This document shows, one piece after another, positions 1 to 64,000 of a stretch of DNA of 64,000 nt (position 1 is its first letter; every line of letters begins with the position of its first letter). The notes under the pieces were generated by a model, which saw only the letters and a program-made list of their open reading frames with translations, ran no database searches and was not told where the DNA came from. Origin of the DNA: Trichococcus pasteurii (GTDB lineage: Bacteria > Bacillota > Bacilli > Lactobacillales > Aerococcaceae); NCBI RefSeq assembly GCF_900112935.1, contig NZ_FONM01000011.1, positions 1-64,000 on the forward strand. The letters are read 5' to 3'. Position numbers and translations under genes: made by a program.

Positions 1-192
1 AAAACTATGCGGTATTAGCACCCGTTTCCGGATGTTATCCCCCTCTTATGGGCAGGTTACCCACGTGTTACTCACCCGTTCGCCACTATCTTCTCAGTGG
101 AAGCAAGCTTCCATAGAAAAGACCGTTCGACTTGCATGTATTAGGCACGCCGCCAGCGTTCGTCCTGAGCCAGGATCAAACTCTCATGTAAA
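1..192 (-). rRNA. rrs: 16S ribosomal RNA, 5' end (partial)
   Basis: The reverse complement carries the universal bacterial 16S 5' region: the 27F primer site is at 165-184, followed by the expected helices of the first ~190 nt. The gene runs off the left edge, so only its 5' end is present. The 5' end near 192 is estimated from the distance to the 27F site. It is transcribed away from oriC. Confidence 0.97.
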
Positions 193-388
193 TGTGGACT
201 CTTGTACAGAAATCCTACATGTTAAGCTGATAGCTCTTAATTTCTTGCTGACTTTATGTTTGCGATACTAAGTATCGCCTTCGTTTGCCTCGACCGAAAT
301 CGAAGCTCCCTGCACATTTGGTTCGTTCATTCTTTGTTCAGTTTTCAAAGGTCTAATGTTTCACACGCTCTCACGTGACAACTTCTAT

Positions 389-418
389 ATAATAGCACTT
401 GCGGAACCAGTTTGTCAA
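389..418 (-). promoter_or_regulatory. rRNA operon promoter (sigma-A type)
   Basis: On the minus strand a perfect -35 TTGACA (413-418) and a -10 TATTAT (389-394) are separated by 18 bp, about 190 bp upstream of the 16S 5' end. The near-consensus hexamers and the AT-rich upstream tract (about 420-440) fit a strong rRNA promoter. The stretch from about 193 to 385 would be the leader of the rRNA precursor. The stretch 435-630 holds nothing I can identify. Confidence 0.85.
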
Positions 419-634
419 CAACTTTTTAAAAAATGTTATTAATGAATTGGCCGGAAAGTCCATACAGTCATCAACGGCCCGGGCTACTTTTTACGGTTTT
501 CCGTTTGGCATGTCAACGAATAATAATCTTACTTGTTTTATAGCTTTTTGGCAAGCCTTTTTTGATTGAATGTATTTTTTTATTGCATAATGACGGCAAA
601 AGCCCCCTGGAATAGGATAAAACATTCATTCCCA

Positions 635-684
635 GCAAAAAAGAAGATCCATTCCAAAGTCATTTCTTCGGAATGAACCTTCTT
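635..684 (-). terminator. Rho-independent terminator of msrA
   Basis: A 15-bp stem with two non-Watson-Crick positions (670-684 with 641-655) is followed on the minus strand by a run of six T, just downstream of the msrA stop codon. Confidence 0.8.
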
Positions 685-707
685 AAATTGTAGTTTCGGA
701 AAGTTTT

Positions 708-1241
708 CTACTTTTTCCAATGCGATTCGATATACGAATCTCTGCCTGAATGAGAACGATATCCATGATAATGCGCACTGCTTTTTTTGTAGAAATCCTG
801 ATGATATTCTTCTGCGGCATAAAACGGTTGTGCCGGTTCAATGGAAGTCACGATTGGTTTAGTGAATTTCCCGCTGTCCTGCAGTGCTTGTTTCGATGCT
901 TCCGCTATCTCTTTTTGTTCCGGTGTGTGATAAAAAATAACCGGACGGTAAGAAGTACCGCGATCTACGAATTGACCCATGGCATCAGTGGGATCCGTCT
1001 GCTGCCAGTATACCTCCACTAAATCTTTGTACGGGAACACAGCTGGATCAAATGTGATTTGAACAGCTTCCGTATGACCGGTTGTTCCTGAGCATACTTC
1101 TTCATAAGTAGGATTATCTTTGTGTCCGCCCGTGTAGCCGGAAACGACTGATTCGATGCCAGGAAGACTATCGAACGGCTTGACCATGCACCAGAAACAC
1201 CCTCCGGCAAAAGTAGCTTTTTCCAATTTTGATTCGGTCAC
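708..1241 (-). CDS. msrA: Peptide-methionine (S)-S-oxide reductase MsrA
   Basis: Repairs oxidised proteins by reducing the S-epimer of methionine sulfoxide to methionine in the cytoplasm. The family's catalytic GCFWC motif lies near the N-terminus, followed by the typical SGYTGG, HTEAVQ, DPTD and EEYHQ-YY-like (EEYHQDFY) blocks over about 177 residues, the full family length. The frame stays open to 1295, but the ribosome-binding site (GAAAGGA, 1251-1257) lies inside that extension. I therefore chose the GTG at 1241 (nine bases from the RBS); ATG at 1247 or 1250 are alternatives. It lies downstream of serS and has its own extended -10 promoter, so it need not be co-transcribed. Confidence 0.93.
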
Positions 1242-1279
1242 TATCATCATTCCTTTCGTCTGCATTTTCGTCTGAAATG

Positions 1280-1288
1280 ATTGTATCA
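1280..1288 (-). promoter_or_regulatory. Extended -10 promoter of msrA
   Basis: The minus strand reads TGATACAAT, a TACAAT -10 box (1280-1285) preceded by TGn. No good -35 box is visible. It lies between the serS stop and the msrA start, about 40 bp from the latter. Confidence 0.5.
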
Positions 1289-1324
1289 CACGCACAAAAG
1301 CTTGCTCGCATATCTTGCTTACGA

Positions 1325-2905
<1,581 letters not shown>

Positions 2906-2944
2906 GGCTTTCTCTATTCAATTAGGCTAAGCTTCGATATCCTC

Positions 2945-2973
2945 ATTTTACTGAACAAACCCTACGCTGTCAA
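2945..2973 (-). promoter_or_regulatory. serS promoter
   Basis: The minus strand has TTGACA (2968-2973), a 17-bp spacer and TAAAAT (2945-2950), just upstream of the T-box leader. Confidence 0.8.
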
Positions 2974-3012
2974 TAAAGCGCCGGTTTCCGATAAGCCTTC
3001 AGCTGTTCCGGA

Positions 3013-4356
3013 TCAGTCAAAAAACCCTCCGACAAAATCGGATACCGTTTGCCAAGCTTTTCCGAACAGGTCTCCGACAACGCGGCCGCCGCGCACAAAG
3101 ATATTGGCCTTCTCAACGCTGCTTGCCACTGCGACTTTGACATCCTCGGAAGTCGCTCCATCCAAGTAGCCCAACTCATCGCCCTCGACCGTCACAGCGA
3201 CGGATCCGACTTCAGTTCCTTTTTCGATAGGCGCTTCGATCTCGCCATCTTCATTCAGGCTTTCTTCAGCCGGTGTGAAAACAGTTGTCAACGCCAATTC
3301 TTCTGCACCTTTTTCCGTAACGGTCACAAGGTCTTCGTTGTAGACAAGTCCGACCTCTGTCTGTTTCCCTTTGGCTACGGCAATCGGTTCTTGTGTGGAA
3401 ACGGCATCGCCTTTCGCCGCTACCGTCGTCTTCTCGAAGGTCGAAAAGGCATAGTCCATCAAACGGTCGGTTTCCGTGAAACGTTTGGTGCTCTCGTCAG
3501 CACCGATGACCACGGTGATGATCCGCATATCGTCCTGGATGGCAGTCCCAGTAAAGGATGCACCGGATTCCAGTGTTGTTCCGGTCTTCAGACCGTCAAC
3601 ACCTTCACGGTAATAGAACATGCCAGGCAACATCAAGTTGTAGCTGTGCATCATGATTTCGTCGGACGTTCCGGCTTGAAAAGTCATTTCCGGAACGGCA
3701 GTCGTTTCCAAAACTTCAGGGTAATCATCAATCAGATGATCCGCAACCATCGCGACGCCACGCGCGGTCATTTTATTGTAGCCATCAGCCGAAGCACCTG
3801 GATAAAGATGTTCTTCCGGCATATCGCTGTTCGACAAACCTGTGGCATTATAGAGCTCGTAGTTTTCTACGCCCCACTCATCCAACTGGGCCTTCATCAG
3901 ATCGACGAATTTTGCTTCCGAACCAGCCAAAGCTTCCGCCAAAGCGATCGTTGAGCCATTTGCGGAATAGATCAATGCGGATTGATACAGTTCTTCCACA
4001 GAATACGTGATGTCCTGGCGCAAAGGCACATTGGAAAAGTTATAGTTCTGGCTGACTTCATAGACGTAATCACTGACGGTGATCTGCTTGTCCCAAGTCA
4101 ATTTGCCTGCTTCGATGGCTTCCAGTATCAAGTAGATGCTCAACATTTTTGTCATTGAGGCGATACCCAGCGCTTCTTCCCCGTTTTGGTTCACAAGCAC
4201 TTTATCGGTTTCGTCTTCTATCACGAATGCGGCCTTCGCATCGACAGAAGGCTGTTCAGCGGCCAAGGCAACCGGTGCAGCAAACAAGCTGTTCACCAAT
4301 ACAGAGGCAGCCGAAATTGTTCCCATAATCATTTTTCTGTTTTTTATAGTCATCAT
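3013..4356 (-). CDS. dacA: D-alanyl-D-alanine carboxypeptidase (PBP5/DacA family)
   Basis: Low-molecular-weight penicillin-binding protein that trims the terminal D-Ala from peptidoglycan pentapeptides outside the membrane. A signal peptide covers about residues 1-33. The serine-peptidase S11 motifs are all present: SMTK (Ser67, Lys70), SAN (131-133) and KTGT (Lys257). The C-terminal ~150 residues match the beta-rich PBP5 C-terminal domain and end in an amphipathic segment of the kind that anchors these enzymes to the membrane. Length 447 residues is typical. It stands alone between the serS promoter and a hairpin at the two-component system. Confidence 0.95.
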   Translation of the reverse strand: MMTIKNRKMIMGTISAASVLVNSLFAAPVALAAEQPSVDAKAAFVIEDETDKVLVNQNGEEALGIASMTKMLSIYLILEAIEAGKLTWDKQITVSDYVYEVSQNYNFSNVPLRQDITYSVEELYQSALIYSANGSTIALAEALAGSEAKFVDLMKAQLDEWGVENYELYNATGLSNSDMPEEHLYPGASADGYNKMTARGVAMVADHLIDDYPEVLETTAVPEMTFQAGTSDEIMMHSYNLMLPGMFYYREGVDGLKTGTTLESGASFTGTAIQDDMRIITVVIGADESTKRFTETDRLMDYAFSTFEKTTVAAKGDAVSTQEPIAVAKGKQTEVGLVYNEDLVTVTEKGAEELALTTVFTPAEESLNEDGEIEAPIEKGTEVGSVAVTVEGDELGYLDGATSEDVKVAVASSVEKANIFVRGGRVVGDLFGKAWQTVSDFVGGFFD

Positions 4357-4443
4357 TGTTTTTAGTTATCTCCAATCAGTCATTTCATTCAGTTGATATA
4401 CCCTTCTATGTTAGCGGAAATACTGTAAAAAGACAACCAAAAA

Positions 4444-4474
4444 AAGGAACGTACACAGAAAGCGTACGTTCCTT
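4444..4474 (-). terminator. Terminator of the two-component operon
   Basis: A perfect 11-bp stem (4444-4454 with 4464-4474) is followed by T7 on the minus strand. The hairpin overlaps the stop codon of the histidine kinase gene. Confidence 0.85.
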
Positions 4475-5612
4475 ATTCCTTGACAGCCGGAGTCTGTTTC
4501 AAAGGAAGGTGCAGCACGAATTTGGTTTCCGCCTCATCCGATTCCGCATAGATATATCCGCCATGGAGCGTTACGATGCTTTGGGCGATCGCCAACCCCA
4601 GCCCGGTCCCGCCTGTCTCTTTCGAACGGGAATTTTCCACCCGATAGAAGCGCCCGAACAATTCCTGCAGCGATTCTTCAGGGATGCGCTCCCCGTTATT
4701 TTTCACGGCAACAATCACCTCAGAACCTACCTTTTCGGCTTCGATGTGAACCCACGTGCCGCCATGCGCATACTTCAGGGCATTGGAAATGAGATTGTTG
4801 AAGACTCGTGCCATTTTATCGACATCCATTTCGATCATCAACGGGCTCGTCTTCATGATCACCTCAATCTCCATATGGCGTTTGCGCGATTCCAATTCAT
4901 AATCGGCGACAATCTGCTCCAAAAAGTTGCCTATGTTGATCGTCTTCAACAGCAGCGGGGTCGTCGGTTGGCGCACTTTCGTGTATTCGAAAAGATCATC
5001 GACAAGCACCTTCATCTGCAGTGCCTTTGTGTAAGCGATATGGATATAACGCAAAGCATCCTCTTCACTGTTGAATTGCTTGTCCTCTATCAATCCCAAG
5101 TAGCCGATGATGGAAGTCAAAGGGGTGCGGATATCATGACTGACATTCGTGATCAGTTCATCCTTCGATTGTTCAATTTTCCGTTCCTCTTCCATCGCTT
5201 GGACCGTACTTTCCACTAGCGTGTTGATGCTGTCGACAACATCGACATAGCTGCCGGCATTGTTCGCGTCGATCCGATGATCGAAGTGCCCCGCTGCGAT
5301 ATAATGCAGCTCATCCAGGATATGCGTCAACTGCATCTGCTTGTATCTCCTGACCAAACGCCAACCGGTGAAGATGGCTGCAAAAATCGCCGCTATCCAT
5401 TGGAAAACATCATCGTAAATGGTCAAAAATGCGTCAACTACCATCACGAATCGCCTTAAGGAGGGGATTTCCCTCAAAATCGAAGGCGGGTTCGCGACCA
5501 GTCGGTTGAACATCAGCTCCATCCCGATGTAGAGCAGATAGACGATGCCAAGCGTCAATGCCCCTTCAAAAACGAGTTCACTCATTTCTTTCTTCTTCAA
5601 CTTATTAAACAA
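4473..5612 (-). CDS. Two-component sensor histidine kinase
   Basis: Membrane sensor kinase that probably phosphorylates the response regulator encoded just upstream. Two hydrophobic segments (about 13-32 and 68-86) flank a short extracellular loop, then a HAMP-like linker, a DHp domain with the phospho-acceptor His159 (SHDIRTPL), and a HATPase domain with N-box (NNLISNALKYA) and G-boxes (GGTGLGLAI). The small sensor loop resembles VanS/LisK-type kinases. The start is a TTG with a GGGAGGG site upstream; ATG alternatives would remove the first TM. The signal sensed cannot be told from the sequence. Confidence 0.9.
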   Translation of the reverse strand: MFNKLKKKEMSELVFEGALTLGIVYLLYIGMELMFNRLVANPPSILREIPSLRRFVMVVDAFLTIYDDVFQWIAAIFAAIFTGWRLVRRYKQMQLTHILDELHYIAAGHFDHRIDANNAGSYVDVVDSINTLVESTVQAMEEERKIEQSKDELITNVSHDIRTPLTSIIGYLGLIEDKQFNSEEDALRYIHIAYTKALQMKVLVDDLFEYTKVRQPTTPLLLKTINIGNFLEQIVADYELESRKRHMEIEVIMKTSPLMIEMDVDKMARVFNNLISNALKYAHGGTWVHIEAEKVGSEVIVAVKNNGERIPEESLQELFGRFYRVENSRSKETGGTGLGLAIAQSIVTLHGGYIYAESDEAETKFVLHLPLKQTPAVKE

Positions 5613-5668
5613 ACCCGCACCCTCCCGACTCAGCGGATTTTTTCAGGCCGGCCCATATGCAGGCATGC

Positions 5669-6361
5669 CTATTCGCCGATTTTATAGCCTACACCCCACA
5701 CTGTCTGGATGACCTTCTCGCCGCCTGTAGCCTCTTCAATTTTATCGCGAAGATGGCTCACATGCACCATTACGGTTTTGGCCGATACGATGCTTTCCTG
5801 TTGCCAGACGCGTTCAAAAATTTCATCGGCGCTGAAGACGCGATTCGGGTGGCTCGCCAATAAATGCAGGATGCCGAATTCCAGCGCGGTCAATTGGATG
5901 CTTTTCCCGTTCAGCGTCTTTACTTCATGGGAATCTTTTTTGATGACCAGCGGGCCTATTTCGATCGAGTCCACCTCTGAAGCATCTGCCTGCATAGTGG
6001 TCCGGCGCAATAGCGATTTGATGCGGGCCATTACTTCCAGTGGGTTGAACGGCTTGGAAACATAGTCGTCCGCACCCGTCGTCAGCCCTTGAATTTTATC
6101 CATATCCGTGGATTTTGCGCTCAACATCAGGATCGGGATCGGATTGTTCTGTTCCCGCAGCTCCTTCACTACCGAGATGCCGTCCTTCTTAGGCATCATC
6201 ACATCCAAAATAATCAGTTGGATATCCGCATTCTCCTCAAGCTTGCGGAAGGCATCTACACCGTCATAGGCCTTTATCGGATCGTACCCTTCATTTTTGC
6301 AGTAGATGCTCAATAAATCCACGATTTCCCTGTCGTCATCGACGATCAAAACTTTATTCAT
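5669..6361 (-). CDS. OmpR/PhoB-family response regulator
   Basis: DNA-binding response regulator partnered with the downstream histidine kinase. The receiver domain (1-115) has the acidic pair DDD (8-10), phospho-acceptor Asp53 (ILDVMMPKKDG) and Lys103 (SKPF). The C-terminal winged helix (about 130-230) ends in the usual VWGVGYKI. The start at 6361 follows an AAAGGG site; an in-frame ATG 21 bases upstream would lie on top of that site. VanR/LisR-like proteins are the closest recognisable subgroup. An extended -10 promoter lies upstream. Confidence 0.93.
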   Translation of the reverse strand: MNKVLIVDDDREIVDLLSIYCKNEGYDPIKAYDGVDAFRKLEENADIQLIILDVMMPKKDGISVVKELREQNNPIPILMLSAKSTDMDKIQGLTTGADDYVSKPFNPLEVMARIKSLLRRTTMQADASEVDSIEIGPLVIKKDSHEVKTLNGKSIQLTALEFGILHLLASHPNRVFSADEIFERVWQQESIVSAKTVMVHVSHLRDKIEEATGGEKVIQTVWGVGYKIGE

Positions 6362-6456
6362 ATAGGACAACCCTTTCCCCAAAATATATATTTTCTCTCA
6401 TCGTACCAAATTGTTTTAAATTTTTGCTTAAGGAAGCATAAAGAAATTCCGTTTTA

Positions 6457-6465
6457 ATTATATCA
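6457..6465 (-). promoter_or_regulatory. Extended -10 promoter of the two-component operon
   Basis: The minus strand reads TGATATAAT (-10 at 6457-6462), about 100 bp upstream of the response regulator start. No clear -35 box is present. Confidence 0.55.
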
Positions 6466-6496
6466 GAAAGCTCCAGCAAACCGTGAACATAAGAAA

Positions 6497-6528
6497 AAAA
6501 TGTCCGGGAACAGTGTCCCGGACATTTT
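6497..6528 (-). terminator. Terminator of guaB
   Basis: A perfect 13-bp stem (6497-6509 with 6516-6528) sits directly downstream of guaB. Its ends are A- and T-rich, so it may work in both directions. Confidence 0.85.
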
Positions 6529-6540
6529 GATTTCATGCGA

Positions 6541-8067
<1,527 letters not shown>

Positions 8068-8069
8068 CT

Positions 8070-8098
8070 AAAATACCACCACCAACAACCTACGTCAA
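8070..8098 (-). promoter_or_regulatory. guaB promoter
   Basis: The minus strand has TTGACG (8093-8098), a 17-bp spacer and TATTTT (8070-8075), about 45 bp upstream of the guaB start. Confidence 0.75.
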
Positions 8099-8174
8099 GC
8101 GCAAACCTTCGTTTATCATACAATTCTCATATAGAAGCTTTTTTTCTCGAATACTGTTGATTCGCATCTGTTGC

Positions 8175-8187
8175 AACGTTCGGAATT
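8175..8187 (-). promoter_or_regulatory. Possible PurBox upstream of guaB
   Basis: The minus strand reads AATTCCGAACGTT, one mismatch from the PurR box consensus AWWWCCGAACWWT. It lies about 115 bp upstream of the expected transcription start, further than usual for activation by lactococcal-type PurR. A weaker half-match (TTCGAG) lies at 8146-8151. Function is uncertain. Confidence 0.4.
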
Positions 8188-8248
8188 GGCGCATATGTTT
8201 GTATCCAGGGATTCATTTGCAGTTTTTTTCTGTCAATATACGAAAATA

Positions 8249-8280
8249 GCCGAGATACAAGTTTTTCTTTGCATCTCGGC
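8249..8280 (-). terminator. Terminator of the ychF/DUF1129 unit
   Basis: Stem between 8249-8257 and 8273-8280 on the minus strand followed by a short T-rich tail, about 20 bp after the DUF1129 gene. Confidence 0.7.
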
Positions 8281-8297
8281 CTCCACCACTTGACGGC

Positions 8298-8984
8298 CTA
8301 CAAAATGCCGCCCACTATATGATATTTTTTCTTCAGATATACTTTTGCAGCAAAACCTACACCCGCGATTCCAAGGTACAACCAAGCAGGCAAAGCGATA
8401 TTGATGCTGGCTGGAATAAGCATCATCGAAACAGTCATGATGAGCATCCAAAGCAGCATCGCGCCAGTCGTCGCAAAGATGTATTTTCCGAAGCCTTTTT
8501 CGCCTTTTGGCGCATCCGGATTCGGTGTGTATTTGGAGATGACGAGCATGGCGATGCCGCCCACGATAAAGTTCAGGATCAAGCTGATCAGACCCATTCC
8601 GATTACGTCTTCTCCACTGTTGGTCAGCAAGGAAATGCCTGAAATCATCGCGAAAAGAGACCCCAGCAATAAGCCGCCATCCAAAGCGATCAACCAATCT
8701 GCCGAGCGCACTTTCACTTCGTTATCTGTCGGATTGACCAGAATGTTTGATGCGCACTCAGACACTGTGCCGTATAATTGGCGGGCAGTTTTTCCGGTTT
8801 TTTGGGCTTCCAGCAATTCCCGCATCATTTTGCCGTAAATTTCCTCTCTGCGCTCCTCTTCCAAGTTTGCAGCTCTCAAGGTTCTGTCCAGCCCAAGCAT
8901 GTATTGTTCATTTCTTTTGGTCAAACTCTGCCACAACGCTTTGTTTTCGACCTTCATTTGTTCAACGCTTTTCGTTTCTTCCAA
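8298..8984 (-). CDS. DUF1129 family membrane protein
   Basis: Function unknown. The N-terminal ~90 residues are charged and helical (a coiled-coil-like cytoplasmic region). Four hydrophobic segments follow, at about 98-120, 126-148, 166-190 and 194-212, with a lysine-rich C-terminus. This is the DUF1129 architecture, common in Lactobacillales. The family is often found next to ychF and the DUF951 gene near parAB, as here. The length of 228 residues is normal. It is separated from ychF by two tandem palindromic repeats. Confidence 0.85.
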   Translation of the reverse strand: MEETKSVEQMKVENKALWQSLTKRNEQYMLGLDRTLRAANLEEERREEIYGKMMRELLEAQKTGKTARQLYGTVSECASNILVNPTDNEVKVRSADWLIALDGGLLLGSLFAMISGISLLTNSGEDVIGMGLISLILNFIVGGIAMLVISKYTPNPDAPKGEKGFGKYIFATTGAMLLWMLIMTVSMMLIPASINIALPAWLYLGIAGVGFAAKVYLKKKYHIVGGIL

Positions 8985-9021
8985 TGATAAATCCTCCCTT
9001 GATTACATGCGGCATACTTGT

Positions 9022-9141
9022 AGTTGAATTCTGAAATGCAGGGGATTCCGCCTAAGCTGACATTACGTCACGGCCAAACTGCGGCCGTTCTCGTAATGTC
9101 CTCTTAGTGCTCATCCCCTCCCGCATTTCATCGTATCCTTT
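9022..9141 (-). repeat. Nested palindromic repeat, unit B
   Basis: Imperfect palindrome of about 120 bp between ychF and the DUF1129 gene. On the minus strand the outer stem is GAAATGC/GCATTTC plus GGGGA/TCCCC. Next come the conserved internal-loop strands TGAGCACTAAGAGGAC and GTCAGCTTAGGCGGA, then a variable inner stem GACATTACG/CGTAATGTC and an apical CGGCC/GGCCG hairpin. The flanks GGATACGATGA and CAGAATTCAACTA are shared with other units. Confidence 0.85.
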
Positions 9142-9260
9142 AGTTGAGTTCTGATTCGCAGATACCGCTCCCGTTTCACACCCAGCGTAGTGAACAAAAG
9201 AGGTTCACTTCGCTGGGTGCTCCAACGTCCGGGTATCTAAACGCGAATCATCACATCCTG
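9142..9260 (-). repeat. Nested palindromic repeat, unit C
   Basis: Second unit, directly adjoining unit B and reaching the ychF stop codon. On the minus strand the outer stem is GATTCGC/GCGAATC plus AGATACC/GGTATCT. Its internal-loop strands (CGTTGGAGCAC and GTGTGAAACGGGAG) differ from units A and B, although the layout is the same. The inner stem is CACCCAGCG/CGCTGGGTG extended by GTGAAC/GTTCAC. The flank GATGTGATGA is shared with unit A and CAGAACTCAACTA with unit B. Confidence 0.8.
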
Positions 9261-10361
9261 TTATACGTTGAATCGGAATTCCATTACGTCGCCGTCTTGG
9301 ACTACGTAGTCTTTTCCTTCAAGTCTGACTCTTCCTGCTTCTTTGGCGGCTTGCATGCTGCCGTAAGCCAACAGGTCAGCGTAGGAAACTGTTTCGGCAC
9401 GGATGAAGCCGCGTTCGAAGTCGGAATGGATAATGCCGGCTGTCTGTGGTGCTTTCATTCCCAGCTTGAATGTCCAGGCACGGACTTCTTTTTCGCCTGC
9501 CGTGAAGTATGTTCCCAAGCCGAGCAAAGTGTAGGCTTTACGGATCAGTTGATCCAGTCCGGATTCTTTGATACCGAGCTCCGCCAGGAACTCAGCTTTT
9601 TCTTCATCATCCAATTCCGCCACTTCTTCTTCGATACGGGCGCACACAGTAACGACCTCTGCGCCTTCTGTCGCCGCAAAATCACGGACAGCTTGAACCA
9701 TTTCATTGTCTCCGCCGGCTATTACGTCCTCTTCGGAGATGTTTGCGACATACAGAACAGGCTTTGTCGTCAAAAGGAACAGGCTTTTCACAAGCGGTTC
9801 TTCCTCGGGTGTGAACTCGATTGTGCGTGCGGATTTGCCTTCTTCAAGTGTCTTCTTGATCTTATCCAGGATCTCCAGTTCGCGGACAGCATCTTTGTCC
9901 TTTGTGCGGGCAATTTTGCTGATGCGTGTGTAGCGTTTCTCGATGGACTCCAAGTCCGCAAAAATCAGTTCCAAGTTGATGGTTTCGACATCATCCAACG
10001 GATCCACTTTACCGCTGACGTGTGTGATGTTATCGTCTTCGAAACAACGCACAACATGACAGATGGCATCCACTTGGCGGATGTTGGCCAAGAATTTGTT
10101 CCCTAGCCCCTCCCCTTTGCTGGCGCCTTTTACGATTCCGGCGATATCCGTGAATTCAAAAGTTGTCGGGACTGTTTTTTTGGGTTTCACCAATTCTGTT
10201 AATTTATTCAAACGTTCATCGGGAACTTCGACTACTCCGACATTTGGGTCGATCGTCGCGAATGGATAGTTTGCGGCTTCCACTCCCGCTTTGGTGATGG
10301 CGTTGAATAAAGTGGATTTACCGACGTTCGGTAATCCTACGATTCCTGCTGTTAATGACAT
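9261..10361 (-). CDS. ychF: Redox-regulated ATPase YchF (OLA1/Obg-like)
   Basis: Ribosome-associated P-loop ATPase of the Obg family with a role in stress responses. The N-terminal nucleotide-binding domain has G1 GLPNVGKST, G3 DIAGIVKGAS and the NISEED (NxxE) motif that replaces the GTPase NKxD and explains the ATP preference. A helical coiled-coil insertion (about 130-200) and a C-terminal TGS domain ending in VMEFRFNV complete it. 366 residues is the family length. The gene follows the DUF951 gene in the parAB cluster. Confidence 0.98.
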   Translation of the reverse strand: MSLTAGIVGLPNVGKSTLFNAITKAGVEAANYPFATIDPNVGVVEVPDERLNKLTELVKPKKTVPTTFEFTDIAGIVKGASKGEGLGNKFLANIRQVDAICHVVRCFEDDNITHVSGKVDPLDDVETINLELIFADLESIEKRYTRISKIARTKDKDAVRELEILDKIKKTLEEGKSARTIEFTPEEEPLVKSLFLLTTKPVLYVANISEEDVIAGGDNEMVQAVRDFAATEGAEVVTVCARIEEEVAELDDEEKAEFLAELGIKESGLDQLIRKAYTLLGLGTYFTAGEKEVRAWTFKLGMKAPQTAGIIHSDFERGFIRAETVSYADLLAYGSMQAAKEAGRVRLEGKDYVVQDGDVMEFRFNV

Positions 10362-10411
10362 TTCTTCACACTCTTTCCACTTATATTACTTATATTTGTT
10401 CATTAAAAGAC

Positions 10412-10630
10412 CTATTCGACAGTTTCTTCTGCCTTAGTCAGTACTTTTTTCATTTTCTTCTCGAATTCGCGGCGCGGCATCATGACCATCTGCCCGCATT
10501 TCAGGCATTTGATACGGATGTCCATACCCATTCGGATGATTTCCCATGAGTTGTTTTTGCAGGGATGCGGTTTTTTCATTTCCACCACATCATGCAATCC
10601 ATAATCTTGTTGTACCAAGGCTAGCTGCAC
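10412..10630 (-). CDS. DUF951 domain-containing protein
   Basis: Small basic protein of unknown function (72 residues). It has a zinc-ribbon-like arrangement, HPC near residue 22 and CLKCG near 42, and the family's DIRIKCLKCG core. It is usually found between parB and ychF in Lactobacillales, as here, with 25 bases to parB. An RNA- or nucleic-acid-binding role is often guessed, but nothing in the sequence proves it. Confidence 0.88.
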   Translation of the reverse strand: MQLALVQQDYGLHDVVEMKKPHPCKNNSWEIIRMGMDIRIKCLKCGQMVMMPRREFEKKMKKVLTKAEETVE

Positions 10631-10655
10631 CTCTTTCTGATGTCTTCGTCTCTTC

Positions 10656-11549
10656 TTAATCGTCCAGGGAAATTTGCAGGATATCCAAAATCCGGGTCAG
10701 GTCGGCTGGAGAAAGGTATTCGATTTCGATTTTGCCTTTTTCGCCCTTGCTGGATATCTGTACGGATGTCCCGAATTTGTCCATCAAACGTTCTTCGCTC
10801 TCTTTGATGTATACCGGTTTCGTTTCTTTTTTCTTCTTGTTTTTCTTTTTGGCGACATCACCTGGATTGTTCAGTTGTTGGACCAGTAATTCCAGATGTC
10901 GGACCGTGATGCCCTCTTCGGCAGCACGTTTCGCCAATTCGCTGATCAACGATTCATCGTTCAACCCCAAAAGCGTACGGGCTTGCCCCATGGAGATCAA
11001 TCCCTCTTGCAGCATCCGTTTGACGTCCTGCGGCAGATTCAGCAAGCGCAGGTGGTTGGCGATGTACGGACGGCTCTTGCCTAATCTTTGGGCTACATCC
11101 ACTTGCGTAAGATTCAGCTTGTTCATCAAGGTTTGATAGCCTTCCGCCTCTTCCAGCGGAGTCAGGTCTTCACGCTGCAAATTTTCCAAAATGGCGACTT
11201 CTATCATTGCCGTTTCGTCAAATTCACGGACGATTGCCGGGATTGTTGTTTTGCCGGCCAAACGGGACGCGCGGACGCGGCGTTCGCCTGCAATGATTTC
11301 ATAGCCTTTCACGCTGGATTGGCGCAGAATGACCGGCTGGATGACGCCGTTCAGCAGGATCGAGTCCGCCAATTCCCGCAAAGTCGAGTCGTCGAAGGTT
11401 TTCCGCGGCTGATAAGGGTTGGGGCGGATTTCGTCTAAAGGGATCTCCTGTACCTTTTCTGTTTTTTCATCGATCTTCTCGATATCTTCAAAGTTGCTGA
11501 AGAGCGCGTCGATGCCGCGTCCAAGCCCTTTGCTGTTTTTATTCGCCAT
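10656..11549 (-). CDS. parB: Chromosome partitioning protein ParB (Spo0J)
   Basis: CTP-dependent DNA clamp that loads at parS and spreads, organising the origin region. The N-terminal domain has the CTP-binding motif GERRVRAS, followed by the parS-recognition HTH (VDVAQRLGKSRPYIANHLRLL), a lysine-rich linker and a C-terminal dimerisation domain. 297 residues, close to B. subtilis Spo0J. It overlaps the end of parA by 11 bases. Several parS-like sites lie in this window, mostly right of the origin. Confidence 0.97.
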   Translation of the reverse strand: MANKNSKGLGRGIDALFSNFEDIEKIDEKTEKVQEIPLDEIRPNPYQPRKTFDDSTLRELADSILLNGVIQPVILRQSSVKGYEIIAGERRVRASRLAGKTTIPAIVREFDETAMIEVAILENLQREDLTPLEEAEGYQTLMNKLNLTQVDVAQRLGKSRPYIANHLRLLNLPQDVKRMLQEGLISMGQARTLLGLNDESLISELAKRAAEEGITVRHLELLVQQLNNPGDVAKKKNKKKKETKPVYIKESEERLMDKFGTSVQISSKGEKGKIEIEYLSPADLTRILDILQISLDD

Positions 11550-12303
11550 CTGCTAACACTTCCTTTGCCAACTCAAGATAAACTTCCGCTCCTTTTGAAC
11601 GGATATCATAGTCAACGATTGATTGTCCATAGCTTGGCGCTTCGGATAAACGGACATTTCGCGGAATGATTGTCTTGTATACTTTTTCTTTGAAATACTT
11701 TTTGACCTCATCAACGACTTCGAAGCCGAGGTTGGTCCGGGCATCCAGCATCGTCAATAATACCCCTTCCAATTTCAGGTCCTTATTGAAATGCTTCTGA
11801 ACCAAGCGGAAGGTGTTCAACAGTTGACTCAACCCTTCCAAGGCATAGTATTCGCACTGGACCGGAATCAAAACCGAATCACTGGCAGTGAAGGCATTGA
11901 TCGTCAAATGGCCCAAAGATGGCGGGCAGTCGATGAAAATGAAGTCGTATTCCTCACGCAAAGACTGCACTGCCTCATAAAGGCGCGCTTCCCGATGCGG
12001 CTGATTCGTCAATTCGATCTCGGCCCCTGCCAATTGGATGGTTGCAGGCACGACCCATAAATTTTCCCGCGAGGATTCTCTGATGACATTCTCGATGGGT
12101 TCTTGGTTCACTAATACATCATATATATCTTTTTCAACATCTGCTTTTGAAATGCCGAGTCCGCTGGTGGCGTTCCCTTGGGCATCACTATCTATCAATA
12201 AAACTTTTTTGCCTAAGTAGGCCAAAGAAGCTGCTAAATTGACGGTGGTCGTCGTTTTTCCGACGCCGCCTTTCTGATTTGCGACTGCAATAATCCGTGC
12301 CAT
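11539..12303 (-). CDS. parA: Chromosome partitioning ATPase ParA (Soj)
   Basis: Walker-type ATPase that works with ParB in origin segregation; in B. subtilis it also modulates DnaA. The deviant Walker A motif KGGVGKTTT is near the N-terminus, with the signature-lysine form, and the switch II region is FIDCPPSLG. 254 residues is typical. The start follows GGAGGAG. No noc gene lies between rsmG and parA, unlike in B. subtilis. Confidence 0.97.
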   Translation of the reverse strand: MARIIAVANQKGGVGKTTTTVNLAASLAYLGKKVLLIDSDAQGNATSGLGISKADVEKDIYDVLVNQEPIENVIRESSRENLWVVPATIQLAGAEIELTNQPHREARLYEAVQSLREEYDFIFIDCPPSLGHLTINAFTASDSVLIPVQCEYYALEGLSQLLNTFRLVQKHFNKDLKLEGVLLTMLDARTNLGFEVVDEVKKYFKEKVYKTIIPRNVRLSEAPSYGQSIVDYDIRSKGAEVYLELAKEVLADGE

Positions 12304-12618
12304 CTATTCTCCTCCACTTTCTGTCGTTCACTTGAAGCTGTTGTAGCGCTGTTCCACTTTTTTGCCTAAAAAAAGAGAAAAAACGATACCTGCGCCTTTT
12401 CTCCTACGCATTTCTTCAAAATGAATCATCATTTATCGCTCAGTATGTCTATTTATAAAAAAGGCTATAACTTTACCAGACTATTGTAACAAAAAAATTT
12501 GGAAAAATATAGGATAGATAAAACCGATGCCGTAAAATCGCTTTATGATTGCACCTTAAACCCAAAAAGCCCGGCCTGCCTGCAAAGAAGCAGACGGTCG
12601 GGCCGTTCCTTTTCCGAT
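12304..12618. other. parA-rsmG intergenic region
   Basis: About 315 bp. It contains the rsmG terminator at 12569-12604 and an AT-rich stretch around 12430-12520 where a parA promoter would be expected (minus-strand TACAAT near 12484). No ORF, parS or DnaA box was seen. Confidence 0.6.
12569..12604 (-). terminator. Terminator of rsmG
   Basis: GC-rich stem of about 15 bp with one or two mismatches (12569-12583 with 12590-12604) followed by T5 on the minus strand, just after rsmG. Confidence 0.85.
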
Positions 12619-13335
12619 TTACAATGGATTTTTGTTCGGTGTCCCGGCTTTTCTCGGGTAGGCCTTCGGTGTTTCTTTCGTTTTCTTGATCTTCACGATA
12701 TGGCGTTCGCCTGCATCATTCGGCAGTTCAAAAAAGATATCTTCTTCGAGTTTGCCGCCCAGAGTTGCGATGGCGCGCTCTGCATCGCGGAGCTCCTCTT
12801 CCGTGCTGGCCGCTTTCATCGCGACGAAAGTACCGCCCTTTTTGGCCAAAGGCAGACACAGTTCGCTCAGGACGCTCAAGCGCGCGACCGCACGCGCCGT
12901 CACCACATCGAATTGGGCGCGGAATTTCTTGTTCTGCCCAAAGGTTTCCGCACGATCATGGAAACAGGAAACCCCCGTCAAACCTAATTCGGCAACCAGA
13001 GTCTGCAGGAAGGTGATCCGTTTGTTCAGTGAGTCCACGATCGTCACCTTCAATTTCGGGAACGCAATCTTGAGGGGGATGCTCGGGAAACCGGCGCCGG
13101 CGCCGACATCGCAAAGCGTGACTTCTTCTTCAGTGAAATCCATGTGGAAGCCCAGCGAAATGGAGTCATAGAAATGCTTCAGATAGACTTCATCCGGCTC
13201 CGTGATGGCCGTCAGGTTGATTTTTTCGTTCCATTCGCGCAATAGGCGCAAATATGTGGCGTATTGTTCGAGTTGCGTTTCATTCAAAAGGATCCCTTTT
13301 TCGGCAAGGGCCTCGGCAAATTGTTCTGGATTCAT
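12619..13335 (-). CDS. rsmG: 16S rRNA (guanine-527-N7)-methyltransferase RsmG
   Basis: SAM-dependent enzyme that methylates N7 of G527 in 16S rRNA (GidB family). The SAM-binding motif is [17 protein letters not shown] at about 70, with the usual RAVARL and WVALKG-like (FVAMKA) blocks. 238 residues from the ATG at 13335, which has GAAAGGA seven bases upstream. The ATG at 13350 overlaps that site. As in many Firmicutes it lies next to parA, but mnmG is 7 kb away instead of adjacent. Confidence 0.96.
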
Positions 13336-13425
13336 AATGTTTCCTTTCATCGTTGGCTTCGTCTGTTTTTCTACATCTCTACTTTATCCTGAAAGAGCGG
13401 TCTGTACAAGGGCTAAATCAACTTT

Positions 13426-13459
13426 AAAGCCGCCATCCCGAATAAAGGACAGCGGCTTT
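13426..13459. terminator. Hairpin between rsmG and the HAD gene
   Basis: 8-bp stem AAAGCCGC/GCGGCTTT (13426-13433 with 13452-13459) with an 18-nt loop. The T-run is better on the plus strand, so termination of the minus-strand HAD transcript may be partial. Confidence 0.5.
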
Positions 13460-13469
13460 TTCAATCTAT

Positions 13470-14132
13470 TTAATCATCCAACAAACTTGCGATAATGATT
13501 TCCAGTTCAACGAAGGAGTTGGCGATACGATCGGGATTTTCCGCGCGCAAGGTTTGGGCGGAACTTCCTCCCCAGGTGATGCCGACTGTCTTTATGCCAG
13601 CCATTTTGCCCATCTGCATATCATAGATGGTGTCACCGATCATGACGGTTTCTTCTTTCGCCATCGGGATTTTCTCCCAGGCGGTGAAGATGCCTTCAGG
13701 ATTCGGTTTATGCTGGTTCATGTTATCCAATCCGATGACCACTTCCATCAGATCCAGCAGATCCACTGCAGCAAGGCTGCGCAACAAAGCTTTGGTTGCC
13801 TTGTTGGAAATCACGCCCAGACGGTGTCCGTTCCCTTTCAGTTCCATTAAGGACTCCCGCGATAAATCGTATGGTTCCAACAGCATATTTTCATATTTTT
13901 CGTATTTGTTCCAAAAAACTTCCATCAGCTTGTCCAGTTCGACCGGAGAGAGTGCGTACTGCTTCAGATAGCCGATAAACTTCACAAAATGGGGCTTCCC
14001 TCTATCCTCACGCAGTTGCTCAGGGGTTGGAACGGGATAGCCGAAATGTTCAAATGTATCCATTGTAGCCATTTCGCTAATTTTGCATGTTTCAGCCAAG
14101 GTACCGTCAAAATCGAATAATAGTAATCCCAT
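13470..14132 (-). CDS. HAD-superfamily phosphatase (phosphoglycolate phosphatase-like)
   Basis: Cytosolic HAD-IA hydrolase acting on a small phosphorylated metabolite. Motif I is FDFDGTLAET (nucleophile Asp near residue 7), motif II VISNKA, motif III Lys in HKPNPEG, and motif IV MIGDTIYDMQ. The helical cap sits between motifs I and II, as in phosphoglycolate phosphatase and PpaX. The only in-frame start with this N-terminus is the ATG at 14132, with GAAGGGA upstream. The substrate cannot be assigned from the sequence. Confidence 0.85.
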   Translation of the reverse strand: MGLLLFDFDGTLAETCKISEMATMDTFEHFGYPVPTPEQLREDRGKPHFVKFIGYLKQYALSPVELDKLMEVFWNKYEKYENMLLEPYDLSRESLMELKGNGHRLGVISNKATKALLRSLAAVDLLDLMEVVIGLDNMNQHKPNPEGIFTAWEKIPMAKEETVMIGDTIYDMQMGKMAGIKTVGITWGGSSAQTLRAENPDRIANSFVELEIIIASLLDD

Positions 14133-14482
14133 CTTCCATCTTCCCTTCGATCGCAAATATGAACCGGATGCGGACAACAGAGGTGTAACCTACTATTACG
14201 CAAGGACTCAAAATTCCGAATGTTCACTATAATCAAAATTATAGCAAACAAAAACGACAGAATAATGAGGTTTTATTTAGAATTTGGAAAGAATTCCCTA
14301 GTTTTCACCACCCCTAAACCACTCATTACCGAACGTTAGGAGATAGACTATTTATTAACGTACTGATTTTACCCATCCAACTTTTACACGTTGTGGTCTC
14401 CATCTTTGGACAGGGGCAATTGACGGAATATCAAAATTTGCGTATGCTTTTGAGTAAACCCAGAAAGAGAGTTGGAAGCGAA
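14133..14482. other. Divergent promoter region, HAD gene / GIY-YIG gene
   Basis: About 350 bp between divergent genes. The minus strand has an extended -10 (TGCTATAAT, -10 at 14238-14243) for the HAD gene. The plus strand has TTGACG (14420-14425), a 17-bp spacer and TATGCT (14443-14448) for the GIY-YIG gene. Nothing else was recognised. Confidence 0.6.
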
Positions 14483-14839
14483 ATGGCACAGAAAAAAGAA
14501 CTGCGGCGCCAATTTGAAGAGATGCCTATTGAAGCCGGCATCTACGAAGTACAGAATACGGAAAATCAAAAGATTTTCATCGGAAAAACCCCGAACCTGA
14601 AGACTTTGAATGGTATGAAACATATTTTGAATATGGGGGCGAACAACAATAAGGAGCTCCAAGCTGATTGGAACCACTTTGGGCAGGAAGCCTTCACCTT
14701 TACGATTTTGGAAGTACTGGCAAAGAACGACGACCCTTCTTTCAATGAGAAGAAGGCCTTGGAACAACTGGAGGAAAAATGGCTGAGCGACAAGCAACCT
14801 TTCGGAGAACGCGGCTACAACCGCAGAACCAAAGCCTAA
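14483..14839 (+). CDS. GIY-YIG domain protein
   Basis: 118-residue protein made of a single GIY-YIG fold: GIY at 19-21 and FIG (normally YIG) at 32-34, then a KELQADW segment and an ERGYN C-terminus. GIY-YIG domains are often endonucleases, but here the second Tyr is Phe. I also see no clear equivalent of the catalytic Arg in the following helix (KTLNGMKHILNM). Activity may be altered or lost. The start at 14483 follows GGAAG; the frame extends 90 bases upstream across its own promoter. It is the only plus-strand gene in the first 39 kb. Confidence 0.75.
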   Translation: MAQKKELRRQFEEMPIEAGIYEVQNTENQKIFIGKTPNLKTLNGMKHILNMGANNNKELQADWNHFGQEAFTFTILEVLAKNDDPSFNEKKALEQLEEKWLSDKQPFGERGYNRRTKA

Positions 14840-14876
14840 AAAAGAAAACAAGCGCAATTGCGCCTGTTTTCTTTTT
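14839..14876. terminator. Bidirectional terminator, GIY-YIG gene / thiD
   Basis: A strong inverted repeat between the convergent genes, with an A-rich left arm and a T-rich right arm, so it gives a hairpin with a T-run in both directions. Confidence 0.85.
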
Positions 14877-15658
14877 TAGTTGATGCGGTAAGCATGATTA
14901 AGCGGTCCGCTGCCTTTGCCCAAATCCATTCCGTCACGGAGTGCTCCGGTGATGTAGGCTTTGGCTTGGCGGATGCTCTCTTCCATTCCGTGACCTAAAG
15001 CCAAGTTGGCGGCTATGGCAGAGGAAAGTGTGCAGCCGGTGCCGTGCGTATTCGGATTTTCGATCCGCTCCGATTCGAACCAACTCGCTTTTCCATCCAT
15101 AAAGAGCAGATCGTCGGCGCTGTCCTTCAGATGGCCGCCCTTCAGAAGCACGCTGGTTCCCGCTGCTGAAGCGATACGGTCCGCTGCAGCCAGCATATCT
15201 GCCTTCGTCCCGATCTTGACTCCGCTCAGCACCTCTCCTTCCGGCACATTCGGAGTGATCACATCAGCCAACGGCAACAAGAGCATCCGCAAAGCCTGGC
15301 TGGCATCGTCCTGCATCAGGCTGCTGCCGCTTGTGGCCACCATGACCGGGTCCACGACGATATTCTCCGCTTTGTGTTCGATCAGTTTCTCCGCGATGAC
15401 TTTGATGATTGCGGCATTCGACACCATGCCGATCTTCACCGCATCCGGCCGGATATCCTTGAAGACGCAATCCAGTTGTTGCGCCACAAATTCAGGCGTC
15501 ACTTCCATGATCCCGACCACGCCTGTCGTGTTCTGTGCCGTCAGCGCCGTGATCACGCTCATCCCATAGACTTTATGCGCCATCATCGTCTTCAGGTCCG
15601 CTTGGATCCCCGCTCCGCCGCTGCTGTCCGAACCGGCGATCGTCAATACTGTTTTCAT
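14876..15658 (-). CDS. thiD: Hydroxymethylpyrimidine/phosphomethylpyrimidine kinase ThiD
   Basis: Ribokinase-family enzyme that phosphorylates HMP and HMP-P to HMP-PP for thiamin synthesis. The N-terminal substrate-binding motif is GSDSSGGAGIQADLK and the C-terminal anion hole/catalytic motif is NTHGTGCTLSSAIA. 260 residues from the ATG at 15658 (MKTVLTIAGSD); a longer reading to 15679 puts the start too near the AAAGG site. It is the last gene of the TPP-riboswitch operon and begins 9 bases after the HAD gene ends. Confidence 0.95.
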   Translation of the reverse strand: MKTVLTIAGSDSSGGAGIQADLKTMMAHKVYGMSVITALTAQNTTGVVGIMEVTPEFVAQQLDCVFKDIRPDAVKIGMVSNAAIIKVIAEKLIEHKAENIVVDPVMVATSGSSLMQDDASQALRMLLLPLADVITPNVPEGEVLSGVKIGTKADMLAAADRIASAAGTSVLLKGGHLKDSADDLLFMDGKASWFESERIENPNTHGTGCTLSSAIAANLALGHGMEESIRQAKAYITGALRDGMDLGKGSGPLNHAYRIN

Positions 15659-15666
15659 GTTTTTGC

Positions 15667-16308
15667 TCATCCTTTCCAATCCGAAAATGAATAGATATAC
15701 TGTTCCGTCAGTGCTTCGATGCGCTCCCTATCCTGTGCCGCCGTTTCGTCGTAGACGCCGACCACCCGGAAGCCGGCTGCCGTTGCCGTTTCGATGGCAT
15801 GCAGGGCATCCTCAAAGACGACAGTCTTCGTGAGGGGAGCCCCAAGATGCTCGAGCGCCCGCTGGTAAATGAGCGGATTATCTTTGCCAGCCCGTACTTC
15901 GCTGCTGGTCAGGACGGTACTGAAATATCTCCGGATATCTAAGCGCTCCAAGGCACTCTCGGCCAAATGCCTTTCGGTCGCCGTGGCGATGCACATCTTC
16001 ACATTCTGCTCCTGCAATGTCTGCAGATATTCCGCTGCACCGGCTTTAAGCGGGACTTCGTAGCGGTAAAGACCCGAAATCAGCGTCTCGATTTCCGTAA
16101 GGATCGTCGCTTCGGTTTCATGCAATCCGTATGCTGCACGAAAATGTTGTGCGGCCTGCGTGAGGCTCATCGTCTTCAAGGCATCCTGCAATCCAGGAGC
16201 TGGCTGAACCTTTTTCTGAAGCAAATAATTTTCTCCCAATCCTTGCCAAATCGGCATGGAATCCAACAGCGTCCCGTCCAGATCGAAGATGGCTGCTTCC
16301 AGTTTCAT
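15667..16308 (-). CDS. HAD-family phosphatase in the thiamin operon
   Basis: HAD-IA hydrolase of 213 residues: motif I FDLDGTLLDS with nucleophile Asp9, motif II ATATERH, motif III Lys in GKDNPLIYQ, and motif IV VVFEDALHAI. It resembles beta-phosphoglucomutase-like and phosphatase members. It sits between thiE and thiD, overlapping thiE by 4 bases (ATGA-type). Its place in the operon suggests a phosphatase step on a thiamin intermediate or damaged metabolite. That is inference; the sequence does not fix the substrate. Confidence 0.82.
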   Translation of the reverse strand: MKLEAAIFDLDGTLLDSMPIWQGLGENYLLQKKVQPAPGLQDALKTMSLTQAAQHFRAAYGLHETEATILTEIETLISGLYRYEVPLKAGAAEYLQTLQEQNVKMCIATATERHLAESALERLDIRRYFSTVLTSSEVRAGKDNPLIYQRALEHLGAPLTKTVVFEDALHAIETATAAGFRVVGVYDETAAQDRERIEALTEQYIYSFSDWKG

Positions 16309-16949
16309 GGCTGCACCATCGCTTCGGCTAACGGGCGCAGTTTCTTCACTGCCGCGGTTATGTCAGGCTGCGCAAAGATGGCGGATACGACGGCAACCCC
16401 ATCGATGCCGCTGCCCTTCAGATTGGGGATATTCCCTTCAGAGATGCCTCCGATCCCCACAACGGGTATGCTTACCGCCTGGCAAATCTGTTGCAGCGTC
16501 TCGATCGATAGCGTGTTGACATCCGGCTTCGTCGCTGTACCGTAGATGGCACCAACGCCCAGATAATCGGCCCCGTTCCGTTCCGCCGCCAGCGCTTCTT
16601 TGACGGAATGGGCAGAAACACCAAGGATTTTCCCCTCGCCGATCCGACTGCGGACATCTCCCGCCTGCATATCGCTCTGCCCCACGTGGACGCCATCCGC
16701 ATCCAGCGCCAAGGCCACATCGACCGCATCATTGATGATGAAAGGAACGCGGTGGCGTTTGGCCACGGCCTGCAGTTCCTTTCCCAAGGAGACAAAGGCA
16801 TCAAAATCCAGTTCTTTTTCGCGCAGTTGCACAACAGTAACGCCTGCTTGGATGGCTTCTTCGAGCTGTTCCGCCAAGGATGCGTTCCCCAGCCATTGCC
16901 GATCGGTCACTGCGTAAAGCAGCAAATCATTCTTATCTACTCTCAATTT
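16305..16949 (-). CDS. thiE: Thiamin-phosphate synthase ThiE
   Basis: TIM-barrel enzyme that joins HMP-PP and thiazole phosphate to make thiamin monophosphate. Visible motifs are VVQLREKE, FIINDAVDVALALDADGVHVGQSD and the C-terminal phosphate-binding VVGIGGIS. The start is a TTG at 16949 that overlaps the end of thiM by 17 bases, with a GGGGG site upstream inside thiM. The longer open frame (to 17033) has no family similarity in its extra residues. 214 residues is the usual length. Confidence 0.93.
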   Translation of the reverse strand, partial: KLRVDKNDLLLYAVTDRQWLGNASLAEQLEEAIQAGVTVVQLREKELDFDAFVSLGKELQAVAKRHRVPFIINDAVDVALALDADGVHVGQSDMQAGDVRSRIGEGKILGVSAHSVKEALAAERNGADYLGVGAIYGTATKPDVNTLSIETLQQICQAVSIPVVGIGGISEGNIPNLKGSGIDGVAVVSAIFAQPDITAAVKKLRPLAEAMVQP

Positions 16950-17757
16950 TAGCGCCCCCTTCCAATGTTTCGGCCGACATCTTGCTGATTTCATCGATGA
17001 TGTAGCTGCGGTAGGATGACGTCCCTGCGGCATTGCTTATCATCCTTTCGTAAGCCAGCTCGCCGCTGACTCCCATCAGGCATATCGCTGCCGCCGTGGC
17101 ATCCAGCAACTGCTCCGGGTTCGCTCCGCAATAGGCTGCAATCACTGCCGACAGCATGCATCCAGTTCCGGACACCTTCGCCATCTGCGGGTGTCCGTTG
17201 CGGATGATGTAGGCTTTGTCCCGGTCCGCGACGATATCGATCGCTCCGGTGATCGCGACGACCGCATCATTCCGGTCGGCCAATCGTTTGGCGAACATGA
17301 CCGTTGCCTCGAGCGTCTCCTCGGTCACGGCATCGCTGATGTCGGCATCGACGCCTTTCGTTGTGCCGCTGCCGGAATGGATCGTCTTCATTTCCGAAAT
17401 GTTCCCTTTGATCACGGTGAAGGCAATTTCCTCCAGCAATCTGAATGTCGCTTCGGTCCTGAAAGGGGAGGCCCCCGCACCGACCGGATCCAAAACAACG
17501 GGATGGGAGAGCGCATTGGCTTGGCGCCCCGCCAGCAGCATGGACTCCACAGCTCGGCTGTTCAGGGTACCGATATTCAGATTCAGGGCGGTGCAGATGC
17601 TTGTGATGTCCGCGACTTCCTCGGGGGCATCCGCCATGATCGGGGACCCTCCGGCTGCCAAGAGGACATTGGCGACATCATTCACGGTGACATAATTGGT
17701 GATGCAGTGGACCAACGGCGTCTGTTGCTGTACATTTTCGAATAGCGTTTTGAACAT
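16933..17757 (-). CDS. thiM: Hydroxyethylthiazole kinase ThiM
   Basis: Phosphorylates salvaged 4-methyl-5-(2-hydroxyethyl)thiazole for ThiE. The ribokinase-like fold has the signature VLDPVGAGASPFRTE and the catalytic Cys in KVSGTGCMLSAVIAAY. 274 residues is typical. First gene of the operon, directly behind a TPP riboswitch. With ThiD and ThiE but no ThiC/ThiG nearby, the operon looks like salvage of both thiamin moieties. Confidence 0.96.
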   Translation of the reverse strand: MFKTLFENVQQQTPLVHCITNYVTVNDVANVLLAAGGSPIMADAPEEVADITSICTALNLNIGTLNSRAVESMLLAGRQANALSHPVVLDPVGAGASPFRTEATFRLLEEIAFTVIKGNISEMKTIHSGSGTTKGVDADISDAVTEETLEATVMFAKRLADRNDAVVAITGAIDIVADRDKAYIIRNGHPQMAKVSGTGCMLSAVIAAYCGANPEQLLDATAAAICLMGVSGELAYERMISNAAGTSSYRSYIIDEISKMSAETLEGGAKIESR

Positions 17758-17798
17758 GGGGTACCTCCAAATAGTTTGTTTGATACGACGACAAAAAA

Positions 17799-17830
17799 AG
17801 CGGGAAATGTCCGAATAGGCATTTCCCGCT
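17799..17830 (-). terminator. TPP-riboswitch terminator
   Basis: Perfect 11-bp stem AGCGGGAAATG/CATTTCCCGCT followed by T7 on the minus strand, between the TPP aptamer and thiM. It is the likely expression platform. Confidence 0.85.
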
Positions 17831-17849
17831 GAATAGAATCATTCAATGT

Positions 17850-17936
17850 TATTTCCCTACGTTGGCATTATCCAAATCAGGTAATCGGTCGAAGTTGATT
17901 ACTTCCTCTCAGCCTGCTGACACAAGCTCCCTTTTT
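17850..17936 (-). promoter_or_regulatory. TPP riboswitch (THI box)
   Basis: The minus strand contains the conserved THI-box blocks in order: GGGAGCTTG, GGCTGAGAGG, GACCGATTACCTGAT, GGATAATGCCAACG and TAGGGAA. TPP binding is expected to favour the downstream terminator and shut off thiM-thiE-HAD-thiD. Confidence 0.96.
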
Positions 17937-18007
17937 TCGTATGTAATTGTGTAACTATCTTAACATAAGCGGCAGCCTTACTCAAGAATCATTTTTGCTG
18001 ACTCTTT

Positions 18008-19555
18008 TTATCTTGATTGCGCATTCAGCCACTCGAAAATATTTGTATAAGTGGTTTCGCCGACTGTCGCTGCAGCTGCGCCGCCTCCAGTAGCGTTGCT
18101 TGCTTCGAAGCCGAATATTTCAGCGTCAGTCGAAGCAGCGATCGCCTCTTTGTCCTGAACGCCTGTCACCTGGTTATTGAACAAGTAGATCCAGGAGAAA
18201 TGACCTAGATAAGTAGTGCCCGGGCTGTCCGTTCCTTCAACCGTTTCGTAGTAGGAAACCCAAGTGTTTTCGGCACCTGCCTGGACGAGTGCCTGGTAAG
18301 TAGGCAGCATGTAATTCATAGGCACGACAACCGGATCATCCGCGGATTGGACCAACCAGATCGGCAGGTCTTTGATCGCCCGGATTTTTTCCTCGGTGAA
18401 CCAAACTTGCTTGGTCTTCACAAAACTCGATGTTCCGGTAGCTTCATCATCCGTTTTCACGTACGTGCCGTCGCTGTTGCGCTCGTATTCATAATAAGCG
18501 TACGCTTCGCAGACAGGATAAGCTGCAGCAAAATGATCAGGATATTCGATGACCATATTCATGGTCATGTAGCCGCCGTTCGAGCAGCCGCCCAGATAGA
18601 TGCGGTCGGTATCGACATCCGGATGCGCAGCCACATAATCATTGATCGTGTCCATCAATATTTCCGTGTATCTGGAAATGCCGCTGCCGTTGCCGTTCGT
18701 TCCGTCCCCTTCATCCATCCAATAGGTAGGCGTTTGGACAGCCAGAACATAAGCCCCGGTCACGTCATCGGTTTGGAAATAGGACTGGATCTCCTCTTTT
18801 GCCAACGCCGATACTTCATTTCCTAGGATGGCGATGTCGGGATCTGTTCCGCCTTCACCTTGACCGTGCAGCCAGATGACCAACGGATTCGCTTCCCCTT
18901 CGGCAAGTTCTTCCGGTTCATAGGCAGCAGTCGAAAGCGTCAACTCCTCTTCTTGCTCCGTCATCGGATTCACATAGGTGCCGCTGAAAGTCCCTCTGGC
19001 GGTGAACAAATCCGTATCCGGTGAGATGCGGTTGTTCACGGCATCCTCCGTGATGCTCAAAGAGTAGGTTTCGTCCTCGATCGTGACGGCCGGCGCAGCG
19101 ATTGCGACCTCATAAGTTGGAGACCATTCATTCATCGATGTCGTCGTATTGTAGGTGAACGGAGATCCGACCACGCTGAACGTCGCATCATTGAAACTGG
19201 TCTCCATATCGATCGCGATGAAGTTTGAGTTTTCCTGCGGATCCCCGTTTTCATCGGAAGTGTAGACGTCCGTCACCGTGCGTTCCGACCCGGCCGTCAT
19301 GACCTGCCAGCCGCTCGGATCGACACTGCCGACCGCATCCTCCAATTCGATGATGAGCTTCGGTACGCCGGGGCCTCCTTCATACCCCTTCACATAAATG
19401 CTGGTCTTCACGACGCCATCGTAGGCCTCGGCCGCTTGCACACTTTCTTGCTGGGCTGAATCCTCTTGATCCGCCGATTCTCCGGAACCGCAACCGACAA
19501 GCAAGCCTGCCGTTATCCCTAATGTAAAAATAGTGCTGAATGTCTTACGTCTCAT
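18008..19555 (-). CDS. Lipoprotein alpha/beta-hydrolase (esterase/prolyl oligopeptidase-like)
   Basis: Exported, lipid-anchored serine hydrolase of 515 residues. The lipobox LLVGC gives Cys22 as the lipidation site and is followed by a short acidic/Gln-rich linker. Residues ~50-200 look like an Ig-like beta domain of the kind found in front of EstA-type esterases. The hydrolase domain (about 220-470) has an oxyanion/HG region (VIWLHGQGEGG), nucleophile Ser325 (GGCSNGG), Asp406/407 (QSADDPV) and His452 (LGHFSW). Substrate unknown; PHB-depolymerase/feruloyl-esterase-like enzymes share this layout. The AraC-family gene just upstream may control it. Confidence 0.82.
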   Translation of the reverse strand: MRRKTFSTIFTLGITAGLLVGCGSGESADQEDSAQQESVQAAEAYDGVVKTSIYVKGYEGGPGVPKLIIELEDAVGSVDPSGWQVMTAGSERTVTDVYTSDENGDPQENSNFIAIDMETSFNDATFSVVGSPFTYNTTTSMNEWSPTYEVAIAAPAVTIEDETYSLSITEDAVNNRISPDTDLFTARGTFSGTYVNPMTEQEEELTLSTAAYEPEELAEGEANPLVIWLHGQGEGGTDPDIAILGNEVSALAKEEIQSYFQTDDVTGAYVLAVQTPTYWMDEGDGTNGNGSGISRYTEILMDTINDYVAAHPDVDTDRIYLGGCSNGGYMTMNMVIEYPDHFAAAYPVCEAYAYYEYERNSDGTYVKTDDEATGTSSFVKTKQVWFTEEKIRAIKDLPIWLVQSADDPVVVPMNYMLPTYQALVQAGAENTWVSYYETVEGTDSPGTTYLGHFSWIYLFNNQVTGVQDKEAIAASTDAEIFGFEASNATGGGAAAATVGETTYTNIFEWLNAQSR

Positions 19556-19735
19556 TCCCTAATCCCTCCATATCCCTTTTATCCATCCAGACAAGCAGTA
19601 TCCCGGCCGAACTTAAAACGGTTTCATTCCATCGAAAACCAATCACAGCTGAAACGAATAGCGCTTTCCTTATTTTCTATTTTAGGGAATTTCCGGCAAA
19701 AAAGGGGGGCGATTTGTGCCTTCATTATGGGCAGT

Positions 19736-20584
19736 TTATGCCTTGTTCTGATCCCGATAACGTTTCGGCGTCATCCCGTATTTGTTTTTGAAGGCTGCTG
19801 AAAAGGATTTTTGATTGGGAAAACCGCAAGCATCCACGATATAACGGATGTTTTTGTCGGTGAACATCAGCTGTTTCACGGCTTTATTGAGGCGTTGCTC
19901 GACAATATAGCTGTGGATGGTGCTGCCGGTTTCCTTTTTGAACAATCTGCACAAATGCGTATAGGAGAGGTGAAAAGTCTCCGCCAATTTATCGAGCGCC
20001 AACTCTTTGTCCAGATTTTCGTCGATGTGTTGCGTTACGGCGGAAATCAGCGGCAACGAGGCGCTGCCTATGTTCCTCTCTGCCTTCGGAACAGAAAAGT
20101 ATGCGTCCAGAAGGAAAAGGATCTGGTACAGCATCCCTTTCAGCAAAAGTCTGGCTTTTACGGCGCCGTCGCTTTCCATAACAGCGAAGTACCGGTCCAG
20201 CAAGCCACGCAATTCATCTAGTTTCTCTCTCTGCAGTTCCGTATAGGCAAGCCAATTAGTCAAACGGAAGCTCTTGTTGTCGTAATCCGGTATCTCGGAT
20301 TTGATGAAGGCATACGGGAAAATGAGCGAAATCGCCTTCGTTTTGTTATGATCATCCCAGATCGAATGGACTTCATTCGAATTGATGACGAGGATATCGC
20401 CGGCATTCGTTTCATGGACGGTCCCAGCAATCGTGAATTCGCTGATTTTTCCGGACATTGTATAGCTGATTTCCAATGATTTGTGCCAATGGGCAAGGAC
20501 GCCGGAATCCGTTCTTTCGTTGTGAAAAATATAGAACACTGGGAGTTCCGGATCCGATTCGATGATTTCATGATGATAACGCAT
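19736..20584 (-). CDS. AraC-family transcriptional regulator
   Basis: Cupin-type sensor domain (about 1-150; HWHKSLEISYTMSG matches the AraC-binding cupin) followed by a two-HTH AraC DNA-binding domain (about 185-282), with the second helix region ending in GFPNQKSFSAAFKNKYGMTPKRYR. The start at 20584 has AGGAGGG eight bases upstream; the upstream extension to 20620 lies over that site. It precedes the lipoprotein esterase gene by 180 bp on the same strand, so it may regulate it. The effector, perhaps a sugar, is unknown. Confidence 0.9.
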   Translation of the reverse strand: MRYHHEIIESDPELPVFYIFHNERTDSGVLAHWHKSLEISYTMSGKISEFTIAGTVHETNAGDILVINSNEVHSIWDDHNKTKAISLIFPYAFIKSEIPDYDNKSFRLTNWLAYTELQREKLDELRGLLDRYFAVMESDGAVKARLLLKGMLYQILFLLDAYFSVPKAERNIGSASLPLISAVTQHIDENLDKELALDKLAETFHLSYTHLCRLFKKETGSTIHSYIVEQRLNKAVKQLMFTDKNIRYIVDACGFPNQKSFSAAFKNKYGMTPKRYRDQNKA

Positions 20585-20669
20585 CTGCTGCCCTCCTATC
20601 CTTCCTTTTTCCATTTGCATTCCATTATACTACAATTCAATCTTCAAAAACGACGGAATGGGTGCATAG

Positions 20670-20705
20670 CTCCGGCGAAGAATCCGCTAGCCGGAGGAGA
20701 AAAGC
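20670..20705. repeat. Short CCGGAG-type hairpin
   Basis: CTCCGGC/GCCGGAG inverted repeat (7-bp stem) between the AraC gene and mnmG. Similar CCGGAG-centred hairpins recur upstream of rpsF (59730-59885). Confidence 0.4.
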
Positions 20706-20763
20706 GGGTCTCTCGACCATGAAGAGCAGTCGCGAAAAAAATTAACGGATAACGACAAAAAAC

Positions 20764-20790
20764 GAGGCTATCTCGAGAGGAGACAGCCCC
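20764..20790 (-). terminator. Terminator of mnmG
   Basis: 11-bp stem GGGGCTGTCTC/GAGATAGCCTC (one G-U and one mismatch-type pair) followed by GTTTTTTG on the minus strand, just after the mnmG stop. The gyrA terminator has nearly the same stem. Confidence 0.85.
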
Positions 20791-20796
20791 GGCTTC

Positions 20797-22692
20797 CTAT
20801 TCTGCTGTTTTTGCGATCTTTCCTTGGGTTACGTATACCATCAATACGGAAATGTCGGCTGGATTGACGCCGCTGATCCGGCTTGCTTGGGCGATCGTTT
20901 CCGGTTGGATCTTCTTCAGATTCTGTTTGGCTTCGTTCGCTATTCCGTTGATCGCATCGTAATCGATGTTCGCAGGGATGCGCTTTTCTTCCATCTTCTT
21001 CAGCTTATCCACTTTTTCGGCGGCTTTTTTGATGTAGCCGGCGTATTTGATCTGCACTTCCACTTGCTTGATGACCTCTTTCGGCAAGGCTACCTCAAGC
21101 GGTGCAAAAGCAATCAGACCTTCATATTTCAGTTCCGGACGCTTCAAAATATCCGCAAACAAAATGCCGTCCTTCAGCGGAGCTGAGTTTTGTTCCGCAA
21201 GGAAAGCCTGCAGCTCTTCAGTCGGTTTCAGGCGCGTACTTTCGAGGCGGGCGATTTCCTTTTCGACAGCCTGTTTTTTCTCCAGGAATGACTCATAGCG
21301 TTCTTCCGTCACCAAACCGATTTCGCGGCTCATTTCGGTCAAGCGGAAGTCGGCATTGTCATGGCGAAGCAACAGACGGTACTCGGCGCGGGAAGTCAGC
21401 AAGCGATATGGCTCCATCGTCCCTTTTGTGACCAAATCATCGATCATGACACCGATATAGCCATCGCTGCGTTTCAGGATGAAAGGTTCTTTTCCTTGCA
21501 CAGCCAACGCTGCATTGATACCGGCGATGATGCCTTGTCCGGCAGCTTCTTCATAACCGGATGTTCCGTTTGTTTGACCAGCTGTAAACAGATTCTTAAC
21601 CAATTTTGTCTCCAAGGAAAGGCGCAGCTGATGCGGTTTCACGACATCGTACTCGATGGCGTAACCTGTCCGCATCATTTGGGCATTTTCCATCCCCGGC
21701 ACGGAACGGATCAGATCAAGCTGAACATCTTCCGGCAATGAGGTGGACAACCCTTGCACATAGACTTCTTCGTTTTCGCGGCCTTCAGGCTCAAGGAAAA
21801 GCTGATGGCGCGGCTTGTCGCTGAAGCGGACGATTTTATCTTCGATCGATGGGCAATAACGCGCCCCAACGCCTTCCACGATACCCGTGAACATCGGTGC
21901 GCGGTGGAGATTGTCGCGGATGATCTCATGGCTTTCCGGACTCGTATAAGTCAGCCAGCAGGATAATTGATCCTTCAGATAGTCTTCATCTTTGGAAAGG
22001 AAGCTGAAATGATTCGGCTCAGCGTCACCGGGCTGTTCCTCAGTTTTGGAATAATCGATGGTCGAAGCCATCACACGCGGCGGCGTTCCGGTCTTGAAGC
22101 GCGCCAATTCAAATCCCAGATCAAGCAGATTTTCGGATAACTTGATGGACGGCTGCGAGTTGTTCGGTCCGGAAGAGTAAACCAAGTCCCCGATGATGAT
22201 TTTCCCTCGGGAAGAGGTTCCGGCTGTGATGACGACGGCCCCGGCGCGGTAAACAGCGCCCGTATGCGTCACTACGCCCTTGACTTCACCGTCTTCTACG
22301 ATCAATTCTTCAACGATGGCTTGCTTCAGCAACAAGTTTTCTTGTTTTTCGATGGTGTGCTTCATGTGGTGGGCATAATCATCTTTATCAGCTTGTGCGC
22401 GCAAAGCTTGGACTGCAGGGCCTTTCCCTGTGTTCAGCATGCGCATTTGGATATACGTTTTGTCAATATTGCGTCCCATTTCACCGCCCAATGCATCGAT
22501 TTCCCTTACGACTACACCTTTCGCAGGTCCGCCGATGGATGGATTGCAGGGCATAAAGGCAACCATGTTCAAATCAATCGTAACCAGCATCGTGCTGCAT
22601 CCCATACGCGCTGCGGCAAGCGCCGCTTCGGATCCGGCATGTCCGGCTCCTACAACAATCACATCAAAACTTCCAGCTTCAAATCTGTTCAT
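20797..22692 (-). CDS. mnmG: tRNA uridine-5-carboxymethylaminomethyl modification enzyme MnmG (GidA)
   Basis: FAD-dependent partner of MnmE; together they modify U34 of tRNAs reading two-codon families. The Rossmann motif [17 protein letters not shown] is at the N-terminus, with the family blocks [26 protein letters not shown] and [12 protein letters not shown] near the C-terminus. 631 residues is normal. It follows mnmE on the same strand, but a 276-bp repeat region with possible regulatory folding separates them. Confidence 0.98.
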
Positions 22693-22737
22693 TTTTCCAT
22701 TCCTTTCGTTTGTGCTATCTATTTGTTGTTATCATTT

Positions 22738-23013
22738 TAGTTGAACTATGAATCCTTTTAGAACGGTTCTGAATCCTTAACAGATGGTGCATCAGTAGTC
22801 TTGGTACTAAAAAGGCTAAAGACCTCAAACGTCGCACTGTGACGTTTGAGTGCCTAACGCTGTTCAGGCCCACTCAGCCAAAACCGGGCTGCTTGGTCCT
22901 GAACCTCGTTAGTGCTCAAACTCTGAGCTCAGGATTTGTCATGGCTCTTGCGATTTTAATCGCTTAGAGACATGGTACACTTGACCGGTACGGTCACAGT
23001 GCATCCGTATCCT
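22738..23013 (-). repeat. Composite nested palindromic repeat, unit E
   Basis: Fills most of the mnmE-mnmG gap, starting at the mnmE stop codon. On the minus strand the conserved core GAGCACTAACGAG pairs with GCGTTAGGCACTC around the stem GTTCAGG/CCTGAAC. The outer stem GTTTGAG/CTCAAAC competes with a second perfect 10-bp hairpin (CTCAAACGTC/GACGTTTGAG, 22824-22850). The 5' part carries AAGAGCCATGACAAATCCT, shared with unit D, and the 3' part has GGATTCAGAAC. It begins GGATACGGATG, like unit B. Confidence 0.8.
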
Positions 23014-24405
23014 TTATTTCCCCAGGCAGAACTGTGTAAATAGTTGGGTGAGGAGTTCGTCCTGGACGCTGTCGCCGGTGATTTCTCCGAGGAGGTCCCA
23101 GCAACGGGTGAAGTCGATCTGGACGAGGTCGATCGGCATGCCTGATTCGATGCCGCTCAGCACTTCATCCAGCGAATCCATCGCATCGTTCAAGAGCGCG
23201 ATATGGCGGACGTTGGATACATAGGTTGCATCCTTCTCGCCGGTTTCCCCTGAGAAGAACATTTTCGTAATCTGGTTTTCCAATTGGTCCAGTCCGGTTT
23301 CACTCAGCATCGATGTTTCGATGATTCTTTCAGAATCGCTCCAAGGTTCCAACTCACCGGTCGTCATCTTGGCTTCCAGATCCATTTTGTTCATAAGGAT
23401 GATGCGGTTCATGTCCTTCGTCTCTTCCAGAAGCTGCTTGTCCTCTTCCGTCAGCCCTTCGTTCTGGTTGATCAACAGAAGAATCAGATCCGCTTCGGCC
23501 AAGGCTTTCCGGCTGCGTTCGACTCCGATCTTTTCCACGACGTCATCCGTTTCGCGGATGCCCGCTGTGTCAATCAGCTTCAATGGAACGCCTCTGACGT
23601 TTACGTATTCCTCGATCGTATCGCGGGTTGTGCCGGCGATGTCCGTCACGATGGCTTTCTCTTCACGCAACAACCGGTTAAGCAGACTGGATTTGCCTAC
23701 GTTCGGGCGGCCGATGATGGCTGTCTGAAGACCTTCGCGCAGGATTTTCCCTTGCTTGGCGGTATCCAACAGATGCTGGATGTGTCCGCGCACTTCAATG
23801 GTGCGTTCTTTCAAGAGCTTTGTCGTCACTTCCTCGACGTCATCGTATTCCGGGTAGTCGATGTTCACTTCGACCTCAGCCAAGGTGTTCAGGATGATCT
23901 GACGGATATCCCGGATCATACCGGACAATTTGCCGTCCAACTGATTCAGAGCCACATTCATCGCACGATCGGTTTTGGCACGGATCAAGTCCATGACCGC
24001 TTCGGCCTGCGACAAATCGATCCGGCCGTTCAGGAAGGCGCGTTTCGTAAATTCCCCGGGTTCCGCCATGCGGGCGCCGTTCTGGAGAATCGTCTGCAGA
24101 ATCCGGTTGACGCTCACAACACCGCCGTGGCAGTTTATTTCCACGACATCTTCGCGGGTGAAAGTCTTCGGTCCGTGCATGACGGACACCATGACTTCAT
24201 CGATCATGTCGCCTGTGCGCGGATCATAAAGGTGGCCGTAATTGATGGTATGTGTGGCGACATCAGCCAAGTGCTTCGTCCCTGATCGGTATAAGGCATC
24301 GGCTATCTGGATCGCTTGATCTCCGCTCAAACGTACAATTCCGATGGCCCCTTCTCCAGGCGGCGTCGAAATGGCAGCGATGGTATCAAATTCATTTATA
24401 ATCAT
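23014..24405 (-). CDS. mnmE: tRNA modification GTPase MnmE (TrmE)
   Basis: GTPase that forms the MnmE-MnmG complex for wobble-uridine modification. The N-terminal tetrahydrofolate-binding domain (1-118) is followed by a helical domain with an inserted G domain: G1 [13 protein letters not shown]2/G3 DIAGTTRDT and [11 protein letters not shown]4 NKMD. The C-terminal CLGK carries the catalytic Cys. 463 residues is normal. In most relatives the upstream neighbour is jag; here jag lies 23 kb away. Confidence 0.98.
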
Positions 24406-24445
24406 TCATTGTCGTCCTTTCTTGGTTGTTTCAGCGTACAAAAAA

Positions 24446-24488
24446 AGCGCCCACTCCTCCCCTTCGTTCAAGCGGGAGGAAAAGCACT
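24446..24488 (-). terminator. Terminator of the oxidoreductase gene
   Basis: Imperfect hairpin with a CCTCCC/GGGAGG core stem and an AGTGC/GCGCT basal stem, followed by T7 on the minus strand, between the oxidoreductase gene and mnmE. Confidence 0.7.
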
Positions 24489-24650
24489 TTGACTGCAGTT
24501 CACTTTGGATATTTTGTTCAGCTTACTTTAAATAGATTTCTAGCCGATTATACAAGCAATGCGGGCGCAATGCAAGCTTTTGGCGGACGTTTTTTCATTT
24601 CATCCTCAAATACAAAGCTGAGTTCACCGATAGCGTGATGCTGTTGCGGA

Positions 24651-25640
24651 TCAGCCGATCTGCAGGGCGATTTTCCCTGTCTGTTCGGCACTTTCCAGCC
24701 GCTGGAATGCCTCCTTGAAATCCTCTGCCGGATAAACGGCGTCCACCACAGGATGGAGATCATGTTCCTCGACAAAACGGATCATCGCTTCATATTCTTC
24801 AAAACTGCCCATCGTCGAACCTTTCAGCGTGTACTGGCCGTAAAAGAATTTCCGCAGATCGAAGGTGACCAGATCGCCCGTCGATGAACCGAAAGTCACG
24901 ATTGTGCCGCCTCTGCGCACCGCATCCAGCGATTTGTCGAAAGTGGCTGCTCCGACCGACTCGATCACGACGTCCACTTTTCCGCCGATTCCTTCGATCC
25001 AATCCTCATCGTGCAGCAACCCTTTATCGGCTCCATGCTGCAGCGCCTTTGCCAATTTTTCTTGGGAACGGGAAGTGACGTATACCGTCGCTCCAGCGGC
25101 CTTGGCGAATTGCAGCAGATAAGTGGCTACTCCACCGCCGATGCCTGGAATCAGGACTTTCATACCTTCCGATGCTCCACCTTTTGTGAATAAGGCGCGA
25201 AAAGCCGTCAACGCGGACAGGGACAAAACGCCTGCTTCTTCCCAAGACAGATGGGCCGGTTTATGGACAGCATTCTCTTCGGAAACAACGATTTCCTCCG
25301 CCATCGCCCCCTGCTCCGAACTCCCGAGGATCGTGAAGGTTTCAGGGGCAGTGTCGCTGTTCTTGCGCCAACCGCTGCCGGGATAAATCATCACTTCATC
25401 ACCGATTTTGAAACGCGTCACTTCTGCTCCGACAGCCGCAACGATACCGGCAGCATCCGAGCCGATGACAACAGGGTGCTTCTCATGTGCTTGGCTCAAG
25501 GCAAAAAGGTCTCGATGGTTAAGTCCGGCCGCCTTGACCTTTATTTTTATCTCGGAAGATCCTACCGGTTGTTCCGCACGCTCTTCCCATTTCAAACCTT
25601 CCAAACCGACTTTTCCGCTGTGAATCAATGTTTTCACCAT
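24651..25640 (-). CDS. Zinc-binding-type alcohol dehydrogenase / quinone oxidoreductase (MDR family)
   Basis: Medium-chain dehydrogenase/reductase of about 329 residues. The N-terminal GroES-like domain (SEIKIKVKAAGLNHRDLFAL) lacks the catalytic Cys/His zinc ligands. The Rossmann domain has GIGGGVATYLLQFAKAAG and prefers NADP(H) in this family. These are usually quinone/enone reductases; the substrate is unknown. The ATG at 25640 has GAGGAG eight bases upstream; a GTG three codons earlier is also open. Confidence 0.85.
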   Translation of the reverse strand: MVKTLIHSGKVGLEGLKWEERAEQPVGSSEIKIKVKAAGLNHRDLFALSQAHEKHPVVIGSDAAGIVAAVGAEVTRFKIGDEVMIYPGSGWRKNSDTAPETFTILGSSEQGAMAEEIVVSEENAVHKPAHLSWEEAGVLSLSALTAFRALFTKGGASEGMKVLIPGIGGGVATYLLQFAKAAGATVYVTSRSQEKLAKALQHGADKGLLHDEDWIEGIGGKVDVVIESVGAATFDKSLDAVRRGGTIVTFGSSTGDLVTFDLRKFFYGQYTLKGSTMGSFEEYEAMIRFVEEHDLHPVVDAVYPAEDFKEAFQRLESAEQTGKIALQIG

Positions 25641-25737
25641 ATCGATCACTCCTCAAATGGATAGTTCTGTCAGATTCAGTATAACTTTTCAGGGCAGAAA
25701 TACAAAGAGGGAGAACCGAAGCCTCCCCCTCACCTTG

Positions 25738-27012
25738 CTATTTTTCTGTAAAACGGATCGCTTTTGCTCCGATGTCGGAACGATAGAACGTATGCGCGAT
25801 CGGATTTGCACTCAAGTAACGGTAAGCTTTGTCTTGCGCAGCTTGGAGCGTTTCGCCTTGGCCAGCGACCAGCAGGATGCGACCGCCGTTTGACAATAGT
25901 CCTTGTTCGCCAGACTTCACACCTGCTGCATAGACGATGCAATCCGCATTTTCCGTATCCAGATCAGGCAACGGGATGTCTTTCATTGGCGCTTCCGGAT
26001 AGCCTTCAGCGGCAACAACAACACCTAAAGTGTAACGATCGGTATACATTTCGATGACCGGATCTTTTCCGTTCAGGATGTCATCGATGACTTGCGCCAA
26101 GTCGGAAGCCATCTGGTTCATGATGACCTGTGTTTCCGGATCGCCGAAACGGGCATTGAATTCGATGACGCGCAACCCTTTGGCGGTGATCATCAAGCCG
26201 GCATACACAACTCCCTTGAATGGGATGCCCTCAGCCACCATCGCCTCTACAGTCGGTTTTACGACCGTATCCAGCACTTCTTGAATCATAGCTTCGGATA
26301 CTTGCGGTACTGGGGAATATGCACCCATGCCGCCCGTATTAGGTCCTTTGTCGCCATCATAGGCGCGTTTGTGGTCTTGTGCGACGCCTGAATAGTAATA
26401 CTTCGCACCATTCGCCAGCGCGAACAACGAGAATTCTTCCCCTTCAAGGTACTCTTCAATGACGACTTTCGGCTTGCCGGCTGCATATTTGCCTTGCAGG
26501 AGCATGTCGTTCAGCGCATCCAGAGCCTCGGTCATCGTCATTGCGACAACGACGCCTTTTCCGGCTGCCAGACCGTCCGCCTTGATGACAATCGGAACAC
26601 CATTGGCTTCCACGTAAGCAACCGCTGCTTCATAGTCCTCGAATGTCTCGTAGGCTGCAGTCGGGATGCCGTATTTTTTCATCAGGTCTTTTGCGAACTG
26701 CTTGGAGCATTCCAGGTCAGCCGCTTTTTTGCTGGGTCCGAAGACTTTCAGGCCAGCCGCTTCAAATACATCCGTTACCCCTTCAAACAAAGGGATTTCC
26801 GGTCCGACGAAAGTCCAAGCGATGTTGTTGTCTTTGACGAATTGAACCAATCCTTGATGGTCGTTTTCCGCAATGTCGACTAACGTGATGCCGTCCTGGG
26901 CCATCCCTGGGTTGCCTTTGGCGCAGTAAACAGTCTCCACCAACGGGCTTTGAGTTAATTTTTTAGCGATGGCATGTTCGCGTCCGCCACTGCCGATTAC
27001 AAGAAGTTTCAT
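25738..27012 (-). CDS. purD: Phosphoribosylamine-glycine ligase (GAR synthetase)
   Basis: Second step of de novo IMP synthesis: ATP-dependent joining of glycine to phosphoribosylamine. ATP-grasp enzyme with N-terminal VIGSGGREHAIAKKL, the family's KADGLAAGKGV nucleotide loop and EFNARFGDPETQ. 424 residues. Last gene of the purC-purD transcription unit. It is separated from purH by 231 bp holding two palindromic repeat units. Confidence 0.98.
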   Translation of the reverse strand: MKLLVIGSGGREHAIAKKLTQSPLVETVYCAKGNPGMAQDGITLVDIAENDHQGLVQFVKDNNIAWTFVGPEIPLFEGVTDVFEAAGLKVFGPSKKAADLECSKQFAKDLMKKYGIPTAAYETFEDYEAAVAYVEANGVPIVIKADGLAAGKGVVVAMTMTEALDALNDMLLQGKYAAGKPKVVIEEYLEGEEFSLFALANGAKYYYSGVAQDHKRAYDGDKGPNTGGMGAYSPVPQVSEAMIQEVLDTVVKPTVEAMVAEGIPFKGVVYAGLMITAKGLRVIEFNARFGDPETQVIMNQMASDLAQVIDDILNGKDPVIEMYTDRYTLGVVVAAEGYPEAPMKDIPLPDLDTENADCIVYAAGVKSGEQGLLSNGGRILLVAGQGETLQAAQDKAYRYLSANPIAHTFYRSDIGAKAIRFTEK

Positions 27013-27072
27013 CTTTGAGATCCTCCAACCTTTTATATGAAGCTTGATATTGCTGAACTGGTGCTTTTTTAA

Positions 27073-27120
27073 ACGAGTTCTGAATCCTAGAGTTTGAGCG
27101 TAGGATTTGTCATGGCTCTT
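27073..27120 (-). repeat. Short palindromic repeat, unit D
   Basis: Minimal member of the repeat family. The minus-strand flank AAGAGCCATGACAAATCCT leads into a hairpin AATCCTA/TAGGATT with loop CGCTCAAACTC, then the shared 3' flank CAGAACTCG. It lacks the nested core of units A, B and E. Confidence 0.7.
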
Positions 27121-27246
27121 AATCGAGTTCTGAAATCCAGACCCCTCCGCCTAAGTTGACAAACGCACACGGACAAAAAGCGTCCGCTTTGCGTTTGTCC
27201 TCTTAGTGCTCAGGGTCTAAACGGATTTCATCACATCTTGTTTTTA
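27121..27246 (-). repeat. Nested palindromic repeat, unit A
   Basis: Directly follows the purH stop codon on the minus strand. The flank GATGTGATGA is followed by the outer stem GAAATCC/GGATTTC plus AGACC/GGTCT, the conserved internal-loop strands TGAGCACTAAGAGGAC and GTCAACTTAGGCGGAG, the inner stem GACAAACGCA/TGCGTTTGTC, and an apical CGGAC/GTCCG hairpin. The 3' flank is CAGAACTCGATT. It is the clearest copy in the window. Confidence 0.88.
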
Positions 27247-28785
27247 GTGTCTGAAGTGTCTTACGCTTGTTTTCAGCATCGTGATGCCGTATTTGTTTGC
27301 CATTTCGATCGAATCTTGGTCCTTGATGCTGCCGCCTGGTTGAACAATCGCTTTGATGCCGTGTTTGGCAGCATATTCCACGCTGTCGTTCATCGGGAAG
27401 AAAGCATCACTCGCCAATACAGCGCCTTCGATGGCGTTGGCCGCTTCAGCTTGCTCGATGGCGATTTTGACGGATCCGACACGGTTCATCTGGCCTGCGC
27501 CGATGCCGACTGTCTGTTTGCTGTTTGCCAATACGATGGCGTTGCTCTTCACGTGTTTAACGACTTTCCAGGCGAAATCCATTGCTTTCATTTCGTCTTC
27601 AGTCGGTTGACGCTCGGTCATGACTTCCCAATTGGCTGGCACATCATCAGTGTTGATGTCCTGAGTCTGTTCCAGCATGCCGCCCAATACGGAGACAAAT
27701 TCTTTTCCGCCTGCTTTTGCGGCAGCGAAGTCCAAGGTCATGATGCGGATGTTCTTTTTCTTCGTCAGGATAGCTAAAGCCTCTTCCGTATAGCTTGGCG
27801 CCAGAACGATTTCCAGGAACATGCTGTTCAGTTTTTCGGCAGTCGCCACATCCAAAGGACGGTTCGCAACCACAATGCCGCCGAAGATGGAGACAGGATC
27901 AGCTGCATAGCAACGATCGAAGGCTGCATCGATGTCGTCTGCGATACCGACGCCACATGGATTCATGTGCTTGACAGCAACCACAGCCGGTTCGTCGAAT
28001 TCGCGGGCGATGCGGATGGCAGCATCAGCATCTTTGATGTTGTTGTAGGATAATTCTTTTCCGTGCAATTGGACCGCGCTCGCGATAGAGAACGGCACCG
28101 CCAAAGGTTCTTGGTAGAAAGTCGCTGTTTGGTGGCCGTTTTCTCCGTAGCGCAGGCTCTGTTTCAGATCATAAGTCAAAGTCAATTTTTCAGGCTCGGT
28201 TTCGCCGACCACATTAGTCAAATATTGTGCGATCAAAGCATCATAGCTGGCTGTGTGACGGAATACTTTTGCAGCCAAAGCTTGGCGCGTTTCGAAAGTC
28301 GTTTCACCGGCAGCTTCCAATTCGGCAAGGACTTTTTCATAGTCGATCGGATCGGTCAAAACCGTCACGCTTGCGTAGTTCTTAGCCGCGCTGCGGAGCA
28401 TGCTCGGTCCGCCGATGTCGATGTTTTCGATGGCATCAGCCAAAGTCACATCATTTTTGCTGATGGTTTCTTTGAATGGGTACAGGTTGACGACAACGAA
28501 ATCAATCGGTGCAATATTGTGCTCTTTCATAGCTTCCATATGGTCCGCAAGATCACGTCTGCCCAAAAGTCCGCCATGGATCAGTGGGTGCAAAGTTTTT
28601 ACGCGGCCATCCATCATTTCAGGAAAGCCGGTTACATCCTCTACGGAAATAGTCGGTACGCCTGCATCTTCCAAAGCCTTCTTCGTTCCGCCAGTTGAGA
28701 TGATTTCGATTCCTTTTGCTGCTAATGCCTGCGCAAATGCTACTACGCCTGTTTTATCTGAAACACTGATCAATGCTCTTGTCAC
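27244..28785 (-). CDS. purH: Bifunctional AICAR formyltransferase / IMP cyclohydrolase
   Basis: Catalyses the last two steps to IMP. The N-terminal cyclohydrolase domain (about 1-200) begins [17 protein letters not shown] and has the STGGT motif. The C-terminal transformylase domain contains the catalytic KHMNPCGVG lysine-histidine pair and ends SVRHFRH. 513 residues. The start is a GTG with AAGGAGTG upstream. It follows purN after an 88-bp gap containing a hairpin. Confidence 0.98.
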
Positions 28786-28825
28786 TGTGTGTCACTCCTT
28801 AAATTTATGATGGATTCATGCGGTT

Positions 28826-28873
28826 CTAACAAAAGGAAGGACTTCCGCAATCGCGGAGTCCTCATCCATTTTG
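28826..28873 (-). other. Hairpin in the purN-purH gap
   Basis: Minus strand: outer AACAAAA/TTTTGTT and inner AGGAC-TCCGC/GCGGA-GTCCT arms with a GATT loop, starting at the purN stop. The T-run is poor, so partial termination or mRNA processing is more likely than full termination. Confidence 0.55.
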
Positions 28874-29446
28874 TTAGCCTTTATTCTTTTGAGCCAATTG
28901 CTGGATCACTTGCGGGAAGATCCGGTGCTCCACTTGATGGATCCGGGTCTCCAAAGTCTCCAGCGTATCCTCCGGAAGGATCGCCACTTTTTCTTGCGCG
29001 ATGATCGGACCGGTGTCGACCCCTTCATCGACGAAATGGACGGTGACGCCGGTTTCCGGAACGCCTGCTTCGAAGGCGTCCTGGATGCCATGCCGACCCG
29101 GGAAATCCGGCAGCAAGGACGGGTGGATGTTGACGATGCGGTCGGCGTAGGCCGATAGCAAAGTCGGTCCAACGATCCGCATATAGCCGGCCAAGACAAC
29201 CAAGTCGACCTTCTCCTCAGCCAAATGCTTCAAAATTTCATTTTCGTAGGCGACCCGATCCTCGAAGCCTTTCGGCGTAAAGGAGATCACCGGGATATTG
29301 TATTGTTTGGCGCGCTCGATCGCATAGGCTTTCGGCTTGTCGCAGAACAGGAAAGCGATCGTCGCATCCACTTCGCCGGACGCGATGGCTTCGGCGATGG
29401 CTTGAAAATTCGAACCGTTTCCTGAAGCAAAGACAGCTATCCTCAT
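28874..29446 (-). CDS. purN: Phosphoribosylglycinamide formyltransferase
   Basis: Formyl-THF-dependent GAR transformylase (third step). N-terminal [17 protein letters not shown], then the catalytic Asn-His-Asp set in [17 protein letters not shown] and [14 protein letters not shown]. 190 residues. The start overlaps the purM stop as ATGA, so translational coupling is likely. Confidence 0.98.
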
Positions 29447-30492
29447 GCTTGAGCCTCTTTCAGGATAACCTCTTTTTCTGATGTTTTTGCAGCCACGGAT
29501 CCGATCACATAGGCTTTTTCATCGTTCTCAGTCAGAATGCCCAGCACTTCCGTCAAGTTTTCGGGAGCGACCGCGAGCACCATGCCGATGCCCATGTTGA
29601 AGATTTCGTACATTTCAAGAGCCGGAATGTTGCCGATTTTTTCCATCACTTGGAAAATCGGCAAGACAGGCCAGCTGCCTAATTTGATTTCCGCTTGGAC
29701 GTTCTCAGGAAGCATGCGCGGCACGTTTTCGACGAAGCCGCCGCCTGTGATGTGGGCAACGCCATGCAACAGCTGTTTTTTGATCAGCGGCAATAAGGCA
29801 TTCACGTAGATTCTTGTAGGCGTCAATAAAACATCGCCCAATTCTTGGTCTTCGATGCCTTCCACTTTGTCGGCCAATTTGTAGTCATTGTCCTTGAAGA
29901 AGATTTTGCGCACCAAGGAGTAGCCGTTCGAATGGATGCCTGATGAAGGCAATCCAACCAGCACATCCCCTTCTTTGATCAAGGCAGGTGTCAGCAAAGC
30001 ATCTTTTTCCGCAATCCCTACCGTAAATCCAGCCAGATCGAAATCTTCCGGATCGTACATATCAGGCATTTCAGCTGTTTCTCCGCCGATCAGGGCAGCA
30101 CCGGCTTGGACGCAGCCTTCAGCTACGCCAGCAACGATCTGCTCCAGTTTTTCCGGACGGTTTTTTCCGACAGCTACATAATCCAAGAAGTAAAGAGGTT
30201 CTGCGCCTTGCGCTACGACATCGTTGACGCACATTGCGACACAATCGATCCCGATCGTATCGAATTTTCCGGCTTCGATGGCCAGCATCAGCTTCGTGCC
30301 GACTCCGTCCGTACCCGATACAAGCACAGGTTTTTTGTAGTTCAATTCAGAAAGGTCAAAGTTTCCGCCGAATCCGCCGACTTCGCCAAAAACGCCTGGA
30401 CGTTTTGTGCGGTCGATGTGTTTCTTGATGCGGCTTACTGTTTCATAACCGGCTGTGACATCCACACCCGCTTTTGCATATGCGTTTTCCAT
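29443..30492 (-). CDS. purM: Phosphoribosylformylglycinamidine cyclo-ligase (AIR synthetase)
   Basis: ATP-dependent ring closure of FGAM to AIR. PurM/PurL-type fold with [22 protein letters not shown] and [21 protein letters not shown] motifs. 349 residues from the ATG at 30492, which overlaps the purF stop as TGATG; its GGGAGGA site is inside the end of purF. Confidence 0.98.
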
Positions 30493-31952
30493 CAAACTTG
30501 TCCTCCCTTTAGATTCTCTTTTTGGATAGCTGTCATATTGTTCACGTAATCCGCTTCATAGTCATACAGCCCAGTCGGGTAGTCCCCGTTGAAGCTGTCC
30601 ATGCATAAGCCTGAATACGGCATATCAAATTTCAATCCGATTGAATCGATCAGACCCTCTTGGCTAAGGAAAGCCAAGCTGTCTGCACCGATATATTCAC
30701 AGATTTCATCGACGGTCATTTTAGCGGCGATCAGTTCAGCTGACTTGCTGATGTCGATGCCGTAAAAACTTGGGTAGATCAAAGGCGGGGAAGAGATGCG
30801 GACATGCACTTCTTTGGCTCCCGCTTCTTTCAATAAAGTCACGATGCGTTTGCTGGTCGTCCCGCGCACGATGGAATCATCCACCATGACGACGCTCTTG
30901 CCTTGGACAACCCCTTTTACGGCGGACAACTTCATTTTTACGCCCAATTCGCGCAGTTCCTGCGTCGGTTGGATGAATGTACGTCCGACATATTGGTTCT
31001 TGATCAGTCCCATTTCGTAAGGTGTTCCGCTCTCTTCCGCGAATCCGCTCGCCGCGGACAAGGAAGAGTTTGGCACACCGATGACGATATCGGCAGTCAC
31101 TGCAGGTGCTTCGATGGCCAAACGCGTTCCCATCCGTTTGCGCGCTGTATGTACGTTCACGCCGGCAATATTGGAATCCGGACGCGCGAAGTAGATATAC
31201 TCCATCGCAGCGATGGAAATGGTTGTATCGTCGGTATATTTTTCGATCGTCAAGCCGTTGTCGTCAATGATCGCCAGTTCGCCGGCATTGACGTTGCGGA
31301 CAAAATCAGCACCGATCGTATCGATGGCACACGTTTCGCTGGCCATCACATACGCACCATTCGGCAATTGGCCGATGACAAGCGGACGGAATGAATTCGG
31401 ATCGACGGCACCGAACATTTTCTCTTCAGTCAAAAGGATATAAGTGAAGCCGCCTTTGACCTGGTTCAAGCTCTCTTTGATCTTTTCGATCAAGCTGTCT
31501 TTCTGGCTGCGTCTGATCAGATGCATCAGAACTTCCGTATCCGAAGTCGAGTGGAAGATGGCGCCATTTTCCTCAAGGTTGCGGCGCAATGTTTTGGCAT
31601 TCACCAAGTTGCCGTTGTGGCAAATGGCGATGTCCATATCATAGAAATGGTACAAAAACGGCTGCACATTCTCTATGCTGTTCTGGCCGGAAGTGGAGTA
31701 ACGCACATGTCCGATGGCACGGTTACCGGTCAACCGCTGCAGATCATTTCCGTCCTTGAAGACTTCGCTGATCAGACCAAGATTGCGGTGCACCAACAAT
31801 TTCCCTTCATCACATGAAACTATCCCTGCACCCTCTTGTCCGCGGTGCTGCAAGCTGTGCAAACCGAAGTAAGTCAACTGGCTGGCATTGTCGTCTCCCC
31901 AAATGCCGAATACGCCACATTCTTCGTTTAAGCTTTTTGTTTCAGCAAGCAT
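30492..31952 (-). CDS. purF: Amidophosphoribosyltransferase
   Basis: First committed step of purine synthesis (PRPP + glutamine to phosphoribosylamine). [11 protein letters not shown] before Cys12 (ECGVFG) looks like the propeptide removed to expose the Ntn nucleophile. The PRPP-binding motif is [14 protein letters not shown]. 486 residues from the ATG at 31952, which has GGGAGGAGG upstream; the open frame to 31970 would remove the RBS. It overlaps the end of purL by 25 bases. Confidence 0.97.
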
Positions 31953-34156
31953 GGAATAGCCTCCTCCCATTTCGTTTGTACTTCTTTTACATCCAAAGTG
32001 ATTGTTTCGTTCTCGGCAGCGATTTTTGCGACAGCGTCAGCTGTCACGGTTCCGATTTGTGCAGCAGCTGATCCGAAGATTGCTTCCACTGCGGCAATAT
32101 TTTCAGGTTTCACGGTCAGGATGAAGCGTGATTGCGTTTCGCTGAACAGCAATGTTTTATCCATGGCAACCGTCACGTCGAAGCCTAAGCCAGTGTCAAA
32201 GACGCTCTCCATCAGGCCGACAGCCAAGCCGCCTTCGGATAGGTCATGCGCGCTTTCAATCAGACCAGCTTTGATTGCTTTCAGTACATTCGCTTGGTTT
32301 TCTTTTTCGACAGCCAAATCGAAGTCCATCAGTTTGCCTTCGATTTTGCCCAATTCCATTTTTTGCAGTTCGGAACCGTTGAAATCAGCTTTGGTTTCGC
32401 CGATCAGGACAATGCGATCGCCTGCAGCTTTGAAAGCTTGCGTAGTGATGTGCGCAAGATCCTCGATCAGACCGACCATACCGATCATCGGTGTCGGATA
32501 AACGGCTTCGCCGTCGGTTTCATTGTAAAGGGACACGTTACCAGAGATGACAGGCGTATCCAATTGGCGGCAAGCTTCAGAGATGCCGTCCGCGGAAGTG
32601 CTCAATTCCCAGAAAATTTCTGGTTTATCAGGATTTCCGTAGTTCAAGCAGTCTGTGATCGCCAATGGTTTTCCGCCGCTGGCAACGATATTGCGGGCAG
32701 CTTCAGCGACAGCGATCTGTCCGCCGATTTCTGGATTCAAATACAGGTAGCGGCCGTTGCAGTCGGTTGTCATTGCGATCGCTTTTTTGGTGCCGCGAAC
32801 GCGGACAACTGCAGCATCGCTTCCTGGTCCTACGACCGTGCTGGTGCGGACCATGGAATCATATGTGTCATAGACGCTCTTCTTGGAAGCCAACGTCGCT
32901 TGTTGCAATAAAGCCACTAATGTATCCTGCGCTGATGTGAAGACAGGTTTGTAGTTTTCCATAGCTGCGAATGCAGCGATGCGGGCAGGCACTGCAGTCG
33001 GTTTGTAGTAGACCGGTGCATCTTCAGCCAAAGCATCAACCGGAAGTTCAGCCACCACTTTACCTGCATGGGATAGACGGTACATGCCATCATCGGTAAC
33101 TTCACCGATCACGACTGCATCCAATTCATATTTTTTGAACAGGTCGACGATGCGTTGCTCTTCGCCCTTCTTGATGCACAACAGCATACGCTCCTGCGAT
33201 TCGGAAAGCATCATTTCGTAAGGTGTCATTTCTGTTTCGCGCTGCGGAACATCATCAAGATTCAACAGCAGGCCGCTGCCTGCTTTTGAAGCCATTTCCG
33301 AGCTGGAAGAGACCAAGCCGGCAGCCCCCATGTCCTGGATACCGATCAAAGCGTCGGAGTAGTCATAAATGCATTCCAAACAAGCTTCCATCAATAGTTT
33401 TTCCATGAACGGATCGCCTACTTGGACAGCAGAACGTTGCGCTTCTTCCTCTTCCTTGAATTCTTCGGAAGCGAAAGTGGCGCCATGGATACCATCGCGG
33501 CCTGTTTTTGCACCCACGTACATGATCGAGTTGCCGACTCCGGCAGCTTGGCCTTTTTGCATATCTTTTTGATCGATCAAGCCGACGCACATTGCGTTGA
33601 CTAACGGATTGCCTCTGTAGCAAGGGTCAAAGACCGTTTCGCCGCCGACAGTCGGGATGCCGATACAGTTGCCGTAACCGCTGATGCCGGCAACGACTTC
33701 TTCGAAGATGTGTTTCGTGCGCTCATTGTCCAATTCGCCGAAACGCAAAGAGTCCAGGATCGCAATCGGGCGTGCGCCCATGCTGAAGATGTCACGGATG
33801 ATTCCGCCGACGCCGGTAGCTGCGCCTTCATAAGGCTCGACAGCTGATGGATGGTTGTGGCTTTCCGCTTTGAAAACGACGGCCTGGCCGTCGCCGATAT
33901 CCACGATACCAGCACCTTCACCAGGTCCTTGCAATACTTGCGGGCCGGTAGTAGGGAATTTTCTCAGGACTGGTTTTGAGTTTTTATAAGAACAGTGTTC
34001 GCTCCACATAACGGCAAACAGGCCAGTTTCAGTATAATTCGGCAAACGATGCAAAATTTTATCGCAGATTGTGCCGTACTCTTCGTCTGTCAGACCCCAT
34101 TCACGATAAATTTTGGATTCTTTTACTTGTTCTGGCGTTGGTTCTAAAAATGCCAT
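31928..34156 (-). CDS. purL: Phosphoribosylformylglycinamidine synthase, large subunit (small-type PurL)
   Basis: Converts FGAR to FGAM as part of the three-subunit PurSQL complex. 742 residues, the short PurL type that needs separate PurS and PurQ, both encoded just upstream. Repeated PurM-like domains are visible, with [11 protein letters not shown] near the N-terminus and the [24 protein letters not shown]-like region split over residues 86-108. The start overlaps the purQ stop as TAATG. Confidence 0.98.
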
Positions 34157-34836
34157 TATTTGTTCAGCTCCTTCTTATAATTTTCAACCATGGATTGGAA
34201 CAGGCGCAAGCCATCCGCTGATCCCAGCAAAGCTTCGACAGCACGCTCCGGGTGAGGCATCATGCCTAGGACGTTGCCTTTTTTGTTGATGATGCCGGCG
34301 ATGTCCTCGATGCTTCCGTTCGGGTTGCCGTTGGCATAAGTGAATACGATTTGGTTGTTGGCTTTCAGGTCCGCCAAAGTCTCTGCATCGCAGAAGTAGT
34401 TTCCTTCACCATGCGCGATCGGAACAGAGATGATTTCGCCTTCTTTATAGAGGGAAGTGAATTGCGTATCGGCATTCACGACTTTAAGATCCTGCGGTTT
34501 GCAGACGAACTTCAAGGTATCATTGCGGCGCAAAGCACCAGGCAATAAGCCGGCTTCAGCCAAAATCTGGAATCCGTTGCAAGTGCCGAATACAGGCTTG
34601 CCTTCTTCAGCGAAACGGACCACTTCGCTCATGATGTTCGCAAAGCGGGCAATCGCACCTGTACGCAAGTAATCGCCATATGTGAATCCGCCGGGCAATA
34701 GGACAGCATCGAAACCTTCAAGGCTTGTTTCATAATGTTGCACATACTCTGCATCTTCTCCAAGAATATCTTTAATGGCTGCATACATATCTAAATCACA
34801 GTTAGATCCAGGAAAAACGATGACAGCGAATTTCAT
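34156..34836 (-). CDS. purQ: Phosphoribosylformylglycinamidine synthase, glutaminase subunit
   Basis: Class I glutamine amidotransferase that feeds ammonia to PurL. The nucleophile Cys is in [11 protein letters not shown], and the triad His/Glu in [10 protein letters not shown]. 226 residues. The start overlaps the purS stop as TAATG. Confidence 0.98.
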
Positions 34837-35087
34837 TAAGCTTCAACCTCCTGGATTTCGTAACGGTAAGTTTCCATAACCACGTTTGCCAGCAGTTTGT
34901 CGCAGATCTCTTCGATGACTTGTTCAACGTTCTCTTCATCTTTGGAAACTTGGATTTCGAAATATTTTCCGATGCGGATATCTTCGATCGTCGGGTAGCC
35001 CATACGGTGGACGGCACCCTTCACGGCTTCCCCTTGCGGATCCAATACTGAGTCTTTATACGTTACATACACGGTTACTTTATACAT
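34836..35087 (-). CDS. purS: Phosphoribosylformylglycinamidine synthase subunit PurS
   Basis: Small bridging subunit of PurSQL, 83 residues ([19 protein letters not shown] start; KYFEIQV and [12 protein letters not shown] blocks). The ATG at 35087 has GAGGAA eight bases upstream; a TTG two codons earlier is a less likely start. Confidence 0.95.
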
Positions 35088-35162
35088 GTCCAAATTCCTC
35101 GCTTTTGTTTTTTTATTTTTTGTTTCGTTTTTTTTTCGTTCATTGGTTGCATTTCGGATGGT

Positions 35163-35873
35163 TTACATTTTGTTCAGGCGGTCCAGCACTTCCACGTAGA
35201 CCGGGATCAGATCTCCCAAGTCACGGCGATAGATGTCTTTGTCCAAGTGTTCGTTCGTTTCGATATCCCAAAGACGGCAAGTATCCGGTGAAATTTCATC
35301 AGCCAGGATGATTTCACCCTCAGCAGTCTTGCCGAATTCGATTTTGAAATCGATCAGGCGGATGCCGATTGCCTTGAACATCTCGATCAAGGCTGCATTG
35401 ATCTTCAGCGCTTGCTTCTTGATTTCCGCAACTTCTTCATCTGTTGCTGCTCCCAGAACTTGTACATGGGCATCATTGATGAAAGGATCATTGAGCGCAT
35501 CGTCTTTGTAATAGAATTCCAAAACAGGGAACGGCAAGTCGATGCCTTCCTCCATTCCGAAACGTTTCGCGAAGCTTCCAGCGGATACATTACGGACAAC
35601 CACTTCCAATGGGAACATATTGACTCTTTTTACTGATTGTTCGGTTTCTGACAGTTCTTGGATGTAATGGCTCGCGATACCCTTTTCAGCCAGATATTCG
35701 AAGATGCGGCCGGTGATCTGGTTGTTGAGTCTGCCTTTGCCCTCGATAGTGTCCTTCTTTACGCCGTTTAATGCGGTAGCCTGATTTAGGTATTCTGCCC
35801 AAAGGACATTCTCCTGATCTGTAGCGTACATCTTTTTAGCTTTCCCAGTATAAAGCAATTCTTTTCTTTCCAT
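35163..35873 (-). CDS. purC: Phosphoribosylaminoimidazole-succinocarboxamide synthase
   Basis: SAICAR synthetase: ligates aspartate to CAIR. N-terminal LYTGKAKKMYATD, then EVVVRNVSAGSFAKRFG and LIDFKIEFGKT motifs, 236 residues. First gene of the second pur transcription unit, with its own consensus promoter and a PurBox in the 5' UTR. Confidence 0.98.
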   Translation of the reverse strand: MERKELLYTGKAKKMYATDQENVLWAEYLNQATALNGVKKDTIEGKGRLNNQITGRIFEYLAEKGIASHYIQELSETEQSVKRVNMFPLEVVVRNVSAGSFAKRFGMEEGIDLPFPVLEFYYKDDALNDPFINDAHVQVLGAATDEEVAEIKKQALKINAALIEMFKAIGIRLIDFKIEFGKTAEGEIILADEISPDTCRLWDIETNEHLDKDIYRRDLGDLIPVYVEVLDRLNKM

Positions 35874-35890
35874 CGTTCCCGTCCCTTTCT

Positions 35891-35903
35891 AAATCCGAAC
35901 ATT
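35891..35903 (+). promoter_or_regulatory. PurBox in the purC 5' untranslated region
   Basis: Plus-strand AAATCCGAACATT is a perfect match to the PurR box consensus AWWWCCGAACWWT. It lies about 27-39 bp downstream of the expected purC start of transcription and is inverted relative to the purE boxes. Confidence 0.65.
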
Positions 35904-35935
35904 AATTTGTATAAACACCTAATTCATTCGTTTAT

Positions 35936-35963
35936 ATTGTATCATCTGCCACCCGCTTGTCAA
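35936..35963 (-). promoter_or_regulatory. purC promoter
   Basis: The minus strand has TTGACA (35958-35963), a 16-bp spacer and TACAAT (35936-35941). Both hexamers are near consensus, unlike at purE. Confidence 0.82.
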
Positions 35964-36034
35964 TGGGATTTTCATGAAAATTGAAATAAATTCCGGTTTT
36001 TCTTCACTGTTTCCAAGGCATCCGGTGGACGCAA

Positions 36035-36062
36035 AAAGGCCGGAACCGTAGTCCCAGCCTTT
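36035..36062 (-). terminator. Terminator of purEKB
   Basis: AAAGGCTGG/CCGGCCTTT stem with a 10-nt loop and T5 on the minus strand, directly after purB. It splits the pur genes into two transcription units. Confidence 0.85.
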
Positions 36063-36065
36063 CCA

Positions 36066-37364
36066 TCAGTCGCCTAAACCAAGTCTTTCGAATACTTCGT
36101 CGACATGACTCAAGTGATAGTTATAGTTGAAGGCATCATCGATGTCTTCTTTCGTTAATTTTGCCATGATTGCTTCGTCCGCTTCCACCAATGGACGGAA
36201 ATCGGTTTGATTATCCCATGAAAGGGCAGTCTTCGGCTGTACCAAGTCATAAGCTTCTTCACGGCTCATGCCTTTATCGATCAGTTTCAACAGAACGCGT
36301 TGGCTATAGATCAATCCGAATGTCGCATTCATGTTGCGGAGCATATTCTCAGGGAACACGGTCAAGTTCTTGATGATGTTCGCAAAACGGTTCAATTGAT
36401 AGTTCAATAATGTCGTTGCGTCCGGAAGGATGATGCGTTCCGCTGAAGAGTGGGAAATATCGCGTTCATGCCATAAGCCTACATTCTCGTAAGCAGTGAC
36501 CATGTAGCCACGGATGACACGCGCAAGACCTACCATATTTTCAGAACCGATCGGGTTGCGTTTGTGCGGCATAGCGGAAGAACCTTTTTGCCCTTTCGCG
36601 AAGAATTCTTCCACTTCACGGGTTTCCGATTTCTGAAGCCCACGGATTTCTGTCGCGAAGCGCTCGATGCTTGTCGCAATCAAAGCGATCGTTGCCATGT
36701 ATTCGGCATGCAGATCGCGCGGCAGAACTTGCGTCGAAATTTCTTGCGGTCTTGTGCCCAATTTTTCGCAGACGTACTCTTCCACGAATGGCGGGATGTT
36801 TGCGAAAGTTCCAACAGCACCGCTGATTTTACCGGCTTCAACGCCTTTAGCTGCATGTTCAAAACGCTCGATGTTGCGTTTCATTTCCGAATACATGGTA
36901 GCCAGTTTCAATCCGAATGTCGTAGGTTCAGCATGTACACCATGCGTACGGCCCATGCAGACAGTCTTTTTGTGTTCTTTCGCCTTGTTGCCGATGATTT
37001 CCAACATGTTCTGCAGATCCTTGCGCAGGATATCATTGGCTTGCTTCAATTGATAACCATAGGCGGTATCGACCACATCGGTACTCGTCAGGCCATAGTG
37101 GACCCATTTTCTTTCTTCTCCCAAAGATTCGGAAACAGCGCGTGTGAACGCCACTACATCGTGTCTGGTCTCTTTTTCGATTTCAAGGATACGGTCGATG
37201 TCAAAAGTTGCATTCGCGCGGATTTTAGCCACGTCTTCTGCAGGGATTTCGCCTAAGGCAGCCCAAGCTTCGTCAGCCAGGATTTCGACCTCCAACCAGC
37301 ATTTGTAACGATTGTATTCGGACCAAACCTCAGCCATCTCAGGGCGTGTATAACGTGTAATCAT
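36066..37364 (-). CDS. purB: Adenylosuccinate lyase
   Basis: Removes fumarate from SAICAR and adenylosuccinate, in IMP and AMP synthesis. Fumarase/aspartase superfamily signature [15 protein letters not shown] (catalytic Ser loop), and [13 protein letters not shown] and [14 protein letters not shown] motifs. 432 residues. Starts 1 base after purK ends, with CGGAGG inside purK. Confidence 0.98.
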
Positions 37365-37365
37365 T

Positions 37366-38508
37366 TTAAATTGTTCCTCCGTTCCAGATTCGGGTGTTGT
37401 CTATTTCTGTTAAGGTTGCTTCTTGATTATCCGTCAAAATGGTGATATGTCCCATTTTTCTGTCTGTGCGTGATTCAGCTTTGCCATAGTAATGGAAAGA
37501 CCAATCCGCTTTTTCTTCCCGCAGCGCGATCGTGCCTTCCATATGCTGCCCAAGGATATTTACCATGATGGCGGGCGACAATTGCCGCGCTGTCGGCATC
37601 GGCAATCCGGCGACTGCTTGGATATGGGCATCAAATTGGGAAACGTTCATTGCTTCGATTGTGTAATGGCCCGAATTATGCGGACGCGGCGCCAACTCAT
37701 TGATGAAGATCGTGTCATCCGCAGCCAGGAACATTTCGATGCCCAGCGTACCCACCAACTGCAGCGCATCAGCGATTTGGTGGGCAGCCTTGTTTGCTTT
37801 CTCGGCTACCGCAGGCGTTACGCGGGCCGGCACGATCGATTCGTGCAGAATATTATTGATGTGGATATTTTCGGAAACCGGAAATACCGTAGCTTCACCT
37901 TTTTGGTTGCGTACGATCATGACCGAAAGCTCTTTGGTGAAGGGAACCCAGGCCTCCAAAACGCAGATGCTGTCCGCCGCCAACTTCATCGCTTCCTCTT
38001 TGTCCGCTTCTGTTCTCAGGACAACCTGTCCCTTACCATCATACCCGAAACGGGTCGTTTTTAAAACACTCGGATAGCCGATTTTGCCGATGGCAGCATC
38101 AAGTTGCTCCGCATTTTCAACTACCGCGAATTGCGCAATCGATACCCCAGCTGTTTGAAGGAATTCCTTCTCCTTGATGCGGTCCTGCGTAATCGTCAAA
38201 ATTTCGCTGCCTTGCGGAATGCTGGACAGTGTTTCCACTTCCTGCAACGCGGCCGCATCGATGTTCTCAAATTCGAATGTCACGACATCGGATTTTTCGG
38301 CCAATTCACGCAAAGCCACCGCATCAGCGTATGCCGCCTGGATGTGCCAATCCGCTACTTGGGCTGCCGGGCAATTTTCGCCCGGATCCAAAATTCCGAC
38401 GGTGAAACCCATCCTCTTCGCGGACTGTGCCAGCATACGTCCTAATTGTCCCCCGCCGATGATGCCGATCACGTCATTTGGTTTCAGTATTTTATACAAG
38501 GTCTTCAC
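37366..38508 (-). CDS. purK: 5-(carboxyamino)imidazole ribonucleotide synthase
   Basis: ATP-grasp enzyme making N5-CAIR from AIR and bicarbonate, the substrate of PurE. Rossmann-like [20 protein letters not shown] near the N-terminus, and [14 protein letters not shown] in the active site. 380 residues. The start is a GTG overlapping purE by 17 bases; a TTG three codons later is possible. Confidence 0.97.
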
Positions 38509-38980
38509 TGCTTTCCAATACTTTTTGTTTTAAATCTTCCCGTCTCTTTTCCAATCGATCGGCCAAATCCTGATTTTCGATCGACAGGATCTGTACAGCC
38601 AGCAGACCGGCATTGATTGCCCCTGCTTTGCCGATGGCTACCGTCGCAACCGGAACACCGCCGGGCATCTGGACGATGGACAACAAAGAATCCATTCCGC
38701 TCAAAGCGCGTGATTGGACAGGAACACCGATGACCGGAAGGGTCGTTTTCGCAGCGATCATACCCGGAAGGTGCGCTGCGCCGCCTGCACCGGCAATGAT
38801 GACTTTCGTTCCCGCAGCCCGTGCTTGTTCAGCAAAAGTGAACATCAGATCCGGTGTCCGGTGAGCCGAAACGACTTTCTTTTCATAAGCTATGCCGAAT
38901 TCATCGAGTATCAAGCAAGCTTCTTTCATAGTTTCCCAGTCAGAAGTACTACCCATTACGACAGAAACAACCGTATTCAT
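38492..38980 (-). CDS. purE: 5-(carboxyamino)imidazole ribonucleotide mutase
   Basis: Class I PurE, converting N5-CAIR to CAIR. Signature [19 protein letters not shown] and the [13 protein letters not shown] loop. 162 residues from the ATG at 38980 with GGGGG upstream; the longer frame to 39028 has no family similarity. First gene of purEKB. Confidence 0.97.
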
Positions 38981-39013
38981 GCATTTTTCCCCCATTATCA
39001 ATTTTTCATTTTT

Positions 39014-39022
39014 AATATAGCA
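39014..39022 (-). promoter_or_regulatory. purE promoter (extended -10, weak -35)
   Basis: The minus strand reads TGCTATATT (-10 at 39014-39019). The region 17 bp further upstream (TGGAAT) is a poor -35, which fits dependence on an activator bound at the PurBoxes. Confidence 0.6.
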
Positions 39023-39066
39023 CATCATCTCCGATTATTCCAAACAATTTTAGAGAAAATCAGCCT

Positions 39067-39100
39067 GTTTGTTCGGAAATAATCTGTTTTTGTTCGAAAG
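39067..39100 (-). promoter_or_regulatory. Two direct PurBoxes upstream of purE
   Basis: The minus strand has ATTTCCGAACAAAC (39067-39080) and CTTTCGAACAAAA (39088-39100), both close to AWWWCCGAACWWT, in the same orientation with centres 21 bp (two turns) apart. They cover about -60 to -93 from the expected start, close to the -76 position used by activating PurR in Lactococcus. Confidence 0.75.
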
Positions 39101-39359
39101 TGAAGAAGCAATGGTCTAATTTCACATTAAAAAAGTGACGCTTTTTTTATTCAAAAACCAACCCTTTTTCACCATAAATGGCAATAATATGATAAAATAA
39201 TGATGTGCAAGCCCTTCCAAACTAAAAAAATACTGATTCTCTTTTTATTTCCGTATTTATCCTATAGAATAAACTGGAATAATATTATTAAACACGATTT
39301 TTTCAACTTATTTATTTTATTTCCAACAACCCCATCCACTTACAGAAGGAGTGATGATC

Positions 39360-40076
39360 ATGAATAAATTCTTTGATATCTATATGGACTTGAGAAAAAA
39401 AATCGAACATGCAGAATTCGAGACAGGATCTCTGTTGCCCAGTGAAAAGACGCTTTCGGACCACTATCATGTTTCGCGTGAAACGATCAGAAAGGCTTTG
39501 GCTCTGTTGCTGGAAGGTGGCTATATCCAGAAGAAGCAAGGCAAAGGTTCCATCGTGCTTGACATCAGACGCTTCAATTTCCCCGTTTCCGGGCTGACCA
39601 GTTTCAAAGAACTTCAAGATTCCCAACAAATCCCAAATGAAACAATCGTCATCAAAAATAAGCTAGAAACCCTTCCGGACTTCCTAGCCGAAAATCTGAA
39701 GGTGGATCCCGGCCGCGAAGTGATTTCACTCATCCGCTTGCGCAAGATTGCCGGGGAAGTCGTCATCATGGACAAGGATTACCTCTTCCATGACATCATC
39801 GATCAAATCCCTTCCGAAGCTGCCGAAAATTCCATTTATGCTTACTTGGAGAATGAATTGGGCCTGAATATCGCTTACGCCAAAAAGGAATTCGTCGTGG
39901 AGCCGGCGACACGGGAAGATCACAAACTGATGAACCTGAAGGATGACACGCACGTCGTCGTCGTAAAGAGCGAAGTCTATCTGGAGGACACACGTCTTTT
40001 CCAGTACACAGAGTCGCGCCATCGTTTGGACCGCTTCCGCTTCGTCGAGTTCGCCCGCAGAAAACACAGCCTATAA
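39360..40076 (+). CDS. treR: Trehalose operon repressor TreR (GntR family)
   Basis: GntR/HutC-type regulator: N-terminal winged HTH (LPSEKTLSDHYHVSRETIRKALALLLEGGYI) followed by a UTRA effector domain (about 85-235). The sequence MNKFFDIYMDLRKKIE with LLPSE is the TreR subgroup pattern; the effector is normally trehalose-6-phosphate. Two operators of the expected type flank the treP promoter 6 kb away. The start at 39360 follows GAAGGAG by eight bases; ATG at 39354 is possible. 238 residues. Confidence 0.92.
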   Translation: MNKFFDIYMDLRKKIEHAEFETGSLLPSEKTLSDHYHVSRETIRKALALLLEGGYIQKKQGKGSIVLDIRRFNFPVSGLTSFKELQDSQQIPNETIVIKNKLETLPDFLAENLKVDPGREVISLIRLRKIAGEVVIMDKDYLFHDIIDQIPSEAAENSIYAYLENELGLNIAYAKKEFVVEPATREDHKLMNLKDDTHVVVVKSEVYLEDTRLFQYTESRHRLDRFRFVEFARRKHSL

Positions 40077-40078
40077 GA

Positions 40079-40115
40079 AAAAAGATGAAGCCAAGCCGGC
40101 TTCATCTTTTTTTTG
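40079..40115. terminator. Bidirectional terminator, treR / GerMN gene
   Basis: AAGATGAAGCC/GGCTTCATCTT hairpin with A- and T-runs on both sides, between the convergent genes. Confidence 0.88.
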
Positions 40116-40131
40116 CTTACGCAAGGGTTGC

Positions 40132-41262
40132 TCATTCGTTGACGTTCGTATAATCAACTGTGAAATAGGCACCTTCTGCCATCAGGATATGCCCTGATTC
40201 ATAAGGGTTTCCGGCCACAGTAAGGTAGACTTCCTGGACACCGTAATATTCCCCGATCGTATTGACGACACCCTGCAAAATCAGTGATTCCGCCGATGTT
40301 CCGGCATTCATCTCAGAAACGAATTCCTGCGAGAAGTCCACATAGACGCGTCCATCGTCACTCAAGGACAAGCTGTTGATGGAGACGTTCGGTCCGATCA
40401 GACTTCCCCCCGGAGCATCCGGAACGTTCTTCAGCGCCTCCGCCAGAATGGTTCGGGTAACGTCATTGGTCGCATAGGACAAGGCAATACTTGATGCATC
40501 CAATCCCATCAGCTCGCTGTCCGGATAAAAGACGCGCAATTGTTGCGTTTCCGGAACATTCTCGTTGCGGGCTTCCAGACTGGAGGAGACGACCATGTCA
40601 TCGCCAAGATCCGTCACCCGTTTCACCAAGCCCATATCCTTTACGTAATAGTCCTTGGTAGTCGAGGTTTCATAAGTCGTCGTCACTTCAAGCGCTTCGA
40701 AATTACCCATCGGTGTTTCGATCTGTGCCGTCAGATTCGTGATTTCGGAAGGGACTCCGCTCGCATTCATCCAACTGTTCCCGACTTCCAAAGGCTCCTT
40801 CAACAGAATATCCAATTGGTTTGCCGCATCGCCGCTTGCTGTTTTTTCAAGCATATTTTCCCTGAAGTAGGTTTCCGGACGCGTGAATACTTCTCTGAGT
40901 TCCCCGTCAGCTAGTTCCAATACCGTCACGATTTGAGTGCCGCCGTTGTTGGAAGTGATCTGCATACGGTTGCCTTCGATATATTGCGGATAGACCGTGA
41001 AGGAAGCGTATTCATTCCCTTCACCCAAATATTTTGTGAAGACGGATGCGCTGAACGGATAATAAGCCTCGATTGTCGCTGCATCTGCGGGTTCAGAAGA
41101 GGACGAGGAAGCCGAGCCGCTGTCTGTTGATGTGGATACGGATGAAGACACACTGCTGGCAGCCGAAGAATCGGATGAGGAATCGGATCCTCCGAAGAGA
41201 CTGCAAGAAGCTAATAGGGGTACCAACAACGCTACCATCAGGTTCGAAACTTTCTTTCTCAT
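40132..41262 (-). CDS. GerMN-domain lipoprotein
   Basis: Secreted lipoprotein of 376 residues. The signal peptide ends in a lipobox (LLASC), and a low-complexity Ser-rich linker (about 25-60) follows. The C-terminal ~130 residues match the GerMN (sporulation and spore germination) domain (QLRVFYPD, LKNVPDAP and VYVDFSQEFV blocks). Non-spore-forming Lactobacillales carry such proteins, so the domain need not mean sporulation. The middle region (about 75-230) is of unknown fold. Function unknown; a cell-envelope role is likely. The ATG at 41262 follows GAAGGTGGG. Confidence 0.82.
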   Translation of the reverse strand: MRKKVSNLMVALLVPLLASCSLFGGSDSSSDSSAASSVSSSVSTSTDSGSASSSSSEPADAATIEAYYPFSASVFTKYLGEGNEYASFTVYPQYIEGNRMQITSNNGGTQIVTVLELADGELREVFTRPETYFRENMLEKTASGDAANQLDILLKEPLEVGNSWMNASGVPSEITNLTAQIETPMGNFEALEVTTTYETSTTKDYYVKDMGLVKRVTDLGDDMVVSSSLEARNENVPETQQLRVFYPDSELMGLDASSIALSYATNDVTRTILAEALKNVPDAPGGSLIGPNVSINSLSLSDDGRVYVDFSQEFVSEMNAGTSAESLILQGVVNTIGEYYGVQEVYLTVAGNPYESGHILMAEGAYFTVDYTNVNE

Positions 41263-41444
41263 CTTTTTTCCCACCTTCTGTCTTAGTTGTCTTCATTATA
41301 TCACAACCGCTTTCTAAGGCATTGCCCTAACTATCGCTGCAACGTACGAATGCTCTGGCACTGAGTAGCTCCTTTCACGTATAATGAAGCCAGCGCGAAA
41401 ATTAAAAGAAACATTTCACAATTTCAAATAGAGGTGGAAAAATT

Positions 41445-42962
41445 ATGAAGGAAATCAGTTTGAACGATACAGTCTACAATCTGGTGAAGCAGTACCCTGA
41501 AATCAGGGAAGTCATCATCAGTCTGGGCTTCGAACCGTTGCGCAGCGACAAGATGCTGAATACCGCCGGCCGGATCATGACCATCGGGAAAGCCCTCAAG
41601 CGCAATGACGTGCCGGAGGACATATTCATCGAAACGCTGGCCAAAAACGGGTTCAGCGTGAAGGAAATGGCATCATCAGCAGTAACGGTTGCTCCAAGCG
41701 AACCGGCAGAACCGGCAGAACCGGCCGCTCCAACCGGCGGAATTGCCCGCATGGGTTCCACGGAATTCCAGGAGCGCCAGGACATTCTGCAGAGCCTCAT
41801 CCTGCGCTTGCATAGAGGGGAGGACTGGGATGCGGTGCAAGCCGACTTCAAGAAACATTTCACGGGCGTCAGCGCCTACGAAATTTCCGTCATGGAGCAA
41901 GGCCTGATGGGCAAAGGGATTGACGCCGAAGACATCCAGCGCCTCTGCAACGTGCACGCCTCGCTCTTCGGCGGATCCATCGAAGCGGTCTACACCACTT
42001 CAGCAGAACAGCAGCATGCCGGCCATCCAATCCAAATTATGAAACTCGAAAATTTGGCCATCGAAAATACGCTGGAAAAGGTCAGCAAATTACTGGCTGT
42101 TTACCTCGAAACGAAGGAACCTACCCTGAAGGAAGGCATCCAGAAACAATTGGCGCTGCTCGGCGAATTCGATAAGCATTATGCCCGAAAGGAATACGCC
42201 ATCTTCCCGATCATGGAGAACAAAGGCATCACAGCCCCACCGAAAGTCATGTGGGGTGTCGATGACAATATCCGCGCCATGTATAAAGGCTTCAAAACCC
42301 TGCTGCAAAAAGAGGACTTCGCCGCGATCCCGAAAGCCTTCTCCGACCTGAAATACGAAATGACGGAAATGATCACGAAGGAAGAAGACATCCTCTTGCC
42401 GATGATCATCGACATCTTCAACGAGGACCACTGGTTGCAGATCGCCGAAGAGTCTGAGGAAATCGGCTACTGCATCGTCAAACCGGAAGCAAAATGGGTG
42501 CCGGAACGGTCCCTTCCAGAAAATGTTTCACATGAAACACAAACGATTGAAGCAAATCCATACATAAATTTCCAAACCGGGCATCTGACGCCGCACCAGT
42601 TGGAAAAGATGCTGAACAACATCCCTTTGGAATTGACTTTTGTGGATGCCGACAACATCGTGCGTTACTACAATGACAATGGCGAAGAAAAGTTCTTCAA
42701 GCGCACGAGCAGCGCAATCGGCCGCGATGTGCTGAACTGCCATCCACCGAAAAGCTTACCGATCGTCACGAAACTGCTCGCCGACCTGAAATCAGGCGCG
42801 AAAGAAAGCGAATCAATGTGGTTCCGCGCGATGGGCAAATTCATCCTGGTCACTTACCGCGCCGTCAGGGATGACGACGGCAGCTATATGGGAACACTTG
42901 AATATGTGCAGGACATCCAACCGATCATCGATCTTGACGGCGAAAAGCGGACACTGTCCTAA
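41445..42962 (+). CDS. DUF438 protein with DUF1858, hemerythrin-like and PAS domains
   Basis: 505-residue cytosolic protein with four parts: a DUF1858-like helical domain (1-65), a Pro/Ala linker (76-95), a DUF438 domain (about 100-170), a hemerythrin/HHE domain (about 190-330; HPIQIMKLEN, HYARKEYAIFPIMEN and EEDILLPMI supply possible metal ligands) and a C-terminal PAS domain (about 390-500). The combination suggests a sensor of oxygen, NO or redox state, perhaps acting on iron; this is inference. Promoter: TATAAT near 41388. A parS-like sequence lies inside the gene at 42524. Confidence 0.88.
   Translation: MKEISLNDTVYNLVKQYPEIREVIISLGFEPLRSDKMLNTAGRIMTIGKALKRNDVPEDIFIETLAKNGFSVKEMASSAVTVAPSEPAEPAEPAAPTGGIARMGSTEFQERQDILQSLILRLHRGEDWDAVQADFKKHFTGVSAYEISVMEQGLMGKGIDAEDIQRLCNVHASLFGGSIEAVYTTSAEQQHAGHPIQIMKLENLAIENTLEKVSKLLAVYLETKEPTLKEGIQKQLALLGEFDKHYARKEYAIFPIMENKGITAPPKVMWGVDDNIRAMYKGFKTLLQKEDFAAIPKAFSDLKYEMTEMITKEEDILLPMIIDIFNEDHWLQIAEESEEIGYCIVKPEAKWVPERSLPENVSHETQTIEANPYINFQTGHLTPHQLEKMLNNIPLELTFVDADNIVRYYNDNGEEKFFKRTSSAIGRDVLNCHPPKSLPIVTKLLADLKSGAKESESMWFRAMGKFILVTYRAVRDDDGSYMGTLEYVQDIQPIIDLDGEKRTLS
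42524..42539. promoter_or_regulatory. parS-like site inside the DUF438 gene (one mismatch)
   Basis: TGTTTCACATGAAACA, one base from the palindromic parS TGTTTCACGTGAAACA; the mismatch is in the central CG. Binding by ParB may be weak. Confidence 0.45.
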
Positions 42963-42992
42963 AGACTTTTCCGGAACTGGCTACCGAAATCA

Positions 42993-43036
42993 AACAAATG
43001 CACGCTGACCCTTCTTTGGGGCAGCGTGCATTTGTT
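42993..43036. terminator. Bidirectional terminator, DUF438 gene / treC
   Basis: Stem of 13 bp (CAAATGCACGCTG with CAGCGTGCATTTG) between the convergent genes, with T-rich sequence on the plus side. Confidence 0.8.
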
Positions 43037-43058
43037 TCGTCATCACGTGACTAACTGT

Positions 43059-44714
43059 CTATTTGATTATCCTGAAAGCGATGGTTTCGTACGGCTTCAG
43101 CGTGAAGGACGGCGTGAGCTGTCTCTCCCCGTAGTTGCCCGCCAGGAAACTGCTGGCCTTGCTTGCCCATTCCTCCGGTACGCTGATCGTGTACTCCCCG
43201 GCATAGAAATGGTTCAGGACCAGCACTTTTTCCTCATCGTTCTCCCGGATGTAGGCAAACACTTCGGGATCATCCAAGAGGATGCCCTCGTAGGAACCGT
43301 CCGCAATGACCGGAAGTTCTTTCCGGATACGGATCAACTCCTGATAATAACGGAAAATTTTCCCCTCAGCAAGTTCCTTTTCGACGTTCACTTCCGGATA
43401 ATTGGCCGCCACCTGCAGCCAAGGCTCGCCGGTCGTAAAGCCTGCGTGCGGACTGCTGTCCCATTGCATCGGCGTCCGGCTGTTGTCCCGGGATTTCTGT
43501 TTGATGATGCGCATAGCCTCCAGGTGCGGCAAGCCGGCAAGTTTCAGATCACGGTAGGCATTGTGCGACTCGATATCCCGATAAACGCTGATATCGTCAT
43601 AATCCGGATTCGTCATGCCGATTTCCTCGCCCTGATAGATGTAGGGCGTGCCCCGCAGCAGATGGATCGTTTGCGCCAGCATGGAGGCTGTTTCGAAAGG
43701 ATAATGGATCGGATCGCCGAAGCGGCTGTTGGCGCGCGGCTGATCGTGATTGTTCCAGAACAGTGCGTTCCAGCCGTTCCCATCCGACATGCCTGCCTGC
43801 CACTCATTCAAAATCCGCTTCAGTTCCAGGAAATCGAACGGATGATCCGTCCATTTTTCTCCGTCTTTGTAATCGACTTTCAGATGGTGGAAACTGAAGA
43901 TCATCGACAATTCGTTCCTTTCCGGATTCGAGTAAAGGATTCCGTTTTCGACAGTGGTCGAAGACATCTCGCCGACTGTGATGATGTCCTCCAGCGTGCC
44001 GAACGATGCCTGATTCAGCTCGTGGATATAATCATGGACAATCGGACGATCCGTGTAAAGGCTCTTCTCGTTGCTTCCTTGACTGTCGACCAGCGCGACA
44101 TCCTTGCCGATCAGGTTCAACACGTCGAAGCGGAAGCCCTTGATGCCCTTTTCCAACCAGAAATTGACGACTTTCTGCAGTTCCTGGCGCACTTTCGGAT
44201 TGCGCCAATTCAGATCCGCCTGCGTGACATCAAACAGATGCAGATAGTACTTTCCGGTATCCCCGAAAGGTGCCCATGCCTCTCCGCCGAATTTTGAACT
44301 CCAATTCGTCGGCAGGCTGCCGTCTGCTTTCGGATCGCGGATGATGTAATAATCCTGGTACTCTTTGTCCCCGGCCAACGCTTTCCGGAACCACTCATGT
44401 GTGGTCGATGTATGATTGAACACCATGTCGAACATAATTTCGATGCCATGCTGCTTCAGCTTGCCGATCAGTTCTTCAAAATCCGCCATCGTGCCGAAAA
44501 CAGGATCGATGGCATAATAATCAGTGATGTCGTATCCATTGTCCATTTGCGGGGATACGAAGATCGGATTCATCCAAATCATATCGATGCCTAACTCCGC
44601 CAAATAGGGCACTTTGCTGATGATCCCTTGGAGATCACCGATACCGTTGCCATCGGAATCCTTGAATGATTTTGGATAAAGCTGATAGATCACTTTTTTT
44701 TGAAAGTCTTTCAT
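43059..44714 (-). CDS. treC: Trehalose-6-phosphate hydrolase
   Basis: GH13 enzyme that splits intracellular trehalose-6-phosphate to glucose and glucose-6-phosphate. Typical start QKKVIYQLYPKSFKDSDGNGIGDL. The catalytic nucleophile Asp is in GFRFDVLN, the acid Glu in ITVGEMSS and the third Asp in NNHDQPR. 551 residues. It lies downstream of treP on the same strand with a long inverted repeat between them. Confidence 0.97.
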   Translation of the reverse strand: MKDFQKKVIYQLYPKSFKDSDGNGIGDLQGIISKVPYLAELGIDMIWMNPIFVSPQMDNGYDITDYYAIDPVFGTMADFEELIGKLKQHGIEIMFDMVFNHTSTTHEWFRKALAGDKEYQDYYIIRDPKADGSLPTNWSSKFGGEAWAPFGDTGKYYLHLFDVTQADLNWRNPKVRQELQKVVNFWLEKGIKGFRFDVLNLIGKDVALVDSQGSNEKSLYTDRPIVHDYIHELNQASFGTLEDIITVGEMSSTTVENGILYSNPERNELSMIFSFHHLKVDYKDGEKWTDHPFDFLELKRILNEWQAGMSDGNGWNALFWNNHDQPRANSRFGDPIHYPFETASMLAQTIHLLRGTPYIYQGEEIGMTNPDYDDISVYRDIESHNAYRDLKLAGLPHLEAMRIIKQKSRDNSRTPMQWDSSPHAGFTTGEPWLQVAANYPEVNVEKELAEGKIFRYYQELIRIRKELPVIADGSYEGILLDDPEVFAYIRENDEEKVLVLNHFYAGEYTISVPEEWASKASSFLAGNYGERQLTPSFTLKPYETIAFRIIK

Positions 44715-44741
44715 TGTAAAGCCCCCTGTCTTCTTACTATG

Positions 44742-44783
44742 ACTGAAGGCAAAAAGCTTCAGTCACAGCTTTTTGCCTTCAGT
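44742..44783 (-). other. Perfect inverted repeat between treP and treC
   Basis: 17-bp perfect stem (44742-44758 with 44767-44783) with an 8-nt loop, no T-run on the minus strand. Suits an mRNA processing or stability element that sets different treP and treC levels. Confidence 0.75.
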
Positions 44784-44793
44784 AATTCACTTT

Positions 44794-46239
44794 TTATTTT
44801 TGCGTTTGGATAACCGGTGCGTCCTCGACTTCGCCTTTGGGAACGAAAAGTTGTTTCTTTTCGAACACAATCGTCAACAGGAACGGCACGACGATGGCGA
44901 TGGCCATACATACGAAGAACATAGCCATCGAATCGGTCTGGATGCTCAGGAACCCGGGAATCCCGCCGACTCCGATACTGTTCGCCATGACGTTGAAGGT
45001 CGTAGCCACCAATCCGGCGATTCCGGATCCAATCATGGCTGCAACGAACGGATAGATGTATTTGATGTTGATCCCGAACATGGCCGGCTCGGTTACGCCC
45101 AAGTAGCAGGAAATGGCAGCAGGGATGGAAACTTGTTCCTCTTTTTCATTGCCTCTGTGCAGGAAGATGATTGCCAGCACGGCCGAGCCTTGTGCGATAT
45201 TCGAAAGGGCGATCATCGGCCACAGGTTCGTGCCGCCGAAATCAGCAATCAGCTGCAGGTCGATGGCATTGGACATATGATGAAGCCCTGTGATGACAAG
45301 CGGAGAATACAGCGTACCGAAGAACAGACCGAACAACCATCTGAAGTCCCCAGTCAATCCGGCATAGACGACTTCGGAAACCCATTGTCCGATCGTCCAA
45401 CCGATAGGGCCCAGCACCGTATGCGCGATGATGACAGTAGGAACCAGGGCCAACAATGGGACCACAATCATCGAAATATATTGCGGAACCCATTTACGCA
45501 GCCAAATCTCCAGATAGGCCAGCACAAACCCAGCCAACATGGCGGGAATGACTTGTGCTTGATAGCCGATCTTGTTGATCGTGAAAGCACCGAAATCCCA
45601 GAACGGAATCTCTGTTGCACCAGCGACACCATAAGCATTCAATAATTGCGGTGATACCAATGTAATCCCGAGAACGATACCCAGAATCTGCGTAGTGCCC
45701 ATCTTTTTCGTGATGCTCCAAGTAATGCCGACTGGCAAGAAGTGGAAAATCGCCTCACCGATCAGCCAAAGAAAATCATTGACGCCTGTCCAGAACTGCG
45801 AATTGGAAACGATCGTGCCGTTGGCGAAATTGATCCCTTCAAGCACATTCCGGAATCCGAGGATAAGACCCCCTACTACGATCGCCGGAATCAGCGGCGT
45901 AAAGATTTCAGCCAGCACAGCCATGGCACGCTGCACTACATTTTGGTTCTGCTTGGCCGCCGCTTTTGCCTCGTCTTTCGAAACGCCCTCTTTGCCGGAT
46001 ACCTTCGCGAACTCGTTATAAAATTGTGGCACTTCATTGCCGATGATGACTTGAAATTGTCCTGCTTGGGTGAAGGTACCTTTCACTGCGGGTATGTCTT
46101 CGATCTTCTTGACGTTGGCAGCGGTTGGATCCTTCAGGACGAAACGCATCCGGGTGGCACAGTGACTGACTGCAGAAATATTATCGGATCCTCCGATATA
46201 TTCCAGTAAGTCTTTTGCATCTTTGTTGAAATCTACCAT
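44794..46239 (-). CDS. treP: PTS system trehalose-specific EIIBC component
   Basis: Takes up and phosphorylates trehalose to trehalose-6-phosphate. The EIIB domain at the N-terminus has the phospho-Cys in SHCATRMRF (Cys27). The EIIC domain follows with about ten membrane segments (about 100-460). There is no EIIA domain, so EIIA must be supplied by another protein, usually the glucose-type EIIA. 481 residues. Start ATG has GAGGAGG upstream. Promoter carries TreR and cre sites. Confidence 0.96.
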   Translation of the reverse strand: MVDFNKDAKDLLEYIGGSDNISAVSHCATRMRFVLKDPTAANVKKIEDIPAVKGTFTQAGQFQVIIGNEVPQFYNEFAKVSGKEGVSKDEAKAAAKQNQNVVQRAMAVLAEIFTPLIPAIVVGGLILGFRNVLEGINFANGTIVSNSQFWTGVNDFLWLIGEAIFHFLPVGITWSITKKMGTTQILGIVLGITLVSPQLLNAYGVAGATEIPFWDFGAFTINKIGYQAQVIPAMLAGFVLAYLEIWLRKWVPQYISMIVVPLLALVPTVIIAHTVLGPIGWTIGQWVSEVVYAGLTGDFRWLFGLFFGTLYSPLVITGLHHMSNAIDLQLIADFGGTNLWPMIALSNIAQGSAVLAIIFLHRGNEKEEQVSIPAAISCYLGVTEPAMFGINIKYIYPFVAAMIGSGIAGLVATTFNVMANSIGVGGIPGFLSIQTDSMAMFFVCMAIAIVVPFLLTIVFEKKQLFVPKGEVEDAPVIQTQK

Positions 46240-46254
46240 TCTTTCTCCTCCTCA

Positions 46255-46270
46255 ACTTGTATAGACATGT
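46255..46270. promoter_or_regulatory. TreR operator (proximal)
   Basis: ACTTGTATAGACATGT, a slightly imperfect palindrome just upstream of the treP RBS, downstream of the -10. Bound repressor would block transcription. Confidence 0.8.
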
Positions 46271-46283
46271 TACTTACGTCATT

Positions 46284-46322
46284 ATTTTACCGCGAATAAC
46301 TTTGCATTGCAAACGTTTTCCT
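46284..46322 (-). promoter_or_regulatory. treP promoter with overlapping cre site
   Basis: The minus strand has TTGCAA, a 17-bp spacer and TAAAAT (about 46284-46312). TTGCAAACGTTTTCCT on the plus strand (46307-46322) matches the CcpA cre consensus with one mismatch and overlaps the -35 box, predicting carbon catabolite repression. Confidence 0.75.
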
Positions 46323-46337
46323 TCTGCGAAACCTTCG

Positions 46338-46352
46338 CTTGTATAGACAAGT
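46338..46352. promoter_or_regulatory. TreR operator (distal)
   Basis: CTTGTATAGACAAGT, a near-perfect palindrome about 80 bp from the proximal operator. The pair flanks the promoter, as expected for two TreR dimers. Confidence 0.8.
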
Positions 46353-46405
46353 TACGCGTTTTCGCTATTTTATGAAGCGTTATCAAGCTGGACAACACCA
46401 CTAAA

Positions 46406-46451
46406 AAAAACGGCAAACAGAATCGGATGAGCCTGATTCCTTGCCGTTTTT
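46406..46451 (-). terminator. Terminator of the YhdH-type oxidoreductase gene
   Basis: Long stem (AAAAACGGCAA...TTGCCGTTTTT with an inner GAATC/GATTC arm) with A/T runs on both sides. Confidence 0.85.
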
Positions 46452-46470
46452 CTTGATTATGCCAAGCCGA

Positions 46471-47478
46471 TCATATCCCGTTTTTCACTTTCACCAACGT
46501 ACGCCCATGCATCTTTCCGTCCATGATCTTACCGAAAGCCGCCGGCAAATCCTCCAGCGTAATTTCTTGTTCGACCAGCAACTCCAGATTTTCAGGCTTC
46601 AGATCGCTTGCCATGCGCTCCCAAAGTTTGATGCGTTCAGCGTATGGATGGCTCACCGAATCGATTCCCACAAGTTTGACGCCTCTCAGGATGAATGGCA
46701 AAACGGTCGCTTCGAATGCGATTCCGCCGGCATTACCGCTCAAAGCCAGACAGCCGCCGTAATGCAGCTGCGCCAACAATTCCGGCAGCATCGGACCGCC
46801 GACCGGATCAACGATTGCGGCCCAACGCTGCTGAGCCAATGGCCGCTTCTTCTCCAGTGCCACTTCATCAGGATGGAGAACCGCTTCAGCACCCAGTTGC
46901 TTCAGATAATCCGTGCAGTCCGCTTTTTTCCGGGACACAGCTTCGACCGTATACCCTAGGCGCTTCAGCATAGCGATTGCCATGCCTCCGACACCGCCGG
47001 AAGCGCCAGTCACCAAAACAGCACCCGTTTGCGGCCGGATGCCTTGTTGCTCCAAAGCATCCACTGATTCCGCCGCTGTGTAACCGGCCGTTCCGATGAT
47101 CATCGCTTCCTTCAGGCTTAACCATTCCGGCAAGGGCACGACCCAGGCTGCAGGGACACGGGCATATTGGCTGAATCCGCCGAAATGACTCACCCCTAGA
47201 CCATAGCCAGTCACGACCACCTTATCCCCTGCCCGGAAATCCGGATCGAGCGATTCCACAACCACGCCGCTCAGATCAATCCCCAAAATCATCGGGTAAT
47301 TGCGGATGACCCCGCTTTTCGGATTGGTTCCGGCCAGCCCGTCTTTGTAGTTGACGCTCGAATAGTGCACTTCGATCAGAACCTCTCCATCCGGCAAGTC
47401 CTCTTTCTTGAACGTTCTGACCATCGTCTCCACTTTCGCACCTGCATTTTCCGCCCATAAAGCCTTAAACTCTTCCAT
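46471..47478 (-). CDS. YhdH/AcuI-type NADPH:quinone oxidoreductase (acrylyl-CoA reductase family)
   Basis: Medium-chain reductase of 335 residues without zinc ligands. Family blocks: VHYSSVNYKDGLAGT, GIDLSGVV, GYGLGVSHFGGFSQYARVP, and the NADP-binding TGASGGVGGMAIAMLKRLG. YhdH/AcuI proteins reduce acrylyl-CoA or quinones; the true substrate here is unknown. Start ATG at 47478 has GAGGGA upstream; the open frame to 47574 lacks family similarity. Confidence 0.88.
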   Translation of the reverse strand: MEEFKALWAENAGAKVETMVRTFKKEDLPDGEVLIEVHYSSVNYKDGLAGTNPKSGVIRNYPMILGIDLSGVVVESLDPDFRAGDKVVVTGYGLGVSHFGGFSQYARVPAAWVVPLPEWLSLKEAMIIGTAGYTAAESVDALEQQGIRPQTGAVLVTGASGGVGGMAIAMLKRLGYTVEAVSRKKADCTDYLKQLGAEAVLHPDEVALEKKRPLAQQRWAAIVDPVGGPMLPELLAQLHYGGCLALSGNAGGIAFEATVLPFILRGVKLVGIDSVSHPYAERIKLWERMASDLKPENLELLVEQEITLEDLPAAFGKIMDGKMHGRTLVKVKNGI

Positions 47479-47579
47479 ACTATCCCTCGTTTCCGCTTGT
47501 ATTATCTTCAGTTTAGTCCATCTTTGCAGAATTTGCGACCTCTTCCGAGTGCCACGCAGCAAGAAAATAGCCAAATAAA

Positions 47580-47623
47580 AAAACCTTCACCGGGAATCAA
47601 GCTGATCCCTGGTGAAGGTTTTT
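47580..47623 (-). terminator. Terminator of jag
   Basis: Stem AAAACCTTCACC...GGTGAAGGTTTT with an inner GGGAATCA/TGATCCC arm (one mismatch) and T5 on the minus strand. Confidence 0.85.
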
Positions 47624-47633
47624 CGATGTACGC

Positions 47634-48455
47634 TTAATCCGCTATCTCAACGACCAAATAACGATGCGGCTCTTTGCCCTCGGAATGGGTTTTGATGCGT
47701 TTGTTCTGGCTCAAACGCGCATGGATTTGTTTTCTTTCAAAAGCAGGCAGCGGTTCAAGGAATACGGGCTGTTTCGTTTTGATGACGCGTTCCGCAGTAC
47801 GGTCGGCGATGCTTTCCAAAACGGCAGCTCTGCGCTCACGGTAGTCGCCGACATTCACGATTACGGACAGGCGGCGACGCACATAACGTTGCACCAGCGC
47901 TTGCGCCAAAATCTGCAAAGCATTGACGATTTTGCCGTATTTGCCGATCAATAACCCCGCCTTTTCACTTTCCATCTGGAAAATCAGCATATTGTTCTTC
48001 TCTTCAACCGTTACGATTGCGGGAGCCCCATAAGCTTCAGCTACAGAAGTAAGATAAGCAGTCACCGCGGCAATCGCTTCATCGCGGCCGGATTCTTCAT
48101 CATAATCTTCCGGGAAATGTTCCGCGTCCTCATCCGAATAAATCACTCGATCGATTTCAGGTTGATCAGCCAATATCTTTTCCGCAGTTTCCGGATAATC
48201 CTCTTCAAGATCTTCTACGATATCTTCGACTGTTTCCTCGATTTCGGCTAATTGGATATCGCTGGGTTCGTCAAAGTCCCTGATTTCTTTGCGCGTGATT
48301 TCCACGACTGCTTCTTTTTGGCCGAATCCAAAAATCCCTTTTTTACCTTCAGAGATTACGACGATATTGGCTTCATGGCTATCGACGCCCAACAAATCCA
48401 GACCTTTTCGGATCGCTTTATCAACGGTCGTATCTTTCGCAATTACTTTATCCAT
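47634..48455 (-). CDS. jag: RNA-binding protein Jag/KhpB
   Basis: RNA-binding protein tied to cell elongation and division in lactic acid bacteria. The Jag N domain (1-52; TVDKAIRKGLDLLGV, KGIFGFGQKEAVVEI) is followed by an unusually acidic linker (about 55-125), a KH domain (about 130-200; LLIGKYGKIVNALQILAQ) and an R3H domain at the C-terminus (RKQIHARLS, SEGKEPHRYLVV). 273 residues. It follows yidC with 35 bases between, as usual. Confidence 0.96.
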   Translation of the reverse strand: MDKVIAKDTTVDKAIRKGLDLLGVDSHEANIVVISEGKKGIFGFGQKEAVVEITRKEIRDFDEPSDIQLAEIEETVEDIVEDLEEDYPETAEKILADQPEIDRVIYSDEDAEHFPEDYDEESGRDEAIAAVTAYLTSVAEAYGAPAIVTVEEKNNMLIFQMESEKAGLLIGKYGKIVNALQILAQALVQRYVRRRLSVIVNVGDYRERRAAVLESIADRTAERVIKTKQPVFLEPLPAFERKQIHARLSQNKRIKTHSEGKEPHRYLVVEIAD

Positions 48456-48490
48456 AATAGAATGTCATCCTTTCCTACTTCAAAGTCTAA

Positions 48491-49321
48491 CTAGTTTTTC
48501 TTTTTCTTTTTAGGATTTTGGGCTTTCTTCAATGCTTTTTCGCGTGCTTTTGCTTGTGCTTCCGCTTGTTCGCGCTCGCGGATAGCCTTGTACGGGTTGT
48601 TCAGCAACAGCGTCTGGCCGACTGAGAAGGCATTACTTGCTACCCAGTACAATGACAAGGCACTCGGGAAATTGATACCCATCATCAAAATCATGATCGG
48701 CATCGTGTACGTCATCGATTTTGTCGCGGGATTCGCTTCCGTCTGTGACATCATCGTCAGCTTGCTGGTGGCATACGTCAGGATTGCGGCCACTACAGGC
48801 AAAATGAAGAATGGATCGCGTTCTCCCAAGTTCATCCAAAGGAAGCTGCCGCTCTCCAAAATTTCAGTTCGGCTGATCGCTTGGTACAATGCCATCAGTA
48901 CAGGCATTTGAACCAAGACAGGCAAACAGCCCATGTAAGGATTCACGTCGTTATCCGCATACAGCTTGGAAACTTCTTTTTGCAGGATTTCCTGCGTTTC
49001 CCGATCTTTAGAGGCATATTTTGCCTGCAACGCTTTTATCTGTGGTTGAACAGCCGACATTTTTTTCGTGCTCTTCGTCTGGAAATGATTAAGCGGCAAC
49101 AGGATAACCCTGATGATGATCGTGAAGGCAATGATTCCTAGACCATAATTACTGAAAAACAAATCGGACAACCACACAATCATGTTGGAGAAATTTAAAA
49201 CAACATAACGATCCCAAAAACCGGTACTTTCTGAGGTGATGGGTTCCGTTCCACATGCTGATAGGACCATCATAACAGCAAATAAGCTGAGTGTAAAAAG
49301 TAATCGCTTACGCTTTGACAA
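48491..49321 (-). CDS. yidC: Membrane protein insertase YidC (lipoprotein type)
   Basis: Inserts membrane proteins with or after Sec. Lipobox MVLSAC (Cys23) marks it as a Gram-positive YidC. The conserved five-TM core follows (GLGIIAFTIIIRVILLPLN; MGCLPVLVQMPVLMALYQA; the positively charged groove Arg in IRVILLP) and a lysine-rich cytosolic tail (KKAQNPKKKKKN) that may touch the ribosome. 276 residues. Order rpmH-rnpA-yidC-jag is standard. Confidence 0.97.
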   Translation of the reverse strand: MSKRKRLLFTLSLFAVMMVLSACGTEPITSESTGFWDRYVVLNFSNMIVWLSDLFFSNYGLGIIAFTIIIRVILLPLNHFQTKSTKKMSAVQPQIKALQAKYASKDRETQEILQKEVSKLYADNDVNPYMGCLPVLVQMPVLMALYQAISRTEILESGSFLWMNLGERDPFFILPVVAAILTYATSKLTMMSQTEANPATKSMTYTMPIMILMMGINFPSALSLYWVASNAFSVGQTLLLNNPYKAIREREQAEAQAKAREKALKKAQNPKKKKKN

Positions 49322-49352
49322 GAGAACTCCTCCTTAATAGGAATAACATAGT

Positions 49353-49697
49353 TTATTTGTTTTTTAAAAGGTTGGAAAGCTTAAGCACATGGGTCAGACT
49401 TTTCTTGACTTCCGCAGCCGACATTTCAGCAACCGGTTTGCGCGCGATAACGATGAAGTCAATATCCTGAACCAAATCTGCCTTCAATTCCGTGAGTGCC
49501 TGGCGGATTTTTCTTTTGACGGCGTTCCGCACCACGGCGTTGCCGATTTTTTTGCCGACGGACAAACCGACCCGAAAATGCGGTTGCCCCTTTTTATCGA
49601 GCACATAGATCACGAATTGGCGGTTCGCTTTGGACACACCATTATGAAATACTTTCTGAAATTCTTTTTCCTTCTTAACACGAAAAGATTTCCTCAT
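49353..49697 (-). CDS. rnpA: Ribonuclease P protein component
   Basis: Basic protein cofactor of the RNase P ribozyme. Signature [12 protein letters not shown] (RNR-type motif), N-terminal [17 protein letters not shown]. 114 residues from the ATG at 49697 with GAGGGAAG upstream; the frame continues to 49841 but without family similarity. Confidence 0.97.
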
Positions 49698-49901
49698 GTT
49701 TCTTCCCTCAAATCTGCAATCATAGCATACAAAAAAAATCTCTCCCAAATGGAGAAAAACAGAAAAATTTCTCTCTCCGTTATCATCACAAATGTGAACC
49801 CACTGCCGAGGCTTTGCAGCTTTCGGTTCTGTCGGACACATTTGTCATACTCTCCATTTAAGAAAGACATTTTTGCATTTTTCGAAATACTTAAAAAAAA
49901 A

Positions 49902-49924
49902 GACCACTGAAACGGTCAGTGATC
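49902..49924 (-). terminator. Terminator at the end of rpmH
   Basis: 8-bp stem GATCACTG/CAGTGGTC and T9 on the minus strand; the hairpin touches the rpmH stop codon. It may attenuate transcription into rnpA. Confidence 0.75.
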
Positions 49925-50058
49925 TATGCAGATATAACTTTTCTGCCTTTAGCGCGTCTTCTTGCTAATACTCTACGGCCGTTTTTTGTGCTCATACGTT
50001 TACGGAAACCATGAACGGATTGACGGTGACGTTTTTTAGGTTGGTATGTTCTTTTCAT
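49924..50058 (-). CDS. rpmH: 50S ribosomal protein L34
   Basis: 44-residue, very basic protein, [18 protein letters not shown] at the N-terminus and [12 protein letters not shown] at the C-terminus, a full match to L34. The coordinates are derived directly from the sequence. It is the gene nearest to oriC on the left arm. Confidence 0.99.
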
Positions 50059-50099
50059 TGATCTTTACACCTCCTGATAAACTATCTTTCAAATAGGTT

Positions 50100-50628
50100 A
50101 TATTTCACTGTTTAGACAGTCCAATACATTATAAAGAGACAGAATGTGACCTGTCAAGTAAAATTGGTTCATTTTTATTGAACTCACTGAGATATAATAG
50201 CACAAAAAATTGAAAGATAAAACACCTTTCTTGAAAAAAATTTGATTTTCACCGAAATAAAATTATCCACAACCTTTTTTTTAATACACAATGCCCCGGG
50301 ATAACTCCTGCATCCCCCTTGATTGCTCACACCTTCGATCCGATTTGTCCACATTCTTACAGCGTGTGTATTTCTGCTGGAACACCATCCCGTAAATCTG
50401 TGGAAAAGTGTATCAAAAGCCGTAACAATCAACGTTTCTGAAATCTCCAATTCCACAATAACCCGTGGATAACAACTCCATCCACAAATCTTTTCCACAC
50501 CATTTTTCAGCCTGTGGAAAACTATTTATGCACCGGTTAATTGTTTTATTCACAGATGAAAAGAGTTGTGGAAAACTTTTTGATATAATGCTAAAATAAA
50601 AAGGACTCACTAAAAGGAGGTGTCCCAT
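50100..50628. other. oriC: oriC, left part (rpmH-dnaA intergenic)
   Basis: AT-rich, gene-free stretch of about 570 bp with DnaA boxes: TTATCCACA at 50263-50271, TTATCCACG (minus) at 50464-50472, TTATTCACA at 50546-50554, and several TTTTCCACA-type boxes (50398, 50491, 50513 and 50567). Together with the dnaA-dnaN gap it forms a bipartite Firmicutes origin, like B. subtilis. Confidence 0.9.
50567..50589 (+). promoter_or_regulatory. dnaA promoter with overlapping DnaA box
   Basis: TGATATAAT (-10 TATAAT at 50584-50589) with no good -35. A DnaA-type box (TGTGGAAAA, 50567-50575) sits over the -35 area, which fits autoregulation. Confidence 0.65.
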
Positions 50629-51960
50629 TTGGATGACATCTATTCATTATGGCGTTATCTGCAAGAAAAATTTCAAGAATCCCTGTCCAAAGTCAGCTAC
50701 GATACTTGGATAGACAGCGCAGTCCCGGTCCGGCTGACTGATACGAATATCATCATCGAAGTTCCTTCTTCTTTACATAAAGATTATTGGCAAAATAACT
50801 TGATGAGCAGAATTGTCGAAGGCATCTACGAATTCAGCGGCAAAGAACTGACTCCCATTTTTATGATCAAGAATGAGGAAATGCCTGATATTGCAAAACC
50901 GACCATAAAACGCACCAACAACAATCGTCTCTTTAAGGATGCCCAATTGAACAGCAAGTATACCTTTGACACCTTTGTTATAGGAAAAGGAAACCAGATG
51001 GCTCATGCGGCTGCCCTCGTCGTGGCAGAGGAACCCGGTACAATCTACAACCCACTCTTCTTCTATGGAGGCGTCGGATTGGGAAAAACCCATTTGATGC
51101 ACGCCATCGGCCATCAAATGCTGCAACTGCGTCCAACCGCCAAGGTAAAATATGTCAGCAGCGAAACATTCGCCAATGATTTCATCAATTCCATCCAGAA
51201 TCGGACGCAAGAACAATTCCGCAATGAATACCGCAGCGTCGACTTGTTGATGGTCGATGATATTCAATTTTTTGCCGACAAAGAAGGAACACAGGAAGAA
51301 TTCTTCCATACTTTCAATGCGCTTTACGATGAACGCAAGCAGATTGTGCTGACGAGCGACCGTTTGCCGAATGAAATCCCTAAACTGCAGGAACGGCTCG
51401 TCTCCCGTTTTGCTTGGGGCTTATCGGTTGATATCACGCCGCCGGATCTGGAGACACGCATCGCCATTCTGCGCAAAAAAGCCAACAGCGAGCGCCTGGA
51501 AATTCCTGATGACACCCTCAGCTACATCGCTGGACAGATAGATTCCAACATCAGGGAACTGGAAGGCGCGCTCGTGCGGGTTCAAGCCTATTCAGCGATA
51601 CAAGGGACCGACATCACCACCAGTCTGGCAGCGGACGCTCTGAAGAGCATCATGCCTTCCGAAAAACCAAAAGCATTATCCATCTATGCCATCCAGCAAG
51701 CGGTAGGGAAATATTACCATGTGACCGTCGAGGAATTGAAAGGCAAGAAGCGCACCAAAGGGATCGTGGTGCCAAGACAAATCGCCATGTATCTTTCCCG
51801 AGTGATGACGGACAATTCCTTGCCGAAAATCGGTTCCGAATTCGGAGGCAAAGATCACACAACCGTCATTCACGCCCATGACAAGATTGCCCTTTCCGTA
51901 AAAAAAGACCCTGTTCTGCAACGCGAAATCGAGACGATCCAAAACAGTCTGAAAAAATGA
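50629..51960 (+). CDS. dnaA: Chromosomal replication initiator protein DnaA
   Basis: AAA+ initiator that binds DnaA boxes and opens oriC. Domain I (1-75, [23 protein letters not shown]), a short linker II, AAA+ domain III ([10 protein letters not shown] Walker A, LMVDDIQF Walker B), and domain IV with the box-recognition motif [15 protein letters not shown]. The start is a TTG at 50629, eight bases after AAGGAGG; a GTG at 50620 would overlap the RBS. 443 residues. Confidence 0.97.
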
Positions 51961-52137
51961 TCCTCTCGCGCATTGTGGATAAGCCAATAAATAAGACGCC
52001 ATTTACGAACATGTTATCCACAGGTGGAAAACGATTGGTTTTATCGGCTTCTTTCACTTATCCACAGTATGAACAGGCCCTACTACTATTACTAATATTA
52101 TTTAATTTATATTAATTACCATCGGAGGTCCCTTATT
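51961..52137. other. oriC: oriC, right part with DnaA boxes and DnaA-trio/DUE
   Basis: dnaA-dnaN gap with three perfect DnaA boxes: 51974-51982 (minus), 52014-52022 and 52058-52066 (plus). After the last box a short GC-rich piece (CAGGCCC) leads into repeated trinucleotides CTACTACTATTACTAA and then an AT-only run (52098-52117). This matches the order DnaA box, GC-rich, DnaA-trio, unwinding element of the B. subtilis basal unwinding system. Confidence 0.88.
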
Positions 52138-53289
52138 ATGAAATTTTCCATTAATCGTCAGGTTTTGATCAAACACTTATCTGACGTACAAAGAGCTATT
52201 TCCAGCAGAACGACAATCCCTATTTTGACAGGGGTAAAAATCAGTGCTGATGAAAATGGAATCGTATTGAGCGGAAGCGACTCGGATATTTCCATCGAAA
52301 CGCTGATCCCTGTGTCGGAAGAAAATAATCAAATCGAAATCCACACACAAGGCGGCATTGTCCTGCCTGCTCGTTTCTTCAGTGAGATCGTAAAAAAATT
52401 AGCTGATGAAAAAATCACGATTGAAGTCAAAGATCACTTCCAGACAAACATCACTTCTGCAAAAGCTTCTTTCACCATCAACGGAATTGATGTAAACAAC
52501 TATCCGAATTTCCCGGTCATCGATTCGAATGAAGTCATCACCTTGCCGACCGCTTTATTCAAACAAGTGATCCAGCATACCGTTATCGCAACGTCGACAC
52601 AGGAAAGCCGTCCGATCTTGACTGGGGTGAACATGACCATCAAAGATGGGAAATTGACGGCTGTCGCTACGGACAGCCATCGTTTAAGCCAGCGCATCAT
52701 CTCGATTGCCGCTCCGGAATCACAGCTGGAAAAAACCTACAATGTCATCATTCCCGGAAAAAGCTTGGTGGAACTCTCGCGGATCGTTGAGAACCAACCA
52801 ACCATCGAAATGATGATCACGGAGAACCAAGTCCTTTTCAAAGCCGAAAATGTTTATTTCTACTCGCGCTTGCTGGAAGGCTACTATCCGGATACAAACC
52901 GGTTGATTCCGGCTAGCTCCAGCACACAGATCGTCCTGAATGCCTACGACTTGCTGCAGGCTACCGACCGTGCCTCCCTGCTTTCGCATGAAGGAAAAAA
53001 TAACGTCGTCAAATTGTCCATCGACTCAAACAAAGTTGAGTTATCAGGAAACTCACCTGAAGTCGGCAATGTGGAAGAATCCTTAGCCTATCAGTCCGCC
53101 AGTGGCGATCCGCTGGTCATATCCTTCAATCCTGATTACATGAAGGATGCGCTGCGCACATTCGGCCAACAGGATGTCCAAGTCAATTTCACTTCGGCTG
53201 TACGGCCATTCACAGTCGTGCCGGCAGATCGTGAAGACGATAACGATAATTCGTTCATCCAATTGATTACGCCTGTAAGGACTTATTGA
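52138..53289 (+). CDS. dnaN: DNA polymerase III beta subunit (sliding clamp)
   Basis: Ring clamp that tethers the polymerase to DNA. Three repeated clamp domains over 383 residues; MKFSINRQVLIKHLSDVQRA start, QDVQVNFTSAVRPFTV and a C-terminal LITPVRTY. ATG follows CGGAGG. A strong terminator follows. Confidence 0.98.
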   Translation: MKFSINRQVLIKHLSDVQRAISSRTTIPILTGVKISADENGIVLSGSDSDISIETLIPVSEENNQIEIHTQGGIVLPARFFSEIVKKLADEKITIEVKDHFQTNITSAKASFTINGIDVNNYPNFPVIDSNEVITLPTALFKQVIQHTVIATSTQESRPILTGVNMTIKDGKLTAVATDSHRLSQRIISIAAPESQLEKTYNVIIPGKSLVELSRIVENQPTIEMMITENQVLFKAENVYFYSRLLEGYYPDTNRLIPASSSTQIVLNAYDLLQATDRASLLSHEGKNNVVKLSIDSNKVELSGNSPEVGNVEESLAYQSASGDPLVISFNPDYMKDALRTFGQQDVQVNFTSAVRPFTVVPADREDDNDNSFIQLITPVRTY

Positions 53290-53306
53290 TCCGAGAGATA
53301 AAATCC

Positions 53307-53345
53307 AAAAAGCAAGGAAACGATCCGCTCGTTTCCTTGCTTTTT
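53307..53345 (+). terminator. Terminator of dnaA-dnaN
   Basis: Perfect 17-bp stem (53307-53323 with 53329-53345) ending in T5. Bidirectional in form, here acting on the plus strand. Confidence 0.9.
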
Positions 53346-53652
53346 GCTTATCTGAAAATGAAAACTTTTGGGCCTGCCGTTTTTCCTATAGGAAGAAAGT
53401 CTGCATCCACTCCATTTTTTCGTCCAAAGATAAAATGAGCGAAAAACGCGAATTTTTAATTTATAAGCCTATAGACGCTTTCGTTGGGATATAGCCAATT
53501 TGTATTGTTTTCGAAAAAAATTGAAATAAGGGCCTTTTTTTTCGCGAAAATTTGAAATTGATCAAAAAAAATAGTATAATAAACATATTAATGAGCGTTG
53601 TTGCGTGGATTTTGTTTTCCACGCTTATTTTATTGGAAAATAGGTGAATTTC
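53346..53652. other. dnaN-yaaA intergenic region with yaaA promoter
   Basis: About 300 bp, very AT-rich. TTGAAA (53552-53557), a 17-bp spacer and TATAAT (53575-53580) form a promoter for yaaA-recF-gyrBA. A hairpin GCGTGG/CCACGC (53604-53625) followed by TTATTTTATT lies just before the gene and could act as an attenuator or leader. Confidence 0.65.
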
Positions 53653-53915
53653 TTGAAAAATATTGTGAATATTGATGCAGAGTTCATTACTCTTGGTCAA
53701 CTCCTGAAACATGTCAATCTGATTTCCAGCGGAGGGATGGCCAAATGGTTCCTTTCCGAATATGTGGTGTACGTAGATAACGAAAAAGAAGACCGCAGAG
53801 GCCGCAAATTATTTCCCGGTACGATGATCGACATCCCTGGTGAAGGAACTTTCTTCATCCAGTCAACAAAATCGGATAAAGAAGAGGCTGAGCAAGACAA
53901 CAGTGAGTCCGAAGC

Positions 53916-53919
<4 letters not shown>
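53653..53919 (+). CDS. yaaA: S4-domain RNA-binding protein YaaA
   Basis: Small S4-like RNA-binding protein normally placed between dnaN and recF in Firmicutes; linked to ribosome assembly in B. subtilis. The S4 core FITLGQLLKHVNLISSGGMAKWFLSE is clear, followed by an acidic C-terminal tail (KEEAEQDNSESEA) longer than in many relatives. The start is uncertain: TTG at 53653 has AGGTG six bases upstream, while GTG at 53644 overlaps that site. It ends overlapping recF by 4 bases. Confidence 0.88.
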
Positions 53920-56979
<3,060 letters not shown>

Positions 56980-56997
56980 AAGGGGGTTGGAAATTAA

Positions 56998-59625
56998 ATG
57001 TCTGATGAAATTGAAAAAATAAATGATCAAGCCATGGAACAAAGGGAACTGAGCCATGAAATGGAAACTTCATTCCTGGAATATGCCATGAGCGTTATCG
57101 TAGCCAGGGCTTTGCCTGACGTCCGCGACGGGCTCAAGCCGGTTCATCGCCGTATCCTTTACGGCATGAGCGAATTGGGCGTTACGCCCGATAAAGCGCA
57201 CAAAAAATCCGCACGTATCGTCGGGGATGTAATGGGTAAGTACCATCCCCACGGTGACAGTGCCATCTATGAATCCATGGTGCGTATGTCCCAGGATTTC
57301 AGTTACCGTTATCCGTTGGTCGATGGGCACGGAAACTTCGGTTCCATCGATGGAGACAGTGCCGCAGCGATGCGTTATACCGAAGCGCGGATGTCAAAAA
57401 TCGCTTTGGAAATGCTGCGTGACCTCAACAAGGATACAGTCGATTACCACGATAACTATGACGGTTCCGAAAGTGAGCCCGATGTGTTGCCGGCCCGCTT
57501 CCCTAACCTGCTGGTGAATGGGGCCTCCGGTATCGCTGTTGGGATGGCTACAAATATCCCGCCGCATAATCTGACGGAAATCATTTCCGCCCTGCATATC
57601 CTGATGAATGATCCGGATGCTACGACTGCCGAATTGATGGAGGCTGTTCCTGGCCCTGATTTCCCTACTGGCGGTATCGTCATGGGCAAATCAGGCATCA
57701 GAAAAGCTTATGAAACGGGCAAAGGATCCATCATTGTCCGCGGACGTGTAGAGGTCGAAATCCTGAAAAACGGCAAAGAACGCATCATCATTTCTGAATT
57801 GCCTTACATGGTCAACAAAGCGAAATTGGTCGAACGGATTGCTGAACTGGCCCGCGATAAACGGATTGAAGGCATAACCGACTTGGCTGATGAGTCCGAC
57901 CGCGATGGTATGCGTGTCGTCATCGATGTCCGCAAAGATGTCAGCGCCAGCGTCATTCTGAATAATCTGTACAAATTGACGCCGCTCCAATCATCTTTCG
58001 GCTTCAATATGTTGGCGATCGTAAAAGGCATCCCTAAAGTACTGGGACTCAAGCAGATTTTGGTTCATTACCTGGAACACCAAGAAGAAGTCATCCGCAG
58101 AAGAGCTGCATTCGACAAACGAAAAGCGGAAGCCCGGGCGCATATCTTGGCCGGATTGCGGATCGCTTTGGATCACATCGATGAGATCGTAGCGATTCTG
58201 CGCGGTTCAACCAATGGCGATGTGGCCAAACAAATCTTCATTGAAAAATACGGTCTTTCCGACAAACAAGCGCAAGCCATTTTGGATATGCGTTTGGTGC
58301 GTCTGACCGGTTTGGAAAGAGAAAAAGTTGAAGCGGAATATGATGCGCTGATGGCCTTGATCGCTGATTTGGCTGATATTTTAGCGAATGAGCAACGTGT
58401 TTTCGACATCATCTATGCAGAATTACTTGAAATCCAAGAAAAATTCGGCGACAAACGCCGCACGGAACTGTTGGTCGGAGAAGTATTATCGCTTGAGGAT
58501 GAAGACTTGATCGAAGAGGAAGACATCGTCCTGACTTTGACCCATAACGGCTACATCAAACGTTTGCCGAACAGCGAATTCAGAGCCCAAAAACGCGGCG
58601 GACGCGGTGTCCAAGGCATGGGCATCCATGACGATGATTTCATCGAAACGCTGATTTCGGCATCGACGCATGATGTGTTGCTGTACTTCTCGAACCAAGG
58701 GAAAGTATACAAAACAAAAGGCTATGAAGTGCCTGAATACGGCCGCCAGGCAAAAGGTTTGCCGATCATCAACTTGCTGAACTTGGATGCCAACGAAAAA
58801 ATCCAAGCCATCATCAACGTCAAAGGCGGCCCGCAAGACGGGGATTACTTGTTCTTCACGACGCGGATGGGTACCGTCAAACGGACATCCGCTACGGAAT
58901 TCCAGAATATCCGCCAAAGCGGTCTGCGCGCAATCAACCTGAAGGATGAGGATGAGCTGATTAAAGTATCCTTGACTGACGGCAACCAGAACATCATAAT
59001 CGGAACGCACTTCGGCTATTCCGTAAGCTTTGATGAAAAGGATGTCCGCGATATGGGCAGGACCGCCACCGGTGTCCGCGGTGTGAAACTGAGAGAAAAT
59101 GACTATGTTGTCGGCATGGATGTGCTGAAACACGAGTCGGAAGTTCTGATCATCACGGAAAATGGTTACGGCAAACGTACGGCAGCCGATGAATATGCCA
59201 TCAAAGGACGCGGCGGCAAAGGGGTCAAAACAGCCAACATCACTGAGAAAAACGGTAAATTGGTAGGCTTGACGACTGTCTCCGGCGAAGAAGACATCAT
59301 GATCATCACAGATAAAGGCGTCATGATCCGTTTCCATGCCGACGCCATTTCCCAAACAGGCCGTGCCACTTTGGGTGTGCGCTTGATCAAGCTGGATGAT
59401 GACTCTATTGTATCGACGATGGCAAAAGTCGAACGCGAAGAGGATGAAGAAGTTGTGGCACCTCTGAATGAAGAAGTGGGTTCAGAGGGCGAAAACAGCG
59501 GCTCAGAAGCATCTGATGCAATTGAACAGGCAAATACACCAGACACAACTGAACCATCAGAAATGGCCGATAAATTGAGCGATTTCGCAGATGAACTGTT
59601 GGATGAGGAAGATTCGGAAGAATAA
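56998..59625 (+). CDS. gyrA: DNA gyrase subunit A
   Basis: Breakage-reunion subunit of gyrase. The catalytic Tyr is in [11 protein letters not shown]. The quinolone-determining region [10 protein letters not shown] has the unmutated Ser and Glu. The GyrA box is QKRGGRG (about 535), followed by the six-bladed C-terminal DNA-wrapping domain. It ends in an unusually acidic tail of about 60 residues (EREEDEE ... LLDEEDSEE). 875 residues. Follows gyrB after 18 bases with GGGGG in the gap. Confidence 0.98.
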
Positions 59626-59650
59626 AGCATCAAAAGAGAAACCGATAAAG

Positions 59651-59686
59651 AACGGGGCCGTCTCAATGTGAGATAGCCCCGTTTTT
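59651..59686 (+). terminator. Terminator of gyrA
   Basis: 14-bp stem (AACGGGGCCGTCTC with GAGATAGCCCCGTT, G-U pairs included) and T5. Confidence 0.88.
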
Positions 59687-59699
59687 AGTATACTTTGGG

Positions 59700-59970
59700 T
59701 TTCGTCTCGATCCTGCCGTCACGCCGGAGTTGCAGGATCAAGACGCTGCTCCGGTGTGGCGGCTGTTCATCGGAGGACAGAGACCATTGTTGGTCAAACC
59801 TCCGATTAAGCTGATTTCATCGGAGGAAAGCAATAAAATGTTTGCCCAACTTCGGCGAAGCCTTCGTTCGCCGGAGAAGGAGGAAAAATTCACAGACCTG
59901 ATTGCGGACTGCCCAGCGGAGGCTGGGTTCATCTGTCTGAGTTACCCCCAGTTCCAAAGTCATTGCAAAA
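59700..59970. repeat. Hairpin-rich region between gyrA and rpsF
   Basis: About 270 bp holding at least four short hairpins, several with CGGAG in a stem or loop: CACGCCGGAG/CTCCGGTGTG, ATCGGAGG/CCTCCGAT (with inner GACCA/TGGTC), TTCGGCGAA/TTCGCCGGA, and CCCAGC-GGAG-GCTGGG. GATCCTGC/GCAGGATC surrounds part of the first. No convincing ORF. Confidence 0.6.
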
Positions 59971-59976
59971 AAAAGC

Positions 59977-60005
59977 TTGCCATAAAAAATGGAATATGGT
60001 ACAAT
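59977..60005 (+). promoter_or_regulatory. rpsF promoter
   Basis: TTGCCA (59977-59982), a 17-bp spacer and TACAAT (60000-60005). Confidence 0.82.
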
Positions 60006-60009
60006 CTTT

Positions 60010-60089
60010 AGATGTGAGTAATCCTGAAAAGGTACTCTCCTTGCTCTTACAAAAGTAAGGGCCAAAGTCCACAAGGAGGTGACAGTCAA
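60010..60089 (+). promoter_or_regulatory. rpsF leader that can sequester the Shine-Dalgarno
   Basis: CTCCTTG (60037-60043) can pair with CAAGGAG (60072-60078), which is the rpsF Shine-Dalgarno. Inside lies CTCTTAC/GTAAGGG with an AAAA loop (60044-60061). The asymmetric loop CCAAAGTCCA remains on the 3' side. S6:S18 binding leaders are known here in many bacteria; I do not see the CACCG-type loop of that motif, so equivalence is unproven. Confidence 0.55.
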
Positions 60090-60383
60090 ATGAGCAATTA
60101 CGAAATCAACTACATTATCCGTCCTAACATCGAAGAAGAAGCTAAAGCAGAATTAATCGCACGTTTCGATTCTATTTTAACAGATAATGGCGCTGAAGTT
60201 ATTGAATCAAAAGACTGGGCGAAACGCCGTTTAGCTTATGAAATCAAAGATTTTCGTGAAGGTATCTACCATATCGTGAAAATTTCTGCTTCAGATGCTA
60301 AAGCAATCGACGAATTCGACCGTCTAGCAAAGATCAATAGCGATATCATTCGCCACATCGTTGTTAAAGAAGAAACTAAGTAA
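60090..60383 (+). CDS. rpsF: 30S ribosomal protein S6
   Basis: 97-residue S6: [17 protein letters not shown], the central [18 protein letters not shown] and [20 protein letters not shown] blocks. Binds 16S rRNA together with S18, encoded two genes downstream. Confidence 0.98.
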
Positions 60384-60385
60384 AG

Positions 60386-60401
60386 TGTTCCACGTGAAAC
60401 A
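60386..60401. promoter_or_regulatory. parS site between rpsF and ssb
   Basis: TGTTCCACGTGAAACA fits the B. subtilis parS consensus TGTTNCACGTGAAACA exactly. It sits directly after the rpsF stop codon. Confidence 0.85.
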
Positions 60402-60421
60402 TTTTGAAAGGAGTAAGATGA

Positions 60422-60973
60422 ATGATTAATAATGTTGTCTTAGTCGGCAGACTTACAAAAGATGTTGATTTACGCTATACATCCAGCGGCACAGCAGTCG
60501 GAACTTTCGCTCTTGCAGTAAACAGACAGTTTACTAACCAAGCAGGAGAAAGGGAAGCTGACTTCATCAATTGTGTCATTTGGAGAAAATCTGCAGAGAA
60601 TTTCGCGAATTTCACTCGTAAAGGCTCTTTAGTCGGTATCACTGGCAGAATCCAAACAAGAAATTATGATAATCAACAAGGACAGCGCGTATACGTGACT
60701 GAAGTCGTTGCAGATAATTTCACATTGTTGGAGTCGAGAACAACTACTGAACAAAGACCAAGAGAGACTGGCGCAGGTTCTTCAAATCAATCAGCTCCGA
60801 GTGCAAACTTCGGATCAAGCAAATCTTTTGAATCTAGCCAAAACCAAGGACAGTATAATAATCAATACTCTTCTCCGAAACAAAACGGTTTTTCTGATTT
60901 TAACTCAACTGCTGATCCGTTTTCATCAAACGGTGAATCAATTGACATTTCAGACGATGATTTGCCATTCTAG
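60422..60973 (+). CDS. ssb: Single-stranded DNA-binding protein
   Basis: OB-fold domain (1-108; [23 protein letters not shown] is the usual start), then a Gln/Asn/Ser-rich linker (about 110-165) and the acidic tip DISDDDLPF that recruits repair and replication partners. 183 residues. Between rpsF and rpsR, as in most Firmicutes. Confidence 0.98.
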
Positions 60974-61016
60974 TCTTTAGGACAGAATGGTTAGTTTAGG
61001 AAAAGGAGGAATTGAC

Positions 61017-61259
61017 ATGGCATTTCAACGTAACAGCAGAGGCGGACGCAAACGTAAGAAAGTTTGTTACTTCTGTGCTAACCACATTGATCATGTAGAT
61101 TACAAAGAGACTGATTTATTGAAACGTTATATATCTGAAAAAGGTAAAATTTTACCTCGTCGTGTAACAGGTACATGCGCTAAACATCAAAGAACTTTGA
61201 CTGTATCTATCAAACGTGCTCGTATCATGGCTCTTATGCCATTTACATTAGCAGAATAA
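61017..61259 (+). CDS. rpsR: 30S ribosomal protein S18
   Basis: 80-residue basic protein, with the KVCYFC motif, [25 protein letters not shown] and AKHQRTL. Start ATG at 61017 with AAAGGAGG eight bases upstream; the frame opens earlier at 60987. Confidence 0.98.
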
Positions 61260-61265
61260 TATTAA

Positions 61266-61298
61266 GGGAGTCGCTTCCAGGAGCGCTCCTTTTTTTGT
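61266..61298 (+). terminator. Terminator of rpsF-ssb-rpsR
   Basis: GGGAG-CGCT/AGCG-CTCC hairpin with a one-base bulge followed by T7, right after rpsR. Confidence 0.85.
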
Positions 61299-61784
61299 AC
61301 CCAAGAACTGTAACTGGACACAGGTTGCAGCTGATATAGCCAATAACCCCCTCTTCGCCCGTCCAGGAACAACTTTACTTTTTTCCGCGCCCTATCCGAT
61401 TCTGTTGACCGATCGGCTTGTCAGTTGAGGCAAACTGCTGGCTGCACTTTTTCAAATCCTGCATCGTTCTGAGTCTCTTCTCTCCTGTTTCCTTTTGGCA
61501 TCATCGCAGCGGTTGATGCTTAACAATTTTTGTCCATCAGCCAGAGCTGATCGATCCCCTAACCCTAGCCATTATCCCATCAGAGGGATTCAGAAATGTT
61601 TTTCGGATAATTAAAAGTACAGTGACGGGCTGTTCCCCATCAACTTATAAGAGAAGGCTCTATAATGCTCTGATTGGCTCTAAATTCGCAGCAGAAACCG
61701 AAGTATACTTGGCCGAAGGTAAATAACTTAAGATAACGATGGAAAATGCTGTCAGGAGCTCAAATACTGCCAAACTGAATAAAG

Positions 61785-61840
61785 AAAAACCGAAAGCGAT
61801 ACAATGTTCCACGTGGAACATTGTATCGCTTTCGGTTTTT
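61785..61840. repeat. Perfect 56-bp palindrome centred on parS
   Basis: The 28-base left arm (61785-61812) is the exact reverse complement of the right arm (61813-61840). The middle 16 bp (61805-61820) are TGTTCCACGTGGAACA, a parS-type site. The outer ends are A5 and T5, so a transcript would make a terminator-like hairpin in either direction. Confidence 0.92.
61805..61820. promoter_or_regulatory. parS-type site in the palindrome
   Basis: TGTTCCACGTGGAACA, a perfect 16-bp palindrome. It differs from the B. subtilis consensus at one position but matches sites used by other ParB proteins. Confidence 0.75.
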
Positions 61841-62746
61841 AGGATGGCTTTCTAATCGAGTGCCGCCCTTTTCAATTGAAAGTGGGATCTCAAAAAAACA
61901 TCACCTCCGGATCTGCGCAATTGCTCGGCGTATACTTTCATCAAAAAAAATTCTGGGAGCAGGAAGAATGACTTTATCGGGAGAATACCAACAGTGCCAA
62001 AATAAGAAAATAGTAAGAATTGCTCTTCTGTTGGTGCCCTACTGCTCCCCATAGTTAATCCTGAACAGCAAACAAGTGGCAAGGAGTAAGCACACTATAC
62101 TTGCAAGCAGCGACGGAACACACTTCCCCTCTTCATCTAAACCAAGGCTAAGCAGATAGTGAGCAGTACGCCACAAAATCAGAATTTTTCAATAAAATTT
62201 TTGCAGAGAACCTGAGCGATCAGCATCAGAAGCTATCAACCCGTCTATGCGTAAAAAAGTAGCCGATTTTGAATTCAAAACTATAGAGACTATTGGTAGA
62301 GGAAAATGACGCATCTGCCTGATAAAAAGGTGCACACGCGAGCATATCCTGAAGAAAAAAAATGGATCGGCAGCACTCGAAATAATTCAGCTTCACAGTC
62401 GAAAGCAGCCATTCATTTTTTTATTCCGCTTTGAAATTCCTAAGTTGCAGCTGATCTCAAAAGATGGAAGGTCCTACAATTCCTCAGGAAATATGAAAGC
62501 TTTGATTCACTGAAAATAATCGAACCTGCTCGGAACGAGGAAAGGTTTCCTAACAATCAGGTTAATAGTACTATTCAACAGCTGAGAGGCAGCCTCTTCA
62601 CCCTTCTGTAGCCCATATGATGATCGGGTTTAATTGCGATAAATCAAAATTACAGCTCGTGCGGGAAGAGCAAGTGGGTCTCTTTTGCATACTATATCAA
62701 TGAGACAGTGTCGTAAACGCAGTGTATTTTGTTATTGTTGCTGAAG

Positions 62747-63252
62747 TTATCCACACAAAGTCATGATTATGATTTTGGGTTATTTTACATGTTAAAAACA
62801 GGATGTGGAAAACTAGTTCCTGAACGTTATCCACAGAAGTGGTCCATCAAGAAGAACTGGATTTTGTTATACTACCGTAAACGAGCAGAGATGATTAAAT
62901 GGTGGGTATAGGGGTACTTTTTCAAAATTAAGGCTATTTTCATTAAAATAACAGTAAATTCGTCCAAAATAAGGGGAATTGTTTCATACATGCGTTAGTC
63001 AAACAAATGTTCACGCAGATAAGGAAGAAACTGTGCAACCAGATCGATTTATGCACACGTTATCCACAGGCGCTCGAAGGCGCCAAAGGTGGAACAAATA
63101 GTATCAGGATCATAAGTTATCAACAAAACAAATTTACGGCAGAAATACGATGACAGCAAGGATAAAACGAATTATTCAATCTAGATGTCCACAAGCTATG
63201 AGCAATTAATGTGCATAACTAAAAAGGTTGGGGATGGTTTTGTTTATCCACA
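62747..63252. other. DnaA-box cluster outside oriC
   Basis: Four perfect plus-strand TTATCCACA boxes at 62747-62755, 62827-62835, 63060-63068 and 63244-63252. Variants: TTATGCACA at 63049-63057, TTATCAACA at 63117-63125, TTTTCCACA (minus) at 62804-62812. This is a density similar to that of oriC itself, in AT-rich non-coding DNA 11 kb from oriC. Confidence 0.8.
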
Positions 63253-63528
63253 GGACCAGGAGCAGCTTTAGGAACGCAAACCTGAAAAAGGTGGAAAGTA
63301 TGAAAATTAATTTTCAAGCAAGAGAATTGATTCTGAAAGATTGCATGAAAAAATAGGAGAACATCGTATAGCTAGATTATTCAAATTAGTAGTGAAATAA
63401 TAATAAAGCAGCAGAAAAATCGTTTTTCGTAAAAAAGTTGTCAGAATAGCAGGTAGATAGAAAAGCAAATAGATGCTGGGGAAAGATTAACTGAAGGAAT
63501 CAAACCGAAAAAAAGACATTGTCGAAAA

Positions 63529-63544
63529 AGTTCCACGTGGAACA
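63529..63544. promoter_or_regulatory. parS-like site (one mismatch to the palindrome)
   Basis: AGTTCCACGTGGAACA, one terminal base different from the site at 61805. Confidence 0.6.
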
Positions 63545-63603
63545 TCAGTTGAGGGAGGAAAATGATACAGGGTTGAAGGAGATTTTGAAGATGGAGCAAT
63601 AAA

Positions 63604-63619
63604 TGTTCCACGTGGAACT
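63604..63619. promoter_or_regulatory. parS-like site (one mismatch to the palindrome)
   Basis: TGTTCCACGTGGAACT, one terminal base different from the site at 61805 and 75 bp from the preceding site. Confidence 0.6.
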
Positions 63620-63976
63620 TTTGAGGGATAGTAGCGGAAACTGCAGTTGACCAGTGACTATAATAATAATTACCTTTGATTCGAAAATGGTTACTATTTT
63701 GAGAAATAAATTTCACGTCATCCAAATCAGTTTGTGGGCAACTACTCGTCCAAACTGCAGTTATGTTTTGAAAAAATGACCAGTAAAAATGCAGCACTAT
63801 AATCCGATTTGGGGCCGATGGTGAAGTGAGGTCCGGACGGGGGGACATTTGGACTATCCGTGCCAGAGCACATATGATTTTTCAAGAAAACCTACTTTTC
63901 AATGACGAAAACATAGCGATGACCCTTCTCGTTCAGAAAAGCTGCTTTCCGAAATGAGAACATTACCCAGAGGAAA

Positions 63977-63992
63977 TGTTTCACGTGAAACA
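63977..63992. promoter_or_regulatory. Perfect parS site
   Basis: TGTTTCACGTGAAACA, identical to the canonical B. subtilis parS, at the right edge of the window. Confidence 0.9.
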
Positions 63993-64000
63993 TTCAATTT

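Follow-up and report, generated by a model that had tools for sequence, protein, structure and literature searches.

A modular family of folded repeats, often placed at stop codons, in Trichococcus pasteurii and other Bacilli

Repeat arrays and their fold

The window, that is the whole 64-kb stretch of Trichococcus pasteurii DNA analysed here, carries three arrays of folded repeats (Table 1), each starting at most about 5 nt from the stop codon of ychF, mnmE or purH, in sense direction. The arrays comprise three full units, one composite extending over about 22764-23013, and remnants, all of them on the minus strand; with the models R1 and R2 run over the 64 kb at E ≤ 1, no further unit was detected. 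The PurD protein encoded in the window is 99% identical to that of T. alkaliphilus, in keeping with the genus. The repeats described in an earlier note on this DNA are confirmed to exist as placed, and the family is much larger than the window alone.

Table 1 Repeat units, remnants and adjoining genes in the window, with E values for the models R1 and R2.
Feature	Positions	Strand	Details
Full unit, type 1 (unit B)	9016..9141	-	Inner loop GAGCACTAAGAG ... AGCTTAGGCGGA; R1 E 1.3e-35
Full unit, type 2	9136..9261	-	Inner loop CGGACGTTGGAG ... GTGAAACGGGAGCG; R2 E 4.8e-19
ychF	9261..10361	-	Pfam YchF-GTPase_C; 9 kb array behind its stop codon
Decayed remnant	22738..22763	-	GGATTCATAGTTCAACTA; judged by eye
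Composite unit, type 3	22764..22936 (ends approximate)	-	GAGCACTAACGAG core
Module 4	22937..23013 (inner boundary approximate)	-	GGATGCACTGTGACC ... CATGTCTC/GAGCCATGACA; directly 3' of mnmE stop codon
mnmE (trmE)	23014..24405	-	Pfam MnmE_helical, TrmE_N; 22.7 kb array behind its stop codon
Decayed remnant of further unit	27073..27114	-	AGAGCCATGACAAATCC ... TAGGATTCAGAACTCGTTTA; judged by eye
Full unit, type 1 (unit A)	27115..27241	-	R1 E 4.1e-38
purH	27244..28785	-	Pfam AICARFT_IMPCHas; 27 kb array behind its stop codon

The type 1 unit at 9 kb is the second of a tandem pair (fold of 9015-9145, z -8.2); the type 2 unit there, whose match begins on the final base of the ychF stop codon, has the same frame and a different inner loop (R1 E 1.5e-10 in the whole-genome search; fold of 9140-9265, z -7.9). 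At 27 kb, the full unit starts about 5 nt 3' of the purH stop codon (fold of 27115-27240, z -8.6), and the remnant area 27095-27120 was paired with 22924-22949 in a repeat search of the window. The core of the composite (unit E, 22840-22931) matches R1 with E 3.4e-5; the 3' side of the type 3 core runs into a hairpin, CTCAAACGTCACAGTGCGACGTTTGAG (22824-22850), followed by a variable tail, and the GCACTGTG of module 4 (22996-23003) is complementary to the loop of this hairpin. The type 3 module is also present at three loci of the same genome (L003, L005 and L013) and in gaps of the genomes G001, G002, G006, G008 and G009, while the pair of module 4 and type 3 recurs in the purH-purD gaps of G002 and G006.

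A unit is about 120-130 nt long and forms one long interrupted hairpin with four helices. From the base upwards, an outer helix is followed by stem 1, which has eight pairs and is capped by an asymmetric bulge (GCGTTTAG-type), then by stem 2 and a short stem 3. Beyond these lie a purine internal loop, in which GGAG faces GTGAA or GAGCACTAAGAG faces AGCTTAGGCGGA, and finally a long apical stem. Against shuffled sequences, the three full window units fold with z -7.4 to -8.9, both strands included, and the composite with z -5.9 and -6.0. One stem frame is found in combination with 12 types of core hairpin. Many units finish in GACTA, and the next unit begins a few nucleotides on, as it does after the TAA/TAG of a gene; moreover, the unit ends ...TAGGGTG/CCCGACTA form a weak inverted repeat.

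The proposal of the earlier note, a dispersed family with fixed loops and stems that change and stay complementary, is supported: in ten type 1 units 97.6% of cells are paired and both sides have changed in 22 of the 39 stem pairs, as counted on a corrected structure, the outer helix of R1 being one column off. The sequences and stems lie where that note put them (GACAAACGCA/TGCGTTTGTC in A, GACATTACG/CGTAATGTC in B and GTTCAGG/CCTGAAC in E). The common flanks are likewise present as placed, but they are more variable than claimed and partly pair with each other, for instance GCGTGATGA with TCAGAACGC in other copies. Type 2 units were out of register with alignment A3; in A4, built without them, both sides have changed in 30 of 36 pairs (23.8 on average in shuffles), and 85.5% of cells are paired versus 59.5% after shuffling and 34.8-45.5% in slid registers. 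Furthermore, in 97 of 99 units (A5) and 86 of 92 (A2), the sense RNA is more stable than its complement. Within helices, G-U and A-C cells stand at 47:20 and 41:15 (30:10 and 19:11 in distinct contexts), and at 20:19 in A4 alone; this excess of G-U is modest, and copying of one arm from the other may therefore account for some of the complementarity.

Occurrence and placement in other genomes

The covariance-model search suggested in the earlier note listed 27 matches at E ≤ 0.01 in the genome itself, and each of the 13 Trichococcus genomes searched gave 8-45. With a second covariance model, the same fold of about 120 nt was found in at least 119 of 395 genomes of the order, in at least 38 of 80 genera, and in at least 15 of 398 genomes of a class sample, whereas in a phylum sample of 398 the T. 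pasteurii genome itself was the only carrier among the matches scored. Scans over more than 40 genomes scored the best 8 or 45 candidates per genome, so that these counts are lower bounds. Copies per genome reach a hundred or so in Bacilli, with 116 (G218), 72, 45 (G012), 42 (G019) and 41 matches in individual carriers. Units also occur in Enterococcus, where each of 14 E. faecium plasmids has them at two places.

A known Rfam RNA was rejected as the identity of the repeats: at the gathering score of Rfam release 15, neither the window nor 43 loci gave a family match on a unit, the four matches in these loci adjoining units, and window positions 8980-9270 gave no match up to E 5. An open-access literature search found no account of the repeat family, and one may exist elsewhere.

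Placement relative to genes was studied in 100 arrays drawn from the hits that scored better (G218, G012 and G019, with 116, 45 and 42 hits, contributed 20 regions each), genes being called as simple open frames. In most of the groups examined, units often begin directly at a gene's stop codon and face the same way as the gene. Indeed, the 5' end lies at most 40 nt behind a same-strand stop codon in 51 of the 100 arrays, mostly at -1 to +5 nt, as compared with 2 of 100 in the mirror control, and a second peak at 113-125 nt fits a position one unit further. Outside the order, 8 of 16 arrays start within the same 40 nt (mirror, 1). Three matches lie outside the set of 100 (one at a locus edge, one in L306 and one on the opposite strand in L344), none of them behind a stop. 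One genome family, f9, has no orientation bias: among its 19 arrays, 8 are on the strand of the upstream gene and 11 opposite, four lie in divergent gaps, and 5 start within 40 nt of a stop. In the remaining 81 arrays, the upstream gene is on the same strand in 68 cases, with 38 convergent gaps and no divergent one; in an earlier, partly overlapping set this holds for 71 of 83 elements. The two named carriers inspected both depart from the stop-codon rule: the Aerococcus tenax copy is antisense to both annotated neighbours, and in E. faecium some 400 nt, including what looks like another unit, separate the copy from the annotated stop. Given the sense placement at stop codons, the unit would be expected at the 3' end of the coding segment in the mRNA. 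Neither this placement nor the spread through the order figured in the earlier note.

Regulation of a specific gene was rejected, since cross-genus matches among 112 upstream proteins were confined to five with ABC-type ATPase motifs (one pair, on which Pfam was run, 56% identical, the others 27-34%). A truncation artefact, in which a unit landing in a gene supplies the stop codon, was rejected as well: the ends of ychF, mnmE and purH are constant whatever unit follows. Four arrays, at distances of -8 or -6, may reflect a unit-supplied stop codon.

Spread of the units and competing explanations

The earlier note left the choice open between a mobile non-autonomous element, a structured RNA and a protein-binding site; our evidence favours an element that spreads and is under selection as RNA folded on the sense strand. 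We consider it somewhat probable that the repeats are a modular, spreading 3'-UTR element that acts as a folded RNA and works like REP elements while being of its own kind. The window repeats are copies of a modular non-coding family of about 120 nt, found across the order and sparse elsewhere in the class, whose units are copied within genomes and stand alone or in head-to-tail arrays. As to function and copying mechanism, we infer the following. The unit would most likely serve as a folded RNA, an RNase-resistant or RNase III-processed 3' barrier, and a terminating ribosome would open its base; by analogy with REP hairpins near stop codons, this would alter the stability of the upstream gene's message or its termination efficiency. 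The spread, seen in the shared sites within the genus, the site differences between species and the near-identical copies described below, would be that of a non-autonomous element, and core hairpins may have been swapped between frames, probably via recombination at the constant loops.

A purely selfish MITE-like element, moved in trans by a transposase and devoid of RNA function, is conceivable though rather unlikely. It would owe its placement to a target such as TA/TAA together with the loss of gene-hitting copies, and its merit is to accommodate copies that are both dispersed and tandem, species-specific sets and sites polymorphic between species. Ten of 17 loci in the genome have the upstream gene in common with one of 20 loci of G012; sites are common within the genus and hardly so between genera, and array content varies by species. 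The comparison of orthologous gaps proposed in the earlier note indeed revealed differences in content and in presence or absence. The mnmG-noc gap, for instance, is occupied in G001 and G004, whereas the window, G002 and G009 have no unit there; in the occupied/empty pair formed by G004 and the window, a second partial unit obscures any clean target duplication, and none was found elsewhere. Eight near-identical copies in genome G201, the GACTA ends with the next unit a few nucleotides on, and the unbiased orientation in f9 are also in keeping with such an element. However, a strand-blind DNA element would not predict that the antisense folds worse in nearly all units, nor that divergent gaps are avoided outside f9, and about half of the arrays lie at the stop codon itself and not across the whole gap.

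The search for a Y1 transposase also speaks against it. An IS200/REP-type Y1 transposase was rejected as general partner, PF01797 being present in 9 of 15 carriers searched and absent from G018, G019, G020, G171, G201 and G218; carriers with 116, 72, 42 and 41 matches, the richest included, are among those lacking it. Moreover, of 30 Y1 loci 29 were searched with about 1.5 kb to either side of the gene, and no unit lay near it, the best matches having E 0.77 and 0.93. A reverse transcriptase was rejected as common mover in the same way, with PF00078 in 9 of 14 carriers searched and absent from G018, G159, G306, G356 and G515. Neither enzyme is common to the tested carriers, and no copying enzyme emerged from these Y1 and reverse transcriptase searches.

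A bolder proposal, which we regard as distinctly unlikely, is that the repeats belong to a new class of 3'-UTR RNA element, both mobile and self-expanding, for which stop codons are the target. A mechanism coupled to mRNA or to translation termination, and not a known transposase or reverse transcriptase, would place copies at the stop codon on the sense strand, and the element would then act on terminating ribosomes and on the 3' end of the message.

Still less probable is a transcription terminator or attenuator module forming part of the gene's 3' end signal. A terminator-like hairpin does follow within 150 nt downstream in 31 of the 100 arrays (mirror, 4), a point that also favours the 3'-UTR reading, loci of G201, G064, G122 and G173 show a unit, about 20-30 nt and then a classic intrinsic terminator, and the repeated block of G201 finishes at the terminator T run; yet 32 of the 100 arrays are flanked by co-directional genes and run in sense with them, and the window units, which occupy operon-like gaps (mnmE-mnmG, purH-purD), lack a T run of their own at the end. 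A DNA-level feature, such as a cruciform or a protein-binding site (of a recombination or nucleoid protein, for example) whose arms stay complementary through arm-templated repair, is highly implausible, for while the stems contain little wobble (3091 Watson-Crick, 118 G-U and 71 A-C cells in A5) and single-strand DNA of both strands folds too, stability and gene orientation are both strand-asymmetric.

Relation to known repeats and significance

The folded 3'-UTR RNA that we favour has a close counterpart in REP elements. REP is a short single hairpin of 20-40 nt with a GTAG foot, and REP-associated enzymes belong to the Y1 transposase family. The present units, in contrast, are about 120 nt long with several conserved internal loops, 6 of 15 carriers lack a Y1 transposase, and outside f9 the units are oriented with the gene. 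GTAG is not constant at their 5' end. They have the REP-like trait of being extragenic and partly within 15 nt behind stop codons. In enterobacteria, REP/BIME are described as extragenic palindromic repeats in many copies, located in operons and at 3' ends, and REP at most 15 nt behind a stop codon as stalling ribosomes, the counts of two studies being 260 of 496 and 446 of 4,072 (PMC12306157). Both families are extragenic, palindromic and multi-copy, and partly placed just behind stop codons.

The BOX, RUP and SPRITE repeats of pneumococcus are also folded, BOX having a variable number of inner modules; pneumococcal repeats are over-represented in convergent gaps and about half of the sites are found in all strains (PMC3049150). 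In BOX elements, boxB repeats lie between a boxA end and a boxC end, whereas here whole units are repeated head to tail. Furthermore, the present units often begin at a stop codon, whereas BOX gene distances follow the general intergenic distribution (PMC3049150). When R2, built from six genomes, was run on 64 of 80 named purD-region loci, many of them streptococcal, only L019 matched; these loci need not contain BOX.

EFAR is an intergenic structured repeat of Enterococcus faecalis, and it could prove to be a member of this family. Efa-1 of the same species is 163 nt long, has two stem-loops side by side and counts 65 members (PMC2267715). EFAR/Efa-1 and the present repeats are alike in description, as intergenic structured repeats of lactic acid bacteria. 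The Correia/NEMIS repeats of Neisseria are dispersed, folded and transcribed, perhaps cut by RNase III, and are bounded by 26 bp inverted repeats, as summarised in the pneumococcal paper (PMC3049150). They resemble the present units as dispersed folded repeats. To our knowledge, no stop-codon placement has been reported for them.

The repeats described here form a large structured family, carried by lactic acid bacteria and some other Bacilli and missing from Rfam release 15. Its fixed distance to the stop codon leads to a clear, testable claim on a folded RNA behind the terminating ribosome. Moreover, the many near-identical copies and the natural empty sites in related species provide a system for studying how a small non-coding repeat spreads without a visible mover.

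Conserved fold and interchangeable parts of the unit

The units form a family with a conserved fold that extends across the order Lactobacillales and is sparse in the class Bacilli. Parsing by paired ends reveals a single frame, RYGA-TGAnnnnn-G(3-5)AGA-nnnn ... nnnn-TCT-nnnnnTCA-GARY, with interchangeable interiors (see the table), and units occur singly or head to tail. At the three loci of the window all of them are found on the minus strand, and ORF calling and Pfam place the neighbouring genes on that strand too; the PurD encoded there is 99% identical to that of T. alkaliphilus. On either strand, the three full units are predicted to fold far more stably than shuffles (z from -7.4 to -8.9), and the composite unit reaches z -5.9 and -6.0.

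Features of the window and of the unit
Feature	Position	Strand	Sequence or basis
ychF + DUF1129 gene, flanking units		minus	ORFs, Pfam
mnmE + mnmG, flanking units		minus	ORFs, Pfam
purH + purD, flanking units		minus	ORFs, Pfam
Type 1 interior			GAGCACTAAGAG-stem-AGCTTAGGCGGA
Type 2 interior			CGGACGTTGGAG-stem-GTGAAACGGGAGCG
Type 3 interior			3' arm swapped for module with hairpin CTCAAACGTCACAGTGCGACGTTTGAG
Type 3 hairpin	22824-22850		loop CACAGTGC
Complement of that loop, module 4 start, same array	22996-23003		GCACTGTG
TPP riboswitch	17837-17943	minus	52.8 bits (Rfam gathering score 54.3)
Perfect 56-nt palindrome	61785-61840		centre TGTTCCACGTGGAACA
Five matches (<=2 mismatches), last 3.7 kb	60386-63992		0.01 expected

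The earlier note had described stems that are altered between copies yet still complementary, and the alignments bear this out: both sides changed in 30 of 36 pairs among 19 units (alignment A4; equalled by 1/500 shuffles) and in 22 of 39 pairs of the type 1 alignment with corrected structure (0/500), although the sequences are related and such counts alone cannot tell selection from arm-templated copying. Moreover, pairing covers 85.5% of A4 cells, while shuffles reach 59.5% and slid registers 34.8-45.5%; the type 1 alignment is 97.6% paired, and its number of further pair types was equalled by 14/500 shuffles. Among 55 distinct type 1 units, stems 1 and 2 mostly stay linked, whereas core hairpins are exchanged: 12 core types occur with stem 1 TGAATCCC.

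The complementary pair formed by the type 3 loop and module 4 is also present at purH-purD in two further genomes (G002, G006), and type 3 without module 4 exists behind ychF in G008 and G009. Loop-loop or long-range pairing is possible. Elsewhere in the window, the centre of the palindrome resembles a parS site, and the TPP riboswitch is overlooked by a default Rfam scan because it scores just below the gathering score.

Copy number, spread and turnover

A BLAST search matched the own genome 18 times, in 14 cases with E < 0.005, and a covariance model built from ten type 1 units (R1) found 27 matches there at E <= 0.01. Across 13 Trichococcus genomes, R1 matches range from 8, in a genome of 51% completeness, to 45 per genome, and the dispersed repeat family proposed earlier is confirmed. 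R1 matches extend to other genera of the same taxonomic family (at least 19/76 genomes and at least 5/21 genera); units there keep the length and frame and differ in their letters. A second model (R2), for which six genomes (G006, G018, G019, G020, G051, G064) supplied 19 units, matched at least 119/395 genomes of the order, in at least 38/80 genera plus seven unnamed families, with at least 116, 72, 57 and 51 matches in G218, G171, G159 and G306, respectively. The class sample yielded at least 15 matched genomes of 398, 11 of them outside the order, the weakest (G647, G710) possibly by chance. The phylum sample gave 1/398, the own genome alone among the matches listed, and thus doubles as a specificity control. 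Named carriers include E. faecium plasmids (14 records) and Aerococcus tenax; Rfam scans of the window and loci returned no family matching a unit.

Unit sets turn over between species. Behind ychF, mnmE and purH, some unit or remnant is found in all readable Trichococcus genomes (10 of 11 further genomes at each site), with varying unit type, number (up to five, in G003) and completeness. The comparison of orthologous gaps in relatives, proposed in the earlier note, also revealed presence and absence: at mnmG-noc, among seven genomes readable besides the window, one unit is present in G001 and G004, a decayed one in G007, none between stop codon and terminator in the window, G002 and G009, and other DNA in G003 and G010. 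Of the 17 own-genome loci, 10 lie behind a gene that also precedes one of 20 loci in G012. One upstream gene (99% identity) is common to G159 and G356, which belong to a single genus, and between genera matching upstream proteins are limited to five ABC-type ATPase proteins.

Placement at stop codons and terminators

In most of the groups covered, units often lie at stop codons in sense orientation. Eight genomes and three single loci supplied a set of 100 arrays, of which 51 begin within 40 nt behind a same-strand open-frame stop, most at -1 to +5 nt, against 2 in the mirror control; three further matches excluded from the set gave 0/3. By group, the counts are 11/20 (G019), 10/20 (G218), 13/21 (G012), 6/8 (G201), 4/8 (G064), 3/10 (G159), 2/9 (G356), 0/1 (G363) and 2/3 (others). 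A second cluster, 113-125 nt behind the stop, fits one undetected unit in between. In the class sample, 8/16 arrays from outside the order start within 40 nt behind a same-strand stop (mirror 1), two of them behind apparently one gene in two genomes.

Outside one family of genomes (f9: G159, G356), 68/81 arrays share the strand of their upstream gene, with 38 convergent and no divergent gaps; an earlier, partly overlapping set gave 71/83. The 19 arrays of f9 show no such bias (8 same strand, 11 opposite; four divergent gaps) despite an identical fold, so placement rules differ between lineages. One E. faecium record carries a copy ~400 nt behind an annotated stop, and the A. tenax copy is antisense to both annotated neighbours. 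At L351, L363, L336 and L268 the upstream frame apparently ends at or inside the unit (distance -8 or -6); the unit may therefore supply the stop codon.

A terminator-like hairpin follows within 150 nt in 31/100 arrays (mirror 4), and unit and terminator recur jointly in the examined loci of G201, G064, G122 and G173. There (L263-L282), the unit's first strand (GTGGGACAAAA or GTGGGAAAAAA type) resembles by eye that of the following terminator and seems to co-vary with it across genomes. Pairing of this first strand with the second strand of the terminator could therefore occur as well, which would be a possible switch.

Folded strand and nearest model

Of the 99 distinct units in alignment A5, 97 have a sense strand of higher predicted stability, as do 86 of 92 in A2, the latter including four matches (L136, L142, L146, L149) that lie on the other strand from a stronger match. 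Within helices, G-U outnumbers A-C in 47:20 and 41:15 cells (30:10 and 19:11 distinct contexts), with 20:19 in A4 alone. Together, stability and G-U excess favour the sense strand as the predicted folded strand. The G-U excess is larger in well-kept RNAs than in these units; RNA-level selection may thus be weak, or the copies young.

Regarding a mover, Y1 transposase is present in 9/15 carriers and absent from six, including G218, G171, G019 and G018, no unit lies near any of the 29 Y1 loci searched, and reverse transcriptase is absent from 5/14 carriers.

REP elements are the nearest working model, although the unit departs from them in size and enzyme, which define REP membership. REPs no more than 15 nt from a stop codon stall ribosomes (PMC12306157). 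We infer that the unit is transcribed, that it would function in RNA form where the coding segment upstream of it has its 3' end, and that it probably spreads as a non-autonomous element.
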